The translations under genes and the position numbers were made by a program. This document shows, piece by piece, positions 1-64,000 of a stretch of DNA of 64,000 bases (within the stretch, counting starts at the first letter, position 1; each line of letters begins with the position of its first letter). The stretch comes from an uncultured Collinsella sp. (GTDB lineage: Bacteria; Actinomycetota; Coriobacteriia; Coriobacteriales; Coriobacteriaceae), in NCBI GenBank assembly GCA_949285915.1, contig CASDZW010000004.1, forward strand, positions 1-64,000. Reading direction: 5' to 3'. The notes under the pieces were generated by a model. That model did no database searches. It worked only from the letters and a program-made list of their open reading frames with translations, and had not been told where the DNA came from.

Positions 1-143
1 CGATACGTAGCGGTCTTCACCTTTCCCGCCGCTGCCAGCTCGTCCATGCGCGCCTTCGTGGACTCAAGCTCGTCGCGCACGCCGGCGGCAAAGTCGTCGT
101 AGGCCGCAAGGCGCTCCGCATCGTCCAGGTTCTTCTCGCCCAT
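1..143 (-). CDS. Small acidic helical protein, N-terminal part only
   Basis: The first 47 codons are visible before the gene runs off the window edge. The ATG overlaps the stop of the upstream tautomerase gene in a TGATG arrangement, so the two are translationally coupled in one minus-strand operon. The visible part is rich in Asp, Glu, Ala and Lys, with no membrane segment or signal peptide, and looks wholly alpha-helical or coiled. I do not recognise the family. The tight coupling to a MIF-type tautomerase is the only functional hint. Confidence 0.6.
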   Translation of the reverse strand, partial: MGEKNLDDAERLAAYDDFAAGVRDELESTKARMDELAAAGKVKTATY

Positions 144-493
144 CAGAAGTTAGCCCCGTTCCAGCCAAAGTCAGGCGTCCAGCCGTAGCGGATGTAGAGC
201 CTAGACGCGTCCACGCCCAGCTCGCGACAAATCGCGGGCGTGACCTCCTCGGTGAAGCGCCGCCACGCGCTGCCGGGAACCTCGGAGCGCGCGAACACGC
301 TCACATCCACGAGGGCGCAGGGCTCGGAGTCGTCGCCGGCAAAGTAGATGGGTGCGCATTCGTCAAAAAGGCACATGAGCCATTGCTCGGACTTGCCGGG
401 GATGGTCTCGATGGCAGATCCGTATGCGGTCTTGAGCGCTATGCGCGCATCCTCGGGGATGGGCGTGGACGCATGGGTCTTGATAACGGGCAT
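143..493 (-). CDS. MIF/phenylpyruvate tautomerase-family protein
   Basis: A 116-aa protein of the tautomerase/MIF superfamily, which uses an N-terminal proline (here Pro2) as catalytic base for keto-enol tautomerisation. Family marks are MPVI at the start, IPGKSEQWLM around residues 31-40, YFAGDDSEPCALVDV in the middle, and a C-terminal GWNGANF close to the GWNGSTF end of animal MIF and bacterial relatives. Length is normal for the family. The start is set by GGAGGAG upstream and by the need for Met-Pro. The physiological substrate in bacteria is unclear. It is coupled by overlap to the small helical gene downstream. Confidence 0.88.
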   Translation of the reverse strand: MPVIKTHASTPIPEDARIALKTAYGSAIETIPGKSEQWLMCLFDECAPIYFAGDDSEPCALVDVSVFARSEVPGSAWRRFTEEVTPAICRELGVDASRLYIRYGWTPDFGWNGANF

Positions 494-572
494 GATGGCT
501 CCTCCCTGTTCTGTCTCAGAGTTTCATCATACCCAAAGGAGGCGATATGGCGTCTTCCTCCGCGCAAACGCG

Positions 573-1343
573 TTACCGCGTAAACGGGGCGATGGCGCGC
601 ACGGCGGCGTCGATCGCGGCGGCGACGAGCTCCGGGTCCTCGATGCGCAGGATGACCTTGCCACGGAAGCCGTACTCGGTGATGTCGGAGAAGAGCACCT
701 TGACGGGTGGGTCGGAGACGATGGGGGAGACTGCGCACACGGCTGTCTCGGTTGCCTGCGCTATGCGGTCGGCGTCCTCTGCGAGCGGCTTTTCGGTCGA
801 GGTGATGGCAAAGGGCACCACGACGAGGCTCGCCGGCGGCAGCTTGACAAAGGAGCTTTTCGACAGAACCGAGTTGGGGATGATGATGGTCTGACCGGTA
901 GCATTCTCAATGGTGGTGTGCCGCAGCCCCACGTCGGTCACTACACCTTGGTCGGTGCCGACGCGGATGTGGTCGCCGGGAGCCACAACCCGCATGAAGG
1001 TGAGCTGCAGGCCGCCGATGAGGTTGGAGAGCGTGTCCTGGAAGCCGAGCGAGATGGCGATACCGCCGACGCCAAGGGCGGCAACGAAGGTGCTCACGTT
1101 GACGTCGAAGCAGGTCTCGAGGATGATGCTTCCCCCTACAAACCAGACGGCGCCGCGGGCGATGTTGACGATGATGGAGGTTGCGGGAAGCGGGTTCTCG
1201 TCGCTGCGCAGGATGCGCCGGAGCCCGTGGGCGATGGCACGCTCGCAGACAAACGTTATCGCCAAAAGGATGGCAAACCAGGCGACCTGACGCATCCAGC
1301 CTTCGGGGAGGATGGAGAGGAGCTGGGTGAGAAACTGGTCCAT
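573..1343 (-). CDS. MscS-family mechanosensitive ion channel
   Basis: A 256-aa small-conductance mechanosensitive channel, a membrane protein that relieves turgor on osmotic downshock. Two or three membrane segments are visible (about residues 18-36, 58-76 and the pore helix). The pore and beta-domain signature ALGVGGIAISLGFQ, followed by LSNLIGGLQL and a P-G-D-x-I turn, is the classic TM3 to beta-domain transition. It is short, like the minimal MscS type. It precedes the tautomerase gene on the same strand by about 80 bp and is divergent from the patatin gene. The ribosome binding site is weak. Confidence 0.92.
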   Translation of the reverse strand: MDQFLTQLLSILPEGWMRQVAWFAILLAITFVCERAIAHGLRRILRSDENPLPATSIIVNIARGAVWFVGGSIILETCFDVNVSTFVAALGVGGIAISLGFQDTLSNLIGGLQLTFMRVVAPGDHIRVGTDQGVVTDVGLRHTTIENATGQTIIIPNSVLSKSSFVKLPPASLVVVPFAITSTEKPLAEDADRIAQATETAVCAVSPIVSDPPVKVLFSDITEYGFRGKVILRIEDPELVAAAIDAAVRAIAPFTR

Positions 1344-1475
1344 GCGCGTGTCCCGTCTGCCGCTGGCGTCGTGATGCTCCCATGGTATACCCGCACCCCT
1401 TTGCGCAATGCGGGAATCTCGGCGGCGGCGCTGCGCGTATACTGTCCTGCAGACGAGTTGACGGAAGGACCGATA

Positions 1476-2426
1476 ATGTCACAAGCCCCGACCACCATAA
1501 CGACGCCCCAGGGAACGACCTATGTTGTGGGCGATCCTATTGTGGATGTTCCCGCGCCCGAGCCGGTGCGCGGGGCGGATACCACGGGCGTGGTGCTCGA
1601 GGGTGGCGGCATGCGCGGTCTTTTTACCGCGGGCGTGATCGATGTGTGGATGGAGCACGGCATTACCGCCGCCGAGGTCGTGGGCGTGTCTGCGGGCGCT
1701 ACGTTTGGGTGCAACTTCAAATCGCGCCAGATTGGGCGCGCCCGTCGCTACAATGAGCGGTTCTGCACAGATCCTCGGTACAGCGGTTTTAAGAACCTGT
1801 TCACCACCGGAGACCTCTACAGCAGAGACTTTGCGTACGGCGAGGTGCCCTGGGTGCACGATCCCTTTGATCTGGACACGTTCGAGCGCAACCCCATGCG
1901 GTTTTTCACCACCTCGACCGACCTCGCCTCGGGCGAGGCGGTGTATCACGAGCTTTCTGGCGACGGCGGCGATATTATCGAGTGGATTCGCTCGTCCGCC
2001 TCGATTCCGGTGCTCTCGCGCCCGGTCGAGCGCGACGGCAGGCTGCTGCTCGACGGCGGCGTGGCAGACTCCATCCCGCTTGACTGGATGCTTGAGCGCG
2101 GGCACCAAAAGACGGTGCTCGTCCTCACGCAGCCGCAGGGCTACCGCAAAGAGCCCAATGCGGTCATGCCGTTTCTGCGTCTATGGTTCCGTCATTATCC
2201 TCAGTTCGTCGCGCAGCTCGCCAACCGTCACGAGCGCTACAACGCTACGCTCGACAAGATCAAGCGCCTCGAGCGGGCGGGCGAGATCTTTGTGGTGCGG
2301 CCGAGCTCTTCGGTCAAGACGCCGGCGGTCGTGCGCGACCCGGCTGTGCTCGAGGAGGTCTATCAGCGCGGGCGCGCCGATGCGGAGGCGGCACTCGATG
2401 GCCTTGTGGCCTATCTAGATGCGTAA
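1476..2426 (+). CDS. Patatin-like phospholipase
   Basis: A 316-aa patatin-family serine hydrolase, likely cytoplasmic and acting on acyl lipids. The oxyanion-hole motif GGGMRG is at residues 43-48, the nucleophile elbow GVSAG at 70-74 (Ser72) and the catalytic DGG at 193-195, so the Ser-Asp dyad is complete. The ATG at 1476 follows GGAAGG. A much longer upstream reading frame exists but is antisense to the MscS gene and was not used as the start. Closest in type to the YjjU-like bacterial patatins with an extra C-terminal helical region. The substrate is unknown. Confidence 0.9.
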   Translation: MSQAPTTITTPQGTTYVVGDPIVDVPAPEPVRGADTTGVVLEGGGMRGLFTAGVIDVWMEHGITAAEVVGVSAGATFGCNFKSRQIGRARRYNERFCTDPRYSGFKNLFTTGDLYSRDFAYGEVPWVHDPFDLDTFERNPMRFFTTSTDLASGEAVYHELSGDGGDIIEWIRSSASIPVLSRPVERDGRLLLDGGVADSIPLDWMLERGHQKTVLVLTQPQGYRKEPNAVMPFLRLWFRHYPQFVAQLANRHERYNATLDKIKRLERAGEIFVVRPSSSVKTPAVVRDPAVLEEVYQRGRADAEAALDGLVAYLDA

Positions 2427-2610
2427 ATGTTCTGTTACTGAATACGTCACATCTTTGCGGGTATAGGAAACTCAAAGATGCGTACATATGCCATGCGGCC
2501 TTCGCGTCATCGAGAGGGCCGCTTTTCGTATCGCGACGCCGCGGGTTTGCGCCATACGTGATCCCGACGCCGCATGTCCGCATACCGTTTTACCTACCCG
2601 AGAGGACTCC

Positions 2611-4620
2611 ATGCACGGCGACACCATTTTGCTGCTCACCTTTGTATTCGCCCTCGTCGCGGCGTTCGCCGGCGGTCTCGTTGCGCGAGCGCTCCACCTG
2701 CCGCCCATCGTGGGATATCTGCTCGGCGGCTTTGCGGTGGGGCCCTTCACGCCGGGCTTCATCGGCGATTCGCATGCCATGAGCCAGCTCTCCGAGGTCG
2801 GTGTCATGTTCATGATGTTCGGCGTCGGTATGCACTTCTCAATACGTGACCTGCTCTCGGTCAAGGGCATCGCCATCCCCGGCGCGGTGCTGCAGATCGC
2901 GCTCGGCACGCTTGCCGGCTGGGGGCTCGCGCAGGCGCTTGGCTGGTCGAGCGAGGCGGGCATTATGCTGGGCCTTTCGGTGAGTATCGCCTCTACCGTC
3001 GTGCTCATCCGTAACCTCACCGACGCGGGCCGCTATCAGAGCGCGGGCGGACGTGTGGCAACCGGCTGGCTCATTGTGGAGGACTTGGCGACCATCGTCA
3101 TCTTGGTCATTTTGCCGGTGGTGTTTGGCCCGGGCGAGGTTGCGGGTCCGGCGCTTGCGTTCGAGGTGGTCGAGGCGCTCGTGCTCACGGCCGCGTTTGT
3201 GGCGCTCATGCTCGTGGTGGGGTCGCGCGTCTTGCCGTGGCTCCTCACCAAGATCGCCCGCTTCTGCCCGCGCGAGCTCTTCCAGCTCGCGGTGGTGGTT
3301 GTGGCGCTCGGGGTCGCCATGGTCGCCTCGCTTGTCTTCAACGTGTCGGTTGCGCTCGGCGCGTTTCTCGCCGGCGTGGTGGTGAGCGGTTCTGCGCTTT
3401 CGCACCGCATCGCAGCGGAGGCCGTTCCCTTTCAAGACCTGTTCTCCATCATCTTCTTTGCCTCGGTGGGCATGATGGTCGACCCGGCGGTGCTCGTGGC
3501 GCACCTGGGCGAGCTTCTCGCCATCGTGGCGCTCATCATGGCCGGCAAATGGCTCATCAACATGGTGCTCGGCATCGTGCTCTCCGCGGGGCTCGGCACC
3601 ACGCTCACCGTTGCCGCCGGTCTTTCGCAGATAGGCGAGTTCTCCTTCATCATCGGTCAGCTCGGCGTGTCGCTCGGCGTGCTCACCTCCGAGCAGTACA
3701 GTCTCATCTTGGGCGGCGCCGTCATCTCGATCGCGCTCAACTCGTTTGTGTTCAAGTCTGTCGACCCGCTCGAGCACGTGCTCGGCGCGCACCCGCTGTT
3801 CCACAAGCTCTACGACCGTCACGTGCGCACCATCGAGACGCCCGGTGCAAAGACGCTCGCCAACCATGTGGTCGTGGTGGGCTACGGCCATGCGGGTCGT
3901 TGCGTGGCAGATGTGCTCGCCCGGCTCGATATTCCGTGCCTGGTGGTGGAGCGCGCCTTCGAGGCGGCCGAGGAGGCAGAAGCGGCCGGCCTCATGGTGT
4001 TCCAGGGCGATGCGGCCAACTCCACTATCCTCGAGCACGCACGGCTCGACGCGGCACGCCTGCTCGTGGTCGCCATCGATCAGGAGGCGTCCGCGGAGCT
4101 TGTCGCCCGCGAGGCGCGCGAGCTCGCGCCGGGGCTCACGGTCGTTGCGCGTGCCGACTCCGATGGCGCGGTCGAGGCGCTCGTAGAGGCGGGTGCCGCT
4201 GACGTGGTGCGCCCCGAGCTGGAGGGCGGCATCGAGCTCATGCGCCATGCGCTGCTGCGCCTGGGCTATCGCCCCCAACAGATTCAGGGCTACGCGAACG
4301 ACCTGCGTGAGAGCGGCTACGAGGCTCTGGGCGATGGCGCGCAGCTTGCCCGCGTCCGTGCGGTCGAGCGCCTCATGACGGCGATGCGCGACCTCGAGCT
4401 CGACTGGGTTGAGGTGGAGGAGGGGAGTGCGCTTGCCGGCACCACCCTGGCGGAAAACGACCTGCGTGCCCGTACGGGAGCGCAGGTGGTGGCACTGCGC
4501 CGCGGCGAGGCGGTAACGCTTGCCGTCGCGCCCGACGAGGTTCTGCGCGTGGGCGATGTGCTCGGCCTCATGGCTTCACCCGAGGGACTCTCCGCCGCGG
4601 AGCGCGAGCTTGCGGGCTAG
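2611..4620 (+). CDS. Kef/YbaL-type monovalent cation:proton antiporter
   Basis: A 669-aa CPA2 family antiporter. Residues 1 to about 390 are the 12-13 segment Na/H-exchanger core, with LPPIVGYLLGG and the GPFTPGFI and LMFGVGMHF-like stretches resembling E. coli YbaL. From about residue 418 there is a TrkA-N (RCK) domain with the nucleotide motif GYGHAG, and a TrkA-C domain fills the last 80 residues. Together these indicate ligand-gated K+ or Na+ efflux. The ATG at 2611 follows AGAGGA and matches the family start; an upstream extension lacks homology and was rejected. The gene stands alone and converges on the kinase gene downstream. Confidence 0.9.
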   Translation: MHGDTILLLTFVFALVAAFAGGLVARALHLPPIVGYLLGGFAVGPFTPGFIGDSHAMSQLSEVGVMFMMFGVGMHFSIRDLLSVKGIAIPGAVLQIALGTLAGWGLAQALGWSSEAGIMLGLSVSIASTVVLIRNLTDAGRYQSAGGRVATGWLIVEDLATIVILVILPVVFGPGEVAGPALAFEVVEALVLTAAFVALMLVVGSRVLPWLLTKIARFCPRELFQLAVVVVALGVAMVASLVFNVSVALGAFLAGVVVSGSALSHRIAAEAVPFQDLFSIIFFASVGMMVDPAVLVAHLGELLAIVALIMAGKWLINMVLGIVLSAGLGTTLTVAAGLSQIGEFSFIIGQLGVSLGVLTSEQYSLILGGAVISIALNSFVFKSVDPLEHVLGAHPLFHKLYDRHVRTIETPGAKTLANHVVVVGYGHAGRCVADVLARLDIPCLVVERAFEAAEEAEAAGLMVFQGDAANSTILEHARLDAARLLVVAIDQEASAELVAREARELAPGLTVVARADSDGAVEALVEAGAADVVRPELEGGIELMRHALLRLGYRPQQIQGYANDLRESGYEALGDGAQLARVRAVERLMTAMRDLELDWVEVEEGSALAGTTLAENDLRARTGAQVVALRRGEAVTLAVAPDEVLRVGDVLGLMASPEGLSAAERELAG

Positions 4621-4680
4621 TTCGGTGGCAGGTACCAGAGGGTGCTGATGAGCGTTTTCGCGCCCTGTTCTTCGCTCCCT

Positions 4681-4867
4681 GTGTGCGCTTGTAACGCCTC
4701 ATGTGCATCTGTCACACCCCGTGTGCATCTGTCACGCTATATGCCTGATGAAGCGTTACCGATGCACATAAAGTGTGACGGATGCACATGGTCCGTGCAA
4801 AGTGCACATGCAGCGTGACGAATGCACACGCCGCGCTACGAATGCACACGCCGCGTTACGAATTCGC
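4681..4867. repeat. 20-bp-period inverted repeat array between convergent genes
   Basis: Units recur at exactly 20-bp steps. Three copies in one orientation have TGTGC at 4682, 4702 and 4722 (for example TGTGCATCTGTCACA). Then five copies lie in the opposite orientation, with GCACA at 4764, 4784, 4804, 4824 and 4844 (for example TGTGACGGATGCACA), and a decayed sixth follows near 4861. The left arm 4681-4738 is complementary in register to 4752-4809, roughly 43 of 58 positions, so a long imperfect hairpin can form. It fills the gap between two convergent genes and could act as a two-way terminator, a protein-binding array, or both. Confidence 0.75.
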
Positions 4868-4878
4868 AAACAGCGCAC

Positions 4879-5889
4879 CTACGCCGCGGGCAGCGCGACC
4901 GTGATGGCGAGCGTGTCGCCCGCCACCTCGGCAAAGGCAGTGCCCCCCATGGCGTCCACGAGGCGTGCCACAATGGCGAGGCCGAGCCCCGTCCCCTCGC
5001 CTGTGCGCGCGGCGTCGCTGCGGTAGAAACGGTCGAAAAGTCGCGCCGCGTCGATGCGCGAGGCATCTGCCACCGGGTTTTTGAAACGTATCGTCACGCA
5101 ATCTGCTGGTAAGGTCGCATTCGCTGTGCCGACGGCGCGTGCGAGCTCTCTGCCTGTGGGCGCGCCGCCGTCTGCCGGTGTCGCAGCGGCGACCTCACGT
5201 GCAACCTCCACTGTCGGCGCGCCCGTACCGTGCCGCAGGGTATTGACAGTGAGGTTCATGAGCACGCGTCCAAGCGCCTCGCGGTTGGCGAGTGCACGGA
5301 CGCTCTCGCCGATTTCGACGCAGCGGATTATCGGCTCCCAGCCGCGGGCGGTAAGGTCGGGGTAGAACGAGAGGAGCGCCTCAGAAAGCGCAGGCATGAC
5401 CTCCACGGGTTCGGTCGCGAGGGTAAAATCCGGGTCGTTCGCCCGTGCATACTCAAAGAGGCCGTCCACCAGCTCGCGCATGGTGCCCAGGCGTTCGGTT
5501 GCCTGGGTGCGGTAACGAGTGGCCTCCTCCTCGTTCTCGGCGCGCTCAGCGAGCTGGAGGTACCCCTGGGCACCGGCGAGCGGCGTGCGGATATCGTGGC
5601 TGAGCGATGCGAGGTCCTGCTGGAAGGCGCCCTTCGCACGCTCGGCGGCGATGCGTTCCCCCTCGGTTCGGTCGAACTCGGCGTTCAGCGCCTGAGCAAG
5701 CTGTGTGAGGCCGGCACTTCGCACATGTAACGTGATGCGTGCGTTGCTGGAACCTCGGTCGGCGCGCGTCTCGACGAGGCGGGCGATGCGTGCGAGTTCG
5801 CGATCGCGTGCGAGAAGGAGGAGGCCGCAGAGCGCACCCGCCGCGCCGAGAACGGCTACGAGAATCAAAAGTATCGTCTGCACCTCCAT
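4879..5889 (-). CDS. Sensor histidine kinase of a Bcr/Lan-type ABC module
   Basis: A 336-aa HisKA/HATPase kinase with one N-terminal membrane helix (about residues 5-26) and no sizeable sensor domain. The H-box SLSHDIRTPL puts the phosphorylated His at 98. An N-box variant (NLTVNTLRHG) and GEGTGLGLAIV near the C-terminus complete the catalytic domain. The ATG at 5889 follows GGGGAGG; longer readings overlap the permease. Kinases this small with almost no extracytoplasmic part usually sense through their partner ABC transporter, whose permease, ATPase and regulator lie just upstream in the same direction. Confidence 0.9.
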   Translation of the reverse strand: MEVQTILLILVAVLGAAGALCGLLLLARDRELARIARLVETRADRGSSNARITLHVRSAGLTQLAQALNAEFDRTEGERIAAERAKGAFQQDLASLSHDIRTPLAGAQGYLQLAERAENEEEATRYRTQATERLGTMRELVDGLFEYARANDPDFTLATEPVEVMPALSEALLSFYPDLTARGWEPIIRCVEIGESVRALANREALGRVLMNLTVNTLRHGTGAPTVEVAREVAAATPADGGAPTGRELARAVGTANATLPADCVTIRFKNPVADASRIDAARLFDRFYRSDAARTGEGTGLGLAIVARLVDAMGGTAFAEVAGDTLAITVALPAA

Positions 5890-5924
5890 GGGCACCTCCC
5901 CGTCCCTAGGTGATATTTTGCCAC

Positions 5925-6728
5925 CTACAGCGTTTTGCGACGGAAGACAATCCAGCCGAGCGCGCCCGCTGCGATTGCCCAGCCCACGGCGACGAGCGCG
6001 GTGTGCACGAGTGCACCCGCATCCCCGGCGACGAAGGACGTGCCGTTGCCGAGTCCCATCGCCTGTCTGTAGAGCATGTTGTCGATAGCAAATTGCGCCA
6101 GGTCCGTTGCCGGCGGTAGGAAGGCCGCGACCATGCCAAAGAGCAACATGAACCCGTTGCCTACGATGCCGAGGCCCACGAACATGGTGCTCACCCAGGC
6201 GAGCGTTTCCCCGCGGGAGAGGATGGCGCAGAGGGCGCAGACGACGGTGTAGGTAAACCCGACGAGCGATGCCAGGCTCCACCACATGAGCAACTGCGAT
6301 ATGTTCGTGACGCTCTCAACGCGCATGCCGAGCATCCAAGGGATGAGCCCGAAGCAGGCGAGCATGACGCCCGGAAGAACGAGTGCAAACAACGCGCCAA
6401 CTGCGATTTTTGAGGCGAGGTAACCGCTTCGGGCGCCACCACCGACGAGTACGGTTTTGAACCCGCTCGCCTTCCAATCGCTTGCGACCAGATACGTGGG
6501 AGCGTAGGAGGCAAGCAGAGGCAGAAAGCCAGAAAGGAAGGCTATCTCCGCCGTGACGTCAAGCGCGTTGGGGAAGTCCACCGCAGAGATTGGCTCGCCC
6601 GCGCTGATGGCGATGACTATGTTCACTCCGATGAAGAACAGACAGAAACCGACGATAAAGAGCAAAACGCCTGCCGTCACGCCCGAGCGGTGCAGGCGGT
6701 AGAGGTCGGCGCGCAGGAAGTTCAGCAT
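5925..6728 (-). CDS. ABC-2 permease of a lantibiotic/bacitracin-type exporter
   Basis: A 267-aa integral membrane protein with six predicted segments (about residues 18-38, 62-80, 103-128, 145-170, 180-205 and 235-256). It starts MLNFLRADLYRLHRS, typical of BcrB/LanE-like permeases. It follows the ATPase gene by 6 bp and precedes the kinase gene by about 35 bp. The set probably exports, or confers immunity to, a membrane-active peptide. That is inferred from gene order and size, not from sequence identity to a known immunity protein. Confidence 0.85.
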   Translation of the reverse strand: MLNFLRADLYRLHRSGVTAGVLLFIVGFCLFFIGVNIVIAISAGEPISAVDFPNALDVTAEIAFLSGFLPLLASYAPTYLVASDWKASGFKTVLVGGGARSGYLASKIAVGALFALVLPGVMLACFGLIPWMLGMRVESVTNISQLLMWWSLASLVGFTYTVVCALCAILSRGETLAWVSTMFVGLGIVGNGFMLLFGMVAAFLPPATDLAQFAIDNMLYRQAMGLGNGTSFVAGDAGALVHTALVAVGWAIAAGALGWIVFRRKTL

Positions 6729-6734
6729 CGCCCA

Positions 6735-7712
6735 TCACCTACCTTTACGAGAGAAACGGACACCGGAGCGGCTTGCGGCATTGTCGCGTATGGCGCCGCT
6801 GTCGTCCACGTCATGTCCACCCATGAGCTTCACAAAGAACGCCTCACGGTCGCCCTCTGTGCGGTGCAGGTCGGAAAGTGCTATGCCCTCGCTCATGAGG
6901 ACCTCGCCCACACGCGCGGTGTCCACGTCGCCGTCGATGCGCAGGGTGTTGTCCGGCATCATCTGAATACATCCGCCGCGGACGCGTTCGGTGAGCGTCG
7001 CGAGGGCGCGCTCTGGCTCAGTGCAGCTGAGGGAAAGGTAGCTCGCACACTCCTCCTCCACGGCGGCTGCTGTCAGCTCCCGCACCATGTGGCCGTCGCG
7101 GATGATGCCGTAGCAGGTACACATGCGCTCGAGCTGGTCGAGTACATGCGAGCTGATGAGCACCGTCACGCCGCGTTCGCGGTTGAGACGCACGATCAGC
7201 GTGCGGATGGCACGTGCCGCGTCCGGGTCGAGGCCGTTCAGCGGTTCGTCCAGCATAAGCACGCTTGGGTTGCCCATGAGGGCGAGCGCGATGCCAAGAC
7301 GCTGCTTCATGCCCATGGAGAAACGCTTGGCTTTCTGCCGTCCCGTGTCGGCGAGACCCACCGCGTGAAGCAGCTCTTGGCAGGTTTTCTTGGCGTCTAC
7401 GATGCCAAGGGTGAGTGCCTTTACCATGAGGTTGTCGTATGCGGACAGGCCGGGGTAGATACCGGGGCTCTCAATGAGTGTGCCTACCGCCGGATGCGCC
7501 TCACAGGGCGCAAGCGAGGCGCCTAACACGTTCACCTCGCCCGCGGTTGCCGGCATGAGCCCTGCCACGATTTTCATGGTGGTGGACTTTCCCGACCCGT
7601 TCTTGCCGATGAACCCGTAGATCTCGCCGCGTCCCACGGTAAGGTTGAGGCTGCGAAGGGCCCGTTTGCCGCGGAATGTCTTCTCGAGCGCATGCGTCTC
7701 GATGGCGTTCAT
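6735..7712 (-). CDS. ABC transporter ATP-binding protein, BcrA type
   Basis: A 325-aa ATPase. Walker A GKNGSGKST is at residues 36-44, the signature SMGMKQRL near 131-138 and Walker B LMLDEP at 151-156, followed by the switch His in ISSHVLDQL. A roughly 100-residue C-terminal extension is typical of BcrA/LanF drug and peptide exporters. The ATG at 7712 follows AAAGGAG. It sits between the response regulator and the permease in one minus-strand operon. Loss of the last residues would not affect the core motifs, all of which are intact. Confidence 0.92.
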   Translation of the reverse strand: MNAIETHALEKTFRGKRALRSLNLTVGRGEIYGFIGKNGSGKSTTMKIVAGLMPATAGEVNVLGASLAPCEAHPAVGTLIESPGIYPGLSAYDNLMVKALTLGIVDAKKTCQELLHAVGLADTGRQKAKRFSMGMKQRLGIALALMGNPSVLMLDEPLNGLDPDAARAIRTLIVRLNRERGVTVLISSHVLDQLERMCTCYGIIRDGHMVRELTAAAVEEECASYLSLSCTEPERALATLTERVRGGCIQMMPDNTLRIDGDVDTARVGEVLMSEGIALSDLHRTEGDREAFFVKLMGGHDVDDSGAIRDNAASRSGVRFSRKGR

Positions 7713-7820
7713 GGTCGCATCTCCTTTCACTCGACGTTCATCTTGGCATAGAAGATACGGACCGAGCTGCAAGAAGGCGCCAGCAAACCTGCAAGATTAT
7801 TGCAAGATTGGGCCCGTTTG

Positions 7821-8579
7821 CTAACAACGCAGCTTGAAACCGATGCCCCAGACCGTCTCGATATGGGTATCGGCGCCCGACGCTTTGAGCTTGGAGCGGA
7901 GGTTGCCCATGTGGGTGACGACGGTTTTCTCGTCCGCAACGGTGGGGATGAGCGCTGGGTCGTCGGTGCAGCAGAGTGTGTAGAGTTCGCGCTTGGTGAA
8001 GACGCGGTCTGGGTGTTCCATGAGCGTGGCGAGAAGATCGAACTCGGTGCGGGTCAGCCTGACAGGTGCGCCTGCCACCGTGAACGTGCGAGTCTCAGGC
8101 GAGAGGCGCCAGGTGCCAAATGCGAGCACGCGCTCCTCAGGGTCTGTAGCGCGCTCGTCTTCGCATCCGTGCGCGGTCGTTGCGTCGCCTTGCGCGCGTC
8201 TGAGGAGCGCTTCTGCACGGGCGGCAAGTTCATCGAGGTCAAACGGTTTGACAAGATAATCGTCCGCACCGGTGCGCAGAAGTGCCACCCGGTCAGACAC
8301 CGCACCTTTGGCCGAGGTCACGATGATGGGAACGTTCCCCAGCCGTGTGCGTGCAAACGGCACGAGCTCCTCGCCGGGCATGCCGGGCAGCATGAGGTCG
8401 GTGATGATGAGGTTAAAACCGGTTCCGCACGCGCAGTCCCGCGTCGCTTCCTCAATAACGAGCCTAGCCTCGCTTCCCGAGAAGACGGGCACGGTGGTAT
8501 AGCCCTCTTGATTGAGAAAGGTGCACACGATTTCGTTCAGGCTGGCGTCGTCTTCTACCACGAGCACGCGTCCGGCCAT
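7821..8579 (-). CDS. OmpR-family response regulator
   Basis: A 252-aa two-domain regulator. The receiver has acidic residues E9, D10 and D11, phosphoacceptor Asp61 in IITDLMLPG, and the conserved Lys at 112 in VKPF. The C-terminal winged helix covers about residues 150-252 (TRTEFDLLATLMEHPDRVFTK). The inter-domain linker is long and acidic, around residues 122-145. It is the first gene of the regulator-ATPase-permease-kinase operon that runs to 4879, and it probably activates it. Its promoter region (8580-8766) is shared with a divergent two-component system. Confidence 0.92.
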   Translation of the reverse strand: MAGRVLVVEDDASLNEIVCTFLNQEGYTTVPVFSGSEARLVIEEATRDCACGTGFNLIITDLMLPGMPGEELVPFARTRLGNVPIIVTSAKGAVSDRVALLRTGADDYLVKPFDLDELAARAEALLRRAQGDATTAHGCEDERATDPEERVLAFGTWRLSPETRTFTVAGAPVRLTRTEFDLLATLMEHPDRVFTKRELYTLCCTDDPALIPTVADEKTVVTHMGNLRSKLKASGADTHIETVWGIGFKLRC

Positions 8580-8684
8580 GTTTCCTCCTGAGTTGTTGTG
8601 CGCCGAGCAGTCGGCATCATGCTAGCACGCCGGTCCTCTGCTGGTCGGCTCCCTCTGGGGGTTTTGCTTATCTAGCGGGCCTTG

Positions 8685-8701
8685 GCTTAACGCTAGCTTA
8701 A
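8685..8701 (+). promoter_or_regulatory. Candidate response-regulator box
   Basis: Two copies of GCTTAA start at 8685 and 8696, 11 bp apart. This is the usual helical spacing of OmpR/PhoB-type half sites. They lie about 65-80 bp upstream of the VanR-like gene start and in the region shared with the divergent regulator. Either regulator could bind here; autoregulation of the downstream pair is the simplest reading. Confidence 0.4.
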
Positions 8702-8766
8702 TTTCTGCAATGCCCGGCACCCGTCCGGCTTCGCTGGGCATAATGGGGGCCAGGGAAGGAGTGCCC

Positions 8767-9474
8767 GTGAATACTCAGCACACACCGCGCGTCCTTGTCG
8801 TTGACGACGAGCGCGCCATCACCGATCTGGTTGGAATCTACCTCAAGAACGAGGGATACGAGGTGACGCTCGCCTATAACGGGGCGGACGCCGCCCGCGC
8901 TATCCTCACGCAGGATTTCGACCTTGCCCTTCTCGACATCATGCTGCCCGACATCGACGGGTTCGAGCTGTTGCGCACCGTGCGCGCAAACCACACCTAT
9001 CCGGTCATCATGCTCACCGCGCGTGACGCCCAGTCCGACAAGATCGAGGGGCTCTCGCTGGGGGCAGATGACTACGTGGTCAAGCCGTTTAGGCCGCTGG
9101 AGCTTGTTGCCCGCGTCAAAGCGCAGCTCAGGCGTTATACAAGCTACGGTACGCGCGACCAGGCAGAAGAGGCGATCCTAAACGTCAACGGACTATCCAT
9201 CAACCGCGACGCCCGCCAGGTGACGGTGGACGGAAAGCCCGTGCGCACCACACCGCTCGAGTACGCGATTCTGCTGTATCTGGTGGAGCACCGCGGCAAG
9301 GTCGTTCCCGTGGAGGAGCTCTTTGCCGCAGTGTGGAAAGAGCAGTTCATGGCGGGGTCCAACAACACCGTCATGGTGCACATCCGCCACCTGCGCGAGA
9401 AGATCGGTGACGACGCGGCCAATCCGCGTTTCATTCGCAACATCTGGGGCGTCGGGTATACCATCGACGCATAG
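8767..9474 (+). CDS. VanR-like OmpR-family response regulator
   Basis: A 235-aa regulator with receiver and winged-helix domains. Asp57 in LLDIMLPDIDG is the phosphoacceptor, D13/D14 bind the metal, and K106 in VVKPF is conserved. The DNA-binding half includes TPLEYAILLYLVEH and ends NIWGVGYTID. The GTG at 8767 is chosen because GGAAGGA ends 6 bp upstream; an ATG at 8710 gives an unlikely N-terminal extension. It is followed after 41 bp by its kinase. The whole resembles VanRS-type pairs, but no van resistance genes lie nearby, so the signal is unknown. Confidence 0.92.
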   Translation: MNTQHTPRVLVVDDERAITDLVGIYLKNEGYEVTLAYNGADAARAILTQDFDLALLDIMLPDIDGFELLRTVRANHTYPVIMLTARDAQSDKIEGLSLGADDYVVKPFRPLELVARVKAQLRRYTSYGTRDQAEEAILNVNGLSINRDARQVTVDGKPVRTTPLEYAILLYLVEHRGKVVPVEELFAAVWKEQFMAGSNNTVMVHIRHLREKIGDDAANPRFIRNIWGVGYTIDA

Positions 9475-9515
9475 GCGAGCGACGCGACGCTTGGCGCGAG
9501 ACGGGGGTGCGGCGC

Positions 9516-11081
9516 ATGGCGAACAAGATCTGGGCGGGCCGACGTGAGGCCCACGCGCCGGTGAATCCGGTTACGGGCGAGCCACGGCGTGCAGACAGCG
9601 CCGCTGCGCACGAGTATACGCCGGCAGAAGCGCCCGCGCCAAGCGAGGCGTCCGCGCAACGTGTCACGGCGGACGGAGCGGCTCCGTTTTGGGATGACGA
9701 TACGCCTGCCCGCCTCTCATCAGCATCCCCTGCCGATGCGCAGGCTGTGGATGCGGCGCCGGTAAGCGGCGCTGCCTCGGAGTCATTTGTCGATCGTGCC
9801 GACGAGGAGCTCACCCCCAAGACCCTGCTCGAGCACCTGAGCGCGCTCATGGGTAACCGAGCGTTTTCCATCTGCATGCTCTTTGTGGTGCTGCTTGTGG
9901 TGGTCGGCCCCGATCAGCTGCTGCTTTTTGTGGTGCTGCTGTTTTTGGGCTACCTGCTTATTGATCGCTTCCCGCCGGTGCGCCGCTGCGTCATCATGGG
10001 CGGAGCGGCCTGGCTCGCCACGCTTCTGGTGGGCTTCATCGTTTCAGAGAGCGTGACCGCCCCCATCGTCTTTGGCCTCGACCACGTGTTCATGATTGGT
10101 GGCTTTTTGCTTGCCGTCGCCGTGTGCGGGGCGTATTTTGCCGGGCGCTCTATGTACCGCTACGGCTACGACCGTGGGCAGGAGGAGGCCGACCACGTTA
10201 TCTCTGCGCACATCGTGGACCGGCTGATCGAGCATCGCGACAACTGGGACGAGCTCGACGGGAGCTTCCTCGAGGTGGAGAGCGCGGTCAACCGCGTGCG
10301 CGAGCGCGAGCGCAAGGCGGAACAGGCGCTGCGTGACGATGCCGCCCGCAAAGACGACCTCGTCACCTACCTCGCCCACGACCTCAAGACGCCGCTTGCA
10401 AGCGTGGTGGGCTATCTTTCGCTGCTGGAGGAAGCGCCCGATCTGCCGCTTGAGCAGCGGGCTCATTTCTGCGGTATTGCGCTCGAGAAGGCGCGGCGCC
10501 TCGATGCCCTTATCGAGGAGTTCTTCGATATCACGCGCTTCGACTTTCACGATATGGTGCTCACACGCAGCTACGTGGACCTCTCGCTTTTGCTCGCGCA
10601 GGTGGTGGACGAGTTCTACCCAACGCTTTCCGCCCAAAACAAGGGCGCCGAGGTCGATGTGCCGGAGGGGCTCTCGGTGCTGGTCGATGCGGACAAGATG
10701 GCGCGCGTGTTCAACAACGTCATGAAAAACGCCATCGCCTACAGCTACGAGGGCTCGACGATTCGCGTGAGTGCCCGTCGTTTGGGTGCGCCTGCGGTTG
10801 CGCCCTTTGCCTCTCAGCCGTCGGGTGACGTCGCCGCAGGTGCGCATGCTGAGGGGCCGGTTGAGATTCGCTTCGAGAACCAGGGCGACCCCATTCCCGC
10901 CCCCAAGCTCAAGGTGATCTTCGAGAAGTTCTATCGTCTCGATGCCGCGCGTGCAACCAACCACGGCGGGGCTGGCTTGGGGCTTGCCATCGCCAAGGAG
11001 ATCGTGACGGCGCACGGCGGGACCATCTCCTGCGAATCGTCACCCGAGCATACCGTGTTCATCATCGTTCTACCGGCATAG
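9516..11081 (+). CDS. VanS-like sensor histidine kinase with long disordered N-terminus
   Basis: A 521-aa kinase. The first 100 or so residues are Ala/Pro/Glu-rich and look disordered, which is unusual for VanS-type kinases. Four membrane helices follow (about 118-134, 136-152, 158-178 and 190-210), then a coiled linker. The H-box LAHDLKTPL has His288, and an N-box (NNVMKNAIAYSYEG) and GGAGLGLAIAK complete the ATPase domain. An alternative GTG start lies three codons upstream at 9507. It pairs with the regulator immediately upstream. Function beyond signal transduction cannot be read from sequence. Confidence 0.9.
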   Translation: MANKIWAGRREAHAPVNPVTGEPRRADSAAAHEYTPAEAPAPSEASAQRVTADGAAPFWDDDTPARLSSASPADAQAVDAAPVSGAASESFVDRADEELTPKTLLEHLSALMGNRAFSICMLFVVLLVVVGPDQLLLFVVLLFLGYLLIDRFPPVRRCVIMGGAAWLATLLVGFIVSESVTAPIVFGLDHVFMIGGFLLAVAVCGAYFAGRSMYRYGYDRGQEEADHVISAHIVDRLIEHRDNWDELDGSFLEVESAVNRVRERERKAEQALRDDAARKDDLVTYLAHDLKTPLASVVGYLSLLEEAPDLPLEQRAHFCGIALEKARRLDALIEEFFDITRFDFHDMVLTRSYVDLSLLLAQVVDEFYPTLSAQNKGAEVDVPEGLSVLVDADKMARVFNNVMKNAIAYSYEGSTIRVSARRLGAPAVAPFASQPSGDVAAGAHAEGPVEIRFENQGDPIPAPKLKVIFEKFYRLDAARATNHGGAGLGLAIAKEIVTAHGGTISCESSPEHTVFIIVLPA

Positions 11082-11156
11082 CGCGCTGCATCTGCCCACG
11101 CGCGTTTGGGTACAAGCGGTTACAAGTGCACGGTGTTTGTCGAAAGGTCTCAGTCG

Positions 11157-12314
11157 GTGGCGAATGTCTTTGAATATCTCGGCTACGAGCTCGCTTCATT
11201 TGACGAACGGCCGGTAAATGCCATCGATGCTGCCATATTCTCGCAGGCCGCCATGATCGACGGAGCGGGTATCGTGCCCCCTGTCCCGCGTACGCCTGCC
11301 GCGCTCTCGCGGCTGCGCACGCTGGTGGCGCCCGCCGCGCTGCGAGTCGCGCGATTTGAGGACCTGGCGCGTGCCGAGCGCTTCGACACGATGTTCACGG
11401 GGTTTGTGCCCGAGGACCTCAAGAAACTCCTCTTTGCCCTCATTGCGAGTCCGCGCTTCCGCGACTTGCGGCTCATAGGCTACAAGGCGACTTTTGACGA
11501 GACAACGCACACGCAGTTCTCTGCGACGACGTATCTGTGGCGCGACAGCCTGGCGTTTGTTGCCTTCCGCGGGACCGACACCTCCTTCTGCGGCTGGCGT
11601 GAGAACTTCGACATGACCTACAAGCCCGTGGTGCGCGCACAGCGCCTTGCGCGCTCCTATCTGGAGGCCATGGCGGCGCACCTGCCGTGCCCCCTTGTGG
11701 TGTGCGGCCATTCCAAGGGCGGTAACCTTGCGCTTTTTGCCGCGCTTACCGCCGCGCCTAAGGTGCAGTCCCGCATCGAGCATGTGTGGGCGCTGGATGC
11801 GCCGGGGTTCAAAGCGGGGGCGTTTGACGAGGGCGCCTACCGCCCGCTTGAGGGGCGCATTACGCGAATCGTGCCGCAGGATTCCATCGTGGGGATGCTG
11901 CTCGAGCACCATGGGGGCGAGCGCTGCGTGGAGAGCTTTGCTGCGGGACTCGATGAGCATTCTGTCTTTTCGTGGGAGACCTATGGCGAGGACTTTGTGG
12001 CGCGTGAGCGGGTGAACGATGCCTCGCAGGCGCTCCGCGCGGTGGCTGCCGAGTGGCTCGCGAGCATGGACGACGCCCGTAAGGAGCAGGTGGTGGAGGC
12101 GATATTTGCCGCCATTGCCGTGAGTGGAGCCAAGAGCGCGGTGGAGATCTTTGCGGGCGGACCGGAACTCGGCCGTGCGGCGGCGCGTGCCCTGCGCGAG
12201 CTCGACCCCGACGAGCGGGATCTGCTCACGCAGGAGTTTGGCAACCTCGCCGGTATCGTGGCGCGCCGTGTTGGGCAGGATGTGGCGAGCGCGCTCTTCG
12301 ACTGGATGGGTTAG
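11157..12314 (+). CDS. DUF2974 alpha/beta-hydrolase (Mbeg1-like)
   Basis: A 385-aa lipase-like hydrolase of the DUF2974 group. The start MANVFEYLGYELASFDE is characteristic of the family, which is why the GTG at 11157 (behind AAAGG) is preferred to upstream starts. The substrate loop AFRGTD is around residues 136-141 and the nucleophile motif CGHSKGGN around 183-190 (Ser186). It is cytoplasmic, with no signal peptide. Its stop codon overlaps that of the convergent ABC-F gene. The substrate is not established for this family; a triacylglycerol or other ester is a guess from the fold. Confidence 0.85.
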   Translation: MANVFEYLGYELASFDERPVNAIDAAIFSQAAMIDGAGIVPPVPRTPAALSRLRTLVAPAALRVARFEDLARAERFDTMFTGFVPEDLKKLLFALIASPRFRDLRLIGYKATFDETTHTQFSATTYLWRDSLAFVAFRGTDTSFCGWRENFDMTYKPVVRAQRLARSYLEAMAAHLPCPLVVCGHSKGGNLALFAALTAAPKVQSRIEHVWALDAPGFKAGAFDEGAYRPLEGRITRIVPQDSIVGMLLEHHGGERCVESFAAGLDEHSVFSWETYGEDFVARERVNDASQALRAVAAEWLASMDDARKEQVVEAIFAAIAVSGAKSAVEIFAGGPELGRAAARALRELDPDERDLLTQEFGNLAGIVARRVGQDVASALFDWMG

Positions 12315-13789
12315 CGGCCCTCGCGCACCCGGCCCTCGCGTACTTCCCACGTGCGCGCGGTGCAAGCGGTAAGAAACGCCCGGTCATGGCTTACCAGCAA
12401 AAGTGCGCCGGGGTAGGCGGCGAGCGCGCGCTCGAGCGCCTCGGTTGAGTGCAAGTCAAGGTGGTTGGTCGGCTCGTCCATGATGATGAGGACGGGGTGG
12501 TCGAGCATTCCTACGGCGAGCATGAGTTTGCGCAGCTCGCCGGGGCTCGTGCGCGCGCCCGTGAGGATGCGGTCGGGGTCTGAGTTGAGCTGCGCCACGG
12601 TCGAGAGCACCTGTCCGCGCGCGGCGGGGGAGAGTGCCCGGATGCCCTTGAGCACGCGCTCGCGCTCTGCGGGCGTGGGCTCTTGCGGAATATCGAGCAC
12701 TGTGAGGTCCGGCGCGAGGAGCGTGCGGATGTGCGAAAGAAGCGTCGACTTGCCGGCACCGTTGGGCCCCACGATGGCAATATGGTCGTTGTTTCCTACA
12801 AAGAGCTCAGGGACCTCGAGCGTGCCCGGGCCGCAGGGGATGTCCGCCGGCGCGATGTGCACGAGGGTCTTGCGCGGGCATGGGTGGGCGTCCAGCCAGA
12901 GGTCGCCGTCGTAGCGCTTGGCCACGTACGCTGCGGAAACCCGTTTTTGCGCGGCTTCCATACGCGCCCCCATCTGGGCGGAGAGGCGTCCGCGGGCGCC
13001 GTCTTGTCCGGTGTAGACGGCAAGGTCGATTTTAGCCTTAGCCGACTTGTCCTTCGGGTCGATCTTGCGCTTGCTGCGCCGTGCATCCGCGCGGGCCGCC
13101 TCATGCTCGCGGCGGTCACGCTCCTGCGCCAGGCGGGCAAGCTCGTCTTTGGCGCTCTTGCGTTCTCGGGTGAGGCTTTCGCGCTCGAGCGCTGCCTGTG
13201 CGTGCGCCGCCGTGTAGCCGCCCGGCCTCACGACGATGCCGCCGTTCTCAAACGAGACACAGCGCTCGGCGAGCGCATCCAGAAGGGCGCGATCGTGGCT
13301 CACCAAGATGCCGATGCCCCTAAAACGCGCGAGCGCCCGGGTAAGCTCGTCGCGGGCGTCGCCATCGAGATGGTTGGTCGGTTCGTCTGCCACCAGTACG
13401 TCGGGCCGGCGCCAAAGCGCCACGGCGATCTGGATCTTTTTACGCTCGCCGCAGGATAGCTCGGCAAAACGCCAGGGCATATCGTCTTCGATCCTAAAGA
13501 TTTCGCGTAGCTCGCGAGCCTCGCGGCTATAGTCGGCGGCAAAATCGAAGAGCCCGTCTGGCTCGTCATCGACCTCCTGCGCGCAGAGTACCGAGACAAG
13601 CCCCGCGGTCACGCTTCCGTGCTCGGGCACAATCTCGCCCGTGGCAATGCGCGCGAGCGTTGTCTTGCCGCAGCCGTTGTCGCCCAATAGCCCCGTCCAG
13701 CCGCGGGGGAAAGTGACCGATACGTCTTGCAAGAGGGGGGCGGGGGCAGCAGGATAAGTGTAGGTGATATGGGAAAGCACGAGTTGCAT
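12311..13789 (-). CDS. ABC-F family ATPase (ribosome-associated or antibiotic resistance type)
   Basis: A 492-aa duplicated ABC protein without membrane segments. The first Walker A, GDNGCGKTT, is at 36-44, with SCGERKKIQIA and VLVADEPTNHLDG following. The second half has GPNGAGKST, SPGELRKLMLAVG and IIMDEPTNHLDLH. A charged linker joins the halves, as in translational ABC-F factors (EttA, Lsa and Msr classes). The ATG at 13789 is 6 bp from AGGAG; the ATG at 13795 abuts it and is too close. The DEPTNHLD motif in both halves marks the class. Housekeeping versus resistance cannot be decided by eye. Confidence 0.88.
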   Translation of the reverse strand: MQLVLSHITYTYPAAPAPLLQDVSVTFPRGWTGLLGDNGCGKTTLARIATGEIVPEHGSVTAGLVSVLCAQEVDDEPDGLFDFAADYSREARELREIFRIEDDMPWRFAELSCGERKKIQIAVALWRRPDVLVADEPTNHLDGDARDELTRALARFRGIGILVSHDRALLDALAERCVSFENGGIVVRPGGYTAAHAQAALERESLTRERKSAKDELARLAQERDRREHEAARADARRSKRKIDPKDKSAKAKIDLAVYTGQDGARGRLSAQMGARMEAAQKRVSAAYVAKRYDGDLWLDAHPCPRKTLVHIAPADIPCGPGTLEVPELFVGNNDHIAIVGPNGAGKSTLLSHIRTLLAPDLTVLDIPQEPTPAERERVLKGIRALSPAARGQVLSTVAQLNSDPDRILTGARTSPGELRKLMLAVGMLDHPVLIIMDEPTNHLDLHSTEALERALAAYPGALLLVSHDRAFLTACTARTWEVREGRVREGR

Positions 13790-13859
13790 GGGCATCTCCT
13801 AACGTGGGCGCCGAGCGCCAAGGGGCGCGTCGAGCGCTTGGGGAACAGGTGAGAGATGT

Positions 13860-13913
13860 CTAGCGGATACGCAACCTCGTGAACCAATCTGTCGCAGGGG
13901 CCGTGCGTCGCAT
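13860..13913 (-). CDS. Possible 17-codon leader peptide upstream of the ABC-F gene
   Basis: A short reading frame, ATG at 13913 to TAG at 13860, encodes [17 protein letters not shown]. It lies in the leader between a TATACT-like -10 (13932-13937, minus strand) and the ABC-F start. GC-rich stretches that could pair lie between its stop and the ABC-F start. Antibiotic-resistance ABC-F genes are often controlled by ribosome stalling on such leaders. There is no clear ribosome binding site, so this is tentative. Confidence 0.25.
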
Positions 13914-13953
13914 GCACGGCAAATCTGCTTCAGTATAGCGCAGGATGGTGTGC

Positions 13954-13992
13954 CTTACACTTCCCTAACATGTCTCTTTCAGCTGCCTGAAC
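13954..13992 (+). promoter_or_regulatory. PHO-box-like array upstream of pstB
   Basis: Four hexamers begin at 13954, 13965, 13976 and 13987: CTTACA, CTAACA, CTTTCA and CTGAAC. Spacing is exactly 11 bp, and the first three resemble the TTAACA-type repeats bound by PhoP of Gram-positive bacteria. The array ends about 78 bp before the pstB start and could be followed by a TACCAT -10 at 14002. It fits control by the PhoP-like regulator encoded two genes downstream. Confidence 0.55.
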
Positions 13993-14069
13993 TCGGACGC
14001 GTACCATCAAGCGAGCTATCACGCTTGATATGGGCGCCTTGGGCGCGCATAACGTTTGGAGGTACTCAG

Positions 14070-14924
14070 GTGGATACTGCTGAGCAGAGCTGGGCGGCAG
14101 AGGTCGAGGCGGCGGCAGCGCGCGAGCGGGGCGAAGTCGTACCCCCGGCAACCGGCGATGCCAAGCCGGAGCATCCGGTACGTCTGTCGGTGCAAAACCT
14201 CGACCTGTTCTACGGCGACTTCCACGCGCTCAAGAACGTCTCCATCGACATCCGCGACCGCGAGGTTACCTCGTTCATCGGCCCCTCCGGCTGCGGCAAG
14301 TCGACGCTTCTGCGCACGCTGAACCGCATGAACGACCTCGTTAAGGGGTGCCGCATCGAGGGTACGATTGAGCTCGACGGCGAGGATATCTATCAGGACT
14401 ACAACGTCACCCGCCTGCGCCAGCGCGTGGGCATGGTGTTCCAGCGCCCCAACCCCTTCCCCATGAGCATCTTTGACAACGTTGCTTACGGTCCGCGCGG
14501 GATGGGCATCAAGAGCAAAAGCGAGCTCGAGGGCATTGTTGAGGAGTCGCTGCGCCGCGCTGCCTTATGGGATGAGGTAAAAGATAAGCTCAAGAGCTCC
14601 GGCATGGGTCTTTCGGGCGGTCAGCAGCAGCGCCTGTGCATTGCGCGCGCCATCGCCGTGCACCCCGAGGTTCTCCTCATGGACGAGCCCACCTCTGCGC
14701 TTGATCCCATTTCCACGCAGATGGTCGAGCAGCTCGCGCTTGAGCTCAAGGAGCACTACACGCTCGTTGTCGTCACTCACAACATGCAGCAGGCTTCGCG
14801 CATCTCCGACTCGGTCGCCTTCTTCCTGCTGGGCGAGCTTGTGGAGCACGCGCCCACCGAGCAGCTCTTTGCCACGCCGCAAGACCAGCGCACGGCAGAC
14901 TACCTGACGGGCCGATTCGGGTAA
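14070..14924 (+). CDS. pstB: Phosphate ABC transporter ATP-binding protein PstB
   Basis: A 284-aa PstB. Walker [10 protein letters not shown] is at residues 71-79, followed by [10 protein letters not shown], the PstB-specific [34 protein letters not shown] and [13 protein letters not shown]. The GTG at 14070 follows GGAGGT by 6 bp. It energises phosphate uptake with PstSCA. None of pstS, pstC, pstA or phoU is in the window; the upstream neighbour is the unrelated ABC-F gene on the other strand, so this copy is separated from its permease genes. It is followed by a regulator/kinase pair, probably PhoP/PhoR, in the same direction. Confidence 0.95.
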
Positions 14925-14975
14925 GATGGGAGCATGCCGGCTTTGGCGCTCGGCAGACGAGAAGAGGATGGCACG

Positions 14976-15656
14976 ATGATCTATTACGTCGAGGATGACG
15001 ACAACATTCGCGGTCTTACGCTCTACGCGCTGCACCAGCAGGGTATAGAGGCCGAGGGCTTCGCTTCTGACAGCGAGTTCAAAGCCGCGGTTGCCCGTCG
15101 TGTTCCCGACGCCGTGCTGCTCGACATCATGCTTCCCGATACCGACGGCTTAGAGATTCTGCGCCGCCTGCGCGCCGACCAAGAGACCGCTACGGTTCCC
15201 ATCATGATGCTCACCGCCAAGGATACCGAGCTCGACAAGGTGGTTGCGCTCGACGGCGGTGCGGACGACTACCTCACCAAGCCCTTCTCTCTCATGGAGC
15301 TCACGAGTCGTTGTCGCGCGCTTCTTCGCCGTGGCGGGATGACCAAGAAGGTGTCCGACGTGCTCTCCTCGGGCGGCATCGTGCTTTCGCCCAGCCATCG
15401 CGAGGTGAAGGTCGACGGCGAGGAGATCAAGCTGACGCTGCGTGAGTTTGACCTGCTCGAGTACCTCATGCGCAAGCCCGGCGTGGTCTTTAGCCGTGAG
15501 GCTCTGCTGCAGAGCGTGTGGGGCTGGGACTTTGACGGTGGTTCGCGCACGGTCGATGTCCACGTGCAGACGCTCCGCCAAAAGCTCGGCGATCATGCCG
15601 GCTGCATCGAGACGGTCCGCGGCGTGGGGTATCGCTTTGCCGACCGCGCCGAGTAG
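14976..15656 (+). CDS. PhoP/PhoB-like response regulator
   Basis: A 226-aa OmpR-family regulator, with Asp50 in LLDIMLPDTDG as phosphoacceptor, ADDYLTKPF as the conserved Lys region, and a winged helix ending GCIETVRGVGYRF. The ATG at 14976 follows GAGGATGG; the receiver begins MIYYVEDDDNIR without slack. It sits 51 bp after pstB and 24 bp before its kinase, so phosphate-starvation control is the likely role. The four-repeat array upstream of pstB is its probable target. Confidence 0.88.
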   Translation: MIYYVEDDDNIRGLTLYALHQQGIEAEGFASDSEFKAAVARRVPDAVLLDIMLPDTDGLEILRRLRADQETATVPIMMLTAKDTELDKVVALDGGADDYLTKPFSLMELTSRCRALLRRGGMTKKVSDVLSSGGIVLSPSHREVKVDGEEIKLTLREFDLLEYLMRKPGVVFSREALLQSVWGWDFDGGSRTVDVHVQTLRQKLGDHAGCIETVRGVGYRFADRAE

Positions 15657-15680
15657 CGCCGCGCGCCAGGCGGTCTGCCC

Positions 15681-17105
15681 ATGAGCCCCTTTGGATCTAA
15701 GCGCACCCTTTCCAGACGCGTTTTTGGGACGGTCTTTGTCGTCGCGTTTGCGGCGATTGCGGTCTTCACTGTGGTGGGTTCGGCGTTTTTGCAGAACAAC
15801 CTCGCCCAGGTCACACGTAGCGAGCTGCATGACGAGGCGGAGATTGTTGCTGCGGCGCTCGATAGCACCGTGAACGACATTGCGGTGCTCGAGCGGGTGG
15901 ATATCGACAACACGCGTCTCACCCTCATTGCGGAGGATGGCACCGTCATCTACGACAATCAGGAGCCGGCGAGCCAGATGGAAAACCATGGGCAACGCCC
16001 CGAGGTTATCGCCGCGCGCGAGACGGGCCACGGTTCCGACGAGCGCGACTCCTCCACGCTCGGCGAGGTCATGCTCTACGAGGCGGTGCTGCTCGGTAAC
16101 GGCCAGGTGGTGCGTATCGCGCAGGCCCAAGCGGGTGTGCTTTCCATTTTGCTGTCGTTTGTAGGACCTTTGCTCATCATCGCCGCCGTGGTGATCGTGG
16201 TATCGTTCTTTGCGGCGCGCCGTGAGTCGCGTGCCATCATTGCGCCTCTGCTCGACGTCGACCTCGACCATCCCAAGCGCAACATGGAGGCCGCCTACGC
16301 GGAGATGGTCCCCATGCTCGAGCGGATTGAGAGCCAGCGCCAGGAGCTCAAGCAGCAGATGCGCGTGCTTGCCGATAACGACCGTATGCGTCGCGAGTTC
16401 ACGGCCAACATCACGCACGAGCTCAAGACCCCGCTTACGACCATCTCCGGCTATGCGGAGCTTATCTCGTCTGACATGGTGGTTGACGAGGCAGACATCA
16501 AGGACTTTGGCAGCCGCATCTACCGCGAGGCGGGCCGTCTGACGTCGCTTGTGAACGACATCCTCACCCTGTCGAATCTGGATGAGGCGGAGCGTTCCGA
16601 ATCAAATGACGCGGCAAGCGTGCTTGGCTCCACCGAGCCCGTCGACCTGCCGCGTATGCTCGAAACGGTACAGCAGCGCCTCGAGCACGTTGCGCATAAA
16701 TCGGACGTTGCGGTCTTTTTGGACGCGCATCCCGCGATGGTGATCGGCGTCCCGCGCCTGCTCGACGAGCTTGCCTACAACCTGGCGTCGAACGCCATTC
16801 GCTACAACCGGCCTGGTGGCTCGGTGGTGCTCTCGTGCGGCATCGACGAGGGGCATCCCTTCATTCGCGTGGAGGACACCGGTATCGGTATCGCGCACGA
16901 CGAGCAGGCAAAGATCTTCGAGCGCTTCTACCGTGTGGACAAGAGCCGCTCCAAGGCGCGTGGCGGTACCGGCCTTGGTCTTGCTATCGTCAAGCACGCC
17001 GCCGCCTTCCACGGTGCGACCATCGACCTCGAGAGCGAGCCCGATTGCGGCACGCGCATCACGGTCACTTTCCCGGTGCAGGTCCTGCCCTCCGTAGCCG
17101 AGTAA
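15681..17105 (+). CDS. PhoR-like sensor histidine kinase
   Basis: A 474-aa kinase with TM1 at about residues 13-36, an extracytoplasmic domain of roughly 115 residues, and TM2 at about 155-178. The H-box NITHELKTPL has His246, and GGTGLGLAIVKHAAAFHG is near the C-terminus. TANITHELKTPLTTISGYAEL is typical of PhoR/ResE-type kinases. No clear HAMP domain separates TM2 from the histidine region. It is third in the pstB-regulator-kinase cluster. The role in phosphate sensing is inferred from that position. Confidence 0.88.
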   Translation: MSPFGSKRTLSRRVFGTVFVVAFAAIAVFTVVGSAFLQNNLAQVTRSELHDEAEIVAAALDSTVNDIAVLERVDIDNTRLTLIAEDGTVIYDNQEPASQMENHGQRPEVIAARETGHGSDERDSSTLGEVMLYEAVLLGNGQVVRIAQAQAGVLSILLSFVGPLLIIAAVVIVVSFFAARRESRAIIAPLLDVDLDHPKRNMEAAYAEMVPMLERIESQRQELKQQMRVLADNDRMRREFTANITHELKTPLTTISGYAELISSDMVVDEADIKDFGSRIYREAGRLTSLVNDILTLSNLDEAERSESNDAASVLGSTEPVDLPRMLETVQQRLEHVAHKSDVAVFLDAHPAMVIGVPRLLDELAYNLASNAIRYNRPGGSVVLSCGIDEGHPFIRVEDTGIGIAHDEQAKIFERFYRVDKSRSKARGGTGLGLAIVKHAAAFHGATIDLESEPDCGTRITVTFPVQVLPSVAE

Positions 17106-17151
17106 CTGTCAGCTACGGATGCTTCACTGCGATGATGCTGTGGTTAATAAT

Positions 17152-17170
17152 CTAAGTCTTAGAGACTAAG
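17152..17170. promoter_or_regulatory. Palindromic site in the htpG promoter region
   Basis: CTAAGTCTTAGAGACTAAG contains CTTAG-AGA-CTAAG (17158-17170), preceded by another CTAAG at 17152. It lies in the 179-bp gap before htpG, the only AT-rich part of the gap. It matches neither CIRCE (HrcA) nor HAIR (HspR). A heat- or stress-responsive repressor site is plausible, with a TACTAT -10 at 17193. Confidence 0.4.
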
Positions 17171-17284
17171 GTTTTATGAGTGAGAATATGGGTACTATGG
17201 TGTGCGTTAACGAGATGATGCGGTGAGGTGAGCGCTGCGTAGCAAAGGCGCCCTTGCCGGCACGTCAACGGGAAGGACGTTTTC

Positions 17285-19318
17285 ATGCGCAAATTCAAAA
17301 CAGAGAGTAAAAAGCTTCTCGACCTCATGATCAACTCGATCTACACCAACAAGGAGATCTTCCTGCGTGAGCTGATCTCCAACGCATCGGACGCGGTGGA
17401 CAAACTCAATTTTAAGAGCCTGACGGACGAAAGCATGCACGTTGACCAGGCCGACCTGGCGATTCGCGTTTCGTTCGATCGCGATGCGCGCACCATCACG
17501 GTTTCGGACAACGGTATCGGCATGACCGCCGAGGAGCTTGAGCGCAATCTGGGCACCATCGCCCATTCCGGTAGCGAGGAGTTTAAGACCGAGAACGCCG
17601 AGAGCCAGGGTGATGCGCTCGACATCATCGGCCAGTTTGGCGTGGGCTTCTACTCCGCCTTCATGGTTGCCAAGCGCGTGCGCGTGGTGTCGCGTGCCTT
17701 TGGCGAGGACGAGGCGCACGTGTGGGAGTCCGACGGTCTGAAGGGCTACACCATCGAGCCCGGCGAGCGTGCCGAGCACGGCACCGACGTTATCCTGACC
17801 CTGCGTGAGAACGTGCCAGGTGAGAACGGTGAGGAGGGCGAGAACTACGACCGCTATCTCTCTGAGTGGGGGCTCAAGGACCTCATCCGTCGCTACAGCA
17901 ACTACGTGCGTTATCCCATCCAGATGATGGTGACGAAGTCTCGCCAGAAGCCCAAGCCCGAGGACGCTGGCGACGACTACAAGCCCGAGTACGAGGACTA
18001 CGAGGAGCTTGAGACCATCAACTCCATGACGCCGATCTGGAAGAAGCGTCGCGAGGACGTGGAGGATGCCGACTACAACGAGTTCTACAAGTCGACGTTC
18101 CACGATTTTGAGGATCCCGCCCGCACCATCAGCTTCCACGCTGAGGGCGCCCTCGAATACGATGCGCTCCTGTTCATCCCCGGTCGCGCGCCGTTTGACC
18201 TCTACAGCAAGGACTACGAGAAGGGTCTTGCGCTCTACAGCTCCAACGTCATGATCATGGAGAAGTGCGCGGATCTTCTGCCCGACTATTACAACTTTGT
18301 GCGCGGCGTGGTCGACTCCGCTGACGTTTCGCTCAACATCTCCCGCGAGACTCTGCAGCAGAACCGCCAGCTCCGCGCCATCGCGCGCCGTATTGAGAAG
18401 CGCGTGACGTCCGACCTGGAGGACATGCGCGACAACGACCGCGAGGCGTACGAGAAGTTCTTTGAGAGCTTTGGCCGTGGCCTCAAGTACGGCATCTACG
18501 CGAGCTATGGTGCAAAGGCCACGGAGCTTGCGGACCTGCTGCTCTTCTGGAGCGCCAAGGAGCAAAAGATGATCACGCTCGCCGAGTACGCCAAGGCAAT
18601 GCCCGAGGGTCAGAAGGCCATCTACTTTGCCGCCGGCGACGACCGCGACCGTCTGTCCAAGATGCCGGTGGTGACGGGTGTGCTCGCACGCGGTTTCGAC
18701 GTGCTTCTGTGCACGCAGGATGTGGATGAGTTCACCTTCCAGTCCATGCGCGAGTATGTGGCGCGCGATATGCCGAAGGTCTACGAGGACGACGCAGCAC
18801 GCGAGGCGGCCGAGAAGGCCGTGGCAGACGGTGCCGAGCCCGAGCTCGAGGACCGTCATCTGGAGCTCAAGAACGTTGCGACGGGTGACTTGGACCTCGC
18901 GTCCGAGGATGAGAAGAAGGAGGCCGAGGAGGCGTCCAAGGAGCATGCCGACCTCTTTAGCGCCATGAAGGAGGCGCTCGGCGACCACGTGCAGAAGGTT
19001 GCGGTCTCCTCGCGTTTGGTCTCGGCCGATGACGCGCCCGCCTGCATCACTACCGAGGGCCCGCTCTCGCTTGAGATGGAGAAGGTCCTAAAGCGCGGCC
19101 CCGAGGGCGATATCGAGGGTATGCCTACCGCCCAGCGCGTGCTCGAGCTCAACGCAAAGAATCCGGTATTTGCCAAACTCGCCGCTGCGCAGGAGGCCGG
19201 CGACGCCGATAAGGTTAAGCTCTACGCTGGCCTTCTCTACGACCAGGCGCTCCTGGTTGAGGGTATCCTGCCCGAGGATCCGGTGGCTTTTGCCAAGAAC
19301 GTGTGCGAGCTGATGTAG
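17285..19318 (+). CDS. htpG: Molecular chaperone HtpG (Hsp90)
   Basis: A 677-aa cytoplasmic ATP-dependent chaperone. The N-terminal GHKL ATPase has the Hsp90 motifs FLRELISNASDAVDKL, DNGIGM (about residues 76-81) and GQFGVGFYSAFMVA. The middle domain contains the conserved SLNISRE-type stretch (here VSLNISRETLQQNR). The C-terminal dimerisation domain is followed by a charged tail, making it some 50 residues longer than E. coli HtpG, as in many Gram-positives. The start has GGAAGGA upstream. It is a single-gene unit with an upstream palindrome and a strong terminator. Confidence 0.97.
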   Translation: MRKFKTESKKLLDLMINSIYTNKEIFLRELISNASDAVDKLNFKSLTDESMHVDQADLAIRVSFDRDARTITVSDNGIGMTAEELERNLGTIAHSGSEEFKTENAESQGDALDIIGQFGVGFYSAFMVAKRVRVVSRAFGEDEAHVWESDGLKGYTIEPGERAEHGTDVILTLRENVPGENGEEGENYDRYLSEWGLKDLIRRYSNYVRYPIQMMVTKSRQKPKPEDAGDDYKPEYEDYEELETINSMTPIWKKRREDVEDADYNEFYKSTFHDFEDPARTISFHAEGALEYDALLFIPGRAPFDLYSKDYEKGLALYSSNVMIMEKCADLLPDYYNFVRGVVDSADVSLNISRETLQQNRQLRAIARRIEKRVTSDLEDMRDNDREAYEKFFESFGRGLKYGIYASYGAKATELADLLLFWSAKEQKMITLAEYAKAMPEGQKAIYFAAGDDRDRLSKMPVVTGVLARGFDVLLCTQDVDEFTFQSMREYVARDMPKVYEDDAAREAAEKAVADGAEPELEDRHLELKNVATGDLDLASEDEKKEAEEASKEHADLFSAMKEALGDHVQKVAVSSRLVSADDAPACITTEGPLSLEMEKVLKRGPEGDIEGMPTAQRVLELNAKNPVFAKLAAAQEAGDADKVKLYAGLLYDQALLVEGILPEDPVAFAKNVCELM

Positions 19319-19340
19319 TCCAAATCGACTGACACAACAG

Positions 19341-19446
19341 GGGCGGGACGACCACAAGGCCCCCGCTTCGAACAGTCCTCGAAAAAAGAGCCCTGCGGGG
19401 CTCTTTTTTCTGTGGAACTTGCGGGGACCTTGTGGTCGCCCCGCCC
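19341..19446. repeat. Structured intergenic element A (variable arms, conserved core)
   Basis: Outer arms 19341-19366 and 19421-19446 are complementary at 24 of 26 positions. Between them lie the core CGCTTCGAACAGTCCTCG (19364-19381) and a perfect terminator hairpin. Two other elements, at 50364-50450 and 51067-51167, share this core but have different arms. It occupies nearly the whole gap between htpG and the convergent acetyltransferase gene. Confidence 0.75.
19382..19409. terminator. Bidirectional rho-independent terminator
   Basis: AAAAAAGAGCCC, a 4-nt TGCG loop, then GGGCTCTTTTTT. The stem is perfect with A and T runs on both sides, so it can stop transcription from htpG (plus) and from the acetyltransferase (minus). 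It is the inner part of the structured element spanning 19341-19446. Confidence 0.9.
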
Positions 19447-19470
19447 TATGGCGTGTCGCTTTGGCAGCGA

Positions 19471-19902
19471 CTACAGCTTCATCGTGTAGTAGCGGTGATC
19501 AAAGACCATGCCCTCGCGCTCGTAGAAGCGATGTGCGCCTTCGCGCCAGCAGCTTGTCTCGAGCTCGATCTGAACACAGCCTGCCTTGCGCGCGGCTTCG
19601 CATCCGGCGCGGAAGAGCTCTTGCCCAATGCGGCTCCCGCGGCAGGCCGGGTCGACAACAAGCTCCAGAATACCCGCCACGCGTGCGGCGTGGTGCAGCT
19701 GGTCTTCAAATCGGATGTTGATAAGCCCCGCCGCCGGCGCGCCGGGCGTCTCGCGGGCAACCAAGCAGCAAAACGAGGGGTTTTCGAGCTGCGCCTCAAA
19801 GATTTCCTTGCAGCGCGCGTAATCGAGCTCGGTGTTCTCGAGGATGCACTCGAGTTCAATCACGCGGTCGGTATCGGCAAGCGGAGCGTTCTCGATAATC
19901 AC
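19471..19902 (-). CDS. GNAT-family N-acetyltransferase
   Basis: A 143-aa single-domain acetyltransferase. The acetyl-CoA binding region ILELVVDPACRGSRIGQEL (about residues 78-96) contains the R-G-x-x-I/G-x-x-L type loop (motif A: CRGSRIGQEL). The C-terminal RFYEREGMVFDHRYYTM is the usual GNAT end. The GTG at 19902 lies 8 bp from AAAGG and gives the normal domain length; upstream sequence is not conserved. The substrate is unknown. It ends against structured element A, convergent with htpG. Confidence 0.85.
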   Translation of the reverse strand: MIIENAPLADTDRVIELECILENTELDYARCKEIFEAQLENPSFCCLVARETPGAPAAGLINIRFEDQLHHAARVAGILELVVDPACRGSRIGQELFRAGCEAARKAGCVQIELETSCWREGAHRFYEREGMVFDHRYYTMKL

Positions 19903-19978
19903 CGGTATTCCTTTCGCCCATATCAGCCAAAGCCCATTGTAAGCGAAGCCTAAGGCGTGAGCGCGAGGCGGCAGAAAT

Positions 19979-20009
19979 GCAGGAAGCCGGCGCGTGGCCG
20001 GCTTCCTGC
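19979..20009. terminator. Perfect 13-bp hairpin, possible terminator
   Basis: GCAGGAAGCCGGC (19979-19991), a 5-nt loop, and its exact complement (19997-20009). There is no adjacent T run on either strand, so termination efficiency is uncertain. It lies between the small ORF and the acetyltransferase gene, both on the minus strand. Confidence 0.5.
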
Positions 20010-20050
20010 GAGTCGCTGTGGTACGTCCGTGACTGCGGAAAAAAAGAGAG

Positions 20051-20272
20051 CTATAGGTTAGCCGCATGGGCAAGCGGCAAGGTGTTGAGCGCCTCGAGGA
20101 GCTCGTCGCTCGAATGCAGAAGGTTTTGCACCTGGTCGTTCGAGCGAGCGGACGACGGCGGGGGAGAGCAGAGGAGGCAGGTTCTCTGTGTTGGGGGGAA
20201 GGAGAGGTTACCAGCACGGTCCTCACGGTATGGGTGTCGCCGTGCTAAGGCTGCATGTTGGGAGCTATGCAT
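20051..20272 (-). CDS. Hypothetical 73-aa protein
   Basis: The ATG at 20272 follows a near-ideal ribosome binding site, GAGGAGG with 5-nt spacing. The frame encodes 73 residues. The last 30 (from about NDQVQNLLHSSDELLEAL to the end) are amphipathic and use the GC-rich codon choice of neighbouring genes. The first half is Pro/Ser/Arg-rich with two nearby Cys (CLLC) and looks less protein-like. I do not recognise it. A recently decayed gene or a leader peptide are alternatives. Confidence 0.3.
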   Translation of the reverse strand: MHSSQHAALARRHPYREDRAGNLSFPPTQRTCLLCSPPPSSARSNDQVQNLLHSSDELLEALNTLPLAHAANL

Positions 20273-20436
20273 CGCAACCTCCTCGCTCATCCGCCGGTGT
20301 CGCACGCGCGCCGGCTGCTGCGTTTCCGGTGCGCTGATGCCATTATCGCCAAGTTGCGACGGGCAATACTTATGGGTGAGTGAAGACTTACTTATATCGC
20401 CTTGAAGGGTTCGTGTATGGCGTGCTACCAGCTGAT

Positions 20437-21288
20437 TTATGCGCTTACCGCGCGAATCTGTGCGAGCACGCGCTCCATGGTCTCGTCGATGTTGGCGCGT
20501 TTGAGCTCGCATTCCCAGATGGTGATGACGGTCCAGCCCGCCTCCTCGAGCGCCGCTACCGCAGCGCGGTCGCGCTCGATGTTGCGGCGAAACTTTGCCT
20601 CCCAGAAGGCGGTGTTTCGCTTGGGTACGCTCGGGTGGCAATGGGGGCAGCGATGCCAGAAGCAGCCGTTTACAAAGATGGCGATCTTGCGCCCGGGGAA
20701 GGCGATGTCGGGCCTGCCGGGGGCCTTGGCCCACTGCAGGCGGTACCCCGTGAGCCCGGCGGCGCGCAGACGCTGACGCACGAGCAGCTCGGGCTTGGTG
20801 TTGGCGCGTTTGTTGCCCTTCATGGACTTGCGGATGGCGGTGCGGCGGCGTACGAGTTCCCCCTCGACCGCGCGCCCGGCATCGTCTCCTTGGGCAAGGG
20901 CCTCTACAAGGCCGGTGTCAGCGGGCATCCAAGTGAGCTCGCTAAGGCGTTCACGCTCGATCCAGCGCAGGCCGAGCTGTCGGTCAGAGAGGCGCGGGCT
21001 TCCCGCGGAAATCTCGCAGAAGAAGCACTCCATCGACAGGTGGAAGTCGGGGTAATCGTATTCGACGGTATAGAACGCCTGCAGGTTCTCGACGGTAACA
21101 TCGAGCTCCTCGGCAAGCTCGCGACGGCAGGCGTCCTCGGGCGTCTCGCCGCGCTCGACCTTGCCACCGGGGAATTCCCATAGGCCGCGCATCTCTCCGT
21201 AGCCGCGTTGCACGGCGAGCACCTCGGACGTGGCGGACGATTCTGCCGTGCGGCGGATGATGCCGGCGGCAACATGTATCGTCTTCAA
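20437..21288 (-). CDS. MutT (Nudix) - Vsr endonuclease fusion
   Basis: A 283-aa protein with two DNA-fidelity domains. Residues 1-135 are a MutT-type Nudix hydrolase: G42, E48, R56, E57, E60 and E61 of the Nudix box are present (GGKVERGETPEDACRRELAE). Residues 150-270 are a very-short-patch (Vsr) mismatch endonuclease: NTKPELLVRQRL, catalytic Asp194 in GRPDI, NGCFWHRC with His212, zinc-type Cys215/Cys218, and WTVITIWECEL. The TTG at 21288 lies 7 bp after GGAGGT and gives a normal MutT start. Vsr nicks at T:G mismatches left by deamination of 5-methylcytosine. No Dcm-type methylase is in the window. The domains are in one uninterrupted frame. Confidence 0.88.
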   Translation of the reverse strand: MKTIHVAAGIIRRTAESSATSEVLAVQRGYGEMRGLWEFPGGKVERGETPEDACRRELAEELDVTVENLQAFYTVEYDYPDFHLSMECFFCEISAGSPRLSDRQLGLRWIERERLSELTWMPADTGLVEALAQGDDAGRAVEGELVRRRTAIRKSMKGNKRANTKPELLVRQRLRAAGLTGYRLQWAKAPGRPDIAFPGRKIAIFVNGCFWHRCPHCHPSVPKRNTAFWEAKFRRNIERDRAAVAALEEAGWTVITIWECELKRANIDETMERVLAQIRAVSA

Positions 21289-21453
21289 GGTGCTCACCTC
21301 CCGGCGGCGCTGCATTTTTAGGTTCCGAGGTCCTATGCTAGCAAAATCGTATCGCCGCCGCCTCGCTTTGTGTCCGCGCGAATCGCTATGATAGGGCATA
21401 ACGACGCATTCTATGGCGCCGCGCGCGGGCGCCATTGTGAGAGAGGCACTGCT

Positions 21454-23904
21454 ATGTCTGCCCAAGAGATCAAGATTCCCCTGCTCTGCCAGGCAACGCA
21501 TCTCAAGGCGCTTCCTGCGCAGGCGGAAGGGTCGCGCTATGCCGTGTGCTGGGGCGCTGGTATGCCGGAGCCCGAGGGTGGCCTTGGTTACCTTATCGAT
21601 TTCACGGGCAAGCGCACCGGGTACGTGATCGCGTGGATCCAAGACGGCGGCTACGTTTACGCCTGCGACGGATACCTCAACGCCATCCCGGAACGCGAGC
21701 CCGACCTGAGCGTCGCCCGCTGGCGCAGCAACCCGCGCACGGGGCGCATCGCACTGCGTACGTCCGGCGGCGAGGAACGGCAGGTAACGGAGTACAAGCA
21801 GCTCGATGACGGGTCCTACGTGTTCGTCGACCCGGTGAGCGACCTTGGGCCTGTGTACAGCGCGGCGGCCGTCAATCTCCGGCAGATGCTCGCGGTGGCC
21901 TTTCTTGCCTTCTGGCATCTCCCCCGGCGCGCGGACGCGGGCGCCGCGTCCGGCAAACGCATGGGCGAGGTCCTGACGGCGTTTTCGGACCTTCCTCCGG
22001 CAGATGCGATCGATGCGTTTTTGGGCGAGGTCAAACGAGGCGAGCGCACCTCTGGGTTTGAGCGCTATGCTGCGCGGATTCTGACTGATGCCGACCCTGT
22101 CACCCTTCGAGCGCTTACCGCGCGCCATGAGATTTCGCTGCGCCGCTTGAGGACAACGGGGCTCTTTTGGTTCGCGTGCGATATCGACGAGCTTAACGAG
22201 GAGGAGTTCGATGCGCTGACGACGATGGAAGGCGCGCTCAATCGCCTCGCCCTTATCGCCCGCCGCGCGCACGAGAATGGGGCGGATGACCTTTCTGCAG
22301 CGTCGGAGGCGTACTGCGCCGACGAGGACTGGCGCTGCGTGCGCGCCATTACCGACCAGACGGCGCCCTACCTCAAACAGGCGGCGTATACCGATAATCG
22401 CCTGCTCAACCTGTTTGGCACCATGGGCGAGCGCGGGGGCGAGTGGGACCTGCGCACGCGCGTTGCCATCCTTCTTGAGGAGCTGGCGCTGCCCTTCAGG
22501 CTTACCTATCGTTTTTCTGCCGATGCCTCGCAGGGTGCGGTGACAATCACCGCAAAGGTTCCAGGTGCGCAGGCAATGCCGCGCTGGGTCCGCGCGCAGG
22601 CGCCGGGTGAGGAGGCAAGCCCCCTTGCGGATTGCAGCGGCCACGCTGAGGTTGCGGCGAGCGCCTATGCCCTCCGTCTTGCCACCGCCCTTGCCACGGT
22701 GGGGTTCAGCGCCAGCGCAGGCGTGGGCCGCGTACAGGTGGTTCTTTGCGAGGACCGCGCGTTTGAACACCCGCTGCTGCGCATGGACGTGGATCGCGAG
22801 GGCTTCATCATGTCAGTCTACGATGTCGTGCGCAAAGGCGTTCTCTCTGAGCCGCGCCTCACGTGGAGTGTGAGCGGCATCAAAGAGCAGCTTTCGGCGG
22901 CACGCCTCGCGTTCACGCTGAATGAGCGCCTGGGTCTGGAGCCCCTGGTCTTGCCGGAAGAGGAACTCGCCGATCCAGACGCGGCGCGCACCTGCCCCGT
23001 TTGGGAAGACACCCGTTCGCTTACGCCAGAGCTCGCCGAGTTTCTTCATGCGGAGCGCGTATGTGACCTTGACGTGTACCACCTGGGCGAGGACCCGTTT
23101 GTCGGACGCCTGCGCGAGGCAATTGCCCTCGCGGACGGGCGTCCCGCCGAGGCGGCCCAGCAGCTCTCTGACCTGTTGGGCGTCATGAGCCTTATGGACG
23201 AGGACACCGGGCTGCGGCCGCTCTATTGCGCAAGTGGCGCGTCTCGCCTTGCGATGGCGCTTGTTGACGACGACCCGGCGGCGCGGTATCGCTACGTCTA
23301 CGACTCGCAGTACGACGCGTATGTCTCCCTCGCAAACCTCTGCACCGACAACGGCGATGCCGAGCACGGGGCTGCCTACGCCGAGCAGGCGATTGAGCTC
23401 GGCCCGACCTCGCCGAGCGCCTATATCGCAGCAGCGACGGCCGAGTCTAAGCTCGGCGAGCTCGAGAAGGCGGCAGAGCACCTCACGTGCGCCCTGCGTT
23501 TTGATGTCGATCCGGCGTCGTTCACCTACACGTATTACCGACTTGCCTTTGTGCTGTGGCGCATGGCCGACTACCGGACGAGCCTTGCCTGCTACCAGCG
23601 CGCGCTGCCCAACCCGCGCCTGCGCGAGATGGTTGAGGAGGAGATGCGCGATCTTATGACGGCGGCATCCGTCGAGAGCCGCCTGGAGCCGGAGGACGTG
23701 AGAGGCATACTTGATGCCGCGGAGATTCCGATCGCACCGAGCGACGAGATCCTCGAGGTTGCTGCGCGCGCGACGGTTCTGGCGGCCGACGCGGGCTTTT
23801 TGAACCTCGCGCATTCCTACGGGCAGGTGCTCAGCCGTGTGGTGGGAGATGACGCCTTTGCGTCCACCCTAGCCTCGATGCGTCCACGGAAGCCCGTGCG
23901 TTAA
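21454..23904 (+). CDS. Large tetratricopeptide-repeat protein of unknown function
   Basis: An 816-aa soluble protein with no signal peptide or membrane helix. The C-terminal third has at least two TPR-like units (YDAYVSLANLCTDNGDAEHGAAYAEQAIELGPTSP is the clearest by eye, about residues 625-660, followed by one starting SAYIAAATAESKLGELEKAAEHL). The first 600 residues have no domain I recognise. The start has GAGAGGCA upstream. It stands alone, divergent from the MutT-Vsr gene. TPRs point to protein-protein interaction only. Confidence 0.75.
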   Translation: MSAQEIKIPLLCQATHLKALPAQAEGSRYAVCWGAGMPEPEGGLGYLIDFTGKRTGYVIAWIQDGGYVYACDGYLNAIPEREPDLSVARWRSNPRTGRIALRTSGGEERQVTEYKQLDDGSYVFVDPVSDLGPVYSAAAVNLRQMLAVAFLAFWHLPRRADAGAASGKRMGEVLTAFSDLPPADAIDAFLGEVKRGERTSGFERYAARILTDADPVTLRALTARHEISLRRLRTTGLFWFACDIDELNEEEFDALTTMEGALNRLALIARRAHENGADDLSAASEAYCADEDWRCVRAITDQTAPYLKQAAYTDNRLLNLFGTMGERGGEWDLRTRVAILLEELALPFRLTYRFSADASQGAVTITAKVPGAQAMPRWVRAQAPGEEASPLADCSGHAEVAASAYALRLATALATVGFSASAGVGRVQVVLCEDRAFEHPLLRMDVDREGFIMSVYDVVRKGVLSEPRLTWSVSGIKEQLSAARLAFTLNERLGLEPLVLPEEELADPDAARTCPVWEDTRSLTPELAEFLHAERVCDLDVYHLGEDPFVGRLREAIALADGRPAEAAQQLSDLLGVMSLMDEDTGLRPLYCASGASRLAMALVDDDPAARYRYVYDSQYDAYVSLANLCTDNGDAEHGAAYAEQAIELGPTSPSAYIAAATAESKLGELEKAAEHLTCALRFDVDPASFTYTYYRLAFVLWRMADYRTSLACYQRALPNPRLREMVEEEMRDLMTAASVESRLEPEDVRGILDAAEIPIAPSDEILEVAARATVLAADAGFLNLAHSYGQVLSRVVGDDAFASTLASMRPRKPVR

Positions 23905-23920
23905 GGATTCCTTTAGCCTA

Positions 23921-23949
23921 CCTTACAAAACTGCAAGTCGGCTGTAAGG
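23921..23949. promoter_or_regulatory. Inverted repeat upstream of the BceAB-like operon
   Basis: CCTTACA (23921-23927) and TGTAAGG (23943-23949) form a 7-bp inverted repeat with a 15-bp spacer, about 60-85 bp before the small membrane protein. This is the expected place for an activator or repressor of the operon. The regulator is not encoded next to it. Confidence 0.4.
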
Positions 23950-23972
23950 CAAATCGATGGATAGCGCAAACG

Positions 23973-23998
23973 CCTCCTGACACTATAGTGCCAGGAGG
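23973..23998 (+). promoter_or_regulatory. Hairpin that sequesters a ribosome binding site
   Basis: CCTCCTGACAC (23973-23983), loop TATA, GTGCCAGGAGG (23988-23998): 10 of 11 pairs. The 3' arm contains the whole AGGAGG Shine-Dalgarno of the small membrane protein starting at 24007. In RNA this hairpin would block initiation until melted. As DNA the TATAGT centre could also be a -10 or an operator. Confidence 0.55.
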
Positions 23999-24006
23999 TG
24001 TTTTAC

Positions 24007-24204
24007 ATGGATACCCTTTCAACCAATGCCATGTATACGAACATGACGAGAAAAAGTCCGTACGACCCCGAGCCTGTGCGCGATCGTCCGCGCAGCCGCA
24101 TTGTTCGCGCCGGTATGTCGGTCGTGGAGATGGTGGTGTGGATTGTCATCATGGCGGTGCTCGCCATCGGCATGATCGCCCTGCTCTGGAACGTCTCCAA
24201 ATAA
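24007..24204 (+). CDS. 65-aa single-pass membrane protein, first gene of BceAB-like operon
   Basis: A soluble, Arg/Pro-rich N-terminus of about 38 residues (YDPEPVRDRPRSRIVRAG) is followed by one hydrophobic helix (SVVEMVVWIVIMAVLAIGMIALLW, about 38-61; the SVVEMVVWIVIMAVLAI pattern recalls a short transmembrane anchor). The AGGAGGTG 6 bp upstream makes the start clear. It precedes the ABC ATPase by 57 bp. It could be an accessory subunit or regulator of the transporter; I know no named family. Confidence 0.7.
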   Translation: MDTLSTNAMYTNMTRKSPYDPEPVRDRPRSRIVRAGMSVVEMVVWIVIMAVLAIGMIALLWNVSK

Positions 24205-24261
24205 CGCGGGCGTGCACGGCGCCCAAACCTGTACCGTATCTCTTATCGAGAAAGGATCGCT

Positions 24262-25107
24262 ATGCTTCCGGCAACTATGACCTCGAGCCCGGCGCGGGCT
24301 GACCTTAGCAAGCTCCCCCAAACCTCTGCGCCGGCAACGTCTGCGCCGGTGCTCGAGGTGCGCCATGTAGAGAAGGTCTACGGCAACCGCCAAAACGTCA
24401 CGCGTGCGCTGAACGACATCTCGTTCACCGTTTCACGCGGCGAGTTTGTGGGCATCATGGGCGCCTCGGGCTCCGGCAAGTCGACGCTGCTCAACTGCGT
24501 GTCGACCATCGACGCCGTCACGTCGGGCCAGGTGCTTATCGACGGTACCGATGTGACCCGTATGAAGAGCGGCAAGCTCGCGCGCTTCCGCCGCGAGCAG
24601 CTCGGCTTCATCTTCCAAGATTCCAATCTGCTCGATACGCTGACCGCACGCGAGAACATCGCGCTGCCGCTCACCATCAGCCATGTGCCCGCGCGCGAGG
24701 TGCTGCGTCGCGTGGACGAGATGGCTCAACGCCTCGGCATCCGCGAGATTCTGGAGAAGTACCCCTATCAGATGTCGGGTGGCCAGCAGCAGCGCGTTGC
24801 CGCGGCGCGAGCGCTCGTGACCGATCCCGCCCTCATCATGGCGGACGAGCCCACCGGTGCCCTCGACTCCAAGAACGCGCGCCTGCTTCTTGAGAGCTTC
24901 GAGACCATGAACGAGCGTCTGCGCGCAACGGTGCTCATGGTGACTCACGACAGCTTTGCCGCGAGCTACACGCACCGCGTGCTCTTTATTCGCGACGGCA
25001 AGATCTTTACCGAGCTTCGTCGCGGCGGCTCCACGCGTCAGGCGTTTTTCGAGCGCATCATGGAGGTCGTGGCGATGATGGGCGGTGAGGGTTCCGATGC
25101 TCTGTAA
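24262..25107 (+). CDS. BceA-type ABC transporter ATPase
   Basis: A 281-aa ATPase of the antimicrobial-peptide transporter (MacB/BceA) class. An extension of about 30 residues precedes [11 protein letters not shown]. Walker [10 protein letters not shown] is at 67-75, with [19 protein letters not shown] (Q-loop, typical BceA), [15 protein letters not shown] and [14 protein letters not shown]. It overlaps the permease start by 11 bp. The start follows GAAAGGA. It probably works with the 732-aa permease in resistance to or sensing of cell-wall-active peptides. No two-component system is directly adjacent, unlike most Bce modules. Confidence 0.93.
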
Positions 25108-27295
25108 AATCGCCTTTGGCAACGTGCGGCGCGCGGGTAAAGATTATCTGGTCTACCTGCTTACCCTTACGCTCGCCGTCACGGTGTTCTACGCGTTCAA
25201 CACCATCTCGGTGCAGGTGGATATCGCAGGCGTCTCGGCGCAAAACAACGGTGTGGGCGAGTTGCTCGGCAGCGTTATCTCGGGCCTCACAGTGTTCCTC
25301 GCCCTCGTTATGGGCTTTCTCATGGTGTATGCCAACAACTTCATCATGAAGCGGCGCAAAAAGGAGTTCGGTCTCTACCAGGTGCTTGGTATGGGGCGCG
25401 GGCAGGTGTCTGCCATCATGGCGCTCGAGACGCTCTTTGTCTCGGGGGCGGCGCTCGTACTGGGGCTTTTGCTCGGTCTTGCGCTCTCTCAGCTTATGGT
25501 GTTCTTTACGGCGTCGCTCTTTAAGACACAGATTGCCGACTTCCACTTCTTCTTCTCGCTCGGCGCGTTTGTGACCACGATGGGCTGTCTTGTCGCTATC
25601 TTCTTGGTCACGCTTATCTTCAACCTGCGCGTGGTGGGTCGCGCGCGCATCATCGACCTTATGAGCGCGAGCCGCCAAAACGAGACGGTAAAGACGCGCA
25701 ACCCCTGGATATCTGCAGCGGTCTTTCTTGTGGGCCTTGCGGCGATTATCGTTGCGTACGTGCGCCTGCTGCACGACGGGCTGCCCTACGACGGTCAGCC
25801 CGAGGCTATGAGCGCGTTTCTTGTCACCACGCTCATTGTGGTGGCGGGCACGATCCTCTTCTTCTTTGGTCTGTCGGGCTTTCTTCTCAAAGCGCTGCAG
25901 AGCGCGCGTGGTCTGTATTGGCGTGGCCTCAACATGGTGACGATGCGCCAGCTTGCCGCCAAGGTGAACACCGTGTCCTTCTCGATGGCCGTGATCGCGA
26001 TGATTCTCTTTCTGGCCATCACCTCGGTAACGACGGGCATGTCCCTCGCCGACACGATGAACAACACCGTCGAGCGCGGCACGCCCGTGGACTACACGCG
26101 CTGCCTGGTGTATTGGGGTCCGCGGTCTGTTGGCGAGATGAACGACAACGCCGCCTATTACGGTGACGATACGCGCTACGCCGTGGCCGATGGGCCCGTG
26201 GACATGATGGAGGCGGGCAAGAACGATGTAGTGGAGCCGGACACGTCCGAGGCGCACCCCTTCGACCTCGCCTCGATTGCGGGGGAGTGGGTCCAAGTGG
26301 ACACCTTCGACTCCACGCCGCGCGGCGCCGACCGTCCGGTAGTGACGTTGCCGGAGCTCTGCGATGCCGTGGACATGCCGCTGCCGGCGGGCACGGAGAC
26401 CTCAGATATGACGACGCTCGGCCTCGCGGTCATGACGGAATCCAACTACAACGACTACCTGCGTTTTCGCGGCATGGAGCCGATTGACCTCGATGAGAGT
26501 GGCTACACCATTACCTCCGACATGGGCGCTACCGTAAACGACGTCTATAACAAGGTGCTTGCCGAGGGCGTTGAGCTCACCATCGGCGGGAGGACGCTCA
26601 CGCCGGTACAGGACCGCGTGCCGGAGGACGCGAGCACGTTCCAAAACGCCATGATGGGCATGAATTCCGGCACCATCGTGCTGCCGGACGACCTGGTGGC
26701 CGCACTCGATCTGCCGCCGTACTACAGCTACCTCATGGTGAACTACGCCAACGGTGTTTCGACCGAAGAGGGCGATGCCTACGCAGAGGCGCACCGTACC
26801 TATAGCAACGTATTGAACGACGCGGGAGAGAGCATCGCCGGCTGGGGTACCGAGGCGACGCGCACCACGACCTACGAGAGCACCGATACCATGAACGGCC
26901 TCATCAGCTACCTCGCCATCTACATTGGCTTTGTGCTCGTGGTGGCTTGTGCGGCGATCCTCACCATCCAGCAGCTCTCAGGCGTGGCGGACGCCGGGGC
27001 AAACTACCGAATCTTGGCAGAGCTCGGCACCTCTACGAAGGAGATTTCCCATTCCGTGCTGGCGCAGCAAACGGTCTTCTTCCTGTTCCCGCTGCTTATG
27101 GGTGTCGCTCATTCTATCGTGGCGCTCAGTGTGATTATCAAGCTCGTGGCGCTCTTTGGTGGACTCACCATCGAGGGCACCGTGGGCATCACGGGCCTGA
27201 TCTTTGTGGTCGGCTACGGCGGGTACTTCTGCGTGACCTATCTCATGAGCAAGGGCATGGTGCGTGACTTTGTGAGGGTGCGCGCATCTGAGTAG
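25097..27295 (+). CDS. BceB-type FtsX-like ABC permease
   Basis: A 732-aa permease with the BceB layout: TM1 near residues 18-40, a pair of helices around 60-90, more around 110-135, 150-180, 205-225 and 240-265, two near 290-310, a large extracytoplasmic loop (about 315-610) between the seventh/eighth helices, and three C-terminal helices (about 615-640, 670-695 and 700-725). It begins [24 protein letters not shown], a family hallmark. It overlaps the ATPase gene at its start. The loop is the peptide- or lipid II-sensing part in studied members. A terminator follows the stop. Confidence 0.93.
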   Translation: MLCKIAFGNVRRAGKDYLVYLLTLTLAVTVFYAFNTISVQVDIAGVSAQNNGVGELLGSVISGLTVFLALVMGFLMVYANNFIMKRRKKEFGLYQVLGMGRGQVSAIMALETLFVSGAALVLGLLLGLALSQLMVFFTASLFKTQIADFHFFFSLGAFVTTMGCLVAIFLVTLIFNLRVVGRARIIDLMSASRQNETVKTRNPWISAAVFLVGLAAIIVAYVRLLHDGLPYDGQPEAMSAFLVTTLIVVAGTILFFFGLSGFLLKALQSARGLYWRGLNMVTMRQLAAKVNTVSFSMAVIAMILFLAITSVTTGMSLADTMNNTVERGTPVDYTRCLVYWGPRSVGEMNDNAAYYGDDTRYAVADGPVDMMEAGKNDVVEPDTSEAHPFDLASIAGEWVQVDTFDSTPRGADRPVVTLPELCDAVDMPLPAGTETSDMTTLGLAVMTESNYNDYLRFRGMEPIDLDESGYTITSDMGATVNDVYNKVLAEGVELTIGGRTLTPVQDRVPEDASTFQNAMMGMNSGTIVLPDDLVAALDLPPYYSYLMVNYANGVSTEEGDAYAEAHRTYSNVLNDAGESIAGWGTEATRTTTYESTDTMNGLISYLAIYIGFVLVVACAAILTIQQLSGVADAGANYRILAELGTSTKEISHSVLAQQTVFFLFPLLMGVAHSIVALSVIIKLVALFGGLTIEGTVGITGLIFVVGYGGYFCVTYLMSKGMVRDFVRVRASE

Positions 27296-27311
27296 GCGTT
27301 GCAAGATAACG

Positions 27312-27351
27312 GGCCGTGCCCCGTTCCCGGGCGCGTTTACGGGGCACGGCC
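27312..27351. terminator. Strong hairpin after the BceAB-like permease
   Basis: GGCCGTGCCCCG (27312-27323) is the exact complement of 27340-27351, a 12-bp stem with a 16-nt loop, 17 bp after the stop. CTTCTGTTT follows. Likely a terminator for the operon. Confidence 0.75.
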
Positions 27352-27420
27352 GCTTCTGTTTGCGGAAAGAGAGACAAAGAACCGTTCGCAGGGGATGGTT
27401 TGGCAGCCGCTTTGCGGGGT

Positions 27421-27630
27421 CTTGGTCAATGAAACGCTTCAAATAATTATCTGGTCGGGCGAGCGCCGAGCCGGGTTTTGACCGTCTAGATAAAACCCCA
27501 GCTAGAAGAGGCGGCAGTGGAAAGGGGCCGAGGCAAAAAGGTCGTCGGGAACGGTGAGAAGGCCGTTTTTCAAGCCAAGCCCCTCCGTTTTGGGCCCTGA
27601 ATCATTATTCGAAGCGCTTCAATGACCAAG
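27421..27630. repeat. 210-bp element with 27-bp inverted ends (MITE-like)
   Basis: Ends 27421-27447 and 27604-27630 are complementary at 24 of 27 positions. Each contains a TGAARCGCTTC palindromic centre. No reading frame is shared between them. A short internal hairpin is at 27473-27498 (GGGTTTT/AAAACCC). It fills most of the 423-bp gap between the permease and the yxeA-like gene. No target-site duplication is obvious. It could be a non-autonomous transposable element, or a pair of operators for a LacI-type regulator embedded in a longer repeat. Confidence 0.6.
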
Positions 27631-27718
27631 CTGGCGTGAGGCAACGACGAATTGGTTGTTCCTGAGGCGCTGAAAAGTCATAAGCGAGGAATTGGCGAGT
27701 CCCGAAAGCGAGGTTGCT

Positions 27719-28138
27719 ATGAATCGATACGTTGCGCGCGGTTTGAAGGTGCTGGTAATCGCTGCCGCGCTTGTGCTGGCAGCGGTGGCGGCCAAGTGGG
27801 GCTACGAGAAAGTATTCATTTCTTCCGATGCGTGGTATGCGCAGGTAGACAACGAGAAGCTGACCGCGGCAGGCGAGAACAACAATGGGTTTGACTACCA
27901 CTACGATTTGCCGGCGGTGAGCGCTGAGGGTGCTACGGAGATTCTTGGGTTTGATACAAGCCGTGAGCTTCGCGAAGGTGCCTACCTGCGTTTGGAGACG
28001 CTTGCCCTCCGTGGCGTCTCCTCTTGGGAGGAGGTCACTTGGGACGAGATTCCCGCGGCCGCCCAGGAGAAGCTCGTGCCTCCGGAGAGCCAGGATGCGG
28101 CCGAGGCGATTGCCAAGGAGGCGTCTCATGCTTCCTGA
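27719..28138 (+). CDS. yxeA: YxeA-family protein (DUF1093)
   Basis: A 139-aa protein with an N-terminal membrane anchor or signal (about residues 8-27) and an extracytoplasmic YxeA domain. Marks are AWYAQVD, YHYDLPAVSAEG, LREGAYLRLET and WDEIPAAAQEKL near the end, the usual closing of the family. In Bacillus, yxeA follows the yxdLM BceAB-type transporter; the same association is seen here, with the transporter 420 bp upstream. The start follows GCGAGG. It may help the transporter handle peptides at the envelope; the molecular function is unknown. Confidence 0.8.
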   Translation: MNRYVARGLKVLVIAAALVLAAVAAKWGYEKVFISSDAWYAQVDNEKLTAAGENNNGFDYHYDLPAVSAEGATEILGFDTSRELREGAYLRLETLALRGVSSWEEVTWDEIPAAAQEKLVPPESQDAAEAIAKEASHAS

Positions 28139-28253
28139 GCTTGATTGGGGGATTGCCGTTGCCGTTGCGACCGATATCTTGATGCCCCTGGCGGGTTGGG
28201 CCGCGGCAGCAGGTGTGATGTGGCTAATCTGGAGCGCCTATCGTGCGCATTGA
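28128..28253 (+). CDS. 41-aa membrane peptide coupled to yxeA
   Basis: The ATG at 28128 lies inside the last codons of the YxeA gene, behind AAGGAGG (28115-28121), so it is translationally coupled. It encodes MLPELDWGIAVAVATDILMP followed by a hydrophobic stretch ending in WLIWSAYRAH, one membrane helix in total. It is too short for ordinary gene calls. Such peptides often modulate a membrane complex; here the BceAB-like transporter or YxeA are the obvious partners. A terminator follows 37 bp on. Confidence 0.65.
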   Translation: MLPELDWGIAVAVATDILMPLAGWAAAAGVMWLIWSAYRAH

Positions 28254-28289
28254 GCGCATTGAGCGCGGTAGATGGTATCTAGACAACAA

Positions 28290-28318
28290 AAGGGCGCCGC
28301 GGGTTGCGCGGCGCCCTT
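28290..28318. terminator. Terminator between convergent genes
   Basis: AAGGGCGCCGC (28290-28300) pairs with GCGGCGCCCTT (28308-28318), 11 bp and a 7-nt loop. It lies between the 41-aa peptide gene (plus) and the ABC-2 permease gene (minus), and CAACAAAA precedes it on the plus strand, giving a T-rich tail for the minus-strand transcript. Confidence 0.75.
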
Positions 28319-28341
28319 GGTGTCTCTAGGCAAACTATTGC

Positions 28342-29997
28342 CTAGTTGGTGTAGAGCCGTGCGTCTTTGCAGGTGTGCGTGAACCGCAGGTGCCCCGCAG
28401 CGATTCCGATGATGCCTGCTGCGAGGTTGAGGATGAGGCCCGCGGCAGGCGTGACGGTAAGCGACAGCGCGGGCGCGCCAAAGAGCCCGATAAAGCTGAG
28501 CACCATGCCGCCGATGACCGTTACGTTGATAGGCTTGCTGCGTTTGACGACCTCGTTGGGAGAGGTCCAAGAGAAGTTGGGCTCTCGGGCATCGATGCCA
28601 AGGCCGACGTTCACCATGGCGTAGAACATGCCAAAGGCAGTGACCAGAATCGAGATGGCGTGGAGAAAATCGACCTGCCCGGTCACCAGCAGGATGAGCG
28701 CAGAGGCAAGAAGCGTTATTCCCATGGGCACCGCGTTGGCGGCAAGTTTGGCGCCGAGGATCGTCCGCATGGGAAGCGGTACACTTGCGCAGATCCACGC
28801 CGCCTTGCCCTCCATGGACACCGAGCAAGCGGCGCTTGGGCTTGTGATGGCACAGAACACAAAGACCCACGGCAGTGCGTTGGCGATGCCGCTAGCGGCC
28901 TCGCGGTAGGTTGCTGCATCCATTTCGATGCCGTTGAGCGCGCCTGACGCAAGGAAGTCCTCGAGCCCCACCACGCTTAGGGCAACGGCGATGATGATCA
29001 TGAGGAGATAGCCAAATAAGCAGTTGAACGCATAGGAAGGTATGCCGAGGAGGGTCTGGAATTCTTTGCGCATAAGCGCGGCAAACGGTGCGGTATGCTC
29101 ACCGCTGCGACGGCGAAGTTCGCTGCCGGAGAGTGCGCGCCTGTGCACGCTGGCAGAAAGTGCTGCATTGATGTTGAGGTAGAAGCGCTGCATGATCTCA
29201 AGGGCGAGGGCGGGCACAGCAATCGATGTGGCGACAAATGCAACGAGCGCAACGAGGCTCCCCTTGGTGCAGGCAAGCGCGATCCAGCGGGCGGGCGGCC
29301 AGGCAATGCCGACGAGGTCGCTTGCAAGGGCAAGGCCGCTCTCGAGCTGTTGCATGGTTGCTTCATGACCGCTCATGTTGCTCGAGAACGAAAATCCGTA
29401 GACCCCGATGAATAGCGCCGCGAAAGCGACGAGCGAGATGATGATATAGGCGAGGTTCGCGTGGCGAAAGCGCGACGCGAGAGCGGCCACGCCAAAGGCG
29501 GCGAATATCGCGATGGCTGTGGGGATTGCAGGGGCGAGCACCAGGCTTATGAGGCAGCTCATCACAGCCATGGGTGTGGAGCTAACCAGTAAGAGGTAGA
29601 CAGCCCACAGAGGGCCGCCGAGCACAAGACCCAAGAAGACGGCGCTTGCGTAGAGCGCGGCAACGCGCGAGGCCACGACGGTCCGGCGCGAAATGGGAAG
29701 CGACATCACAAGGTCAAAATCGGTGAGGCCAAAGAGCGTGCCGTTTGCCTTGAGGAACGTGAACACCACGCCGCCAACAGCGCCCATGACGACCGCGAAG
29801 GCGGGAATGGCGTTGGCAAGTCCAAGGGACATGAGTGAGATGCCGGTGAGCGCGAGGTAGAACACGCCGAGAAGACAAAGCAGCACGTAGCTCCCGATGA
29901 TAAGGCAGCCGCCGCTGCGCCCTGAGCGCGTTCTCGGGGTGAGGCTGTGGAGCAGCGCCAAGAGTTGAACGCGTATGAGGATGAGAAAGGTGCGCAT
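28342..29997 (-). CDS. Large ABC-2-type permease
   Basis: A 551-aa integral membrane protein with about 12 predicted helices. The first hydrophobic segments are near residues 32-55 and 62-85; a central hydrophilic stretch of about 40 residues around 285-325 (SVHRRALSGSELRRRSGEHTAP) divides two halves. It is partner to the ATPase gene, which ends 9 bp upstream. It resembles the large exporter permeases found with YtrB-like ATPases in Firmicutes and Actinobacteria. The substrate is unknown. Confidence 0.8.
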   Translation of the reverse strand: MRTFLILIRVQLLALLHSLTPRTRSGRSGGCLIIGSYVLLCLLGVFYLALTGISLMSLGLANAIPAFAVVMGAVGGVVFTFLKANGTLFGLTDFDLVMSLPISRRTVVASRVAALYASAVFLGLVLGGPLWAVYLLLVSSTPMAVMSCLISLVLAPAIPTAIAIFAAFGVAALASRFRHANLAYIIISLVAFAALFIGVYGFSFSSNMSGHEATMQQLESGLALASDLVGIAWPPARWIALACTKGSLVALVAFVATSIAVPALALEIMQRFYLNINAALSASVHRRALSGSELRRRSGEHTAPFAALMRKEFQTLLGIPSYAFNCLFGYLLMIIIAVALSVVGLEDFLASGALNGIEMDAATYREAASGIANALPWVFVFCAITSPSAACSVSMEGKAAWICASVPLPMRTILGAKLAANAVPMGITLLASALILLVTGQVDFLHAISILVTAFGMFYAMVNVGLGIDAREPNFSWTSPNEVVKRSKPINVTVIGGMVLSFIGLFGAPALSLTVTPAAGLILNLAAGIIGIAAGHLRFTHTCKDARLYTN

Positions 29998-30006
29998 GCT
30001 GCCCTC

Positions 30007-30774
30007 CTAGCCGAGGTTGCTCTGCGCGGGCGACTCGGGCTTGTCAACATCGGTGAGCTCGAGGAACACGTCCTCAAGAGAATCGTCGCCGCGCACCTCG
30101 TCGGTAGTGCCGGAGGTAACCAGTTCGCCCTTGCGGATGATGGCAACCTTGTTGCAGAGCTTCTCGACCACTTCGAGAACATGGGAGGAGAAGAAGACTG
30201 CCCCGCCGGAGGCGGCAAGTTCGTGCAGGATGGTCTTGAGCTCGTGGGAGGCCAGCGGGTCAAGGCCAACGAAGGGCTCGTCAAGCAGAAGCAGCTTAGG
30301 TGCGTGGATCAGTGCGCCTATGAGGACGAGTTTTTGGCGCATGCCGTGCGAGTAGCCGCTGATCTGGTTGCCGAGGTCCTGGGCAATCTCCAGACGCTCG
30401 GCGAGCTCGGCGATGCGTGCCGTGCGCGCGTCAGCGGGCACCTCAAAGATGTCGGCGATGTAGGTGAGGTACTGGATACCCGTCATGAAATCGTAGATAT
30501 CGGGGTTATCCGGCACGTAGGCGATCTGGCGCTTTGCCGCGACGGGATCAGCCGATACGTCGACGCCGCAGACGCGGATCGTGCCCGCATCGACGGGCTG
30601 GACACCGGCGATGGAGCGAATAAGCGTTGTCTTGCCGGCGCCGTTGTGGCCAATGAAGCCGTAGATGTCGCCGGCCTCGACGGTGAGCGACAGGTCACGT
30701 ACGGCGAGCTTCTTGCCGTAGCGCTTCTCGTAATGGGCGACCTCGAGAATCGGGGTGCGGTTGGGGATGGACAT
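30007..30774 (-). CDS. ABC transporter ATP-binding protein
   Basis: A 255-aa ATPase. Walker A GHNGAGKTT is near residue 44, with YVPDNPDIYDFMTGIQYLTYIAD as the Q-loop region, the signature SGYSHGMRQKL, Walker B LLLLDEPFVGLDP, and the switch FSSHVLEVVEKLC. The start MSIPNRTPILEVAHY follows GGAGGAACC. It is coupled to the 551-aa permease. The ribbon-helix-helix and SPFH genes lie upstream on the same strand, which may form one transcript. Confidence 0.92.
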   Translation of the reverse strand: MSIPNRTPILEVAHYEKRYGKKLAVRDLSLTVEAGDIYGFIGHNGAGKTTLIRSIAGVQPVDAGTIRVCGVDVSADPVAAKRQIAYVPDNPDIYDFMTGIQYLTYIADIFEVPADARTARIAELAERLEIAQDLGNQISGYSHGMRQKLVLIGALIHAPKLLLLDEPFVGLDPLASHELKTILHELAASGGAVFFSSHVLEVVEKLCNKVAIIRKGELVTSGTTDEVRGDDSLEDVFLELTDVDKPESPAQSNLG

Positions 30775-30847
30775 GGTTCCTCCGAAAGGTATGCGATTGT
30801 GTGCTGTGACTTTTTGTAAGGGGATGAGGGAGAGTGGGGGATGGTCG

Positions 30848-31036
30848 CTACGATTGCGCGTCGTCCGACCCGTGTTCTTCGCTGCGCTTTTTGGGCAGGC
30901 GCCCGGCACGCTTGAGCGCATCGCGCAATATCCACTCCACCTGACCGTTGGCGCTGCGCATCTCGTCATCGGCCCAGCGTTGCACCGCCTCCCAAATGGC
31001 GGGATCTATACGAAGGGGATACTGCTTACGGGCCAT
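30848..31036 (-). CDS. Arc-like ribbon-helix-helix protein
   Basis: A 62-aa basic protein. MARKQYPLRIDPAIWEAVQR begins with the short beta strand of an Arc/CopG ribbon-helix-helix, followed by two helices (WADDEMRSANGQVEWILRDAL) and a charged tail. The ATG at 31036 is preferred because the upstream 22 codons do not resemble the family; its ribosome binding site is weak. Small RHH proteins of this kind are frequently seen beside SPFH genes in Actinobacteria (my recollection, not a search). It probably binds DNA or modulates the SPFH protein. Confidence 0.75.
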   Translation of the reverse strand: MARKQYPLRIDPAIWEAVQRWADDEMRSANGQVEWILRDALKRAGRLPKKRSEEHGSDDAQS

Positions 31037-31102
31037 ACCAACCAACTGCCTACATAGGAATGCGCTGAGAAATACGTGTTGCGAGTCTCTAAGAACCCGC
31101 AT

Positions 31103-31182
31103 CGTCCGCCGGGATGTTCCCTAAGCGCGCATTCCGCAGGCCGAAGGCCGAGGACGCGCGCGTGGGAACTTCCCGGCGGACG
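31103..31182. repeat. Long inverted repeat between SPFH and RHH genes
   Basis: CGTCCGCCGGG (31103-31113) pairs with 31172-31182, and GTTCCC (31116-31121) with 31164-31169. GCGCG and CGCGC blocks then continue the stem inward, and the centre holds GCAGGCCGAAGGCCGAGGAC. It sits a few bases after the SPFH stop on the minus strand, so it could terminate or attenuate transcription into the RHH gene. The architecture recalls the three CAGTCCTCG elements but the core differs. Confidence 0.6.
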
Positions 31183-31190
31183 CAGGTGCG

Positions 31191-32222
31191 TTAATAGAGC
31201 GAGCCAGCGTTCACGATGGGCTTCGCCTCGGACTCGCCGCAAAGGACGACCATGAGATTCGAGGCCATCTGCGCCTTGCGCTCCTCATCGAGCTCGATCT
31301 TGCCATGCTGACCGAGCTCGTCCACGGCCATCTCCACCATGGTGACAGCACCCTCGACAATCTTCTTGCGCGCGGCGATGACGGCCTCGGCCTGCTGACG
31401 GCGGAGCATCGCCTGAGCGATCTCGGGTGCGTAGGCAAGGTGCGTGAGGCGTGCGTCGTCCACGGCCACGCCGGCGGGCGAGAGGCGCTGCGTGAGCTCG
31501 TGCTTGAGCGCCGTGGAGACCTCTTCGATATTGGAGCGCAGCGTGATGGAGTCCATGGAGTCGCTCGAGTCCTCGGCGTGGTCGTAGGCGTAGATGCTCG
31601 CCACGTGGCGGAGCGCTGTCTCTGCCTGCGTGGCCACAAACTGCTCGTAGTTGTCCACGTCAAAGAGGGCTTTGGCGGTGTCGGCCACGTGCCACACCAC
31701 GACGTTGGCAATCTCGATGGGGTTACCCATCTTGTCGTTGACCTTCAGGATCTCGCCGTTGAGCGTTCGGGCGCGGACGGAGACCTTGGTGGAGAGGGCC
31801 TTGGTCGCTTTGGTTGCCGTCTCAATCTGCTTGCCGAGCGAGAGCCCGGACTTGCTGATGACCTCGGCCGTGGCGTTCTCGGCGGCGCCATCGGAGCCCA
31901 TGGAGCGGCTGTAGAACGGGTTTGCCCAGCGGAAGCCCTCGTCGCGGACAGTGCCTTTGTAGTCGCCGAAGAGGATGCAGACGCGCGCCTGGCCCGGCTG
32001 CAGCGTGAAGAAGCCCGAGACGAGGATGCACCAGGCGATGAAGAGGACGACGCTCGCGATGCCCATGATGACGGGGAGCGTGGCCGACTCGCCGGAATCC
32101 TCCGTGGCGACGGCGAGCACGATGCCGCCGACGAACAGGGCAATGATGACAACGATCCCAACGAGGCTCACCGCGAGCATGCCCCAGCCGGACGCAGCTT
32201 TGATCTTCTTCTCGGTACTCAT
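31191..32222 (-). CDS. SPFH/Band-7 domain membrane protein
   Basis: A 343-aa protein. Two N-terminal hydrophobic segments (about residues 14-38 and 48-70) are followed by an SPFH domain from [33 protein letters not shown] to about residue 260, and an Ala/Glu-rich helical region ([24 protein letters not shown]) typical of flotillin/prohibitin-like oligomers. The start follows GAAGGGAA. It organises membrane microdomains in known relatives; the client here is unknown. It heads a minus-strand run through the RHH gene to an ABC exporter. Confidence 0.9.
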
Positions 32223-32532
32223 GAGAGTTCCCTTCTCGATGTCAGCCGCACGATGCGGCTCGCGCGCCGTACGAGACCGTTCCAGTCCCGGTGGCGCTTC
32301 CCCTGGTTTGTGGCGGGGGGGGGTGCTCCCCGAACGAACGCTTCCCTTCCGTTCGTTGATTGCATTGTGATATCACATTGGTCTCACGTCAACTACCGTT
32401 CGCCGACAAATGTGCCGGCAAACGGCCTCCGCACTGCCACACGGCTGACTGCCTTGTACGCTGCGGCCCATCCTCGGAGATGCAGTTAGCTGTAGGTAAC
32501 TTGTGAACCTCTATTATTCGGCGGACGGAGGC
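32223..32532. other. Divergent intergenic region, SPFH side of the pflB promoter
   Basis: It contains an 8-bp hairpin AACGAACG/CGTTCGTT (32333-32357), the SPFH promoter with an overlapping palindrome (32364-32392), and then about 130 bp in which I see nothing recognisable. A run of nine or more G lies near 32315. Confidence 0.6.
32364..32392 (-). promoter_or_regulatory. Probable SPFH promoter with palindromic operator
   Basis: On the minus strand TTGACG (32387-32392) and CACAAT (32364-32369) are 17 bp apart, a good sigma-A-type promoter. The perfect 12-bp palindrome TGTGATATCACA (32366-32377) overlaps the spacer and the -10, the classical position of a repressor site. The RHH protein encoded downstream is one candidate ligand. 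Confidence 0.5.
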
Positions 32533-32560
32533 TTGGGACATGGGGTCGCTATGATATGCT
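32533..32560 (+). promoter_or_regulatory. Probable pflB promoter
   Basis: TTGGGA (32533-32538), a 16-bp spacer, and TATGCT (32555-32560) with a TGN extended -10. It implies a leader of about 155 nt that can form several hairpins, including one built on GCCTTGGT/ACCAAAGGC near 32620-32640 and one just before the ribosome binding site (CCGGAGGCTCCGG, about 32688-32699). I could not match the leader to the ZTP (pfl) riboswitch. Confidence 0.45.
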
Positions 32561-32722
32561 AGCGCCCTAGATTAAATTCCCGATGAGCTGCGGAAACTGT
32601 GTTCGGGAACGCACATTCGCCTTGGTCTGGACCAAAGGCGATTGCCCGGTACGGTACCCGAGCGCTTCGGGACGACCCGTTTGCACCGGAGGCTCCGGTC
32701 AAACAATAAGGAGCGTGGTTTC

Positions 32723-34819
32723 ATGCAGCAGGCCTGGGAGGGCTTCAAGCCCGGTACCTGGATGGGCGAGGTCGACGTGCGCGACTTCATCCAGCGCAAC
32801 TACACCCCCTATGAAGGCGATGAGTCGTTCCTCGCGGGACCCACTCAGCGCACCACCGACCTGTGGCGTGACGTCATGGCGCTGCTCACCAAGGAGCGCG
32901 AGCAGGGCGGCGTGCTCGACATGGACACCAAGACGGTCACGGGCATCGTGGCGCATCCGGCGGGCTACATCGACCCGGCACACCCCGAGCGCGAGACTAT
33001 CGTGGGTCTTCAGACCGACAAGCCGCTCAAGCGCGCCCTGCACGTGAACGGCGGCATCCGCATCTCGGTTCAGGCGGCAGCCCAGCACGGCTACCAGATT
33101 GACCCCGACGTGATCGAGACCTACACCTACCGTCGCAAGACCCATAACGCCGGCGTCTTTGACGTCTACACGCCCGAGATGCGCGCCTGCCGCTCGTCGC
33201 ATGTCATCACGGGCCTGCCCGACGGTTACGGCCGCGGCCGCATCATCGGCGACTACCGCCGCGTGGCCCTCTACGGTGTTGACTTCCTCATCAAAGATAA
33301 GGAGGCGCAGAAGGCCTCCACGCCCGTGGTCATGACCGAGGCAAATATCCGCGACCGTGAGGAGCTCACCGAGCAGATTCGCGCCCTCCAGCAGCTCAAG
33401 ATGATGGCCGACTTCTACGGATTTGACATCTCGGGCCCGGCGACCAACGTCCAGGAGGCCATCCAGTGGACGTACTTCGCCTACCTCGCCTCCGTTAAGG
33501 ACCAGAACGGCGCCGCCATGTCCATGGGCCGCACCTCGACCTTTATCGACATCTACGCCGAGCGCGACCTCGCCCGCGGTACCTTCACCGAGGAAGAGAT
33601 CCAGGAGTTCGTCGACCACTTCATCATGAAGCTCCGCATGGTCAAGTTCGCCCGCACGCCCGAGTACCAGAACCTGTTCTCCGGCGACCCGCAGTGGGTG
33701 ACCGAGTCCATCGGCGGCATGGGCGTCGACGGCCGCACGCTTGTTACCAAGACCGCTTTCCGCTATCTCCACACGCTCGAGAACATGGGCACCTCGCCCG
33801 AGCCCAACCTGACGGTGCTCTGGTCGGTGAACCTGCCCCAGAAGTTCAAGGAGTTCTGCGCCAAGGCCTCCATCGCGAGCTCGTCGATCCAGTACGAGAA
33901 CGACGACGTCATGCGCGTCTACCACGGCGACGACTACGCCATCGCCTGCTGCGTCTCCTCCATGCGCATCGGTAAGGAGATGCAGTTCTTTGGCGCCCGC
34001 GCGAACCTTGCCAAGTGCCTGCTCTACGCACTCAACGGCGGCGTGGACGAGATTTCCAAGAAGCAGATCGGCCCGGCCTACCGTCCTGTGGTGGGCGACA
34101 CCTTGGACTATGACGACGTCATGGCCAAGTTCCGCGACATGATGCGTTGGCTTGCCGGCGTGTACGTGAACGCGCTCAACATCATCCACTACATGCATGA
34201 CAAGTACTGCTACGAGGCCATTCAGATGGCGCTCCACGACAAGCACGTCAAGCGCTGGTTTGCCACGGGCATTGCCGGTCTCTCCGTTGTGGCCGACTCG
34301 CTCTCTGCCATCAAGTACGCCCAGGTGCATCCCATCCGCGACGAGCAGGGCGTGATCGTTGACTTTGAGATCGAGGGCGAGTTCCCCAAGTACGGTAACG
34401 ACGATGACCGCGTTGACCAGATTGCGCACGACGTGGTGCACGAGTTCATGGAGTTCATCCGTATGAACGACACCTACCGCGACTCCATCCCCACCACGTC
34501 GGTACTCACCATCACCTCCAACGTGGTGTACGGCAAGAACACTGGCGCCACGCCGGACGGCCGCAAGAAGGGCGTGCCGTTTGCCCCGGGCGCGAACCCC
34601 ATGCACCAGCGCGACACGCACGGCGCCATCGCAAGCCTGTCCTCGGTGTCGAAGCTGCCCTTCCGCGACGCGCAGGACGGCATCTCCAACACGTTCTCGA
34701 TTATCCCGGGCGCGCTTGGCAAGGAGGACGAGGTCTTCTTTGGCGACATCGACCTGGACAGCCTGGACTTCTCTACGGCCGAGTTCTCGGTCGAGAGCCC
34801 GGATTGCGCCGAGTGCTAA
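32723..34819 (+). CDS. pflB: Pyruvate formate-lyase body lacking the glycyl-radical domain
   Basis: A 698-aa formate C-acetyltransferase (pyruvate + CoA to acetyl-CoA + formate). The catalytic pair Cys409-Cys410 in IACCVSSM is present, as are PFAPGANPMHQRD and FSIIPGALGKEDEV near the end. E. coli PflB continues after this point with about 60 residues carrying the radical glycine (RVSGYA). Here the protein stops at SPDCAEC with no such segment, and the missing domain is encoded by the next gene. The start follows AAGGAG. It therefore needs the separate glycyl-radical protein, activated by PflA, to be active. No frameshift signs: the ends are clean and the two frames are separated by 106 bp with its own ribosome binding site. 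Confidence 0.95.
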   Translation: MQQAWEGFKPGTWMGEVDVRDFIQRNYTPYEGDESFLAGPTQRTTDLWRDVMALLTKEREQGGVLDMDTKTVTGIVAHPAGYIDPAHPERETIVGLQTDKPLKRALHVNGGIRISVQAAAQHGYQIDPDVIETYTYRRKTHNAGVFDVYTPEMRACRSSHVITGLPDGYGRGRIIGDYRRVALYGVDFLIKDKEAQKASTPVVMTEANIRDREELTEQIRALQQLKMMADFYGFDISGPATNVQEAIQWTYFAYLASVKDQNGAAMSMGRTSTFIDIYAERDLARGTFTEEEIQEFVDHFIMKLRMVKFARTPEYQNLFSGDPQWVTESIGGMGVDGRTLVTKTAFRYLHTLENMGTSPEPNLTVLWSVNLPQKFKEFCAKASIASSSIQYENDDVMRVYHGDDYAIACCVSSMRIGKEMQFFGARANLAKCLLYALNGGVDEISKKQIGPAYRPVVGDTLDYDDVMAKFRDMMRWLAGVYVNALNIIHYMHDKYCYEAIQMALHDKHVKRWFATGIAGLSVVADSLSAIKYAQVHPIRDEQGVIVDFEIEGEFPKYGNDDDRVDQIAHDVVHEFMEFIRMNDTYRDSIPTTSVLTITSNVVYGKNTGATPDGRKKGVPFAPGANPMHQRDTHGAIASLSSVSKLPFRDAQDGISNTFSIIPGALGKEDEVFFGDIDLDSLDFSTAEFSVESPDCAEC

Positions 34820-34828
34820 TGCACATTT

Positions 34829-34868
34829 GGGGACGGGGTCGTTTCGTGCAGAGCGGCGACCCCGCCCC
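34829..34868 (+). terminator. GC-rich hairpin between pflB and grcA (partial terminator?)
   Basis: GGGGACGGGGTCG (34829-34841) pairs with CGACCCCGCCCC (34857-34868) with one bulged A. No U run follows. It may protect the 3' end or partly terminate so that pflB and the glycyl-radical gene are made in unequal amounts. A second small inverted repeat, GCGCTA/TAGCGC (about 34889-34905), follows. Confidence 0.5.
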
Positions 34869-34925
34869 GTGCCAGAAATGTTATGATTGCGCTATCAAAT
34901 AGCGCTGCTCGCGAAAGGAGCTTCC

Positions 34926-35177
34926 ATGCAGGTCAAGGACGTGCCTCAGGCTCAGGCCGATAATCTGGTCCAGATGCTCGACGCCTACACTGAGAAGGGC
35001 GGTCATCATCTGAACGTCAACGTGTTCAACCGCGACACGCTGCTCGACGCGCAGGCTCACCCCGAGAAGTACCCGCAGCTCACCATCCGTGTGAGCGGCT
35101 ACGCAGTGAACTTCCACAACCTCACCAAGGAGCAGCAGGACGAGGTTATTAGCCGTACGTTCCACAACGCGATGTAA
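34926..35177 (+). CDS. grcA: Autonomous glycyl-radical domain protein (GrcA/YfiD-like)
   Basis: An 83-aa protein equal to the missing C-terminus of Pfl[18 protein letters not shown] is followed by [15 protein letters not shown], where Gly58 is the radical-bearing residue, and it ends ISRTFHNAM as PflB of E. coli ends ITRTFTQSM. AAAGGAG lies 8 bp before the ATG. E. coli GrcA can replace an oxygen-damaged PflB C-terminus; here the separate piece appears obligatory, because PflB lacks this domain altogether. PflA would install the radical on this subunit. Confidence 0.93.
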
Positions 35178-35224
35178 GATAGCCCCTACATAAGGCAATC
35201 CCCGCCTGCGCAGGTGGGGTAGAT

Positions 35225-35257
35225 ACCGGCCATGGCTTCACAGCTGTGGCCGGTTTT
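35225..35257 (+). terminator. Rho-independent terminator after grcA
   Basis: ACCGGCCA (35225-35232) pairs with TGGCCGGT (35247-35254), followed by a T run to 35257. A smaller hairpin with CCCC/GGGG arms just upstream (about 35201-35220) may add to it. Confidence 0.85.
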
Positions 35258-35406
35258 TGAAAATAGATGCAACGCAATGAAAACAATTCGACAGTTTTTC
35301 ATTTGTCCCTCCATGGGGTGGCGAATGCCTTAGGATTGTCGCCTTGTGTGGATGGAATAAGCACCGACGGCTACGGTGGTCGCCGGCGCAGTCGATGGGG
35401 GAGCAG

Positions 35407-36630
35407 ATGACGCAGGTTGTTGAGCGCGCCGACGCGCGTGAGGGAATGAGCGCGGCGCAGTGGCTGCCGCTTGTAGGCATGACGTTTCTGGCGTTTGTCT
35501 TCAATACGTCCGAATTCATGCCGGTGGGGCTGCTCACCAACATCGCGGCTTCCTTCTCACTTTCTGAGGCGGCTGCCGGCATCATGATCTCGGTCTACGC
35601 ATGGGGCGTCATGCTGTTGTCGCTTCCGCTTATGGTCGCGGCCTCGCGTTTCTCGTTCAAGCCGCTGCTGCTGGGTGTGGTGGCGCTCTTTGCCGCGGGG
35701 CAGGCGTGCTCGGCAATTGCGCCCACCTTCGAGTTGCTGACGGTGGCGCGCCTCTTGGTAGCTGCTGCGCACGCTGTCTTCTGGGCGATCGCCCCGGTTA
35801 TGGCAACGCGCATCGCCGGGACCCGCCACGCGGCACTCGCCCTCAGCATGATCGCTACGGGCACCTCCATCGCGTCGGTGGCGGGTATGCCGCTCGGCCG
35901 CGCCATTGGCTTGGCGCTGGGCTGGCGCATGACTTTTGGATGCGTGGGCGTTATCGCCGCGGTGCTCCTGGTTTATCAAGCAGTGGTGTTCCCGCAGCTG
36001 CCGGCGGGCGAGCCGTTTAGCCTGCGCCGTCTGCCCGAGCTTCTGGGCAACCGCGTCCTCGTGGCGCTCTACGTAGTGACGATGTGCCTTGCCACCGGCT
36101 ACTACGCGGGCTACGGCTATATCGAGCCCTTCCTCGGCCAGATTGGTGGGTTTGACGATGCCACGACAACGCTGCTTCTCACGGTATTTGGCGCAGCGGG
36201 GTTTGTGGCGAGCTTCCTCTTTGCCCGGTTCTTCGACGGACACCGCTACCATTTTGTGGGGATCATGATCGTGGGCTTTACGGCGATGCTCTTTTGCCTA
36301 CAGGTAGCGGCCGTGTCCCTCGCGACCACGGTGGCGGTCTGCCTTCTGTGGGGCATCTGCGGTACGGCGTTTAACATTGCGCTGCAGGCGATGCTGATGG
36401 ACGCCGCGCCCGAGGACGACGCAACGGTGGCGATGGCCATCTACTCGGGACTCTTCAACTTTGGCATCGGTACGGGTACAGCCATTGGAGGCGTGGTGGT
36501 GTCCAACATTGCGCTTTCTGCCATCGGTTATGCGGGCGGCGCGATTGCGCTGGTGGGCGTGGTGCTCGCAATCGGCTGGCTCTTCCGTCTGGACCGCGCG
36601 GCCCGTGTTGCTCGCGCAGGGCGCGCGTAG
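35407..36630 (+). CDS. MFS sugar efflux transporter, SotB-like
   Basis: A 407-aa, 12-helix major facilitator. FNTSEFMPVGLLTNIA in TM1, LMIATGTSIASVAGMPLGRAIG around TM5 and YAGYGYIEPFL match E. coli SotB (L-arabinose/IPTG efflux) closely in pattern. GGGGGAG precedes the ATG at 35407; an in-frame ATG four codons earlier is too close to it. It lies alone between the pfl genes and panE-like gene. Related proteins also export drugs or arabinose-type sugars, so the natural substrate is open. Confidence 0.88.
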   Translation: MTQVVERADAREGMSAAQWLPLVGMTFLAFVFNTSEFMPVGLLTNIAASFSLSEAAAGIMISVYAWGVMLLSLPLMVAASRFSFKPLLLGVVALFAAGQACSAIAPTFELLTVARLLVAAAHAVFWAIAPVMATRIAGTRHAALALSMIATGTSIASVAGMPLGRAIGLALGWRMTFGCVGVIAAVLLVYQAVVFPQLPAGEPFSLRRLPELLGNRVLVALYVVTMCLATGYYAGYGYIEPFLGQIGGFDDATTTLLLTVFGAAGFVASFLFARFFDGHRYHFVGIMIVGFTAMLFCLQVAAVSLATTVAVCLLWGICGTAFNIALQAMLMDAAPEDDATVAMAIYSGLFNFGIGTGTAIGGVVVSNIALSAIGYAGGAIALVGVVLAIGWLFRLDRAARVARAGRA

Positions 36631-36645
36631 ATCTGCGGGCTGCCG

Positions 36646-37560
36646 CTACCAGCTGCTTTCGATCTCACGGATGCGCCGGTAAAGCCATTCGTTGGTGGGT
36701 ACGAGGATGCCGTGTTTGGCGGCGAGACGGCAGATGGTGCCCGAGAACTCCTCGACCTCGGTGCGGCGGCGTGCGATGCGGTCCTGCGCCATCGAGGGCA
36801 TGCCGGCAGGGTCGAGCGACGCAATAAGGGTCGCCATCTCTGTGAGATCGGCCTCGTCCATCGCGACGCCCTCTGCCTGCCCGACGGCGAGCGCCTCGCG
36901 CATGGCGGCAATAAAGCAGCGGTTTTGGTCGCTGCCGGGCTCGCTGGCGCTGCCGTAGGTGCCGCCATAGGCCATGCAGGTCTGGTTGATGCCAACGTTC
37001 AGCATAAGCTTCACCCACATGCGACGGCGCGGGTCCGTCTCTACCACGTGGGGCACACCGGCGCGGGTGGAGAGGTCGTCAAGTGCCTCAACCACGCCCG
37101 CTGCAGTGCCCGGCGCGGCGCCAAAGCGAATTTCGCCCGCGTGCGAAAACGTGAGTGCGCCGTCGAGGTAGACGGCGTCCATGCCCTGGCAGATGCCGAG
37201 CACGGTATGCTCCCAGCCGTAGCGCGCGGCAATGCGTTCCTCGCTCGTGATGCCGTTGAGCAGCGACTCGATGATCGTATGCGGCCCCACAAGCGGCGCC
37301 ATGCTCTCGATTGCCGCATCGAGTCCGCCTGCTTTGACGGCAAGGATTACCAGATCAACCGGTTCAGCCTCGCTTATGGGACTCGTGCGCACCGCAAGCG
37401 GCGCGCCGTTTACGGACACTTGCTCGCCGGCGTGACGGCAGAAGCGCTCGTCGTCCATGGCAAAGACCACAGCGTCTGGCCCCAGATGCTCGGCCATAAT
37501 GCTGCCGTACATGAGGCCCACGGCCCCGCGTCCCACGATGGCTACGGTATCGATGGGCAT
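36646..37560 (-). CDS. Ketopantoate reductase family (PanE/ApbA) oxidoreductase
   Basis: A 304-aa NADPH-dependent oxidoreductase. VAIVGRGAVGLMYG at the N-terminus is the GxGxxG dinucleotide motif, VDLVILAVKAGGL is the conserved core with the catalytic-type Lys, LLNGITSEE follows, and the C-terminal domain holds KLMLNVGINQTCMAYG. The start has GGAGGCAATC upstream. No pantothenate genes are near and the gene is the only minus-strand one in this run. Many PanE-family proteins act on other 2-keto acids, so the substrate is not assured. Confidence 0.85.
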   Translation of the reverse strand: MPIDTVAIVGRGAVGLMYGSIMAEHLGPDAVVFAMDDERFCRHAGEQVSVNGAPLAVRTSPISEAEPVDLVILAVKAGGLDAAIESMAPLVGPHTIIESLLNGITSEERIAARYGWEHTVLGICQGMDAVYLDGALTFSHAGEIRFGAAPGTAAGVVEALDDLSTRAGVPHVVETDPRRRMWVKLMLNVGINQTCMAYGGTYGSASEPGSDQNRCFIAAMREALAVGQAEGVAMDEADLTEMATLIASLDPAGMPSMAQDRIARRRTEVEEFSGTICRLAAKHGILVPTNEWLYRRIREIESSW

Positions 37561-37683
37561 GATTGCCTCCGTTTCGCGTGCGTTTGCGGTATCTTCTAGA
37601 ATACACGGCTTGCTCGCGTGCACGTATCCGACGCCCCGGCGAGTCGTTTGGAAACACATGGCTCCGGCCGGCAGGAGGCAGCG

Positions 37684-38487
37684 ATGGCGCAGATTGAGCT
37701 CGAGTCGTGCGGCGACGTGCGCGAGACGCGGTATGCCCGTGGGCGCATCCATTCGGTGGAGACCATGGGGACGGTCGACGGGCCGGGCATTCGCTTTGTC
37801 GTCTTTATGCAGGGCTGCCCTTTGCGCTGCTTGTACTGCCACAACCCCGACACGTGGGATGCGGGCGCCTCGGCGGGCACCGAAGTCACCGTCGAGCAGC
37901 TGGTAGAGGAGTTTGAGAGCAACCGTCAGTTCTACAAGAATGGCGGTATCACCGTCTCGGGCGGCGAGCCGCTCTTGCAGCCGGAGTTTCTGGCGGATCT
38001 GTTTGCCGCGATGCACGCTCGTCCCGAGGGGCGCGTGCACACCTGCCTTGATAGCTGCGGGTACGCTTTCGATCCGGCGCACCCCGAGCGCACGGCGCGC
38101 GTACTTGACGCGTGCGACCTGGTGCTGCTCGATATCAAGCGCGCCGACCCGGCGGGACACCGTGCGCTCACCGGTCGCGACCCGGCGCGTATCCTGGCGT
38201 TTGGCGACGAGCTTGCCCGCCGCAAGATCCCGGTGGTCATCCGCCACGTGGTCGTTCCCGGTTATACCGACACGCCCGAGGAATGCGAGGCCTTGGGACG
38301 CCTAATCGCGCCATGGCAAAACGTCGTCGGCCTCGAGATGCTGCCCTACCATACGCTCGGTGTGGTGAAGTACGAGAAACTGGGACTTGCCTACCCGCTT
38401 GACGGCGTGCCCGAGATGGACAAAGCGCGCATGCCTGGGCTCCGCGCGGCGGTGATGCGCGGCATGCGTTCGGCGCGTCAGAGCTGA
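37684..38487 (+). CDS. pflA: Pyruvate formate-lyase activating enzyme
   Basis: A 267-aa radical-SAM enzyme. Cys45, Cys49 and Cys52 (CPLRCLYC) bind the 4Fe-4S cluster, FVVFMQGC precedes them and ITVSGGEPLLQ contains the SAM-binding GGE. ETMGTVDGPGIR is diagnostic of PFL activases. The ATG at 37684 follows GGAGG. It installs the glycyl radical, here on the separate GrcA-like subunit. It is 2.5 kb downstream of grcA, with an MFS gene and a minus-strand panE-like gene in between, so it has its own promoter. Confidence 0.95.
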   Translation: MAQIELESCGDVRETRYARGRIHSVETMGTVDGPGIRFVVFMQGCPLRCLYCHNPDTWDAGASAGTEVTVEQLVEEFESNRQFYKNGGITVSGGEPLLQPEFLADLFAAMHARPEGRVHTCLDSCGYAFDPAHPERTARVLDACDLVLLDIKRADPAGHRALTGRDPARILAFGDELARRKIPVVIRHVVVPGYTDTPEECEALGRLIAPWQNVVGLEMLPYHTLGVVKYEKLGLAYPLDGVPEMDKARMPGLRAAVMRGMRSARQS

Positions 38488-38588
38488 CAGACCATCTTGA
38501 CCCTCGAGCTGGAACTTCCGTGGGGCCGCGGCACTGCGCGCACGGTTTTGGTATCGTCAGGGGCGGAAAACTAACCGATAGGAGAGCC

Positions 38589-39410
38589 ATGACGCCAACC
38601 ATCGCCATTATCGGTGCGCTCGAGAAGGAAGTGCGCCAAATCTATACCGAGGTCGATAACGGTACGGTTACCGAGGAGGCCGGCCTCAAAATCGTGGGCG
38701 GCGCCTACCACGGTTTCAACCTCGTTGCCACAACAGCGGGTATGGGCACGGTGAACGTGGCCGCCGCCACGCAGCACCTCATCAGCGTTTACGGCGCCAA
38801 CGCCGTAATTTTCTCCGGCATCGCCGGCGGGCTTAACCCGTCACTTCACATTGGCGACATTGTGGTGGGGGAGCGCCTGCGCTACCTCGATACCGATACG
38901 GCGCTCATTGCCGAGTCCGCGCCCGGGCTTGAGGAATTCACATCGACCGACTACTTGGTGGACGTTGCGGAGGAGACCCTCAAGGCATGGGGTTTTGTCT
39001 CGGCGGACCTTACGGGTGAGGCTCTTGATGCCGCGGTGGAGGCGGCGGGCGACTCTCCCTTTGCGCGCTTCCGCCGTGAGGGCGAGGCGGCCGACCCGCG
39101 CCGCTATCTGCGGGGCACCATCGCCACCGGCGACCGCTTCTGCACGGGGGCCGAGATGCGCGCCGAGGTCATCGCGGCGACGCAGGCCGATTGTGTCGAG
39201 ATGGAGGGGGCAGCGGTCGCGCACGTTGCCGCCAAAAACGGGGTCGACTGCCTCGTGCTCCGCGCTATCAGCGACAACTGCGACGAGGCGTACGACGCCC
39301 TTTGCGAGCGCGAGTTCGACCTCGACGAGTACGCCCGCACGGCGAGCTCGCTTACCTTGGCCATCGTCCGCCGCGTTGCGGCAAAGCTCGGCCTTACGCG
39401 CGAAGGGTAG
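38589..39410 (+). CDS. mtnN: 5'-methylthioadenosine/S-adenosylhomocysteine nucleosidase
   Basis: A 273-aa nucleoside phosphorylase-fold hydrolase that splits adenine from methylthioadenosine and S-adenosylhomocysteine. IIGALEKEV at the N-terminus, GMGTVNVAAATQHLI, FSGIAGGLNP, GDRFCTGAE, VEMEGAAVAHVA and RAISDNCDE match the family, the last two carrying the catalytic Glu and Asp. It has an insertion of about 40 residues in the middle (residues 135-180) relative to the 230-aa E. coli enzyme. AGGAGAG precedes the start. engB follows after 6 bp. Confidence 0.92.
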   Translation: MTPTIAIIGALEKEVRQIYTEVDNGTVTEEAGLKIVGGAYHGFNLVATTAGMGTVNVAAATQHLISVYGANAVIFSGIAGGLNPSLHIGDIVVGERLRYLDTDTALIAESAPGLEEFTSTDYLVDVAEETLKAWGFVSADLTGEALDAAVEAAGDSPFARFRREGEAADPRRYLRGTIATGDRFCTGAEMRAEVIAATQADCVEMEGAAVAHVAAKNGVDCLVLRAISDNCDEAYDALCEREFDLDEYARTASSLTLAIVRRVAAKLGLTREG

Positions 39411-39416
39411 AAAACC

Positions 39417-40007
39417 ATGGCAGATTCCATCAACTATCAGCTTGCGCACTTTGTGGCGAGCTACGGCGCCGTCTCGCAGATCCCCGAGTCCACCGCCCCC
39501 GAGGTCAGCTTCGTGGGCCGCTCGAACGTGGGCAAGTCCTCGATCATGAACAAGCTCTTCGGGCGCAAGGGGCTGGTCAAGGTCTCGAGCACACCGGGCA
39601 AGACCGCCAACATCAACTTTTTCGAGGCGGATGGGGTGCACTTTGTCGACCTGCCGGGTTACGGTTTCGCGCGTCGCTCCAAGGCAGAGCGAGAGCGCTG
39701 GGCGCGCCTCATCGGCGACTTCTTTGAAAGCGAACGCAGCTTCAACCTGGTGGTCTCTCTTGTGGATATCCGCCACGACCCGAGCTCGCTCGACCACCAG
39801 ATGATTGAGTACCTGCAAGAAAACGAGTTCAGCTTCATCGTGTGCCTCACCAAGGCGGACAAGCTCAGCCGCCCCAAGCGCGCGCAGCAGGCGGCCGCTA
39901 TCCGCAAACAGCTTAACGTCCCGGCGGAGGACATTATCGTTACGTCGGCGGAGGACGGCACGGGCATCGCTGAGCTCAAACGCGTGATTGCCGAGCGCTG
40001 CCTGTAG
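39417..40007 (+). CDS. engB: Ribosome biogenesis GTPase EngB (YsxC/YihA)
   Basis: A 196-aa GTPase needed for large ribosomal subunit assembly. G1 GRSNVGKSS (about residues 34-42), G2 SSTPGKT, G3 DLPGYGFAR, G4 TKADK and G5 SAED are all present. It is coupled closely to mtnN upstream. Length and motif spacing are normal. Confidence 0.96.
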   Translation: MADSINYQLAHFVASYGAVSQIPESTAPEVSFVGRSNVGKSSIMNKLFGRKGLVKVSSTPGKTANINFFEADGVHFVDLPGYGFARRSKAERERWARLIGDFFESERSFNLVVSLVDIRHDPSSLDHQMIEYLQENEFSFIVCLTKADKLSRPKRAQQAAAIRKQLNVPAEDIIVTSAEDGTGIAELKRVIAERCL

Positions 40008-40235
40008 GTAGGCTGCAAAAATGGCAATACGGAGAAGCTCAGGTCGGTTATGGGTATCAAATCTCGTTTGCGGCGACCAGCTGGATAGACAGCAGGCTGT
40101 TTTCCCGCCCTTTTGCTGCCACTTTTCTGTTTGCTATCGCCTCATTGGCTATTTCATGCCCATAATCGGCTTGAGCTTGTTCTACATGGCGGTTCCGCAC
40201 CGATTTTGATTGAGTTTGACGGTGTCCGGGTTTGT

Positions 40236-42398
40236 TTAGCCCCGGTGCCCGCCGCGGTTGGCCTCGCGGCCTTGCCCGGCACGGTTGCGGCCCGCGGTGT
40301 TGGCCCCACGTTTGCCGCCCTGTGCGTGCTTGCCCGCGCGCGAGCCGCGCGGACCCTCCGCGGAGTGGGTGCCGTGCGCGCCGTCGCGCTTACCGCTACT
40401 TGCCGGTTGACGCCCGTTGCCCGTGGCAGGGCGTTTGCCACCGGCATGCTTGCCCGTCTTCTGGCCGTGCGGGCGCGTGGGGCGGATAAGGCACTTGGGC
40501 CCGTAGCCAATAAGGTCGCGCCGCCCCGCGCGTTCGAGCGCCTCGCGCACAAGGTCGTAGTTTTCGGGTTTGCGGTACTGGATGAGCGCGCGCTGCAGCG
40601 CCTTCTCGTGTGCAGAGCGCGGCACGTAGACGGGTTTCATCGTGCGCGGATCCACCCCGGTGTAGTACATGCAGGTCGACATCGTCGACGGGGTGGGGTA
40701 GAAGTCCTGCACCTGCTCGGGCATATAACCCATGTCGCGCACGTACTCGGCGAGCTTCACCGCCTCTTTCATGGTCGAGCCCGGATGGCTACTCATGAGG
40801 TAGGGAACGAGGTATTGATCTTTGCCGAGCTCCCGGTTGACGGCGCGGTATTTCTCGACGAACCGGTCGTATACCTCACGGCTGGGCTTACCCATAACCG
40901 AGAGTACCGCGTCAGAGACATGCTCCGGCGCGACCTTAAGCTGGCCGGAGACGTGGTGCTCGCAAAGCTCGCGGATGAACGTGTCATCCGCGTCAGCAAG
41001 CGCGTAGTCGAAGCGAATGCCGCTTCGCACAAAGACCTTCTTAACGCCGGGGAGCGCCCTGAGCTCACGTAGGAGCGCCACGTAATCGCTGTGGTCGACG
41101 TTCATGCTACGGCATACGTGCGGCCAGAGGCAGCGTTTGCGCAGGCAGGCACCATGTTTGAGCTGGTTTTTGCACGCGGGCTGGCGGAAGTTCGCCGTGG
41201 GGCCGCCCACGTCGTTGATGTAGCCCTTAAAGTCGGGCTCGGCGGTGATCTTTCGTGCCTCCGCCAGCAGGCTCTCGTGGCTGCGCGCCTGCACGATGCG
41301 CCCCTGGTGGAACGTGAGCGCGCAGAACGAGCACTCGCCAAAGCAGCCGCGGTTCGAGATGAGCGACATCTTGACCTCGGCAAGCGCGGGCACGCCGCCC
41401 GCCGCCTCGTAATCGGGGTGGTAGGTGCGCGTGTAGGGCAGGTCGTACGCCGCGTCGAACTCCTCTTGGGTGAGGGGTTTTGCCGGCGGGTTCTGCACCA
41501 CGTAGACGTCGTGCGGGTAGCTCTCCACCAAACGGCCGCCGCGGATGGGGTCCATGTTGTCGTATTGCACGGCAAAACTCCGCGCGTAGGCAAGCTTGTC
41601 GGAGGAGACCTCGTCCCAGCTGGGCAGGAGCGTGTAGTCAAAGACCTCGTCGAGCGAGCGGGTGCGGTAGACCGTGCCGTCGATGTAGGTAATCTGACTC
41701 ACGGGAAGGCCTGCGGAAAGTGCGTCGGCGATCTCCACGATGGAGTGCTCGCCCATGCCGTAGGAGATGAGGTCCGCGCCGGAATCGAGCAGAATGGAAC
41801 GCTTAAGTTTGTCAGACCAGTAATCGTAGTGGGCGAGGCGGCGGAGCGACGCCTCGATGCCGCCGAGCACGATGGGCGTCTCCTTGTACGTGCGGCGGAT
41901 GAGGTTACCGTAGACGGCGGCCGCGTGATCAGGGCGCGCGCCCGCGACGCCGCCGGGGGTGTAGGCGTCTGTGTGGCGGCGGTGCTTGCTCACGCTGTAG
42001 TGGTTCACCATAGAGTCCATGTTGCCGGCCGAGACAAGGAAGGCGAGGCGCGGCTCGCCGAGCACGGTCACGCTCGCGGGGTAGCGCCAGTCGGGCTGGG
42101 CGATCACGCCCACGCGGTAGCCGTGCGCTTCGAGCAGGCGCACGATAATGGCTGCGCCAAAGCTCGGGTGGTCCACATAGGCGTCACCGCATACGTATAC
42201 GAAGTCGCACACGTCCCAGCCGCGCGCATTCATATCGGCGCGCGTGGTGGGCGGGAAGTCCGCCCGGGTAAAGCCGAGCGCCGTGGGGCCCGTAGGGTCG
42301 AGCGTAGGGGCATTTTTACGTGTGGATGAGGGCGACTTTTGCCGCGCTCGCTTGCGTGCGTGGGCTTTTGTGCTTGCGGTGCGTTGCGATGATGCCAT
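40236..42398 (-). CDS. YgiQ-family radical SAM protein
   Basis: A 720-aa protein of the YgiQ family. The N-terminal domain (residues about 55-280, DVCDFVYVCGDAYVDHPSFG) is followed by the radical-SAM cluster motif CFGECSFC near residue 365 and a C-terminal domain with PEHVSDAVLSVMGKPS. A disordered Gly/Arg/Lys-rich tail of about 80 residues ends the protein. The start MASSQRTASTKAHARKRARQ follows AGGAGCACC. Function is unknown; the basic tail suggests nucleic acid or ribosome binding. It converges with engB across a 228-bp gap in which I see nothing certain. Confidence 0.92.
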   Translation of the reverse strand: MASSQRTASTKAHARKRARQKSPSSTRKNAPTLDPTGPTALGFTRADFPPTTRADMNARGWDVCDFVYVCGDAYVDHPSFGAAIIVRLLEAHGYRVGVIAQPDWRYPASVTVLGEPRLAFLVSAGNMDSMVNHYSVSKHRRHTDAYTPGGVAGARPDHAAAVYGNLIRRTYKETPIVLGGIEASLRRLAHYDYWSDKLKRSILLDSGADLISYGMGEHSIVEIADALSAGLPVSQITYIDGTVYRTRSLDEVFDYTLLPSWDEVSSDKLAYARSFAVQYDNMDPIRGGRLVESYPHDVYVVQNPPAKPLTQEEFDAAYDLPYTRTYHPDYEAAGGVPALAEVKMSLISNRGCFGECSFCALTFHQGRIVQARSHESLLAEARKITAEPDFKGYINDVGGPTANFRQPACKNQLKHGACLRKRCLWPHVCRSMNVDHSDYVALLRELRALPGVKKVFVRSGIRFDYALADADDTFIRELCEHHVSGQLKVAPEHVSDAVLSVMGKPSREVYDRFVEKYRAVNRELGKDQYLVPYLMSSHPGSTMKEAVKLAEYVRDMGYMPEQVQDFYPTPSTMSTCMYYTGVDPRTMKPVYVPRSAHEKALQRALIQYRKPENYDLVREALERAGRRDLIGYGPKCLIRPTRPHGQKTGKHAGGKRPATGNGRQPASSGKRDGAHGTHSAEGPRGSRAGKHAQGGKRGANTAGRNRAGQGREANRGGHRG

Positions 42399-42491
42399 GG
42401 TGCTCCTGGTCCGGATTGGTTGTCACCATCCTAGCAGAGCCGAGGCACGAAATGGGAGGTATTGGCGCCGGCATGGTGGCAGCTCTTGAGA

Positions 42492-43673
42492 CTACGCAAC
42501 CGCCTGACGCGCACGGCCGATGGCGATGCCGGCAGCGGCGATGGCGAGTGCGAAGAGAACCACGATGCCCACGTTGCCAAGAACCGATGCCGCAAGCTCG
42601 CTCGTCACGCTGGTGGCTCGCACGAGCTGCTCCATGGCACTTACTGCCCATAGTCCCGGCGCGAACCGCGCGACTGCGAGCACTTCGGCGCTCATGTTGG
42701 CGAGTGGCACCCAGGTGCCCGCCAGAAACGAGATGATCATAGCCGTGATATTAACGATGGCGTGCACGAGCTCGCGCCGCACGCCGAGCTGCCAAATGAG
42801 AAACCCAAACGCCATACCCACGAGCATGAGTGCAAAGAGAATAACGAGCATGAGTGCTGTAAGGGCGACGGGCACACGGGCAAGCTCATCCGCATAGAGG
42901 GCGATACCCACTGCGGCGTTGATGGCCCACACAGCAATGCCGCAGAGCGCGATAGCGCCTGCGATTTGAGCGTCGAAGGTGGTGCTGGGTACCGGCGTGG
43001 CGCCGATGCGCTGGCGCACCTCGGGGGCGCGCAGGTCGGCAAGGCCAACGCCCACGATCGCGGCGATACCGCCAAAGAGCGCGTAGAGGGCGAACTGACA
43101 GTAGACAAGGTATGTAACGGGCAGTCCCGGCATCTCCGCATCAACCGTCTCAACGGTGACGCCTGCCTCCTGCGCAGCGTCAACAAGGCGCACCAGTTCC
43201 TCGGTGTTTGCGCTGGGGCGTGCCGCTGCCATGGCGTAGAGCTCCTGTACATAGCTGCGCACACGTTCGTCCATGAGCGCACCCCGCGCACTTGTATAGC
43301 TCACCACGTTTTCGAGATCAGGCGCATCCGCACCGGCGCGCGCGGCGCGGGCAAGCTCGTCGCCATATCCGGAGGGGATGACAAGCACGTAATCGGCATA
43401 ATTCTTCGCAGCGGCTTCCTGCAGGGCGCGCGTGCTGTCCGCGATGCCGACCATCTCGCTTGTGGCGGCGACGTGGCCGGTAAGTGCACGCGATATGATG
43501 CTGTTGTCACGGTCGACAACGGCCACCACGGGACGTACGGCTTCATAGGCCGCGCTCATCGGACCGATGCTGCCGGCAGCAAAGCTTCCTACGACCGAGA
43601 ACAGCAGCACGTAGACGACAAAGAGAACGCGATGCTCGGCGATGAGCCTCACGGCGATTCTAACTATGGGCAT
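42492..43673 (-). CDS. ABC-2 type permease (second subunit)
   Basis: A 393-aa exporter permease of the YhfQ/DrrB-like ABC-2 class. One N-terminal helix (about residues 16-36) is followed by a large extracytoplasmic domain (about 40-190) and five or six C-terminal helices. It overlaps the preceding permease gene by 14 bp at 43660-43673. With that permease and the ATPase it makes a heterodimeric exporter. The adjacent divergent two-component system suggests inducible export of a drug or peptide. Confidence 0.82.
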   Translation of the reverse strand: MPIVRIAVRLIAEHRVLFVVYVLLFSVVGSFAAGSIGPMSAAYEAVRPVVAVVDRDNSIISRALTGHVAATSEMVGIADSTRALQEAAAKNYADYVLVIPSGYGDELARAARAGADAPDLENVVSYTSARGALMDERVRSYVQELYAMAAARPSANTEELVRLVDAAQEAGVTVETVDAEMPGLPVTYLVYCQFALYALFGGIAAIVGVGLADLRAPEVRQRIGATPVPSTTFDAQIAGAIALCGIAVWAINAAVGIALYADELARVPVALTALMLVILFALMLVGMAFGFLIWQLGVRRELVHAIVNITAMIISFLAGTWVPLANMSAEVLAVARFAPGLWAVSAMEQLVRATSVTSELAASVLGNVGIVVLFALAIAAAGIAIGRARQAVA

Positions 43674-44859
43674 AGCGTTGCCTCCTCATGAAGATGAGCG
43701 CGCCTGCACCCAAGAGGGCGGCGATGACCAGTAGCCTGCCGCAGGCGGACGCAAAGGGAGCAAGGGAGTCGTAGAACGTGAGCGAAAGCATGGCTTCGGT
43801 TGCTTGTACGGCCGGATTGAACAGCTGGACGAGGGGCGCGTGCTGCGAGAGCCAGTTGGCAACCTCAAGCGCCGGTGTGCCAAATAGACCGGCGGGAAGC
43901 GAGAGCGTAAGCGTGGCGATGGTGATGAGACCATCTTTGACGTCCGGGCGTACACCGGGAAGCGATCCTACAAAGGCGCCGAGTGCGCACGACACAAGAG
44001 CGCATGCGCCACAGGCGACGGGTGTGAGCCAGACCCTGCCGCCAAAGGAAACGCCTGCGACAACGTAGAAAAAGGAGACGGCGAGCATCATGCTTGCCAT
44101 GACGATGAGCCAGCTTGCCACCAATGCTGCAGCAAGCTGACGCGCAGGCGAGAGCGCTCCGACTTGCCGGCGCGAGCCCTCGGGCGTGGCAGCGATGCGT
44201 GTGCGGTCGATGAGCGTCTGGGCGACGGTGGAGCACATAATGCACGAGTAACCGAGCAACGCGTAGTAGAAGCGGCTGAGTTCACTTGGCGGTTCGCGCA
44301 GCACGCTGAGCTCGGCGGTTGATGCCTGCTCGCCCGAAAGGTTTTGGGCTAGCGTGGCGCGGGTCTCAGCGCTGGCAAGCACGGTAGGGTCGCTCTCGGC
44401 TAAAGCTCCGGCGAGCTCTTCGCTCTGCAGGTAACGGTCGAGGATGGTTTGGACGATGCCCTGGTCGGTGGAACCAGCATCGGAAGGAGAGACGAGCAGG
44501 CGCGCAGCTCCGTCTGCGTCAACCACGAGCGCCGTGTCCACCTCGCCGGCGAGTACGCCCGCCTCGGCTGCGGCACGATCGGTATAGCCCGTGAGGGCGA
44601 GCAGCGGCTTCTCGTCTTCCGTCGCGTCCGTATTAGTGCGCGTAAGTTCTTCGAGCATCGTGCGCAGGCCCGTTGCCTCCTGCCAGTTGGCATCTTCCAC
44701 CACGCCGAGAGCGATGGTGTGGAGGGTTTGGTTGGACTGCATGCCAGCGAACATGGTCATGAAGATGGTCGCCATGATGAGGGGAAAGGCAAAGCACCAG
44801 ATAACGATACCGGTGTTGCGCAACATCATGCGAACGTTGTAGTAGATCTGGGCGAGCAT
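43660..44859 (-). CDS. ABC-2 type permease (first subunit)
   Basis: A 399-aa permease. TM1 (about residues 18-40) is followed by an extracytoplasmic domain of about 180 residues and a C-terminal block of five helices. MLAQIYYNVRMMLRNTGIVIWCFAFPLIMATIFMTMF is a typical ABC-2 opening. The ATG at 44859 is preferred to the overlapping GTG at 44868; it follows GGTGAG. The stop overlaps the start of the second permease. All three genes run on the minus strand. Confidence 0.84.
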   Translation of the reverse strand: MLAQIYYNVRMMLRNTGIVIWCFAFPLIMATIFMTMFAGMQSNQTLHTIALGVVEDANWQEATGLRTMLEELTRTNTDATEDEKPLLALTGYTDRAAAEAGVLAGEVDTALVVDADGAARLLVSPSDAGSTDQGIVQTILDRYLQSEELAGALAESDPTVLASAETRATLAQNLSGEQASTAELSVLREPPSELSRFYYALLGYSCIMCSTVAQTLIDRTRIAATPEGSRRQVGALSPARQLAAALVASWLIVMASMMLAVSFFYVVAGVSFGGRVWLTPVACGACALVSCALGAFVGSLPGVRPDVKDGLITIATLTLSLPAGLFGTPALEVANWLSQHAPLVQLFNPAVQATEAMLSLTFYDSLAPFASACGRLLVIAALLGAGALIFMRRQRYAHS

Positions 44860-44864
44860 GGATC

Positions 44865-45833
44865 TCACCGCCCGCTTGTGCGTTCGTCGCTAGCGCCGTG
44901 GTCGCGCAGCTCGCTACCGGTAATCTGGAGAAAGACGTCGTTTAGGGTGGGCGGTTCGGAGTACACGCGTACGGGCGTCACGCCAAAGCTTGTCAGCACC
45001 TCAAGCACCGCGGTCAAATGGCTCTCGCCTTGCGCGCAGGCAACATGCAGCTCGCGCCCCCGGTAGCTCGCCGATACGGTGGCAGGCAGGTAGCGCACGG
45101 CGTCAAGTGCGGCCTCTGGCAGATCGGTGACCTCGACCACAATCTTTTCGCCGATACCGATCATGCCCTTGAGCTCGCCCACTGTGCCCTCGGCCACGGC
45201 GCGACCGCGGTCCATGATCATGATGCGGCTGCAGATCTGCTCGACTTCCTCCATATAGTGGCTCGTGTAAACCACGGTGGCGCCGGCGTCCACGAGCTCA
45301 AGGATGCCGGAGAGGATGGCGTTTCTACTCTGCGGGTCCACAGCGACGGTGGGCTCGTCAAAGAAGATGAGTTCCGGCTCGTGGGCGATGCCGCAGGCGA
45401 TGTTGAGGCGGCGCAAGAGGCCGCCGGAGAGCTTCTGCGGGCGGAAGTGGCGGAAGTCGTCGAGACCCACGAAGGTAATGGCGCGGTCCACGAGCGTGCG
45501 GCGACGCGTGCGGTCCGTCACGTAGAGCGAGCAGAACGCGTCGATGTTCTCCTCCACGGTGAGCTCGTTGAAGACGGCCACCTGTTGCGGCACGATGCCG
45601 ATGCGTCGTTTGAGGTCGTAGCGCCTAGGCCCCATCGTCTCGCCGAAGAGCTCGATCGCGCCCTTATCGTAGGTCAAAAGCGACAGCATGCAGTTGATGG
45701 CGGTGGTTTTGCCGCAACCGTTGGGGCCAAGGAGGCCCAGAATCTCGCCGCGTTCGACGGTAAGGTCGAAGTGGTCTAGGGCGACGAGGTCGCCGTAGCG
45801 TTTGACGAGCTGGCGTACCGATACGATGGCCAT
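44865..45833 (-). CDS. ABC exporter ATP-binding protein
   Basis: A 322-aa ATPase of the drug/lipid export class. Walker A GPNGCGKTT is near residues 37-45, with VPQQVAVFNELTVEENI as the Q-loop, LSGGLLRRLNIACGIAHEPELIFFDEPTVAVDPQSR as signature and Walker B, and YTSHYMEEVEQIC as the switch. The C-terminal extension is typical of DrrA-like proteins. AGGAGGA precedes the ATG at 45833. It starts the minus-strand exporter operon, back to back with a NarL-type two-component system. Confidence 0.93.
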   Translation of the reverse strand: MAIVSVRQLVKRYGDLVALDHFDLTVERGEILGLLGPNGCGKTTAINCMLSLLTYDKGAIELFGETMGPRRYDLKRRIGIVPQQVAVFNELTVEENIDAFCSLYVTDRTRRRTLVDRAITFVGLDDFRHFRPQKLSGGLLRRLNIACGIAHEPELIFFDEPTVAVDPQSRNAILSGILELVDAGATVVYTSHYMEEVEQICSRIMIMDRGRAVAEGTVGELKGMIGIGEKIVVEVTDLPEAALDAVRYLPATVSASYRGRELHVACAQGESHLTAVLEVLTSFGVTPVRVYSEPPTLNDVFLQITGSELRDHGASDERTSGR

Positions 45834-45913
45834 GGGGGTCCTCCTGTTCATGTCTTTGGGTGCGGACGCCTCCAAACTAGTTGCAGTATCGCGCGATGGC
45901 GACAGGGCGGGAA

Positions 45914-45927
45914 GTGACGTTTGTCAC
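45914..45927. promoter_or_regulatory. Palindrome in the divergent exporter/two-component promoter
   Basis: GTGAC-GTTT-GTCAC lies in the 131-bp gap between the ATPase gene (minus) and the kinase gene (plus). LuxR/NarL-family regulators commonly use such palindromes. It could let the NarL-type regulator encoded downstream control both directions. Confidence 0.45.
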
Positions 45928-45964
45928 GGTTTTCGGCTGCGTCGGCGTACGTTAGACTGACGCT

Positions 45965-47104
45965 ATGGAGAGGTTGTATGACAAGTTGATTCTGTTGGCT
46001 GCCATGGTTGCTTCGGGCATTGCGTTTGCGCCGCGCACGGCCACCGTCGCATGTCTGCTGGTGGGTGCAACGGCGACGTTTCTGGTTGAAGCGTTCCGGA
46101 TGCCTGCACGCCGCTGCCCGGGGCGAGGTATGCCAGACGGTGGAGAGACGCTGCTGCCGGTGGGTATATGCGTGCTTGCCCTGGCGGTGCCCGAGGCAAC
46201 CTTCGCTCTGCCGCTTGCGACCTACGATTTAGCGGGCAGCTCGCACCGTGCGCTGCTCGTACTGCCCGCACTTGCCTTGGTGGCAACGTTGCGGGCGGCT
46301 ATCGTTCCCGTAGCCGCCGCGATTCTACTGGTCGGTCTTACGGTCGCGGCCTGCCTTCTTGCGTGGCGGACCAAGGGGACGCTGGCACAGCGTCTTGCCA
46401 CCCGACGGCAGCGGGATGACCTCGCCGCACGCTCGCAAGCGCTTGAGGTCCAGAATCGCGAGCTGCGCGACAAGCGTGAGCTCGAGGTGCGGGTTGCCGT
46501 GCTAGAGGAGCGTTCGCGCATCGCGCGTGAGATTCACGACAACGTGGGGCACCTGCTCACGCGCGCCCACCTGCAGGCAAAGGCGTATCAGGTGGTGTTT
46601 GCCAAAGACGAGCGGGCGTGTCAGGCGTTCGAGGCGCTGGGGGAGAACCTCTCTGAGGCGCTCGACACCGTGCGTGCGAGCGTGCACGATCTGCACGATG
46701 ACCATATCGACCTCACAGCGCAGATCGAGCGCATAGCAGCCGAGAGCGGGCTTTCCGTGCGCTGCCAGTTGGAGGCTACGGTCGCCCCGCCCGAGGTCGC
46801 TGCGTGCCTGCGCGCCGTGGCGCGCGAGGCGCTCTCTAATATCGCGCGTCATGCCGTCGCGCGCGATATCTCGCTTTCTTTGGTGGAGTATCCCGGCTTC
46901 TGGCGGCTGACGATAGAGAATGACGATCTGCGCGGACATGGTCCGGACTATCGTCCCGCGGCTCACGGCGGGATGGGGCTTATCTCACTTGAGGAACGCG
47001 TCCAGGCGCTCGGCGGGACGTTTCGCGCCGGTCCCATCGGCGGAGGTGCGCAGCCGGGTGGCTGGCGCGTATTTGCGAGCATTCCCAAACGGCGGACGGC
47101 ATAG
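45965..47104 (+). CDS. NarL-type (HisKA_3) sensor histidine kinase
   Basis: A 379-aa kinase with four or five N-terminal membrane helices (about residues 8-42, 65-90 and 95-137) and no large external domain. The HisKA_3 motif RSRIAREIHDNVGHLLTRA carries the phosphoryl His in EIHDNVGH. The ATPase domain is degenerate in parts (N-box EALSNIARHAVA; GMGLISLEERV as G2). The compact sensor is like DesK/LiaS types that monitor the membrane. It is followed by its regulator and divergent from an ABC exporter. Confidence 0.88.
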   Translation: MERLYDKLILLAAMVASGIAFAPRTATVACLLVGATATFLVEAFRMPARRCPGRGMPDGGETLLPVGICVLALAVPEATFALPLATYDLAGSSHRALLVLPALALVATLRAAIVPVAAAILLVGLTVAACLLAWRTKGTLAQRLATRRQRDDLAARSQALEVQNRELRDKRELEVRVAVLEERSRIAREIHDNVGHLLTRAHLQAKAYQVVFAKDERACQAFEALGENLSEALDTVRASVHDLHDDHIDLTAQIERIAAESGLSVRCQLEATVAPPEVAACLRAVAREALSNIARHAVARDISLSLVEYPGFWRLTIENDDLRGHGPDYRPAAHGGMGLISLEERVQALGGTFRAGPIGGGAQPGGWRVFASIPKRRTA

Positions 47105-47115
47105 CGGGAGGCATG

Positions 47116-47865
47116 ATGAGGGTTGCGATTATCGACGACGATGCGCTGGTGTGCGAGTCTCTGAGCATCATCCTCGGTGCGGAGGCCGATATCGATGTAG
47201 TCGGTTCTGGCACTGACGGCGACGCGGCTGTGTGCCTCTATGCGGAGGCGGCGCCGGATATCGTGCTTATGGACATCCAGATGCCGGGGCGGGACGGTCT
47301 TTCCGCCGCACAGGAGATTCTTGCTCGCGACCCGGCGGCGCGTATCGTTTTCCTCACCACGTTTTCCGATGATGAGTACATCGTGCGCGCCCTTGCGCTG
47401 GGCGCGCGGGGCTACCTCATCAAGCAGGACGTTGCTGCCGTCGCGCCGGCACTGCGTGCGGTTATGGGCGGGCAGAGCGTGCTCGAAGGCGAGGTCCTCG
47501 CCCGCGTCTCGTGCATGAACACGCCGGCATTGCGAGCTAGCGCAGCGCCGGCGGTAGCGGCGACAGGGGCGACAGGAGAGGTGGGTGCGTATGGGGGAGC
47601 GTCACCGCACGCCGCGCGCCTAGCTATGCCGACGGCAACTGCCCATCAAGCGGTTTCCGCTACCGACCCGTTTGCCTGCCTCACCGAGCGTGAGCGTGAG
47701 GTGGCTGAGCTCATCGCCGCCGGTCTCGACAACCGCGAGATTGCGCAGGCGGCATATCTCAGCGAGGGCACGGTCCGCAACCACATCAGTACGATTCTCT
47801 CCAAGCTCCACCTCAAGAACCGTACGCAAATCGCTATCGCCTACTGGCGTTGCACCGCCGAATAA
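47116..47865 (+). CDS. NarL/LuxR-type response regulator
   Basis: A 249-aa regulator. The receiver has D8-D10 and phosphoacceptor Asp in IVLMDIQMPG (about residue 53), with GYLIKQD carrying the conserved Lys. A linker of about 60 Ala-rich residues is longer than usual. The LuxR helix-turn-helix LTEREREVAELIAAGLDNREIAQAAYLSEGTVRNHIS completes it. The ATG at 47116 (5 bp from GGGAGG) is chosen over that at 47113. It likely controls the divergent exporter genes. Confidence 0.9.
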   Translation: MRVAIIDDDALVCESLSIILGAEADIDVVGSGTDGDAAVCLYAEAAPDIVLMDIQMPGRDGLSAAQEILARDPAARIVFLTTFSDDEYIVRALALGARGYLIKQDVAAVAPALRAVMGGQSVLEGEVLARVSCMNTPALRASAAPAVAATGATGEVGAYGGASPHAARLAMPTATAHQAVSATDPFACLTEREREVAELIAAGLDNREIAQAAYLSEGTVRNHISTILSKLHLKNRTQIAIAYWRCTAE

Positions 47866-48021
47866 GGCCGACAATCGACAAAGGCGGACGCGAGAACGGC
47901 TTCTGGCAAAGAGGGCGGATGCGCCGTCCATGGCAAAGGCGGGATAGTGCCATAAAAAAGCCATGAACTCGAGAAACCATGAGCGTCCGTGCCGCTTCTC
48001 TGCATGAGCCTCTTCTGATAG

Positions 48022-48055
48022 TATCACCATGGTGATAGATATCACCATGGTGATA
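48022..48055. promoter_or_regulatory. Two identical 16-bp palindromes upstream of the DUF3990/HTH pair
   Basis: TATCACCATGGTGATA occurs at 48022-48037 and again at 48040-48055, 18 bp centre to centre (so nearly two turns). They lie 26 bp before the DUF3990 start. Perfect palindromes in tandem at a promoter are typical operators; the HTH protein encoded downstream is the likely autoregulator, as in toxin-antitoxin operons. Confidence 0.7.
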
Positions 48056-48080
48056 GTAGTTAGCAGAGAGAGGGCATTCA

Positions 48081-48752
48081 ATGGAACTCTGGCACGGCTC
48101 GTCGCAGATTATCGCCTCTCCGCGTCTAGATATCGGGAGGCCCCGCAACGATTATGGCCGCGGTTTTTATACCACGCCTCATCGGGAGCTTGCGAAGGAG
48201 TGGGCATGTCAGAAGAAAGGGCGCGATGGGTTTGCCAACCATTACGAGCTCGATGCGGAAGACCTTGTTGTGCTCAATTTGGAGGCGCCAGAGTACTCGG
48301 TTCTCCACTGGATTGCCCTGCTTCTGCAACATAGGATTTTTCAGATTACGGCCGGCGTTGAGGCCGAGGGTAAAGCGATGCTCATCGAGCGATTTGGTAT
48401 CAATGCCGATGATTACGACATCGTTGTAGGGTATCGGGCGGATGACTCGTATTTCTCCTACGCGGCAAGCTTCCTTGCCAACACCATTTCCGTTCGTCAG
48501 CTTGCCCAGGCGATGAGGCTGGGCAAGCTGGGGACGCAGGTGGTCCTAAAGAGCGCGCGGGCGTTTGAGCGCCTTCGTTATCTCGGTTATGAAGAGGCTC
48601 CCTCTCATCCGTATTACGCGTTGCGGCTTGCGCGCGATATTGAGGCGCGCGAGGACTATCGCAAATTAGCAGGCACTTTCGATCGCGATGGCGTGTATTT
48701 GAGTGATATTTTGCGAGGAGGTATTTCCGATGATGATCCGCGATTGTTCTGA
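48081..48752 (+). CDS. DUF3990-family, ADP-ribosyltransferase-like protein (probable toxin)
   Basis: A 223-aa protein. MELWHGSSQIIASPRLDIGR followed by NDYGRGFYTTPHRELAKEWA is the N-terminal signature of DUF3990, a group with an ADP-ribosyltransferase-like fold (H in WHGS, YGRGFYTT). It lacks membrane segments. AGAGAGGG precedes the start, and the stop is 23 bp inside the next gene. Codon use is more AT-rich than in neighbours, a sign of recent transfer. Pairing with an HTH partner under tandem palindromes suggests a toxin-antitoxin-like module; the target and substrate are unknown. Confidence 0.75.
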   Translation: MELWHGSSQIIASPRLDIGRPRNDYGRGFYTTPHRELAKEWACQKKGRDGFANHYELDAEDLVVLNLEAPEYSVLHWIALLLQHRIFQITAGVEAEGKAMLIERFGINADDYDIVVGYRADDSYFSYAASFLANTISVRQLAQAMRLGKLGTQVVLKSARAFERLRYLGYEEAPSHPYYALRLARDIEAREDYRKLAGTFDRDGVYLSDILRGGISDDDPRLF

Positions 48753-49443
48753 GCAAAACGCCGATGGTGCCCTAATCGGTGCATATTCAGAGATGTATGT
48801 GGCAGATGCTATGCATCGTCTCGGCGGGTTTTTTGATTACGCCGTGAACGACTATGGGGCTGAAGGCGATGAGATTGCGGATCTGTTTTGCATGAGCGAT
48901 CTTTCCCATTCATTTGAGTGCGGCGAGCCGTGGACGGTGGCGGGAAAATCAGGTGCAGAGCTCTTTGCCTGTTTGAGCGAAGAGCTAGGTTACACAGATG
49001 CCGTGTTCCCTGAGCCGTGCGCGCGCTATGCTGCCACCATCGAGTATTGGATAGGTTGGACGGCGGCATACGTGCAATGGCGCTTGAAAATGACCTTTGA
49101 TGAACTGTTTACCATTGTCCCCTATGATGAGTTCGCTCGGCTGTATTACCCTTGGCATGAAGCGTCGGAAGAGCGCTTTGTCTATCTCGTTATCGATAGG
49201 ATGCGGATGGATGGAGAGGCGGCGCCAACAAGGTTGGCAGCGTTGCGCAAAGGGCTGCGTCTTTCGCAGCGCGAGCTTGCCTGCCGCTCTGGTGTTGGTC
49301 TACGCTCCATCCAAATGTACGAGCAACGGCAGAAGGACATCAACAAGGCTCAGGCGCAAACGCTGCTGAAGTTGTCACGTGTCCTCTATTGCTCGATGGA
49401 AGACTTGATGGAGCCGGTGTTTACGATGAACGAGGCAGCATAA
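48730..49443 (+). CDS. Protein with C-terminal XRE helix-turn-helix, probable antitoxin
   Basis: A 237-aa protein. Residues 1 to about 160 are a helical domain I do not recognise. The C-terminus (about 168-232) is an XRE-type HTH: RLAALRKGLRLSQRELACRSGVGLRSIQMYEQ, then LLKLSRVLYCSMEDLMEP. Having the HTH at the C-terminus is unusual. The ATG at 48730 follows GCGAGGAGG and lies within the DUF3990 gene. It likely neutralises the DUF3990 protein with its N-terminal domain and represses the pair at the palindromes; that is inference. Confidence 0.7.
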   Translation: MMIRDCSEQNADGALIGAYSEMYVADAMHRLGGFFDYAVNDYGAEGDEIADLFCMSDLSHSFECGEPWTVAGKSGAELFACLSEELGYTDAVFPEPCARYAATIEYWIGWTAAYVQWRLKMTFDELFTIVPYDEFARLYYPWHEASEERFVYLVIDRMRMDGEAAPTRLAALRKGLRLSQRELACRSGVGLRSIQMYEQRQKDINKAQAQTLLKLSRVLYCSMEDLMEPVFTMNEAA

Positions 49444-49467
49444 GCACTTTGCGCGAACGCGTGCCAG

Positions 49468-50349
49468 CTACAGGTATTCGATCTGGGCGCCTTCGGTGTC
49501 GCAGGTGAGGATGTGCGTCTCACACGACGGGAACTGCTCGCGTAGGCGCACCTGCAAAAACTTTGCCACGATGGTGTCGTCCGTGACGGCCATAAGCGTC
49601 GAGCCGGAGCCCGATATCCAGAGCGTTTTGGCGCCGCCGGCAAGACAGGCTTCGCGGATGGCTTCGTAGTCGGGGATGAGCTCGCGGCGGTAGGGCTCTT
49701 GCAGGCGGTCGTCGTTGGCGGAGGCGATAAGAGCGGTGTCACCGGTTTCGAGCCCGCGGGTGAGGCCGGCGATGCGCCCCATCTGCCACACGGCCGTGCT
49801 GAGTGGCACCTCGGTCGGTACCACTTTGCGCGCATCTGCGGTGTGGACCTCGTAGGGCGGGATGATGGTGATGAAGCGCAGGCGCGGGGAGACGTCGTAG
49901 CGAAGGCACCGCGGCAGCTCGCTCTCCGGCGTGAACGAGCATACGGCCGCGCCCAAGATCGCGGGCGCGACGTTGTCGGGGTGGCCCTCAAGCGAGGTGG
50001 CAAGCGCCACGAGCTCTTCGCGGGTAACGGTGTGGTTAGTGAGCGCGGCTGCCCCCATGATGCCCGCGACTACGAGGGTCGAGCTGGAGCCCAGACCGCG
50101 CGCGACGGGTACCTCGGTTTCGATATGGATCGACACGGGGAAGGACTCCTCGCCCCACGTCTCAAGAGCATAGAGGAAGGCCTGGTAGACCATGTTGTCG
50201 GCGTTGCGGAACTCCTCGGGGCAGCCCGTGATGGTGAGTTCGCTGGCGCGGTCCATTGTGACATGGGCATAGAGCGACACCGCCATGCCGAGCGTGTCGT
50301 ACCCGATGCCGAGGTTAGCGCTCGTGGCCGGAACGGTGATCTTGATCAT
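49468..50349 (-). CDS. thrB: Homoserine kinase
   Basis: A 293-aa GHMP kinase (homoserine to O-phosphohomoserine, threonine synthesis). The ATP loop PVARGLGSSST is near residues 82-92, MIKITVPATSANLGIGYDTLGMAV is the typical N-terminus (ANLGxGxD), and TLWISGSGSTLMAV is the C-terminal GHMP motif. The start follows AGGAGGAGACC. It is minus strand, not adjacent to thrC, which is 830 bp away past decayed genes. Structured element C lies just upstream of its start and could affect its transcription. Confidence 0.95.
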   Translation of the reverse strand: MIKITVPATSANLGIGYDTLGMAVSLYAHVTMDRASELTITGCPEEFRNADNMVYQAFLYALETWGEESFPVSIHIETEVPVARGLGSSSTLVVAGIMGAAALTNHTVTREELVALATSLEGHPDNVAPAILGAAVCSFTPESELPRCLRYDVSPRLRFITIIPPYEVHTADARKVVPTEVPLSTAVWQMGRIAGLTRGLETGDTALIASANDDRLQEPYRRELIPDYEAIREACLAGGAKTLWISGSGSTLMAVTDDTIVAKFLQVRLREQFPSCETHILTCDTEGAQIEYL

Positions 50350-50363
50350 GGTCTCCTCCTAGG

Positions 50364-50450
50364 CGATGGGCCTATTCCCTTCGCTGCTCGAACAGTCCTC
50401 GCTTCGCTTCGCTCGCTGCGGAGCTCGCTACGAAGGGAATAAGCCCATCG
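50364..50450. repeat. Structured intergenic element C (variable arms, conserved core)
   Basis: Arms CGATGGGCCTATTCCCTTCG (50364-50383) and 50431-50450 are complementary at 19 of 20 positions. The core CGCTGCTCGAACAGTCCTCG (50383-50402) is shared with the elements at 19341-19446 and 51067-51167. No terminator follows in this copy; instead a GC-rich stretch around GCTCGCTGCGGAGCTCGC. It sits just upstream of the thrB start on the minus strand. Confidence 0.75.
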
Positions 50451-50471
50451 TCTCTGGCGAGTTTACCGTGT

Positions 50472-50741
50472 ATGAGCGGTGCTACCGAGCGTCTTTATCC
50501 TAACAGGGGCGGGTTCTGTGTGCTTCTGCGTTCGAATCGGAAACAGTCAATCGTTGCCAGAGCCTACAGCTACCCACCCAAATCTGCGGCATTGGTGCTC
50601 ATGCTTTCGCGTGGTGCTCTGCCAAATCGTCAGCTTAAGTTTGTTTTGGCGTGGGCTGAGCTCCATAATGATGAGCTCATGCAAAACTGGGAGCTTGCCG
50701 CAGCGGGAAAGCCATTGAACCCCATCGACCCGTTGATGTGA
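50472..50741 (+). pseudogene. DUF4160 remnant
   Basis: The C-terminal half reads GALPNRQLKFVLAWAELHND and then ELMQNWELAAAGKPLNPIDPL, the characteristic end of DUF4160 proteins (about 75-90 aa). The first 45 residues do not resemble the family; the usual HxH segment and surrounding strands are absent in all three frames. It is followed by a DUF2442 gene, the usual partner. Probably the remains of a functional copy altered by deletion or frameshift. Confidence 0.6.
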
Positions 50742-50750
50742 GGAGCCGCT

Positions 50751-51050
50751 ATGGAGTATTTGCCACGTGTTGTCTAGACGGTCGCGGGCGACGATTACAC
50801 GGTCTACGCCTATTATTCCGACGGGTCCGTACGGCTTGCGGATATAAAGCCGCTTATCGAGCGAGGTGGAGTTTTCTCACAATTGGCGGATCCGGATTTT
50901 TTCGCAAATAGGCTCACGGTCATGAACGGTGCTGTTGCATGGGGTGTCACAGGCAACCGGGATGAGACCGCATGCATTGATCTTGATCCGTGGAACATGT
51001 ATGAGACGAGCGAGTGCGTAGCTGATCCGCTTGCTGAAGAAGCCGCATAA
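50751..51050 (+). pseudogene. DUF2442 gene with an early nonsense codon
   Basis: ATG at 50751 behind GAGGAG, then MEYLPRVV and an in-frame TAG at 50775-50777. The reading frame continues open for 90 more codons to TAA at 51050, with a recognisable DUF2442 body (YTVYAYYSDGSVRLADIKPL, then AVAWGV and LDPWNMYETS). No alternative start lies near the stop, so the copy is inactive unless the stop is suppressed. It pairs with the DUF4160 remnant just upstream, a common gene couple of unknown role. Confidence 0.75.
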
Positions 51051-51066
51051 CCTAAGTTTCTGTATT

Positions 51067-51167
51067 GGCGGCAACCGCACCGCCCGTCGCGAGTTCCGCA
51101 GAAAAAAGAGCCCTTAGGGGCTCTTTTTTCGAGGACTGTTTGAGCAGCGGACGGTGCGGTCGCCGCC
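51067..51167. repeat. Structured intergenic element B with terminator (thrC 3' end)
   Basis: Arms 51067-51086 and 51148-51167 are complementary at 18 of 20 positions. Inside lie a perfect AAAAAAGAGCCC/GGGCTCTTTTTT terminator (51102-51129) and the core CGCTGCTCAAACAGTCCTCG on the minus strand (51130-51149). It follows the thrC stop by 12 bp on the coding strand, so it works as the thrC terminator and, in the other direction, ends the decayed DUF genes. Confidence 0.8.
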
Positions 51168-51179
51168 CGTTCGGAGGAC

Positions 51180-52691
51180 TTACAGCTTGAGCGCCGCTTC
51201 CTCCACGTAAGCGCCCATGCCGGGGACGTCGACCACGTCGGAGAAGCGTTCTTCTGCGGTCTCGAGTGCCGCCAGCTGCGCGGGCGCACAGGTGTCGGTG
51301 ACCTCCTCAAGCTTGCGCATGCAGGCAAAGTCATCTGCGGGCACGTCCTCGCCCAGTGCCTCAAGCACGGCGCGCGGGAACTTATAGGGGCTTGCGGTGG
51401 AGAGCAGCACGCGCGCGGCGCTGCCCGCGGCGGCAGGGAGCTTTTCCTGCACGCGGTAGCCGCAAGCGGTGTGCGGATCGATCAAGTAGCTGTTGTCGCG
51501 CCAGCTCGCGGCAATGGCACCGGCGACCTCGTCCTCGTCCGCCCAGCCGCAGGCAAACGTCTCCTGAATCTTGGCAAGAAGCTCGGCAGGCACCTCAAAG
51601 CGCCCGGTTTCGGCGAGGTCTGCCATAAGGCGGGCGATGAGCTCACAGTCGCCGCCAGAGAGGTAGTAGAGCATGCGCTCCAAGTTGGACGAGATGAGGA
51701 TGTCCATGCTGGGCGAGGTGGTGGTGAAAAACGGGCGATTGCGGTCGTAGACGCCCGTGGTGAGGAAGTCAAAGAGCACATTGTTCTTATCGGATGCCAC
51801 TACGAGCTTGGTGACGGGGAGGCCCAGGAGTTTGGCGTAGTAGCCGGCGAGTACATCGCCAAAGTTGCCCGTAGGCACGCAGAACTCGACCGCATCGCCT
51901 GCCGCGATGGCACCCGCGCGCAGGAGCTGGGCATAGGCGGCAAAGTAGTAGACGACCTGCGGGACTAGGCGGCCGACGTTGATGGAGTTCGCACTGCTAA
52001 GCACGATGCCCGCCTCGGCCAGGCGCGCAGCGAGCGCGCGGTCGGCAAAGATGCGCTTCACGGCGCTCTGCGCGTCGTCAAAGTTGCCGCGCACGGCCGC
52101 AACGGCGACGTTGTTTCCTGCCTGCGTGGTCATCTGCAGCTCCTGCACGCGGCTGACCTTGCCTTCGGGGTAGAAGACGGTGATGCCGCAGCCAGGGGCG
52201 TCGGCAAAACCGGCGAGCGCCGCTTTGCCCGTGTCGCCCGAGGTGGCGGTCACGATCATGATCTTCTCGCCCGCACCGGTAGTTGCCTGGGCGCGCGCCA
52301 TCAAGCGCGGCAGCATCTGCAGGGCGACGTCTTTGAACGCGCTCGTGGGGCCGTGGTAGAGCTCGAGCACATATGCGCGCGGATCCGCTGCCTCGCCCGG
52401 CGCCTTTGCGAGCGGGACGACGGGCGTCACCTCGGGACTCGCAAACGTGCCGGTATAGGCCTCGTCCACGCAGGCAGCAATTTCGTCTGCCGTGTAATCA
52501 GGTAGTAACAAACCGAGCACGGTGCGTGCAATAGCGGCGTAATCGAGCTCTGCCAGCCCATCTACGTCGACTTTCGCCGAGCCGAGGTCGTCAGAAACAT
52601 AGAGTCCCCCGTCGGGCGCGAGGCCCTGGCGGATGGCTTCCTTGGCCGAGCACTCCTCGGCGCGCGAACGTGTGCTATGGTACAAACTCAT
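51180..52691 (-). CDS. thrC: Threonine synthase
   Basis: A 503-aa PLP enzyme (O-phosphohomoserine to threonine). MSLYHSTRSRAEECSAKEAIRQGLAPDGGLYV is the yeast/E. coli-type start. The PLP lysine motif HGPTSAFKDVALQ is near residue 105, TATSGDTGKAAL follows, and SSANSINVGRLVPQ and CVPTGNFGDVLAGYYAK are present. The start has GGAGC upstream. It is divergent from lysC with a 103-bp gap, in which I see no clear riboswitch. Its 3' end is element B. Confidence 0.95.
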   Translation of the reverse strand: MSLYHSTRSRAEECSAKEAIRQGLAPDGGLYVSDDLGSAKVDVDGLAELDYAAIARTVLGLLLPDYTADEIAACVDEAYTGTFASPEVTPVVPLAKAPGEAADPRAYVLELYHGPTSAFKDVALQMLPRLMARAQATTGAGEKIMIVTATSGDTGKAALAGFADAPGCGITVFYPEGKVSRVQELQMTTQAGNNVAVAAVRGNFDDAQSAVKRIFADRALAARLAEAGIVLSSANSINVGRLVPQVVYYFAAYAQLLRAGAIAAGDAVEFCVPTGNFGDVLAGYYAKLLGLPVTKLVVASDKNNVLFDFLTTGVYDRNRPFFTTTSPSMDILISSNLERMLYYLSGGDCELIARLMADLAETGRFEVPAELLAKIQETFACGWADEDEVAGAIAASWRDNSYLIDPHTACGYRVQEKLPAAAGSAARVLLSTASPYKFPRAVLEALGEDVPADDFACMRKLEEVTDTCAPAQLAALETAEERFSDVVDVPGMGAYVEEAALKL

Positions 52692-52794
52692 ATCGGTAGC
52701 TCCTAAAATGCCTCGAGCTCGCGGAAACGTATGGCCCATGGTATCAGAGCCGCCGCGCTGCACGTGCCCTACCCGGAAAGGTAACCCGTTCGTC

Positions 52795-54192
52795 ATGATT
52801 AAGATCGCGAAATTCGGCGGCTCCTCGGTTGCGGACGCCGAGCACTTCAAGAAGATCCGCGCCATCGTGGAGGCCGACCCCGCCCGTCGCTTTGTTGTGG
52901 TGTCCGCCTGTGGCAGGCGCCACTCGGGCGATGCCAAGGTGACCGATCTTCTTTACCTGGTCGCAGCGCACGTGCGCTATCACGTCTCGTGCGACGACCT
53001 GCTTGCCGACATCGGCCAGCGCTACTTTGATATTGCCGACGAGCTCGGGCTTGCCTATCCCATCCGCGATGAGTTTGCCGCCTTTGCTGACAAGGCGCGC
53101 TCGGGTGCGTACTCGACTGAGGAGCTCGTTTCTCGCGGCGAGTACTTCACGGCGCAGCTTATGGCCGAGTACTTGGGCCTGCCCTTCCTCGACGCCGCCG
53201 ACGTCGTTGCCTTCCATCACGACGGCACGCTGTCCATGACGCGCACCGAGGCGCTCGTGCAGGAGCGCGGCATTCCCGGCGGCTTTGTAATGCCCGGCTT
53301 CTACGGTGCTACGCGCGAGGGGCAGATCAAGCTGCTCGACCGCGGCGGCGGCGACATCTCGGGCTCCATTCTTGCCAAGTGCCTCGGCGCCGACCTCTAC
53401 GAGAACTGGACCGACGTCTCGGGCTTTCTCTCGGCAGACCCGCGCGTGGTCGCCAATCCGCAGCCCATCAGCCGCGTCACCTACTCCGAGCTGCGCGAGC
53501 TCTCCTATATGGGCGCGAGCGTGCTGCACGAGGAGGCGGTCTTCCCGGTGATGGAGGCGGGTATCCCCATCGCGGTTAAGAACACCAATCGTCCCGAGGA
53601 TCCCGGCACCGTCATCTCCGACCGCGAGAACTACGTGGCGAGCGAGCCCATCATCACCGGCGTCACGGGCAAGAAAAACTTTGTTGCCGTGCACGTGCTC
53701 AAGGACCACATGTCCAACGAGGTGGGCATCATCCGCCGCACCCTCTCGATCTTTGAGCGCTATCACGTGTCGGTCGAGCACATTCCGTCGGGCATCGACA
53801 GCTTTGCCGTGGTGGTGCAGGGCGACGATGTGAAGGACTGCATCTGGTCGATTGTGGCCGACATCAAGACCGAGGTCGCGCCGGACGGCATCAAGGTAGT
53901 CGACGATCTCTCGCTCATCTCCACCGTCGGCCGCAACATGATCGGGCGCCCTGGCGTCTCCGGTCAGCTCTTTGCGGCGCTCGGCAACGAGGGCATCTCC
54001 ATCCGCATGATCGCCCAGGGGTCCGATGAGATCAACATCATCGTCGGTGTGCACCGGGATGACTTTGAGCATGCTATTCGCGCCATCTACCGGGCGTTTT
54101 CTGACGGTGACCATCTCCTCGAGCTCAAGGACCTCAAAAAGGCCGAGGAGGACGCGCGCCCGCGCGTCGCGGATGCGGACGAGAAGGAGTAG
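52795..54192 (+). CDS. lysC: Aspartate kinase
   Basis: A 465-aa aspartokinase, first step of the Lys/Thr/Met pathway. IKIAKFGGSSVADAEHFKKI is the KFGGSS motif at the N-terminus, with RGGGDISGSILA as the second substrate motif. Two ACT-type regulatory regions follow at about residues 300-390 and 380-450 (VGRNMIGRPGVSGQLFAAL). It is of the longer, monofunctional class without a homoserine dehydrogenase domain. The ribosome binding site (GAAAGG) is somewhat far. asd follows by 63 bp. Confidence 0.94.
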   Translation: MIKIAKFGGSSVADAEHFKKIRAIVEADPARRFVVVSACGRRHSGDAKVTDLLYLVAAHVRYHVSCDDLLADIGQRYFDIADELGLAYPIRDEFAAFADKARSGAYSTEELVSRGEYFTAQLMAEYLGLPFLDAADVVAFHHDGTLSMTRTEALVQERGIPGGFVMPGFYGATREGQIKLLDRGGGDISGSILAKCLGADLYENWTDVSGFLSADPRVVANPQPISRVTYSELRELSYMGASVLHEEAVFPVMEAGIPIAVKNTNRPEDPGTVISDRENYVASEPIITGVTGKKNFVAVHVLKDHMSNEVGIIRRTLSIFERYHVSVEHIPSGIDSFAVVVQGDDVKDCIWSIVADIKTEVAPDGIKVVDDLSLISTVGRNMIGRPGVSGQLFAALGNEGISIRMIAQGSDEINIIVGVHRDDFEHAIRAIYRAFSDGDHLLELKDLKKAEEDARPRVADADEKE

Positions 54193-54255
54193 CAACGCCA
54201 CGTGAGGAGCCGGGGGCTCACGCGAGCCGCGTTGCCTGAACAGGGGAGAACGGAC

Positions 54256-55281
54256 ATGAAGGACTACACGGTTGCGATACTCGGCGCTACGGGTGCGGTG
54301 GGCACGCAGATGCTCCAGTGCCTCGAAGAGCAGGATTTTCCGGTAGGTAAGCTGCGCCTTCTGGCGAGCGCGCGCTCGGCGGGCAAGACCCTCTCCTTCC
54401 GCGGGGAGGACATTGTTATCGAAGAGGCGACGCCCGAGTCGTTTGCGGGTTGCGATATCGTTCTCGGCGCGGCGGATGACGCCATCGCCAAGAAGCTTTT
54501 GCCTGCGGCTGTCGAGGCGGGCGCCACGGTGGTGGACAACTCCCACGCCTTCCGCATGGACCCCGAGGTCCCGCTCGTAATCCCCGAAATCAACGCCGAG
54601 GACGTCTCTTGGCATCACGGCATTATTTCCAACCCCAACTGTGCAACCATCATCGCGCTGGTGCCCACGTGGCCCATCCACCAGCTCGCCGGCGTGAAGC
54701 GTATGATTGTCTCGACCTATCAGGCCGCTTCTGGTGCCGGCGCACCGGGCATGGCGGAGCTTGAGGCGCAGATTTGCGCCCTGGGCCGCGGCGAGGAGAT
54801 TCCCGAGCCGCGTGCGTTTGCGGCCCAGCTGGTAAGCAACCTGATTCCGCAGATTGGTGGCTTTAACGAGGAGGGCTACACCTCTGAGGAGATGAAGCTC
54901 CAAAACGAGGGCCGCAAAATCATGCACCTCCCCGAGCTCGCTGTCTGCTGCACGTGCGTGCGCGTACCGGTGCTCCGTTCGCACTCCGAGAGCGTCACGC
55001 TTGAGCTCGAGCGCCCCGTCACGCTCGAGGCAGTGCGCGAGGCGCTTGCCGCTGCGCCCGGCGTGAAGCTTGTCGACGACCGCGCGGCCGAGAGCGCGCA
55101 CGACCGCTTCCCCATGCCGATTGACACCTCTGACCAGGACCTTATCTGGGTCGGCCGTGTGCGCCGCGACATCTCCAACCCCGATGTGGCGCGCGGCATC
55201 ACCTTCTGGTGCTGCGGCGACCAGATCCGCAAGGGCGCGGCGACCAACGCCGTTCAGATCGCGAAGCTGCTCTGCGCGTAA
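54256..55281 (+). CDS. asd: Aspartate-semialdehyde dehydrogenase
   Basis: A 341-aa enzyme (aspartyl phosphate to aspartate semialdehyde). AILGATGAVGTQMLQCLEE is the NADP loop, SNPNCATI holds the catalytic Cys, and YQAASGAGAPGM and RVPVLRSHSESV are conserved, the latter with the acyl-binding His. It is downstream of lysC in the same operon. A hairpin terminator follows 32 bp after the stop. Confidence 0.96.
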   Translation: MKDYTVAILGATGAVGTQMLQCLEEQDFPVGKLRLLASARSAGKTLSFRGEDIVIEEATPESFAGCDIVLGAADDAIAKKLLPAAVEAGATVVDNSHAFRMDPEVPLVIPEINAEDVSWHHGIISNPNCATIIALVPTWPIHQLAGVKRMIVSTYQAASGAGAPGMAELEAQICALGRGEEIPEPRAFAAQLVSNLIPQIGGFNEEGYTSEEMKLQNEGRKIMHLPELAVCCTCVRVPVLRSHSESVTLELERPVTLEAVREALAAAPGVKLVDDRAAESAHDRFPMPIDTSDQDLIWVGRVRRDISNPDVARGITFWCCGDQIRKGAATNAVQIAKLLCA

Positions 55282-55313
55282 CCGTCGCAGCGGCTTTTGC
55301 TCATAGTCAGTGT

Positions 55314-55351
55314 AGAGCGGGGCGCCGATGTTCATCATCGGCGCCCGCTCT
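55314..55351 (+). terminator. Hairpin terminator after asd
   Basis: Arms 55314-55330 and 55336-55351 form a 16-bp GC-rich stem (AGAGCGG and CCGCTCT at the ends) with one bulge and a 5-nt loop. GTGTCGTTT follows. Likely ends the lysC-asd transcript. Confidence 0.75.
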
Positions 55352-55491
55352 GTGTCGTTTCGTTCGAGCAACCGATGTCCGCTTCTTTGAGCCGCATGTG
55401 TATTCCATCGTGTGAGCAAAAGCGTTCGTGCGCGGCCTTTGCTCCTCGTGCACTGCGCCCGTCCGTCACCCGTCCGTGCGCTGCCCCCGTA

Positions 55492-55630
55492 ATTCGAAGC
55501 GATAGTGGGCATCAAATAAACGGACTGTCGAATAGGGCTATGTTTTTGCGCCAATACGCTCGTCGTTTTGTCGGGATATGCGAGCGCTACTTGGCGTGCT
55601 TTGAATTTGATGCCCACTATCGAGTCGAAT
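55492..55630. repeat. 139-bp foldback element with 26-bp inverted ends
   Basis: Ends 55492-55517 and 55605-55630 are complementary at 24 of 26 positions (ATTCGA, then CGATAGTGGGCATCAAAT on each arm). Inside, CGCCAA/TTGGCG (55549/55591) and CGCTCG/CGAGCG (55557/55581) extend the pairing, so the whole can fold as one long hairpin. It has no ORF. Typical of a MITE or a foldback non-coding RNA. It lies in the 500-bp gap between asd and the aldo/keto reductase; the rest of that gap shows nothing recognisable. Confidence 0.7.
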
Positions 55631-55783
55631 GGAAGAAGACGTGATGCGCGCCGCCGCCAGTGCGCGCGGCTGCGGCCTATACAGCGCCGCTCGCGGCATT
55701 GTCTTGCGCGCCCGGCTCGGTGCAGAAGGTATTCGCTACCATGAAAGAAGCAATGCCAACCCAGCTCATAGAAAGAGATTGCC

Positions 55784-56704
55784 ATGAAGAAGCAGCAGAT
55801 CGGCATGACAGATATCGAGGCGTCGCGCGTGGCTCTCGGTGTTATGCGCCTGGCGGGTCGCTCGCCCAAAGAGGCAGCGGAGACGGTCTCTGCCGCGCTC
55901 GAGGTGGGCATCGACTTCTTTGACTCTGCGGATATCTACGGTGCGGGCGAGAGTTCGCGTGCGCTCGGGCAGGCACTGCGCGACCTTAACGTTCCGCGTG
56001 AGAGCGTCATCCTCCAGACAAAGGCGGGCATCGTGCCGGGCGAGCGCTACGATTTCTCGCGCGAGCACCTTGAGTGTGCGCTCGATGCGGAGCTAGAGCG
56101 CTTGCAGACGGACTACGTGGACTTCTTTCTGCTCCATCGTCCCGACCCCTTGGTTGATATCGACGAGCTGGCCGATACACTCGGCGCCATGGTCGAGGCG
56201 GGCAAAGTGCGCCAGCTGGGTGTGAGCAACATGAATCCGTGGCAGATTGACCTCATCCAGAGTGCGCTCGATGTGCCGCTTGAGGTGAACCAGCTGCAGT
56301 TTGGGCTCGGCCACACGCAGGCCATCGCCAGCGGGTTGCACGTCAACATGGACGATGCGCCGGCGGCAGAACGTGGCGGCGGCCTCATTGAGTGCGCGCG
56401 CCTCTACGGCATGACCATTCAGGCATGGAGTCCCTTCCAGTTTGGTACCTTTGCGGGCTGCTTTATCGGTCACCCGGACTTCCCAGAGCTCAACGCCGCG
56501 CTTGACGAAGTGGCTGAGGCACATGGCACCACGCCCACGGCGGTGGCGACTGCGTGGATCTTGCGGCATCCGGCGAACATCCAGGTCATCTGCGGCTCCA
56601 TGTCGCCGGACCATATTCGCGAGGCCGCCGCGGGCGCCGACGTGGAGCTTGCCCGCGCGGAGTGGTGGCACCTCTATCATGCGGCGGGCAACGACCTGCC
56701 GTAA
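55784..56704 (+). CDS. Aldo/keto reductase, YdhF-like
   Basis: A 306-aa NADPH-dependent reductase of the AKR superfamily. FFDSADIYG carries the catalytic Asp and Tyr, LQTKAGIV the Lys and FFLLHRPDPLVD the His, so the tetrad is complete. It closely follows the YdhF pattern (LGVMRLAGRSPKEAAETV, then HTQAIASGLHVN). No signal peptide. The substrate is unknown. It lies 79 bp upstream of the TIR-methyltransferase gene in the same direction. Confidence 0.92.
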   Translation: MKKQQIGMTDIEASRVALGVMRLAGRSPKEAAETVSAALEVGIDFFDSADIYGAGESSRALGQALRDLNVPRESVILQTKAGIVPGERYDFSREHLECALDAELERLQTDYVDFFLLHRPDPLVDIDELADTLGAMVEAGKVRQLGVSNMNPWQIDLIQSALDVPLEVNQLQFGLGHTQAIASGLHVNMDDAPAAERGGGLIECARLYGMTIQAWSPFQFGTFAGCFIGHPDFPELNAALDEVAEAHGTTPTAVATAWILRHPANIQVICGSMSPDHIREAAAGADVELARAEWWHLYHAAGNDLP

Positions 56705-56783
56705 GAGCGCGGGAGCTCGAGCACGGGGCCGTCTGCTGCACGGTTCCGCAACGCCCAAGATTGCAAGCAGGCTGGGGGAAGCC

Positions 56784-58178
56784 ATGGAGCAGTTCGATAT
56801 CTTCATCTCGTTCAAGAACACGGGAGAGAACGGTCTTCAGACAGAAGACGCGGCGCTTGCGGAGCAGGTGTATAAGGAGTTTTGCGCGCGCGGGATTAGC
56901 ACGTTTTACAGCAACATCACGCTGCTGCGGCTCGGCGAGAGCGTCTACAAGCGCTCGATTGACAAAGCGCTCGACACCGCAAAGATCCTCATCGTCATAG
57001 GGACCGACCTCGCCTACATCACATCGCGCTGGATTCGCTACGAGTGGGAGAGCTTCCATACCGATGTTCTGGACGGGGTAAAGGACGGTGAGATTATCAC
57101 CTTTACCAAAAACATCAATCCGCGTTCGCTGCCGCGGGCGCTCAGGAGCTACCAGAACTGCAACGCCGGCGACATGGGCATAAGCGCGTTTTGCGATTTT
57201 GCCGAGAACGCGCTCAAACGGTTCCAGAGACAGCCGACCGAGGGGCTCGACGAGGGCATCCCGCCGATGCCGGAGGTCCACTCTTTTGCGGCGATTCCCT
57301 CGGTAGACCGGCGTCATAAGTCGGTGTACTCCTCTACCTACGCCGATGAGGTGCGCAGGCTCAAAATCCAGGCGGCAAACTCCGCCTCGTCCGACAAAAT
57401 AGCTCTCGATTATCTTCGTGACGAAGGCGCGCTGCACGATCATATGGTTGTTCTCGACGCGGGCTGTGCGTACGGCTACGTTGCGCGCGACCGCTTTGCC
57501 GCGCTCGATTGCGTGGACAAAATCCTCTGTATCGACAACAACGCCGAGGTTATTGACCGTGCGCGCGAGATGCATGCAGACGAGCCCAAGATGTTCTTTG
57601 AGGTTATCGATCTGGAGGCGAAGGATTTTGCCAAGCGCTTTAGGGCGCTTCTGGATGCGCGGGGCATCGATAAGGTCGACATCATCTTCTCGGCGCTCAC
57701 GCTGCACCATCTGAAAGACCCCAATAAGGTTCTGCGCAACCTGAGGCGCTTTCTTTCCCCGAAGGGGCGCATTATCCTGCGCGGATCAGACGACGGCAGC
57801 AAACTCTGCTACCCCAAGAAGGAGCTGATGGACCAGATCATCCAGAAGAGCCTGACGGCCGAGGGCGTGTCCGATCGCCTGAATGGGCGCAAGCTCTTTA
57901 CGCAGCTGGCCGACTCGGGGTATCACCAGATTCGCATCTTTAGCAACATGAAAGACCTGAGCAGCATCGACTTCGATGATCGTGAGGCGCTGTTCCGCGA
58001 GAGCTTTGCCTATCGCAGCGACTACTTCGCCAAGGCCTACGAGCGCGACCCCTCAGACATGCAGCGGCGCAACGACTGCGAGTGGATGAAGGCCGCCCTC
58101 GAGCTTTTTGAGGAGCAGTTCTACGAGCGGAACTTCTGGTACTGCGAATACGACTACATAGCCGTGGCCGAGCGGTAA
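56784..58178 (+). CDS. TIR domain - SAM methyltransferase fusion protein
   Basis: A 464-aa protein with a TIR domain at residues 1 to about 145. FDIFISFKNT is the TIR beta-A strand, SNITLLRLGE the BB-loop region, and SRWIRYEWESF near 81-91 the motif that carries the catalytic Glu (Glu87) in NAD-cleaving TIRs. A hinge of about 60 residues follows. A class I methyltransferase covers about 215-460: LDAGCAYGYVA at 224-234 (motif I), CIDNNAEVID (Asp251) and FSALTLHHLKDP. The ATG at 56784 follows GGGGGAA; longer readings cover the reductase gene. TIR enzymes often serve phage defence or self/non-self sensing; with a methyltransferase attached the role here is open. Confidence 0.88.
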   Translation: MEQFDIFISFKNTGENGLQTEDAALAEQVYKEFCARGISTFYSNITLLRLGESVYKRSIDKALDTAKILIVIGTDLAYITSRWIRYEWESFHTDVLDGVKDGEIITFTKNINPRSLPRALRSYQNCNAGDMGISAFCDFAENALKRFQRQPTEGLDEGIPPMPEVHSFAAIPSVDRRHKSVYSSTYADEVRRLKIQAANSASSDKIALDYLRDEGALHDHMVVLDAGCAYGYVARDRFAALDCVDKILCIDNNAEVIDRAREMHADEPKMFFEVIDLEAKDFAKRFRALLDARGIDKVDIIFSALTLHHLKDPNKVLRNLRRFLSPKGRIILRGSDDGSKLCYPKKELMDQIIQKSLTAEGVSDRLNGRKLFTQLADSGYHQIRIFSNMKDLSSIDFDDREALFRESFAYRSDYFAKAYERDPSDMQRRNDCEWMKAALELFEEQFYERNFWYCEYDYIAVAER

Positions 58179-58184
58179 GGCGCA

Positions 58185-58208
58185 GGGCCGCCTGTTGCAG
58201 CGGCCCTG
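58185..58208. terminator. Hairpin between convergent genes
   Basis: AGGGCCGC (58185-58192) pairs with GCGGCCCT (58201-58208), followed by GTTAGG. It lies just after the TIR-methyltransferase stop and before the stop of the minus-strand giant permease. Confidence 0.55.
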
Positions 58209-58246
58209 TTAGGTGTCGATAAAATCGCGGTTACAGCTGCGTCGCA

Positions 58247-61200
58247 TTATTCCGGGCTCTTGAGGGCTTCGACCATGTTGGTGCGGTCGAGCATGCGGTT
58301 GGTAATGAGGCTCACCGCGATGGCGAACACAATGGAGAACGCCGCGGCAAGGGCGAAGCACCAAAGCCCCACCTCCACGTCGAAGTAAATCGACGGCATC
58401 TTGAGGATGTAGGTGAAGCTCTCGGAGAGCGCCCAGCCGGCGGGCAAGCCAACGAGGATGCCGATGATCGAGAGCAGAAGCGTCTCCTTGTTGATGTAGG
58501 TGCGCACCTCCCGCTTGCGGAAGCCGAGGACCTTGATGGTGGCGATCTCACGCTCGCGCTCGCCGATGTTCACGGTCGAGAGCGTGAAGAGCACCACGAA
58601 CGCAAGCCCTGCTGCGAGGGCAATGACCACGTAAACCACCACGTTGATGAGGGTGAAGCTCTCTTCGAACTGCTCGTGCATCTTGGCGACGCTTGTGATG
58701 GAGAGGAACTCCTCGTCGTCCTCAAGCGTGTCGGCAAAGGCGCGCTGCTCCTCTTGCGTACCGTCGAGGTGGGCAAAGAAGCCGTTGAGCTCGAGCGGCC
58801 CAAAGAGTTCCTCGTAGGCGGCCTCGGTCATGTAGACGGCGTTGCCGAGGTAGTTGCGCGTGATGGCGGCAACGGTGGGCTCCGCCTCGTCAAGTGCGCT
58901 CGTGGTTATCTCGACCGTGTCGCCCGCATCAAGGCCGAGTACGGTAGCGGCGTTGTTGGTGATGACCACGCCTGCGTCCTCCAGATCGATGTACTCGCCG
59001 GAGAGCGTCTCAAGCGAGACATAGTCGTCGATGGAAGACCCAGTGGGAATGACGTAGAGCTGCATGCTTTCTTTGGCGCCGTCGAACGCAACCGTAACGT
59101 TGTCCACGCCGATGGACTCGATGCTCGTTACCTCGGGCGCATCCTCCAGCATGGCGAGGCACGTGTCGTAGTCCTCTGCCATGGTTGCCGCCATGAGGTC
59201 GTAGCGGTAAATCTGCTCGTACTGGCGTGGGGCGAGCGACTCGACGGTGTTCTTGATGGAGAAGCCGCAGATAAGCAGCGCCGTGCAGCCCATGATGCCA
59301 AAGACCGTCATGAAGAAGCGCTTCTTGTAGCGGAAGAGGTTGCGTGCGGTGACCTTGTTGAGGAAGCCCATGCGCCGCCAGATGAACGTGATACGTTCGA
59401 GGAAGATGCGCGAGCCGGCGCGTGGCGCTTTGGGTCGCATGAGGGTGGCGGGTGTCTCGGCAAGTACGGCGCGGCAGCTCAGGAAGGTCGAGCCCCCGAT
59501 GCCAATCACAAAGGCGGCGATGCCAAGGACAGCGTAGAAAAGGTTGAAGTTGAGGGTGAACAGCGGGAGCAGATACATCGCCTGGAAGATATAGAAGAGA
59601 ATATAGGGGATGAGGACAAAGCCCGCGATGTCGCCGATGATGCCGCCAATGAGTGCGGCGGAGACCGAGTAGACAAGGTACTTGGAGAGCACGCGCGCCT
59701 TGGAGTGGCCAAGCGCCTTGTACAGACCGATGAGGACGCGCTCCTCGTCGACCATGCGGGTCGCCGTGGTGAGGCTTACGAGGATGGCAACGATGAAGAA
59801 GATGACGGGGATGATGCGTGCGATAGCCTCGATAGATGAGGCGTCGGAGTCGACGCTCGAATAGCTGCCCAAGCTTGAGCGGTCCTGCACGTACCAGGTC
59901 GCCTGTTCGACGGCCGCTACCTGGTCGCGTGCGTCGGCGATCTGCTCGGCGGCGTCGGCGCGCTCCTCTTCGAGCGTGGCACGGCCTTCGTCAAGTTCCG
60001 CCTGGCCGTCGGCAATCTGTGCGAGCGCGTCGTCGAGCTGGCGCTGGGCATCGTTAAGCTGGGCGAGGGCATCGGCGCGCTGCCGAATGAGCTCCGCCTG
60101 ACCCTCGGCAAGCTGCTCTTGCCCGTCGGCGAGTGCGGCGGCGTTCGTGTCGATGAGCGCTTGCGCCTGCGTGAGCTCGTCGTGGGCACTCCAAAGTGCT
60201 GCCCATCCGTTGTCGATGAGCTGCTGGGCCTCTGCAAACCCGGTCTCTGCCTGGGTTTTTGCTGTGGCGATTCCCTCTTCGAGGAGAGGGAGAGCGGCCT
60301 GTGCCTCGGCAAGGCCGGCTGCCGCCTGGATGCGTCCCGAGGCGAGTGCTGTGGCGTTCTTGTCGTAGTCGGGGCCTGCAAGCTGGTAGAGGCCACCTTT
60401 GAGGTTATCGATGCCTGTCTGCTGCTCGGTGAGCGCGGTTTGCTGCGCCTTGAGCTGGGTGAGTGTGACGTTGGCGGTTTCCAGCGGTTTCTCGAGTGCC
60501 GCTTTATTCTCCAGGGCTTCTGCAAGCTCGGTCGCGGACTCTTCACGCTCAGCCTGGAACGTGGCAAGGTCGTTCTCGTAATCAGGGTCGTTGGGATCAA
60601 GCGCGGCAATCTCGGCATCAATCGTGTCGAGTTTGTCTTGCAGCTTTTCGATGTCGTTGCCGAGGGTCTCGAGCTCGCCGTTGATGCGGGAAATCGAGGA
60701 GTTCTCCCGCTCTATGTCGGCGTTGAGCTGCGCGAGAAGGCTCTCGAGCTTTGTATTGATACTGGGAGCAACGGCATCGAGCGTCTGCGAGCTTTCATTG
60801 ACTGCCTGCGAGAATGCGCTGACGGCCTCTGCCGCCGCTGCTTCGTCTGCGCTGCTGGCGTTCTGGACGCCCGTCCAGCTGTCGTTGAGCTTGGTCGCGC
60901 ACGCTCTCAGCTGCGTTGCCACGGTAGTGAGGTCAGATTGCGCGTCTCCTGCGCCCGTACCAGCGTTCCATCCGCCTTCGCCGCCGGTGCCGCTGCTTGT
61001 AGTGTTGTCAATTGCGTCCTCGGCCGCGTCACCCTCGTTGCCGGAGCCGCTTGAGGCAGCGCCCATGTTCTCGATGCCGTCCGCCAGCTGCGAAAGACCG
61101 TCAGCAAGAGCAGACACGGTGCCGTCGAGCTGGGCGATGGTTCCCGGCAGGGTTTCGACGGCGTTTTTCACCTCGTCGCGCTGCGCCTCAAGCCCAGGGA

Positions 61201-62452
61201 GCGTGGTCCCGTAGAACGTCTCCCGCTGCGCATCGAGCTCCGCCTGACCGTCGTAAAGCTCGCGCTCCGCGGCGGGGAGTTGGGCGTTGTATGCGGCGAT
61301 GCCCTCGGCAAGCTCCGCACGCCCCTGCTCGAGTTCTGCCATGCCTTCGGCAAGCGTCAGGCGGTTCTGATCGATGGTCGCCTGGGCATCGTCAAGCTGG
61401 GCGAGGGCGTCCGCGCGTTGGGTATCGAGCTCGCGCTGACCGTCGAACACCTCGGCCAAGCTCTCGTTGAGCGTTTTCTGTCCGTCGGCGAGCTCCTGCT
61501 CGGCATCGGCAATCTGCTCGGCGGCATCCGCTTCGGCCTCGTCGATTTCGGCATAGGCGTCGTTTTTGATGGCCTCAGTGCGGGCGCGCTCGCGCTGCGG
61601 CGCCAAATCCTCTACGCGGTTCTGGACCTCGTCCACCAGCGCCTCGTATTCCGCCGAATAGGCGGAAAGACCGGCGGTCCCCTCAACGGAGAGGTAGGCG
61701 ACCGTGTAGGTCTCGGGGTCCACCACGGCGCTCTTGTCCACAAAGAAGGTGTAGTCGGAGGAGGTGGCGGCGCGGAAGGCGACGGGGCCCTCGGGCTGGG
61801 TGATGTTCGCGGGGTCGATGATGGTACCGACGATGGTGTAGGTGCCGCCCGCGATGACGGGGTCGCCCTCGTCCTTAGTGTCGTCTGCGGCGGCTTCATC
61901 CTCATCTTCATCAGCGCCGGTGTCGAGGTCAGATAGGCCCGTGGGGTCCTCTTGCGGGGTCTCTTCCAGCTCGACGGTGTCACCGATGCTCTTGCCTGCC
62001 TCGTTGAGGTAATTCTGCGTGACCGCAACCTCGCCCGGGGCGTCCGGTAGCTCGCCTTCCACCAGATACGGCTCGTTGATGCCGGAATCGAGTAGCGCCT
62101 TTGCGGCAACGGTTGCGCGCAGCCCGTCAACGCGCGTGTAGGTCTCCTGCTCGTAGCCGCCTTCGACCGTCTCAACGCCTTCAATGGCGGCGAGCTCGGT
62201 AAGGTCGTCCTCAACAAGACCTAAGGTCGACTGCACCGATATATCGAACAGGTTCTGCCGCGCGTACAGGTCGTTTGCCGCCTGGCGCAGGTCGATGCAT
62301 GCCATCGACAGGCCGGTGAGCATGGTTGCGCCCAACGCGGTGATGGCAACGATCGAGAGAAAGCGCTTCTTGCTTTTGGCGATGGTGCGCAGCGTGTCTT
62401 TGGTGAACGCCGCTGGACCATGTGCGGATGGTGTCGTGCGCCGGCCTGCCAT
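58247..62452 (-). CDS. Giant FtsX-like permease with long coiled coil
   Basis: A 1401-aa ABC permease. TM1 (about residues 28-50) is followed by an external MacB-like domain with an Asp/Glu-rich insert near 165-195. A predicted coiled coil then runs over 500 residues (about 290-870), with ADGQ/AEGQ-type heptads. The LADGQ and QRADALAQL units recur: QRADALAQLDDAQATID and QRADALAQLNDAQRQL are copies, similar even in DNA. A three-helix FtsX core follows (about 890-1010). A second FtsX copy occupies the C-terminus (about 1060-1395). Gut Firmicutes and Actinobacteria carry such proteins. The coiled coil probably reaches from the membrane to the cell wall; the substrate is unknown. The ATPase is 3 bp upstream. 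Confidence 0.85.
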   Translation of the reverse strand: MAGRRTTPSAHGPAAFTKDTLRTIAKSKKRFLSIVAITALGATMLTGLSMACIDLRQAANDLYARQNLFDISVQSTLGLVEDDLTELAAIEGVETVEGGYEQETYTRVDGLRATVAAKALLDSGINEPYLVEGELPDAPGEVAVTQNYLNEAGKSIGDTVELEETPQEDPTGLSDLDTGADEDEDEAAADDTKDEGDPVIAGGTYTIVGTIIDPANITQPEGPVAFRAATSSDYTFFVDKSAVVDPETYTVAYLSVEGTAGLSAYSAEYEALVDEVQNRVEDLAPQRERARTEAIKNDAYAEIDEAEADAAEQIADAEQELADGQKTLNESLAEVFDGQRELDTQRADALAQLDDAQATIDQNRLTLAEGMAELEQGRAELAEGIAAYNAQLPAAERELYDGQAELDAQRETFYGTTLPGLEAQRDEVKNAVETLPGTIAQLDGTVSALADGLSQLADGIENMGAASSGSGNEGDAAEDAIDNTTSSGTGGEGGWNAGTGAGDAQSDLTTVATQLRACATKLNDSWTGVQNASSADEAAAAEAVSAFSQAVNESSQTLDAVAPSINTKLESLLAQLNADIERENSSISRINGELETLGNDIEKLQDKLDTIDAEIAALDPNDPDYENDLATFQAEREESATELAEALENKAALEKPLETANVTLTQLKAQQTALTEQQTGIDNLKGGLYQLAGPDYDKNATALASGRIQAAAGLAEAQAALPLLEEGIATAKTQAETGFAEAQQLIDNGWAALWSAHDELTQAQALIDTNAAALADGQEQLAEGQAELIRQRADALAQLNDAQRQLDDALAQIADGQAELDEGRATLEEERADAAEQIADARDQVAAVEQATWYVQDRSSLGSYSSVDSDASSIEAIARIIPVIFFIVAILVSLTTATRMVDEERVLIGLYKALGHSKARVLSKYLVYSVSAALIGGIIGDIAGFVLIPYILFYIFQAMYLLPLFTLNFNLFYAVLGIAAFVIGIGGSTFLSCRAVLAETPATLMRPKAPRAGSRIFLERITFIWRRMGFLNKVTARNLFRYKKRFFMTVFGIMGCTALLICGFSIKNTVESLAPRQYEQIYRYDLMAATMAEDYDTCLAMLEDAPEVTSIESIGVDNVTVAFDGAKESMQLYVIPTGSSIDDYVSLETLSGEYIDLEDAGVVITNNAATVLGLDAGDTVEITTSALDEAEPTVAAITRNYLGNAVYMTEAAYEELFGPLELNGFFAHLDGTQEEQRAFADTLEDDEEFLSITSVAKMHEQFEESFTLINVVVYVVIALAAGLAFVVLFTLSTVNIGEREREIATIKVLGFRKREVRTYINKETLLLSIIGILVGLPAGWALSESFTYILKMPSIYFDVEVGLWCFALAAAFSIVFAIAVSLITNRMLDRTNMVEALKSPE

Positions 62453-62455
62453 GGT

Positions 62456-63157
62456 TTACCACTCGATATCCGCGATAGGGGTGGGGTGCTCGTTTAAGGT
62501 CATCTCGGTCACCTTGCCGCTCTTGAAGCGGATAAGGCGGTCCGCCATGGGGGCGAGTGCCGAGTTATGCGTGATGATGATGACTGTGATGCCGTCGCGC
62601 CGGCAGGTGTCTTGCAAAAGCTGCAGAATCTGCTTGCCGGTCACGTAGTCGAGAGCTCCCGTAGGCTCGTCGCAAAGCAGGAGCTTGGGGTTCTTGGCGA
62701 TGGCGCGCGCAATGGAGACGCGCTGCTGCTCGCCGCCAGAGAGCTGGGCGGGGAAGTTGCCCATGCGCGCCTCAAGACCCACCTTGGCAAGGGTCTCGGC
62801 GGCGTCGAGGGCACCCGGGCAGATCTGGCTTGCAAGCTCAACGTTCTCGAGCGCCGTCAGGTTGGGGACGAGGTTGTAGAACTGAAAGACAAAGCCCACG
62901 TCGGTACGGCGGTATTCCACAAGCTCTGCCTCCGAGGCGCTCGATATGTCGCGGCCGTCTACCGTGACGGCGCCCGAGGTTAGCGTGTCCATGCCGCCCA
63001 GGATGTTAAGCGCCGTGGTCTTGCCGGCGCCCGACGCGCCGAGGATCACGGCGAGCTCGCCGCGCTCGACCGTAAAGCTCGCGCTATCGAGCGCGTGGAT
63101 GAGGGTCTCGCCCGAACCGTAGGCTTTGATTACGTCTTTGAACTCGATATATGCCAT
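62456..63157 (-). CDS. MacB/LolD-type ABC ATPase
   Basis: A 233-aa ATPase. Walker [10 protein letters not shown] is near 35-43, with [21 protein letters not shown] as the Q-loop, [15 protein letters not shown] and CDEPTGALD. The ATG at 63157 follows GAGG; an upstream start at 63202 is not needed. It is partner to the FtsX-like giant permease 3 bp downstream. The pair is divergent from the TetR gene, which probably controls it. Confidence 0.92.
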
Positions 63158-63201
63158 AGCGCGTGACCTCGCTGGGGATACGGAATGCGGAATGCCAATC
63201 A

Positions 63202-63285
63202 CTCGACATCGTGTTGTCTACCCAGTATAGTGGGGCGCAAGGCGGGCTTTGACGTGCACTCGACACCGCCGCGGCAATTGTCGAG
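63202..63285. promoter_or_regulatory. Repeated CTCGACA sites in divergent promoter
   Basis: CTCGACA occurs at 63202-63208 and 63259-63265, and inverted as TGTCGAG at 63279-63285, the last two forming an inverted repeat with a 13-bp spacer. They lie in the 192-bp gap between the ABC ATPase gene and the TetR gene. A TetR-type dimer binding here would repress both directions. Confidence 0.5.
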
Positions 63286-63349
63286 CGATGGTGACAAAGG
63301 GGCGGGGCGTTTGGCCAGCTCTCGTTGTCAGGGGTTGGAGGGAGTGCCG

Positions 63350-63922
63350 ATGGCATCCAAGCAACCGCAGGTGACCGAGCAGACGCGTGCGAACCTCACG
63401 CAGGCGTTTTGGAGCCTGTATCTCGAGAAGCCTATAGAAAAGATCACGGTGCGCGAGATAACCGACCGTGCCGGGTACAACCGCGCCACGTTCTACCTGT
63501 ACTATCGCGACGTGTACGACCTTTTCGACCAGCTCGAGGAGGGCGTGCTCTCACAGGTGCGCGCGCTGGTGGACCAGCGTCTGCTTGCGAGCGATACGCT
63601 CGACTTCTCCCAGCATATGGGACTCATTATTGGTCTTGCGCAACGCTTTGACGGCTTTATGCCGCGTCTTATGGCGGGCGACCCCTCGTTTGGCGACCGG
63701 CTGAAAGACATCATTGCGCCTCTGCTCGACCGCTTTATTCTGCCCGACGAGGGCATGACGGATGAGGAACGCACCATCATGCGGGAGTTTTATCTCTCGG
63801 GTTTGCTCGCCGCGGTCAATACCTGGATGGCGCGGGAAGACCGCATGCCCATCGATCGGCTCCTCGAACTCATCGTGGCCGCCGCCGCGCCGGGGGTTAG
63901 CGCATCTGCGCCTCTACCTTGA
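63350..63922 (+). CDS. TetR-family transcriptional regulator
   Basis: A 190-aa regulator. N-terminal HTH: LTQAFWSLYLEKPIEKITVREITDRAGYNRATFYLYYRDVYDLFDQLEEG matches the TetR consensus (residues about 15-64). The C-terminal ligand domain is helical. The ATG at 63350 follows GGAGGG. It is divergent from the ABC ATPase/permease operon and its coding end overlaps the next, convergent gene by 26 bp. Its ligand is unknown. Confidence 0.9.
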   Translation: MASKQPQVTEQTRANLTQAFWSLYLEKPIEKITVREITDRAGYNRATFYLYYRDVYDLFDQLEEGVLSQVRALVDQRLLASDTLDFSQHMGLIIGLAQRFDGFMPRLMAGDPSFGDRLKDIIAPLLDRFILPDEGMTDEERTIMREFYLSGLLAAVNTWMAREDRMPIDRLLELIVAAAAPGVSASAPLP

Positions 63923-64000
63923 GCATCTCATCGTAGTTTTCGATCTTGTGGTTGAGGCGGTCGAGGCCGGCTTGCATCTCGGCGATGCGTGCCGCGGCAA
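63897..64000 (-). CDS. C-terminal end of a MerR-like or other helical regulator (partial)
   Basis: The last 33 codons of a minus-strand gene are visible. They read AARIAEMQAGLDRLNHKIEN and then YDEMLKVEAQMR before the TAA at 63897-63899. It is a single amphipathic helix of the kind that closes MerR-family regulators as the dimer coiled coil. The start and the DNA-binding part are outside the window. The overlap with the TetR stop is 26 bp. Confidence 0.5.
   Translation of the reverse strand, partial: AAARIAEMQAGLDRLNHKIENYDEMLKVEAQMR

Follow-up and report, generated by a model that had tools for sequence, protein, structure and literature searches.

Intergenic palindromes with a conserved internal loop and variable complementary arms in an uncultured Collinsella sp. 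and in distant bacteria

Several intergenic sites in the window (the whole stretch of 64,000 nucleotides that was analysed) combine a nearly constant core with outer arms that pair within each site and differ from one site to the next, which raises the question of what these sites are: mobile DNA, an RNA module or marks left by gene exchange. The following features were considered:

19341 to 19446, + strand: element 1; arms 19341-19366 and 19421-19446; core TTCGAACAGTCCTCG at 19367-19381 and TGTGGAACTT at 19411-19420; inner terminator-like hairpin at 19382-19409; placed between two gene 3' ends, those of HSP90 and GNAT.
31103 to 31182, - strand: element 4 (absent from the earlier note); short core; arms 31103-31121 and 31164-31182; a Band 7 gene (31191-32222, - strand) has its 3' end 8 bp away.
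50361 to 50453, + strand: element 2; arms 50361-50383 and 50431-50453; core CTGCTCGAACAGTCCTCG at 50384-50401 and CTGCGGAGCTCG at 50415-50426; short inner hairpin; 11 bp separate its start from the start codon of the downstream GHMP kinase gene, which context suggests to be homoserine kinase.
50454 to 51066, + strand: stretch between elements 2 and 3 with DUF4160-like and DUF2442-like frames (DUF2442 match of 22.2 bits, under the cut-off of 23.9).
51067 to 51167, - strand: element 3; arms 51067-51086 and 51148-51167; core CTGCTCAAACAGTCCTCG at 51147-51130 on the - strand; inner hairpin terminator-like; 12 bp past the 3' end of the threonine synthase gene.

Each element consists of a variable outer stem, a conserved GCUCRRACAGUCCUCG / CUGCGGAACUSGC and a variable inner hairpin, the conserved part forming an asymmetric internal loop (GC-UCRRAC-AGUCC-UC-G ... 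C-UGC-GG-A-ACU-S-GC). The arms of elements 1, 2 and 3 are complementary over 26 nt (92%), 23 nt (91%) and 20 nt (90%), respectively. The core given in an earlier note on this DNA was correct as far as it went but incomplete, its 3' side continuing as CTGCGGAACTCGC; likewise, the terminator hairpin AAAAAAGAGCCC is present in two copies as claimed, though the core surrounds it, making it the inner hairpin, where the note had placed it alongside. A short-core subtype, judged by eye, has CGU/AUG in place of the AGU/ACU pairing.

The short core CRAACAGTCCTCG alone (at most 2 mismatches) was not above chance in the window (6 matches vs 3.6 expected). Compared to dinucleotide shuffles, elements 1, 2 and 3 folded with z values of -10.3, -7.0 and -8.8 (0 of 200 shuffles folding equally well), and element 4 with -8.2. 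A covariance model of core and structure, R1, confirmed the three elements of the earlier note at 19351-19436 (E 1.5e-10), 50372-50442 (E 1.4e-14) and 51075-51159 (E 1.1e-15) and matched element 4 at 31112-31173 on the - strand (E 7e-7), while a fifth match in the window, at 35994-36054, was at chance level (E 0.34). In an outer-stem test, 110 of 152 distinct matches (among the matches listed) exceeded 99% of 3017 arm-swapped controls; chance palindromes are ruled out by this test and the R1 E-values. The absence of a known family, as the earlier note had supposed, was borne out for the window and seven further loci, where no element reached an Rfam release 15 gathering score; a looser limit of E<=5 added nothing beyond sub-threshold hits, MIR7486, isrG and Atu_C8 among them. 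The core was not described in the literature searched, including the available parts of PMC3733652, PMC8040213 and PMC12306157, subscription papers being mostly outside the search. As R1 allows the family to be counted in any genome, the question of its nature is testable.

The source genome holds 23 copies at E<=0.05, as foreseen. Genomes of the host family contain 0-32 detected copies each, with at least one in 59 of 64, and the elements also occur in distant bacteria: 23 genomes outside the family, chosen for one matching locus each, carry 2-56 copies and belong to several phyla by record title. Two of these genomes were recently amplified for the element, namely the Hydrogenedentota MAG G070 (17 copies read) and the MAG titled Singulisphaera G081 (29 copies read), in which the copies are nearly identical including their arms while their surroundings differ. 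The genome contigs were scanned with a pattern so short that ~230 chance matches were estimated; among the matches listed, 42 weak ones were excluded from later counts, and some of them (Coriobacteriia, Propionigenium, Lachnospiraceae) may be true members.

We favour, at about even confidence, the reading that the family is a REP-like mobile palindromic DNA element that is often co-opted as a terminator. The core would be recognised on one folded DNA strand (a lagging-strand hairpin or a cruciform) by a putative factor acting in trans, which would copy or mobilise the element. Template switching during replication of the palindrome would keep the arms complementary and at times flip the interior. 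Copies would be retained between genes or in transcribed 3' regions, many of them perhaps serving as terminators or enclosing them. The closest known system is formed by REP/REPIN sequences with their RAYT (TnpA-REP) transposases (PMC8266576, PMC3733652). Similar to these, as far as the accessible parts of both papers describe them, the present elements are many-copy intergenic palindromes with conserved unpaired bases that stand singly or as inverted pairs and are amplified in some genomes; unlike them, the window family is conserved at the tip and variable in the arms, lacks the GTAG/CGTC tag, has no Y1 gene beside its copies and keeps one tip across distant phyla. A looser likeness, by description rather than by sequence, exists to the small interspersed repeats BOX and RUP, which are short, non-coding, intergenic and folding in the portions of PMC3049150 available. 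Copies less than 500 bp apart in four genomes formed inverted pairs in 11 of 11 cases (several orthologous), + then -, with the 3' core sides inward, and thus have the fixed polarity of REPINs. Outside the host family, direct tandem copies were also found.

The strongest alternative, which we consider possible though clearly on the improbable side, is an RNA module, that is, a class of 3'-end hairpins that act as composite terminators or 3' stability elements. Their arms would often be the gene's own terminator stem, and RNA polymerase or a conserved RNA-binding protein would bind the internal loop at the apex. The placement of the copies on the 3' side of genes speaks for it. Short-core copies with the left gene at most 70 nt away lay in sense after its stop codon in 18 of 18 cases, where the short/long split is a text rule and at least 3 of 22 'short' copies (L334 twice, L343) resemble variant long cores. 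Such placement is not required of a purely parasitic DNA repeat and counts against the mobile-DNA reading. Divergent gene pairs are avoided (3 of 82 copies, whereas 8 of 27 window gaps are divergent, p 6e-4; 1 of 33 copies in three close species, p 0.008); gene calls came from our own scripts and are approximate, and the orientation counts use a retrained gene caller. Among the neighbouring genes are those for HSP90, groEL (identified by its C-terminus), a pyruvate:ferredoxin oxidoreductase and rubrerythrin. Among 30 groEL loci, the exact tip lay inside the 3' hairpin in 7 and a one-mismatch form in 5, with neither in 18. By contrast, long-core copies in tandem context occur in both orientations (36 sense, 26 antisense), and this, like the nearly identical amplified copies of two genomes, counts against an RNA module.

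Some of these sites resemble intrinsic (Rho-independent) terminators. Most copies lie at gene 3' ends, and some have a hairpin with an A-tract and a T-tract, either internally (elements 1 and 3) or as part of the arms (G070, groEL sites); a G+C-rich hairpin followed by a T-tract is present, by sequence, in elements 1 and 3 and at several groEL sites, where some terminator-like stems enclose the tip, and is absent from element 2. Unlike terminators, many copies lack a T-tract, the conserved internal loop is foreign to that class and some long-core copies stand just upstream of start codons. The proposal of a widespread terminator module in the earlier note fits part of the family, the inner hairpins of two window copies and the groEL stems around the tip. 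Plain and tip-bearing groEL hairpins were both present, with no pair close enough to give a clean insertion boundary; no clean empty site was thus obtained, a point against the mobile-DNA reading. The elements suggest a way in which repeats may give rise to terminators and remodel them.

Changes in the stems bear on both readings. The stems covary strongly between copies, which had been named as a check and speaks for the RNA module. In G070 the pairs off consensus comprise 16 double Watson-Crick changes vs 7 one-sided ones, which speaks for mobile DNA. Across 46 ortholog comparisons, one-sided changes (184) outnumbered double Watson-Crick changes (77), which counts against mobile DNA; they comprised 49 G-T, 65 A-C and 70 others, so wobble was not preferred. 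On the core strand, A-C exceeded G-T both in sense-transcribed (57 vs 29) and in antisense-transcribed copies (28 vs 8), an excess that is partly a position-specific mismatch common to lineages and is absent in convergent (10 vs 9) and short-core copies (6 vs 8), both of which count against the mobile-DNA reading. Arms that differ yet pair had been taken to indicate selected structure, which is not supported in that form. On the transcribed strand G-U pairs are few and do not outnumber A-C, a pattern closer to a palindrome renewed at the DNA level than to a helix under selection as RNA. Of 12 orthologous sites that were aligned, 2 hold the interior in reverse between the same arms, which speaks for mobile DNA and against an RNA module.

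We regard it as unlikely that the elements are boundaries or hot spots of gene cassettes, with paired copies marking gene swaps between operon genes. In the gap between threonine synthase and kinase, G006 and G059 have no copies and G008 has one without cargo, while the window has two around DUF4160/DUF2442 and G007 has two with GH1 and EamA genes, the 50454-51066 stretch being missing or replaced in relatives; in G004 an AAA_14/DUF4143 gene adjoins a copy and is lacking at the G000 counterpart. However, pairs 500-8000 bp apart follow no orientation rule (9 +-, 5 -+, 3 ++, 3 --), the arms differ between paired copies, the cargo read contained no recombinase, and gene insertion into a permissive gap would give the same picture. 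The differing genes between thr-locus pairs, together with the flipped interiors, lend some support to the recombination hotspot considered in the earlier note.

REP families are not known beyond groups of related species and are linked to a Y1 transposase. Mobilisation of the present elements as REP sequences by a RAYT (Y1, HUH) transposase is very improbable. In the host family, where 51 of 63 genomes have a Y1 (PF01797) gene, copies are more numerous with the gene (median 20, n=51) than without it (median 2, n=12; p 4e-4, without correction for relatedness). Nevertheless, 70 Y1-gene loci (flanks of roughly 1.5-2.5 kb, some ended by contig ends) had no R1 match at E<0.05 (one at E 0.86), Y1 is absent from G005 (24 copies), G029 (22) and G008 (14), and outside the family it is missing from 13 of the 23 carriers, the two recently amplified genomes among them, although MAGs may be incomplete. 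Tags at the stem foot of 110 elements (among the matches listed) were at background compared to random places (GTAG 5.5 vs 5.0%, CTAC 6.4 vs 4.4%, CGTC 11.8 vs 11.1%, GACG 12.7 vs 10.2%). Membership in the RAYT/REP system is thus disfavoured. As Y1/RAYT does not fit and no other mobilising enzyme was found, this counts against the mobile-DNA reading.

One tip kept across distant phyla on differing stems, with no Y1 at hand, points to a new mobiliser or hairpin-binding factor. More tentatively still, and with slightly less confidence than we give an RNA module, a single folded-strand signal (the UCCUCG / CUGCGGA internal loop) may be common to mobile palindromes of at least 8 phyla (by record titles, mostly MAGs) and be read by one putative widespread factor, which would renew or build complementary arms from local sequence and place nested hairpins inside terminator loops.

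Other identities were considered. Integron attC sites carry their conserved boxes at the hairpin foot; the window family shares with them variable complementary arms and a small number of conserved, unpaired bases by which the strand is marked, but has its boxes at the tip. A hairpin ribozyme, raised by GACAGUCC, which we take to be similar to the ribozyme's substrate, was rejected on account of the short-core subtype, which has CGU/AUG where the AGU/ACU pairing would be needed. A phage origin was likewise rejected, as viral contigs gave 0 stretches with the strict pattern and a 37-nt BLAST query matched plasmids and phages only in part, always over less than 80% of its length. The tip TCCTCG-CTTC-GCTGCGG does recur in enterobacterial plasmids and a Rhizobium microvirus, but its model scores there, obtained after preselection, are weak.

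All three hairpins of the earlier note were confirmed at their places in the window. Their outer stems span 20-26 bp and differ in sequence from copy to copy, as had been described, and each encloses a conserved inner part. A fourth element was identified by arm pairing, folding and a match to R1, a covariance model of core plus stem.

19341-19446, + strand: element 1
50361-50453, + strand: element 2
51067-51167, - strand: element 3
31103-31182, - strand: element 4, the additional copy

Folding z-scores of elements 1, 2 and 3 against 200 shuffles each were -10.3, -7.0 and -8.8. The core alone (the conserved part between outer stem and inner hairpin) was not above chance expectation in the window, and core plus pairing was (model R1). 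The AAAAAAGAGCCC hairpin, previously placed beside the core, is enclosed by it in two copies. Two other features of the window were a cluster of imperfect inverted repeats with GTGCATCTGTCAC-like units at 4682-4859, which bears no relation to the hairpin family, and a short near-perfect palindrome (TAGTATCACCATGGTGATA / TATCACCATGGTGATAGTA) at 48019-48058.

In aligned copies, the 5' half comprises the variable outer stem, GC, a UCRRAC bulge, AGUCC and UC, followed by a variable inner hairpin closed by G-C and then UGC, GG, a bulged A, ACU, C or GC, GC and the outer stem. Covariation of the outer stem was found in both alignments: both sides had changed in 14 of 16 outer pairs in A1 (27 sequences; 137 double-changed cells vs 54.8 in shuffles) and in 11 of 16 in A2 (16 sequences; 83 vs 26.8), with 0 of 500 shuffles as high in either case. 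The AGUCC/GGaACU pairs were invariant in A1 and A2 and by themselves do not prove pairing. A short-core subtype has no UCRRAC bulge and carries ACGUCC..GGaAUGU in the corresponding position, which fits the helix; it shares the tip UCCUCG [hairpin] CUGCGGA with long-core copies.

A strict pattern gave 35 matches in eight of the nine genomes of the genus, none in the same nine when read backwards, and was found in 21 of 65 family genomes. R1 (E<=0.01) was positive in 59 of 64 family genomes, with 0 to 32 copies each as lower bounds (80 candidates scored per genome), and the other five had no copy among those scored; the source genome held 23 copies at E<=0.05. Wider spread was assessed by a pattern scan of genome contigs followed by a stem test. 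Among the matches listed, likely members are Coriobacteriia (Collinsella, Enorma, Olsenella, Adlercreutzia, Ellagibacter, Enteroscipio) and, by record title, Bdellovibrio, Bacteriovorax, Omnitrophota, Hydrogenedentota, Chloroflexi, Clostridia, Myxococcales, Dormibacterota and planctomycete-titled MAGs. R1 found 2 to 56 copies per genome in 23 genomes chosen for a matching locus, the weakest being Propionigenium (6 copies, best E 0.002). No stretch of viral contigs matched the strict pattern, and Rfam at gathering score returned nothing besides tRNA in the window and seven loci. TCCTCGCTTCGCTGCGG tips were also seen in intergenic hairpins of enterobacterial plasmids (L517, L518) and a Rhizobium microvirus (L519), which, having been preselected, matched R1 weakly (E 0.0008 to 0.01).

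We give about an even chance to a mobile palindromic DNA element that would be recognised as a folded strand by a putative factor. Copies in a Hydrogenedentota MAG (G070; 17 read) and a MAG titled Singulisphaera (29) were near-identical including the arms, with different surroundings; stem pairs off consensus in G070 comprised 16 double Watson-Crick and 7 one-sided changes. All 11 neighbouring copies within 500 bp of each other formed inverted pairs with 3' core sides facing inward (four genomes; several orthologous), and pairs 500-8000 bp apart followed no orientation rule (9 +-, 5 -+, 3 ++, 3 --); direct tandem copies were present in other genomes. In the source genome, element pairs occupy both gaps of a three-gene run (L289), the last two genes of which appear to be leuC and leuD. 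Two of the 12 orthologous sites that were aligned had an interior inverted inside the same arms (window element 1 compared with G004 and G007, and one other). Across 46 ortholog comparisons, which have sites in common, 290 stem pairs had changed: 77 on both sides and still Watson-Crick, 29 on both sides otherwise, and 184 on one side. The one-sided changes (49 G-T, 65 A-C, 70 other) thus show no preference for wobble. On the core strand of the wide set, A-C outnumbered G-T whether copies were transcribed in sense (57 v 29) or in antisense (28 v 8), an excess due in part to a position-specific mismatch shared within lineages; no difference was found in convergent (10 v 9) or short-core copies (6 v 8). 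We read the flips, the lack of a wobble preference and the A-C excess as a palindrome renewed at the DNA level, against which it counts that one-sided stem changes outnumber double ones.

An RNA or terminator module is a possible but less probable explanation, and many copies probably act like terminators. The 96 non-duplicate copies of the wide set comprised 36 sense-tandem, 26 antisense-tandem, 17 convergent and 3 divergent ones, with 7 overlapping a predicted gene and 7 at a locus edge; the left gene was nearer for 64 and the right for 18. Divergent gaps were avoided (3/82 vs 8/27 window gaps, a small background, p 6e-4; close species 1/33 against the same background, p 0.008). In three close species (22 short-core copies), all 18 whose left gene was no more than 70 nt away lay in sense after its stop codon, one more was flipped in a divergent gap, and long-core copies were 7 sense and 3 antisense. 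At 30 groEL 3' ends the exact tip occurred in 7, a one-mismatch form in 5 and neither in 18; G001, G003, G026, G032 and G051 had plain hairpins there, and in G002 (L501) a tip-bearing terminator-like hairpin was nested in the stem of a second one. Hairpins at the groEL 3' ends L504, L510, L511 and L512 and at L289:3279-3343 had different tips (GTGTTCGA..CTCAGAACAC or GCTCAAACAGCTTCG..CTCAGAACTGC) and are perhaps a sister family.

That the elements are cassette boundaries appears improbable. At the threonine synthase and kinase locus, copies flank cargo that varies between species, with one copy or none in relatives. Between elements 2 and 3 (50454-51066) lie DUF4160-like and DUF2442-like frames, the latter with an in-frame stop close to its start, and relatives have other genes or none there. 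Many copies at L417-L436 (Hydrogenedentota MAG) had a second upstream hairpin, CAGCGATTCTCGGCG-loop-CGCCGAGAATCGCTG, whose loop is AAA or TTT depending on the copy and so looks flipped; ACAGCCACGGAT-like 12-mer repeats surrounded copies at L437-L456 (MAG titled Singulisphaera), some in direct tandem at about 190-290 bp spacing.

Mobilisation by RAYT (Y1) transposases (PF01797, present in 51 of 63 family genomes) is very improbable because, although copy number was higher in genomes with PF01797 (p 4e-4, kinship ignored), no element was found in 70 loci around these genes, PF01797 was absent in G005 (24 copies), G029 (22), G008 (14) and 13 of 23 carrier genomes elsewhere, and GTAG/CGTC tags were at background level. 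The elements work in the manner of REP sequences and, by these tests, fall outside the REP/RAYT family. At L373 and at other places in the family, the Y1 genes are surrounded by GGGTTGGTTGGGGACGTGTTCC-type repeats that seem to form a different repeat family.
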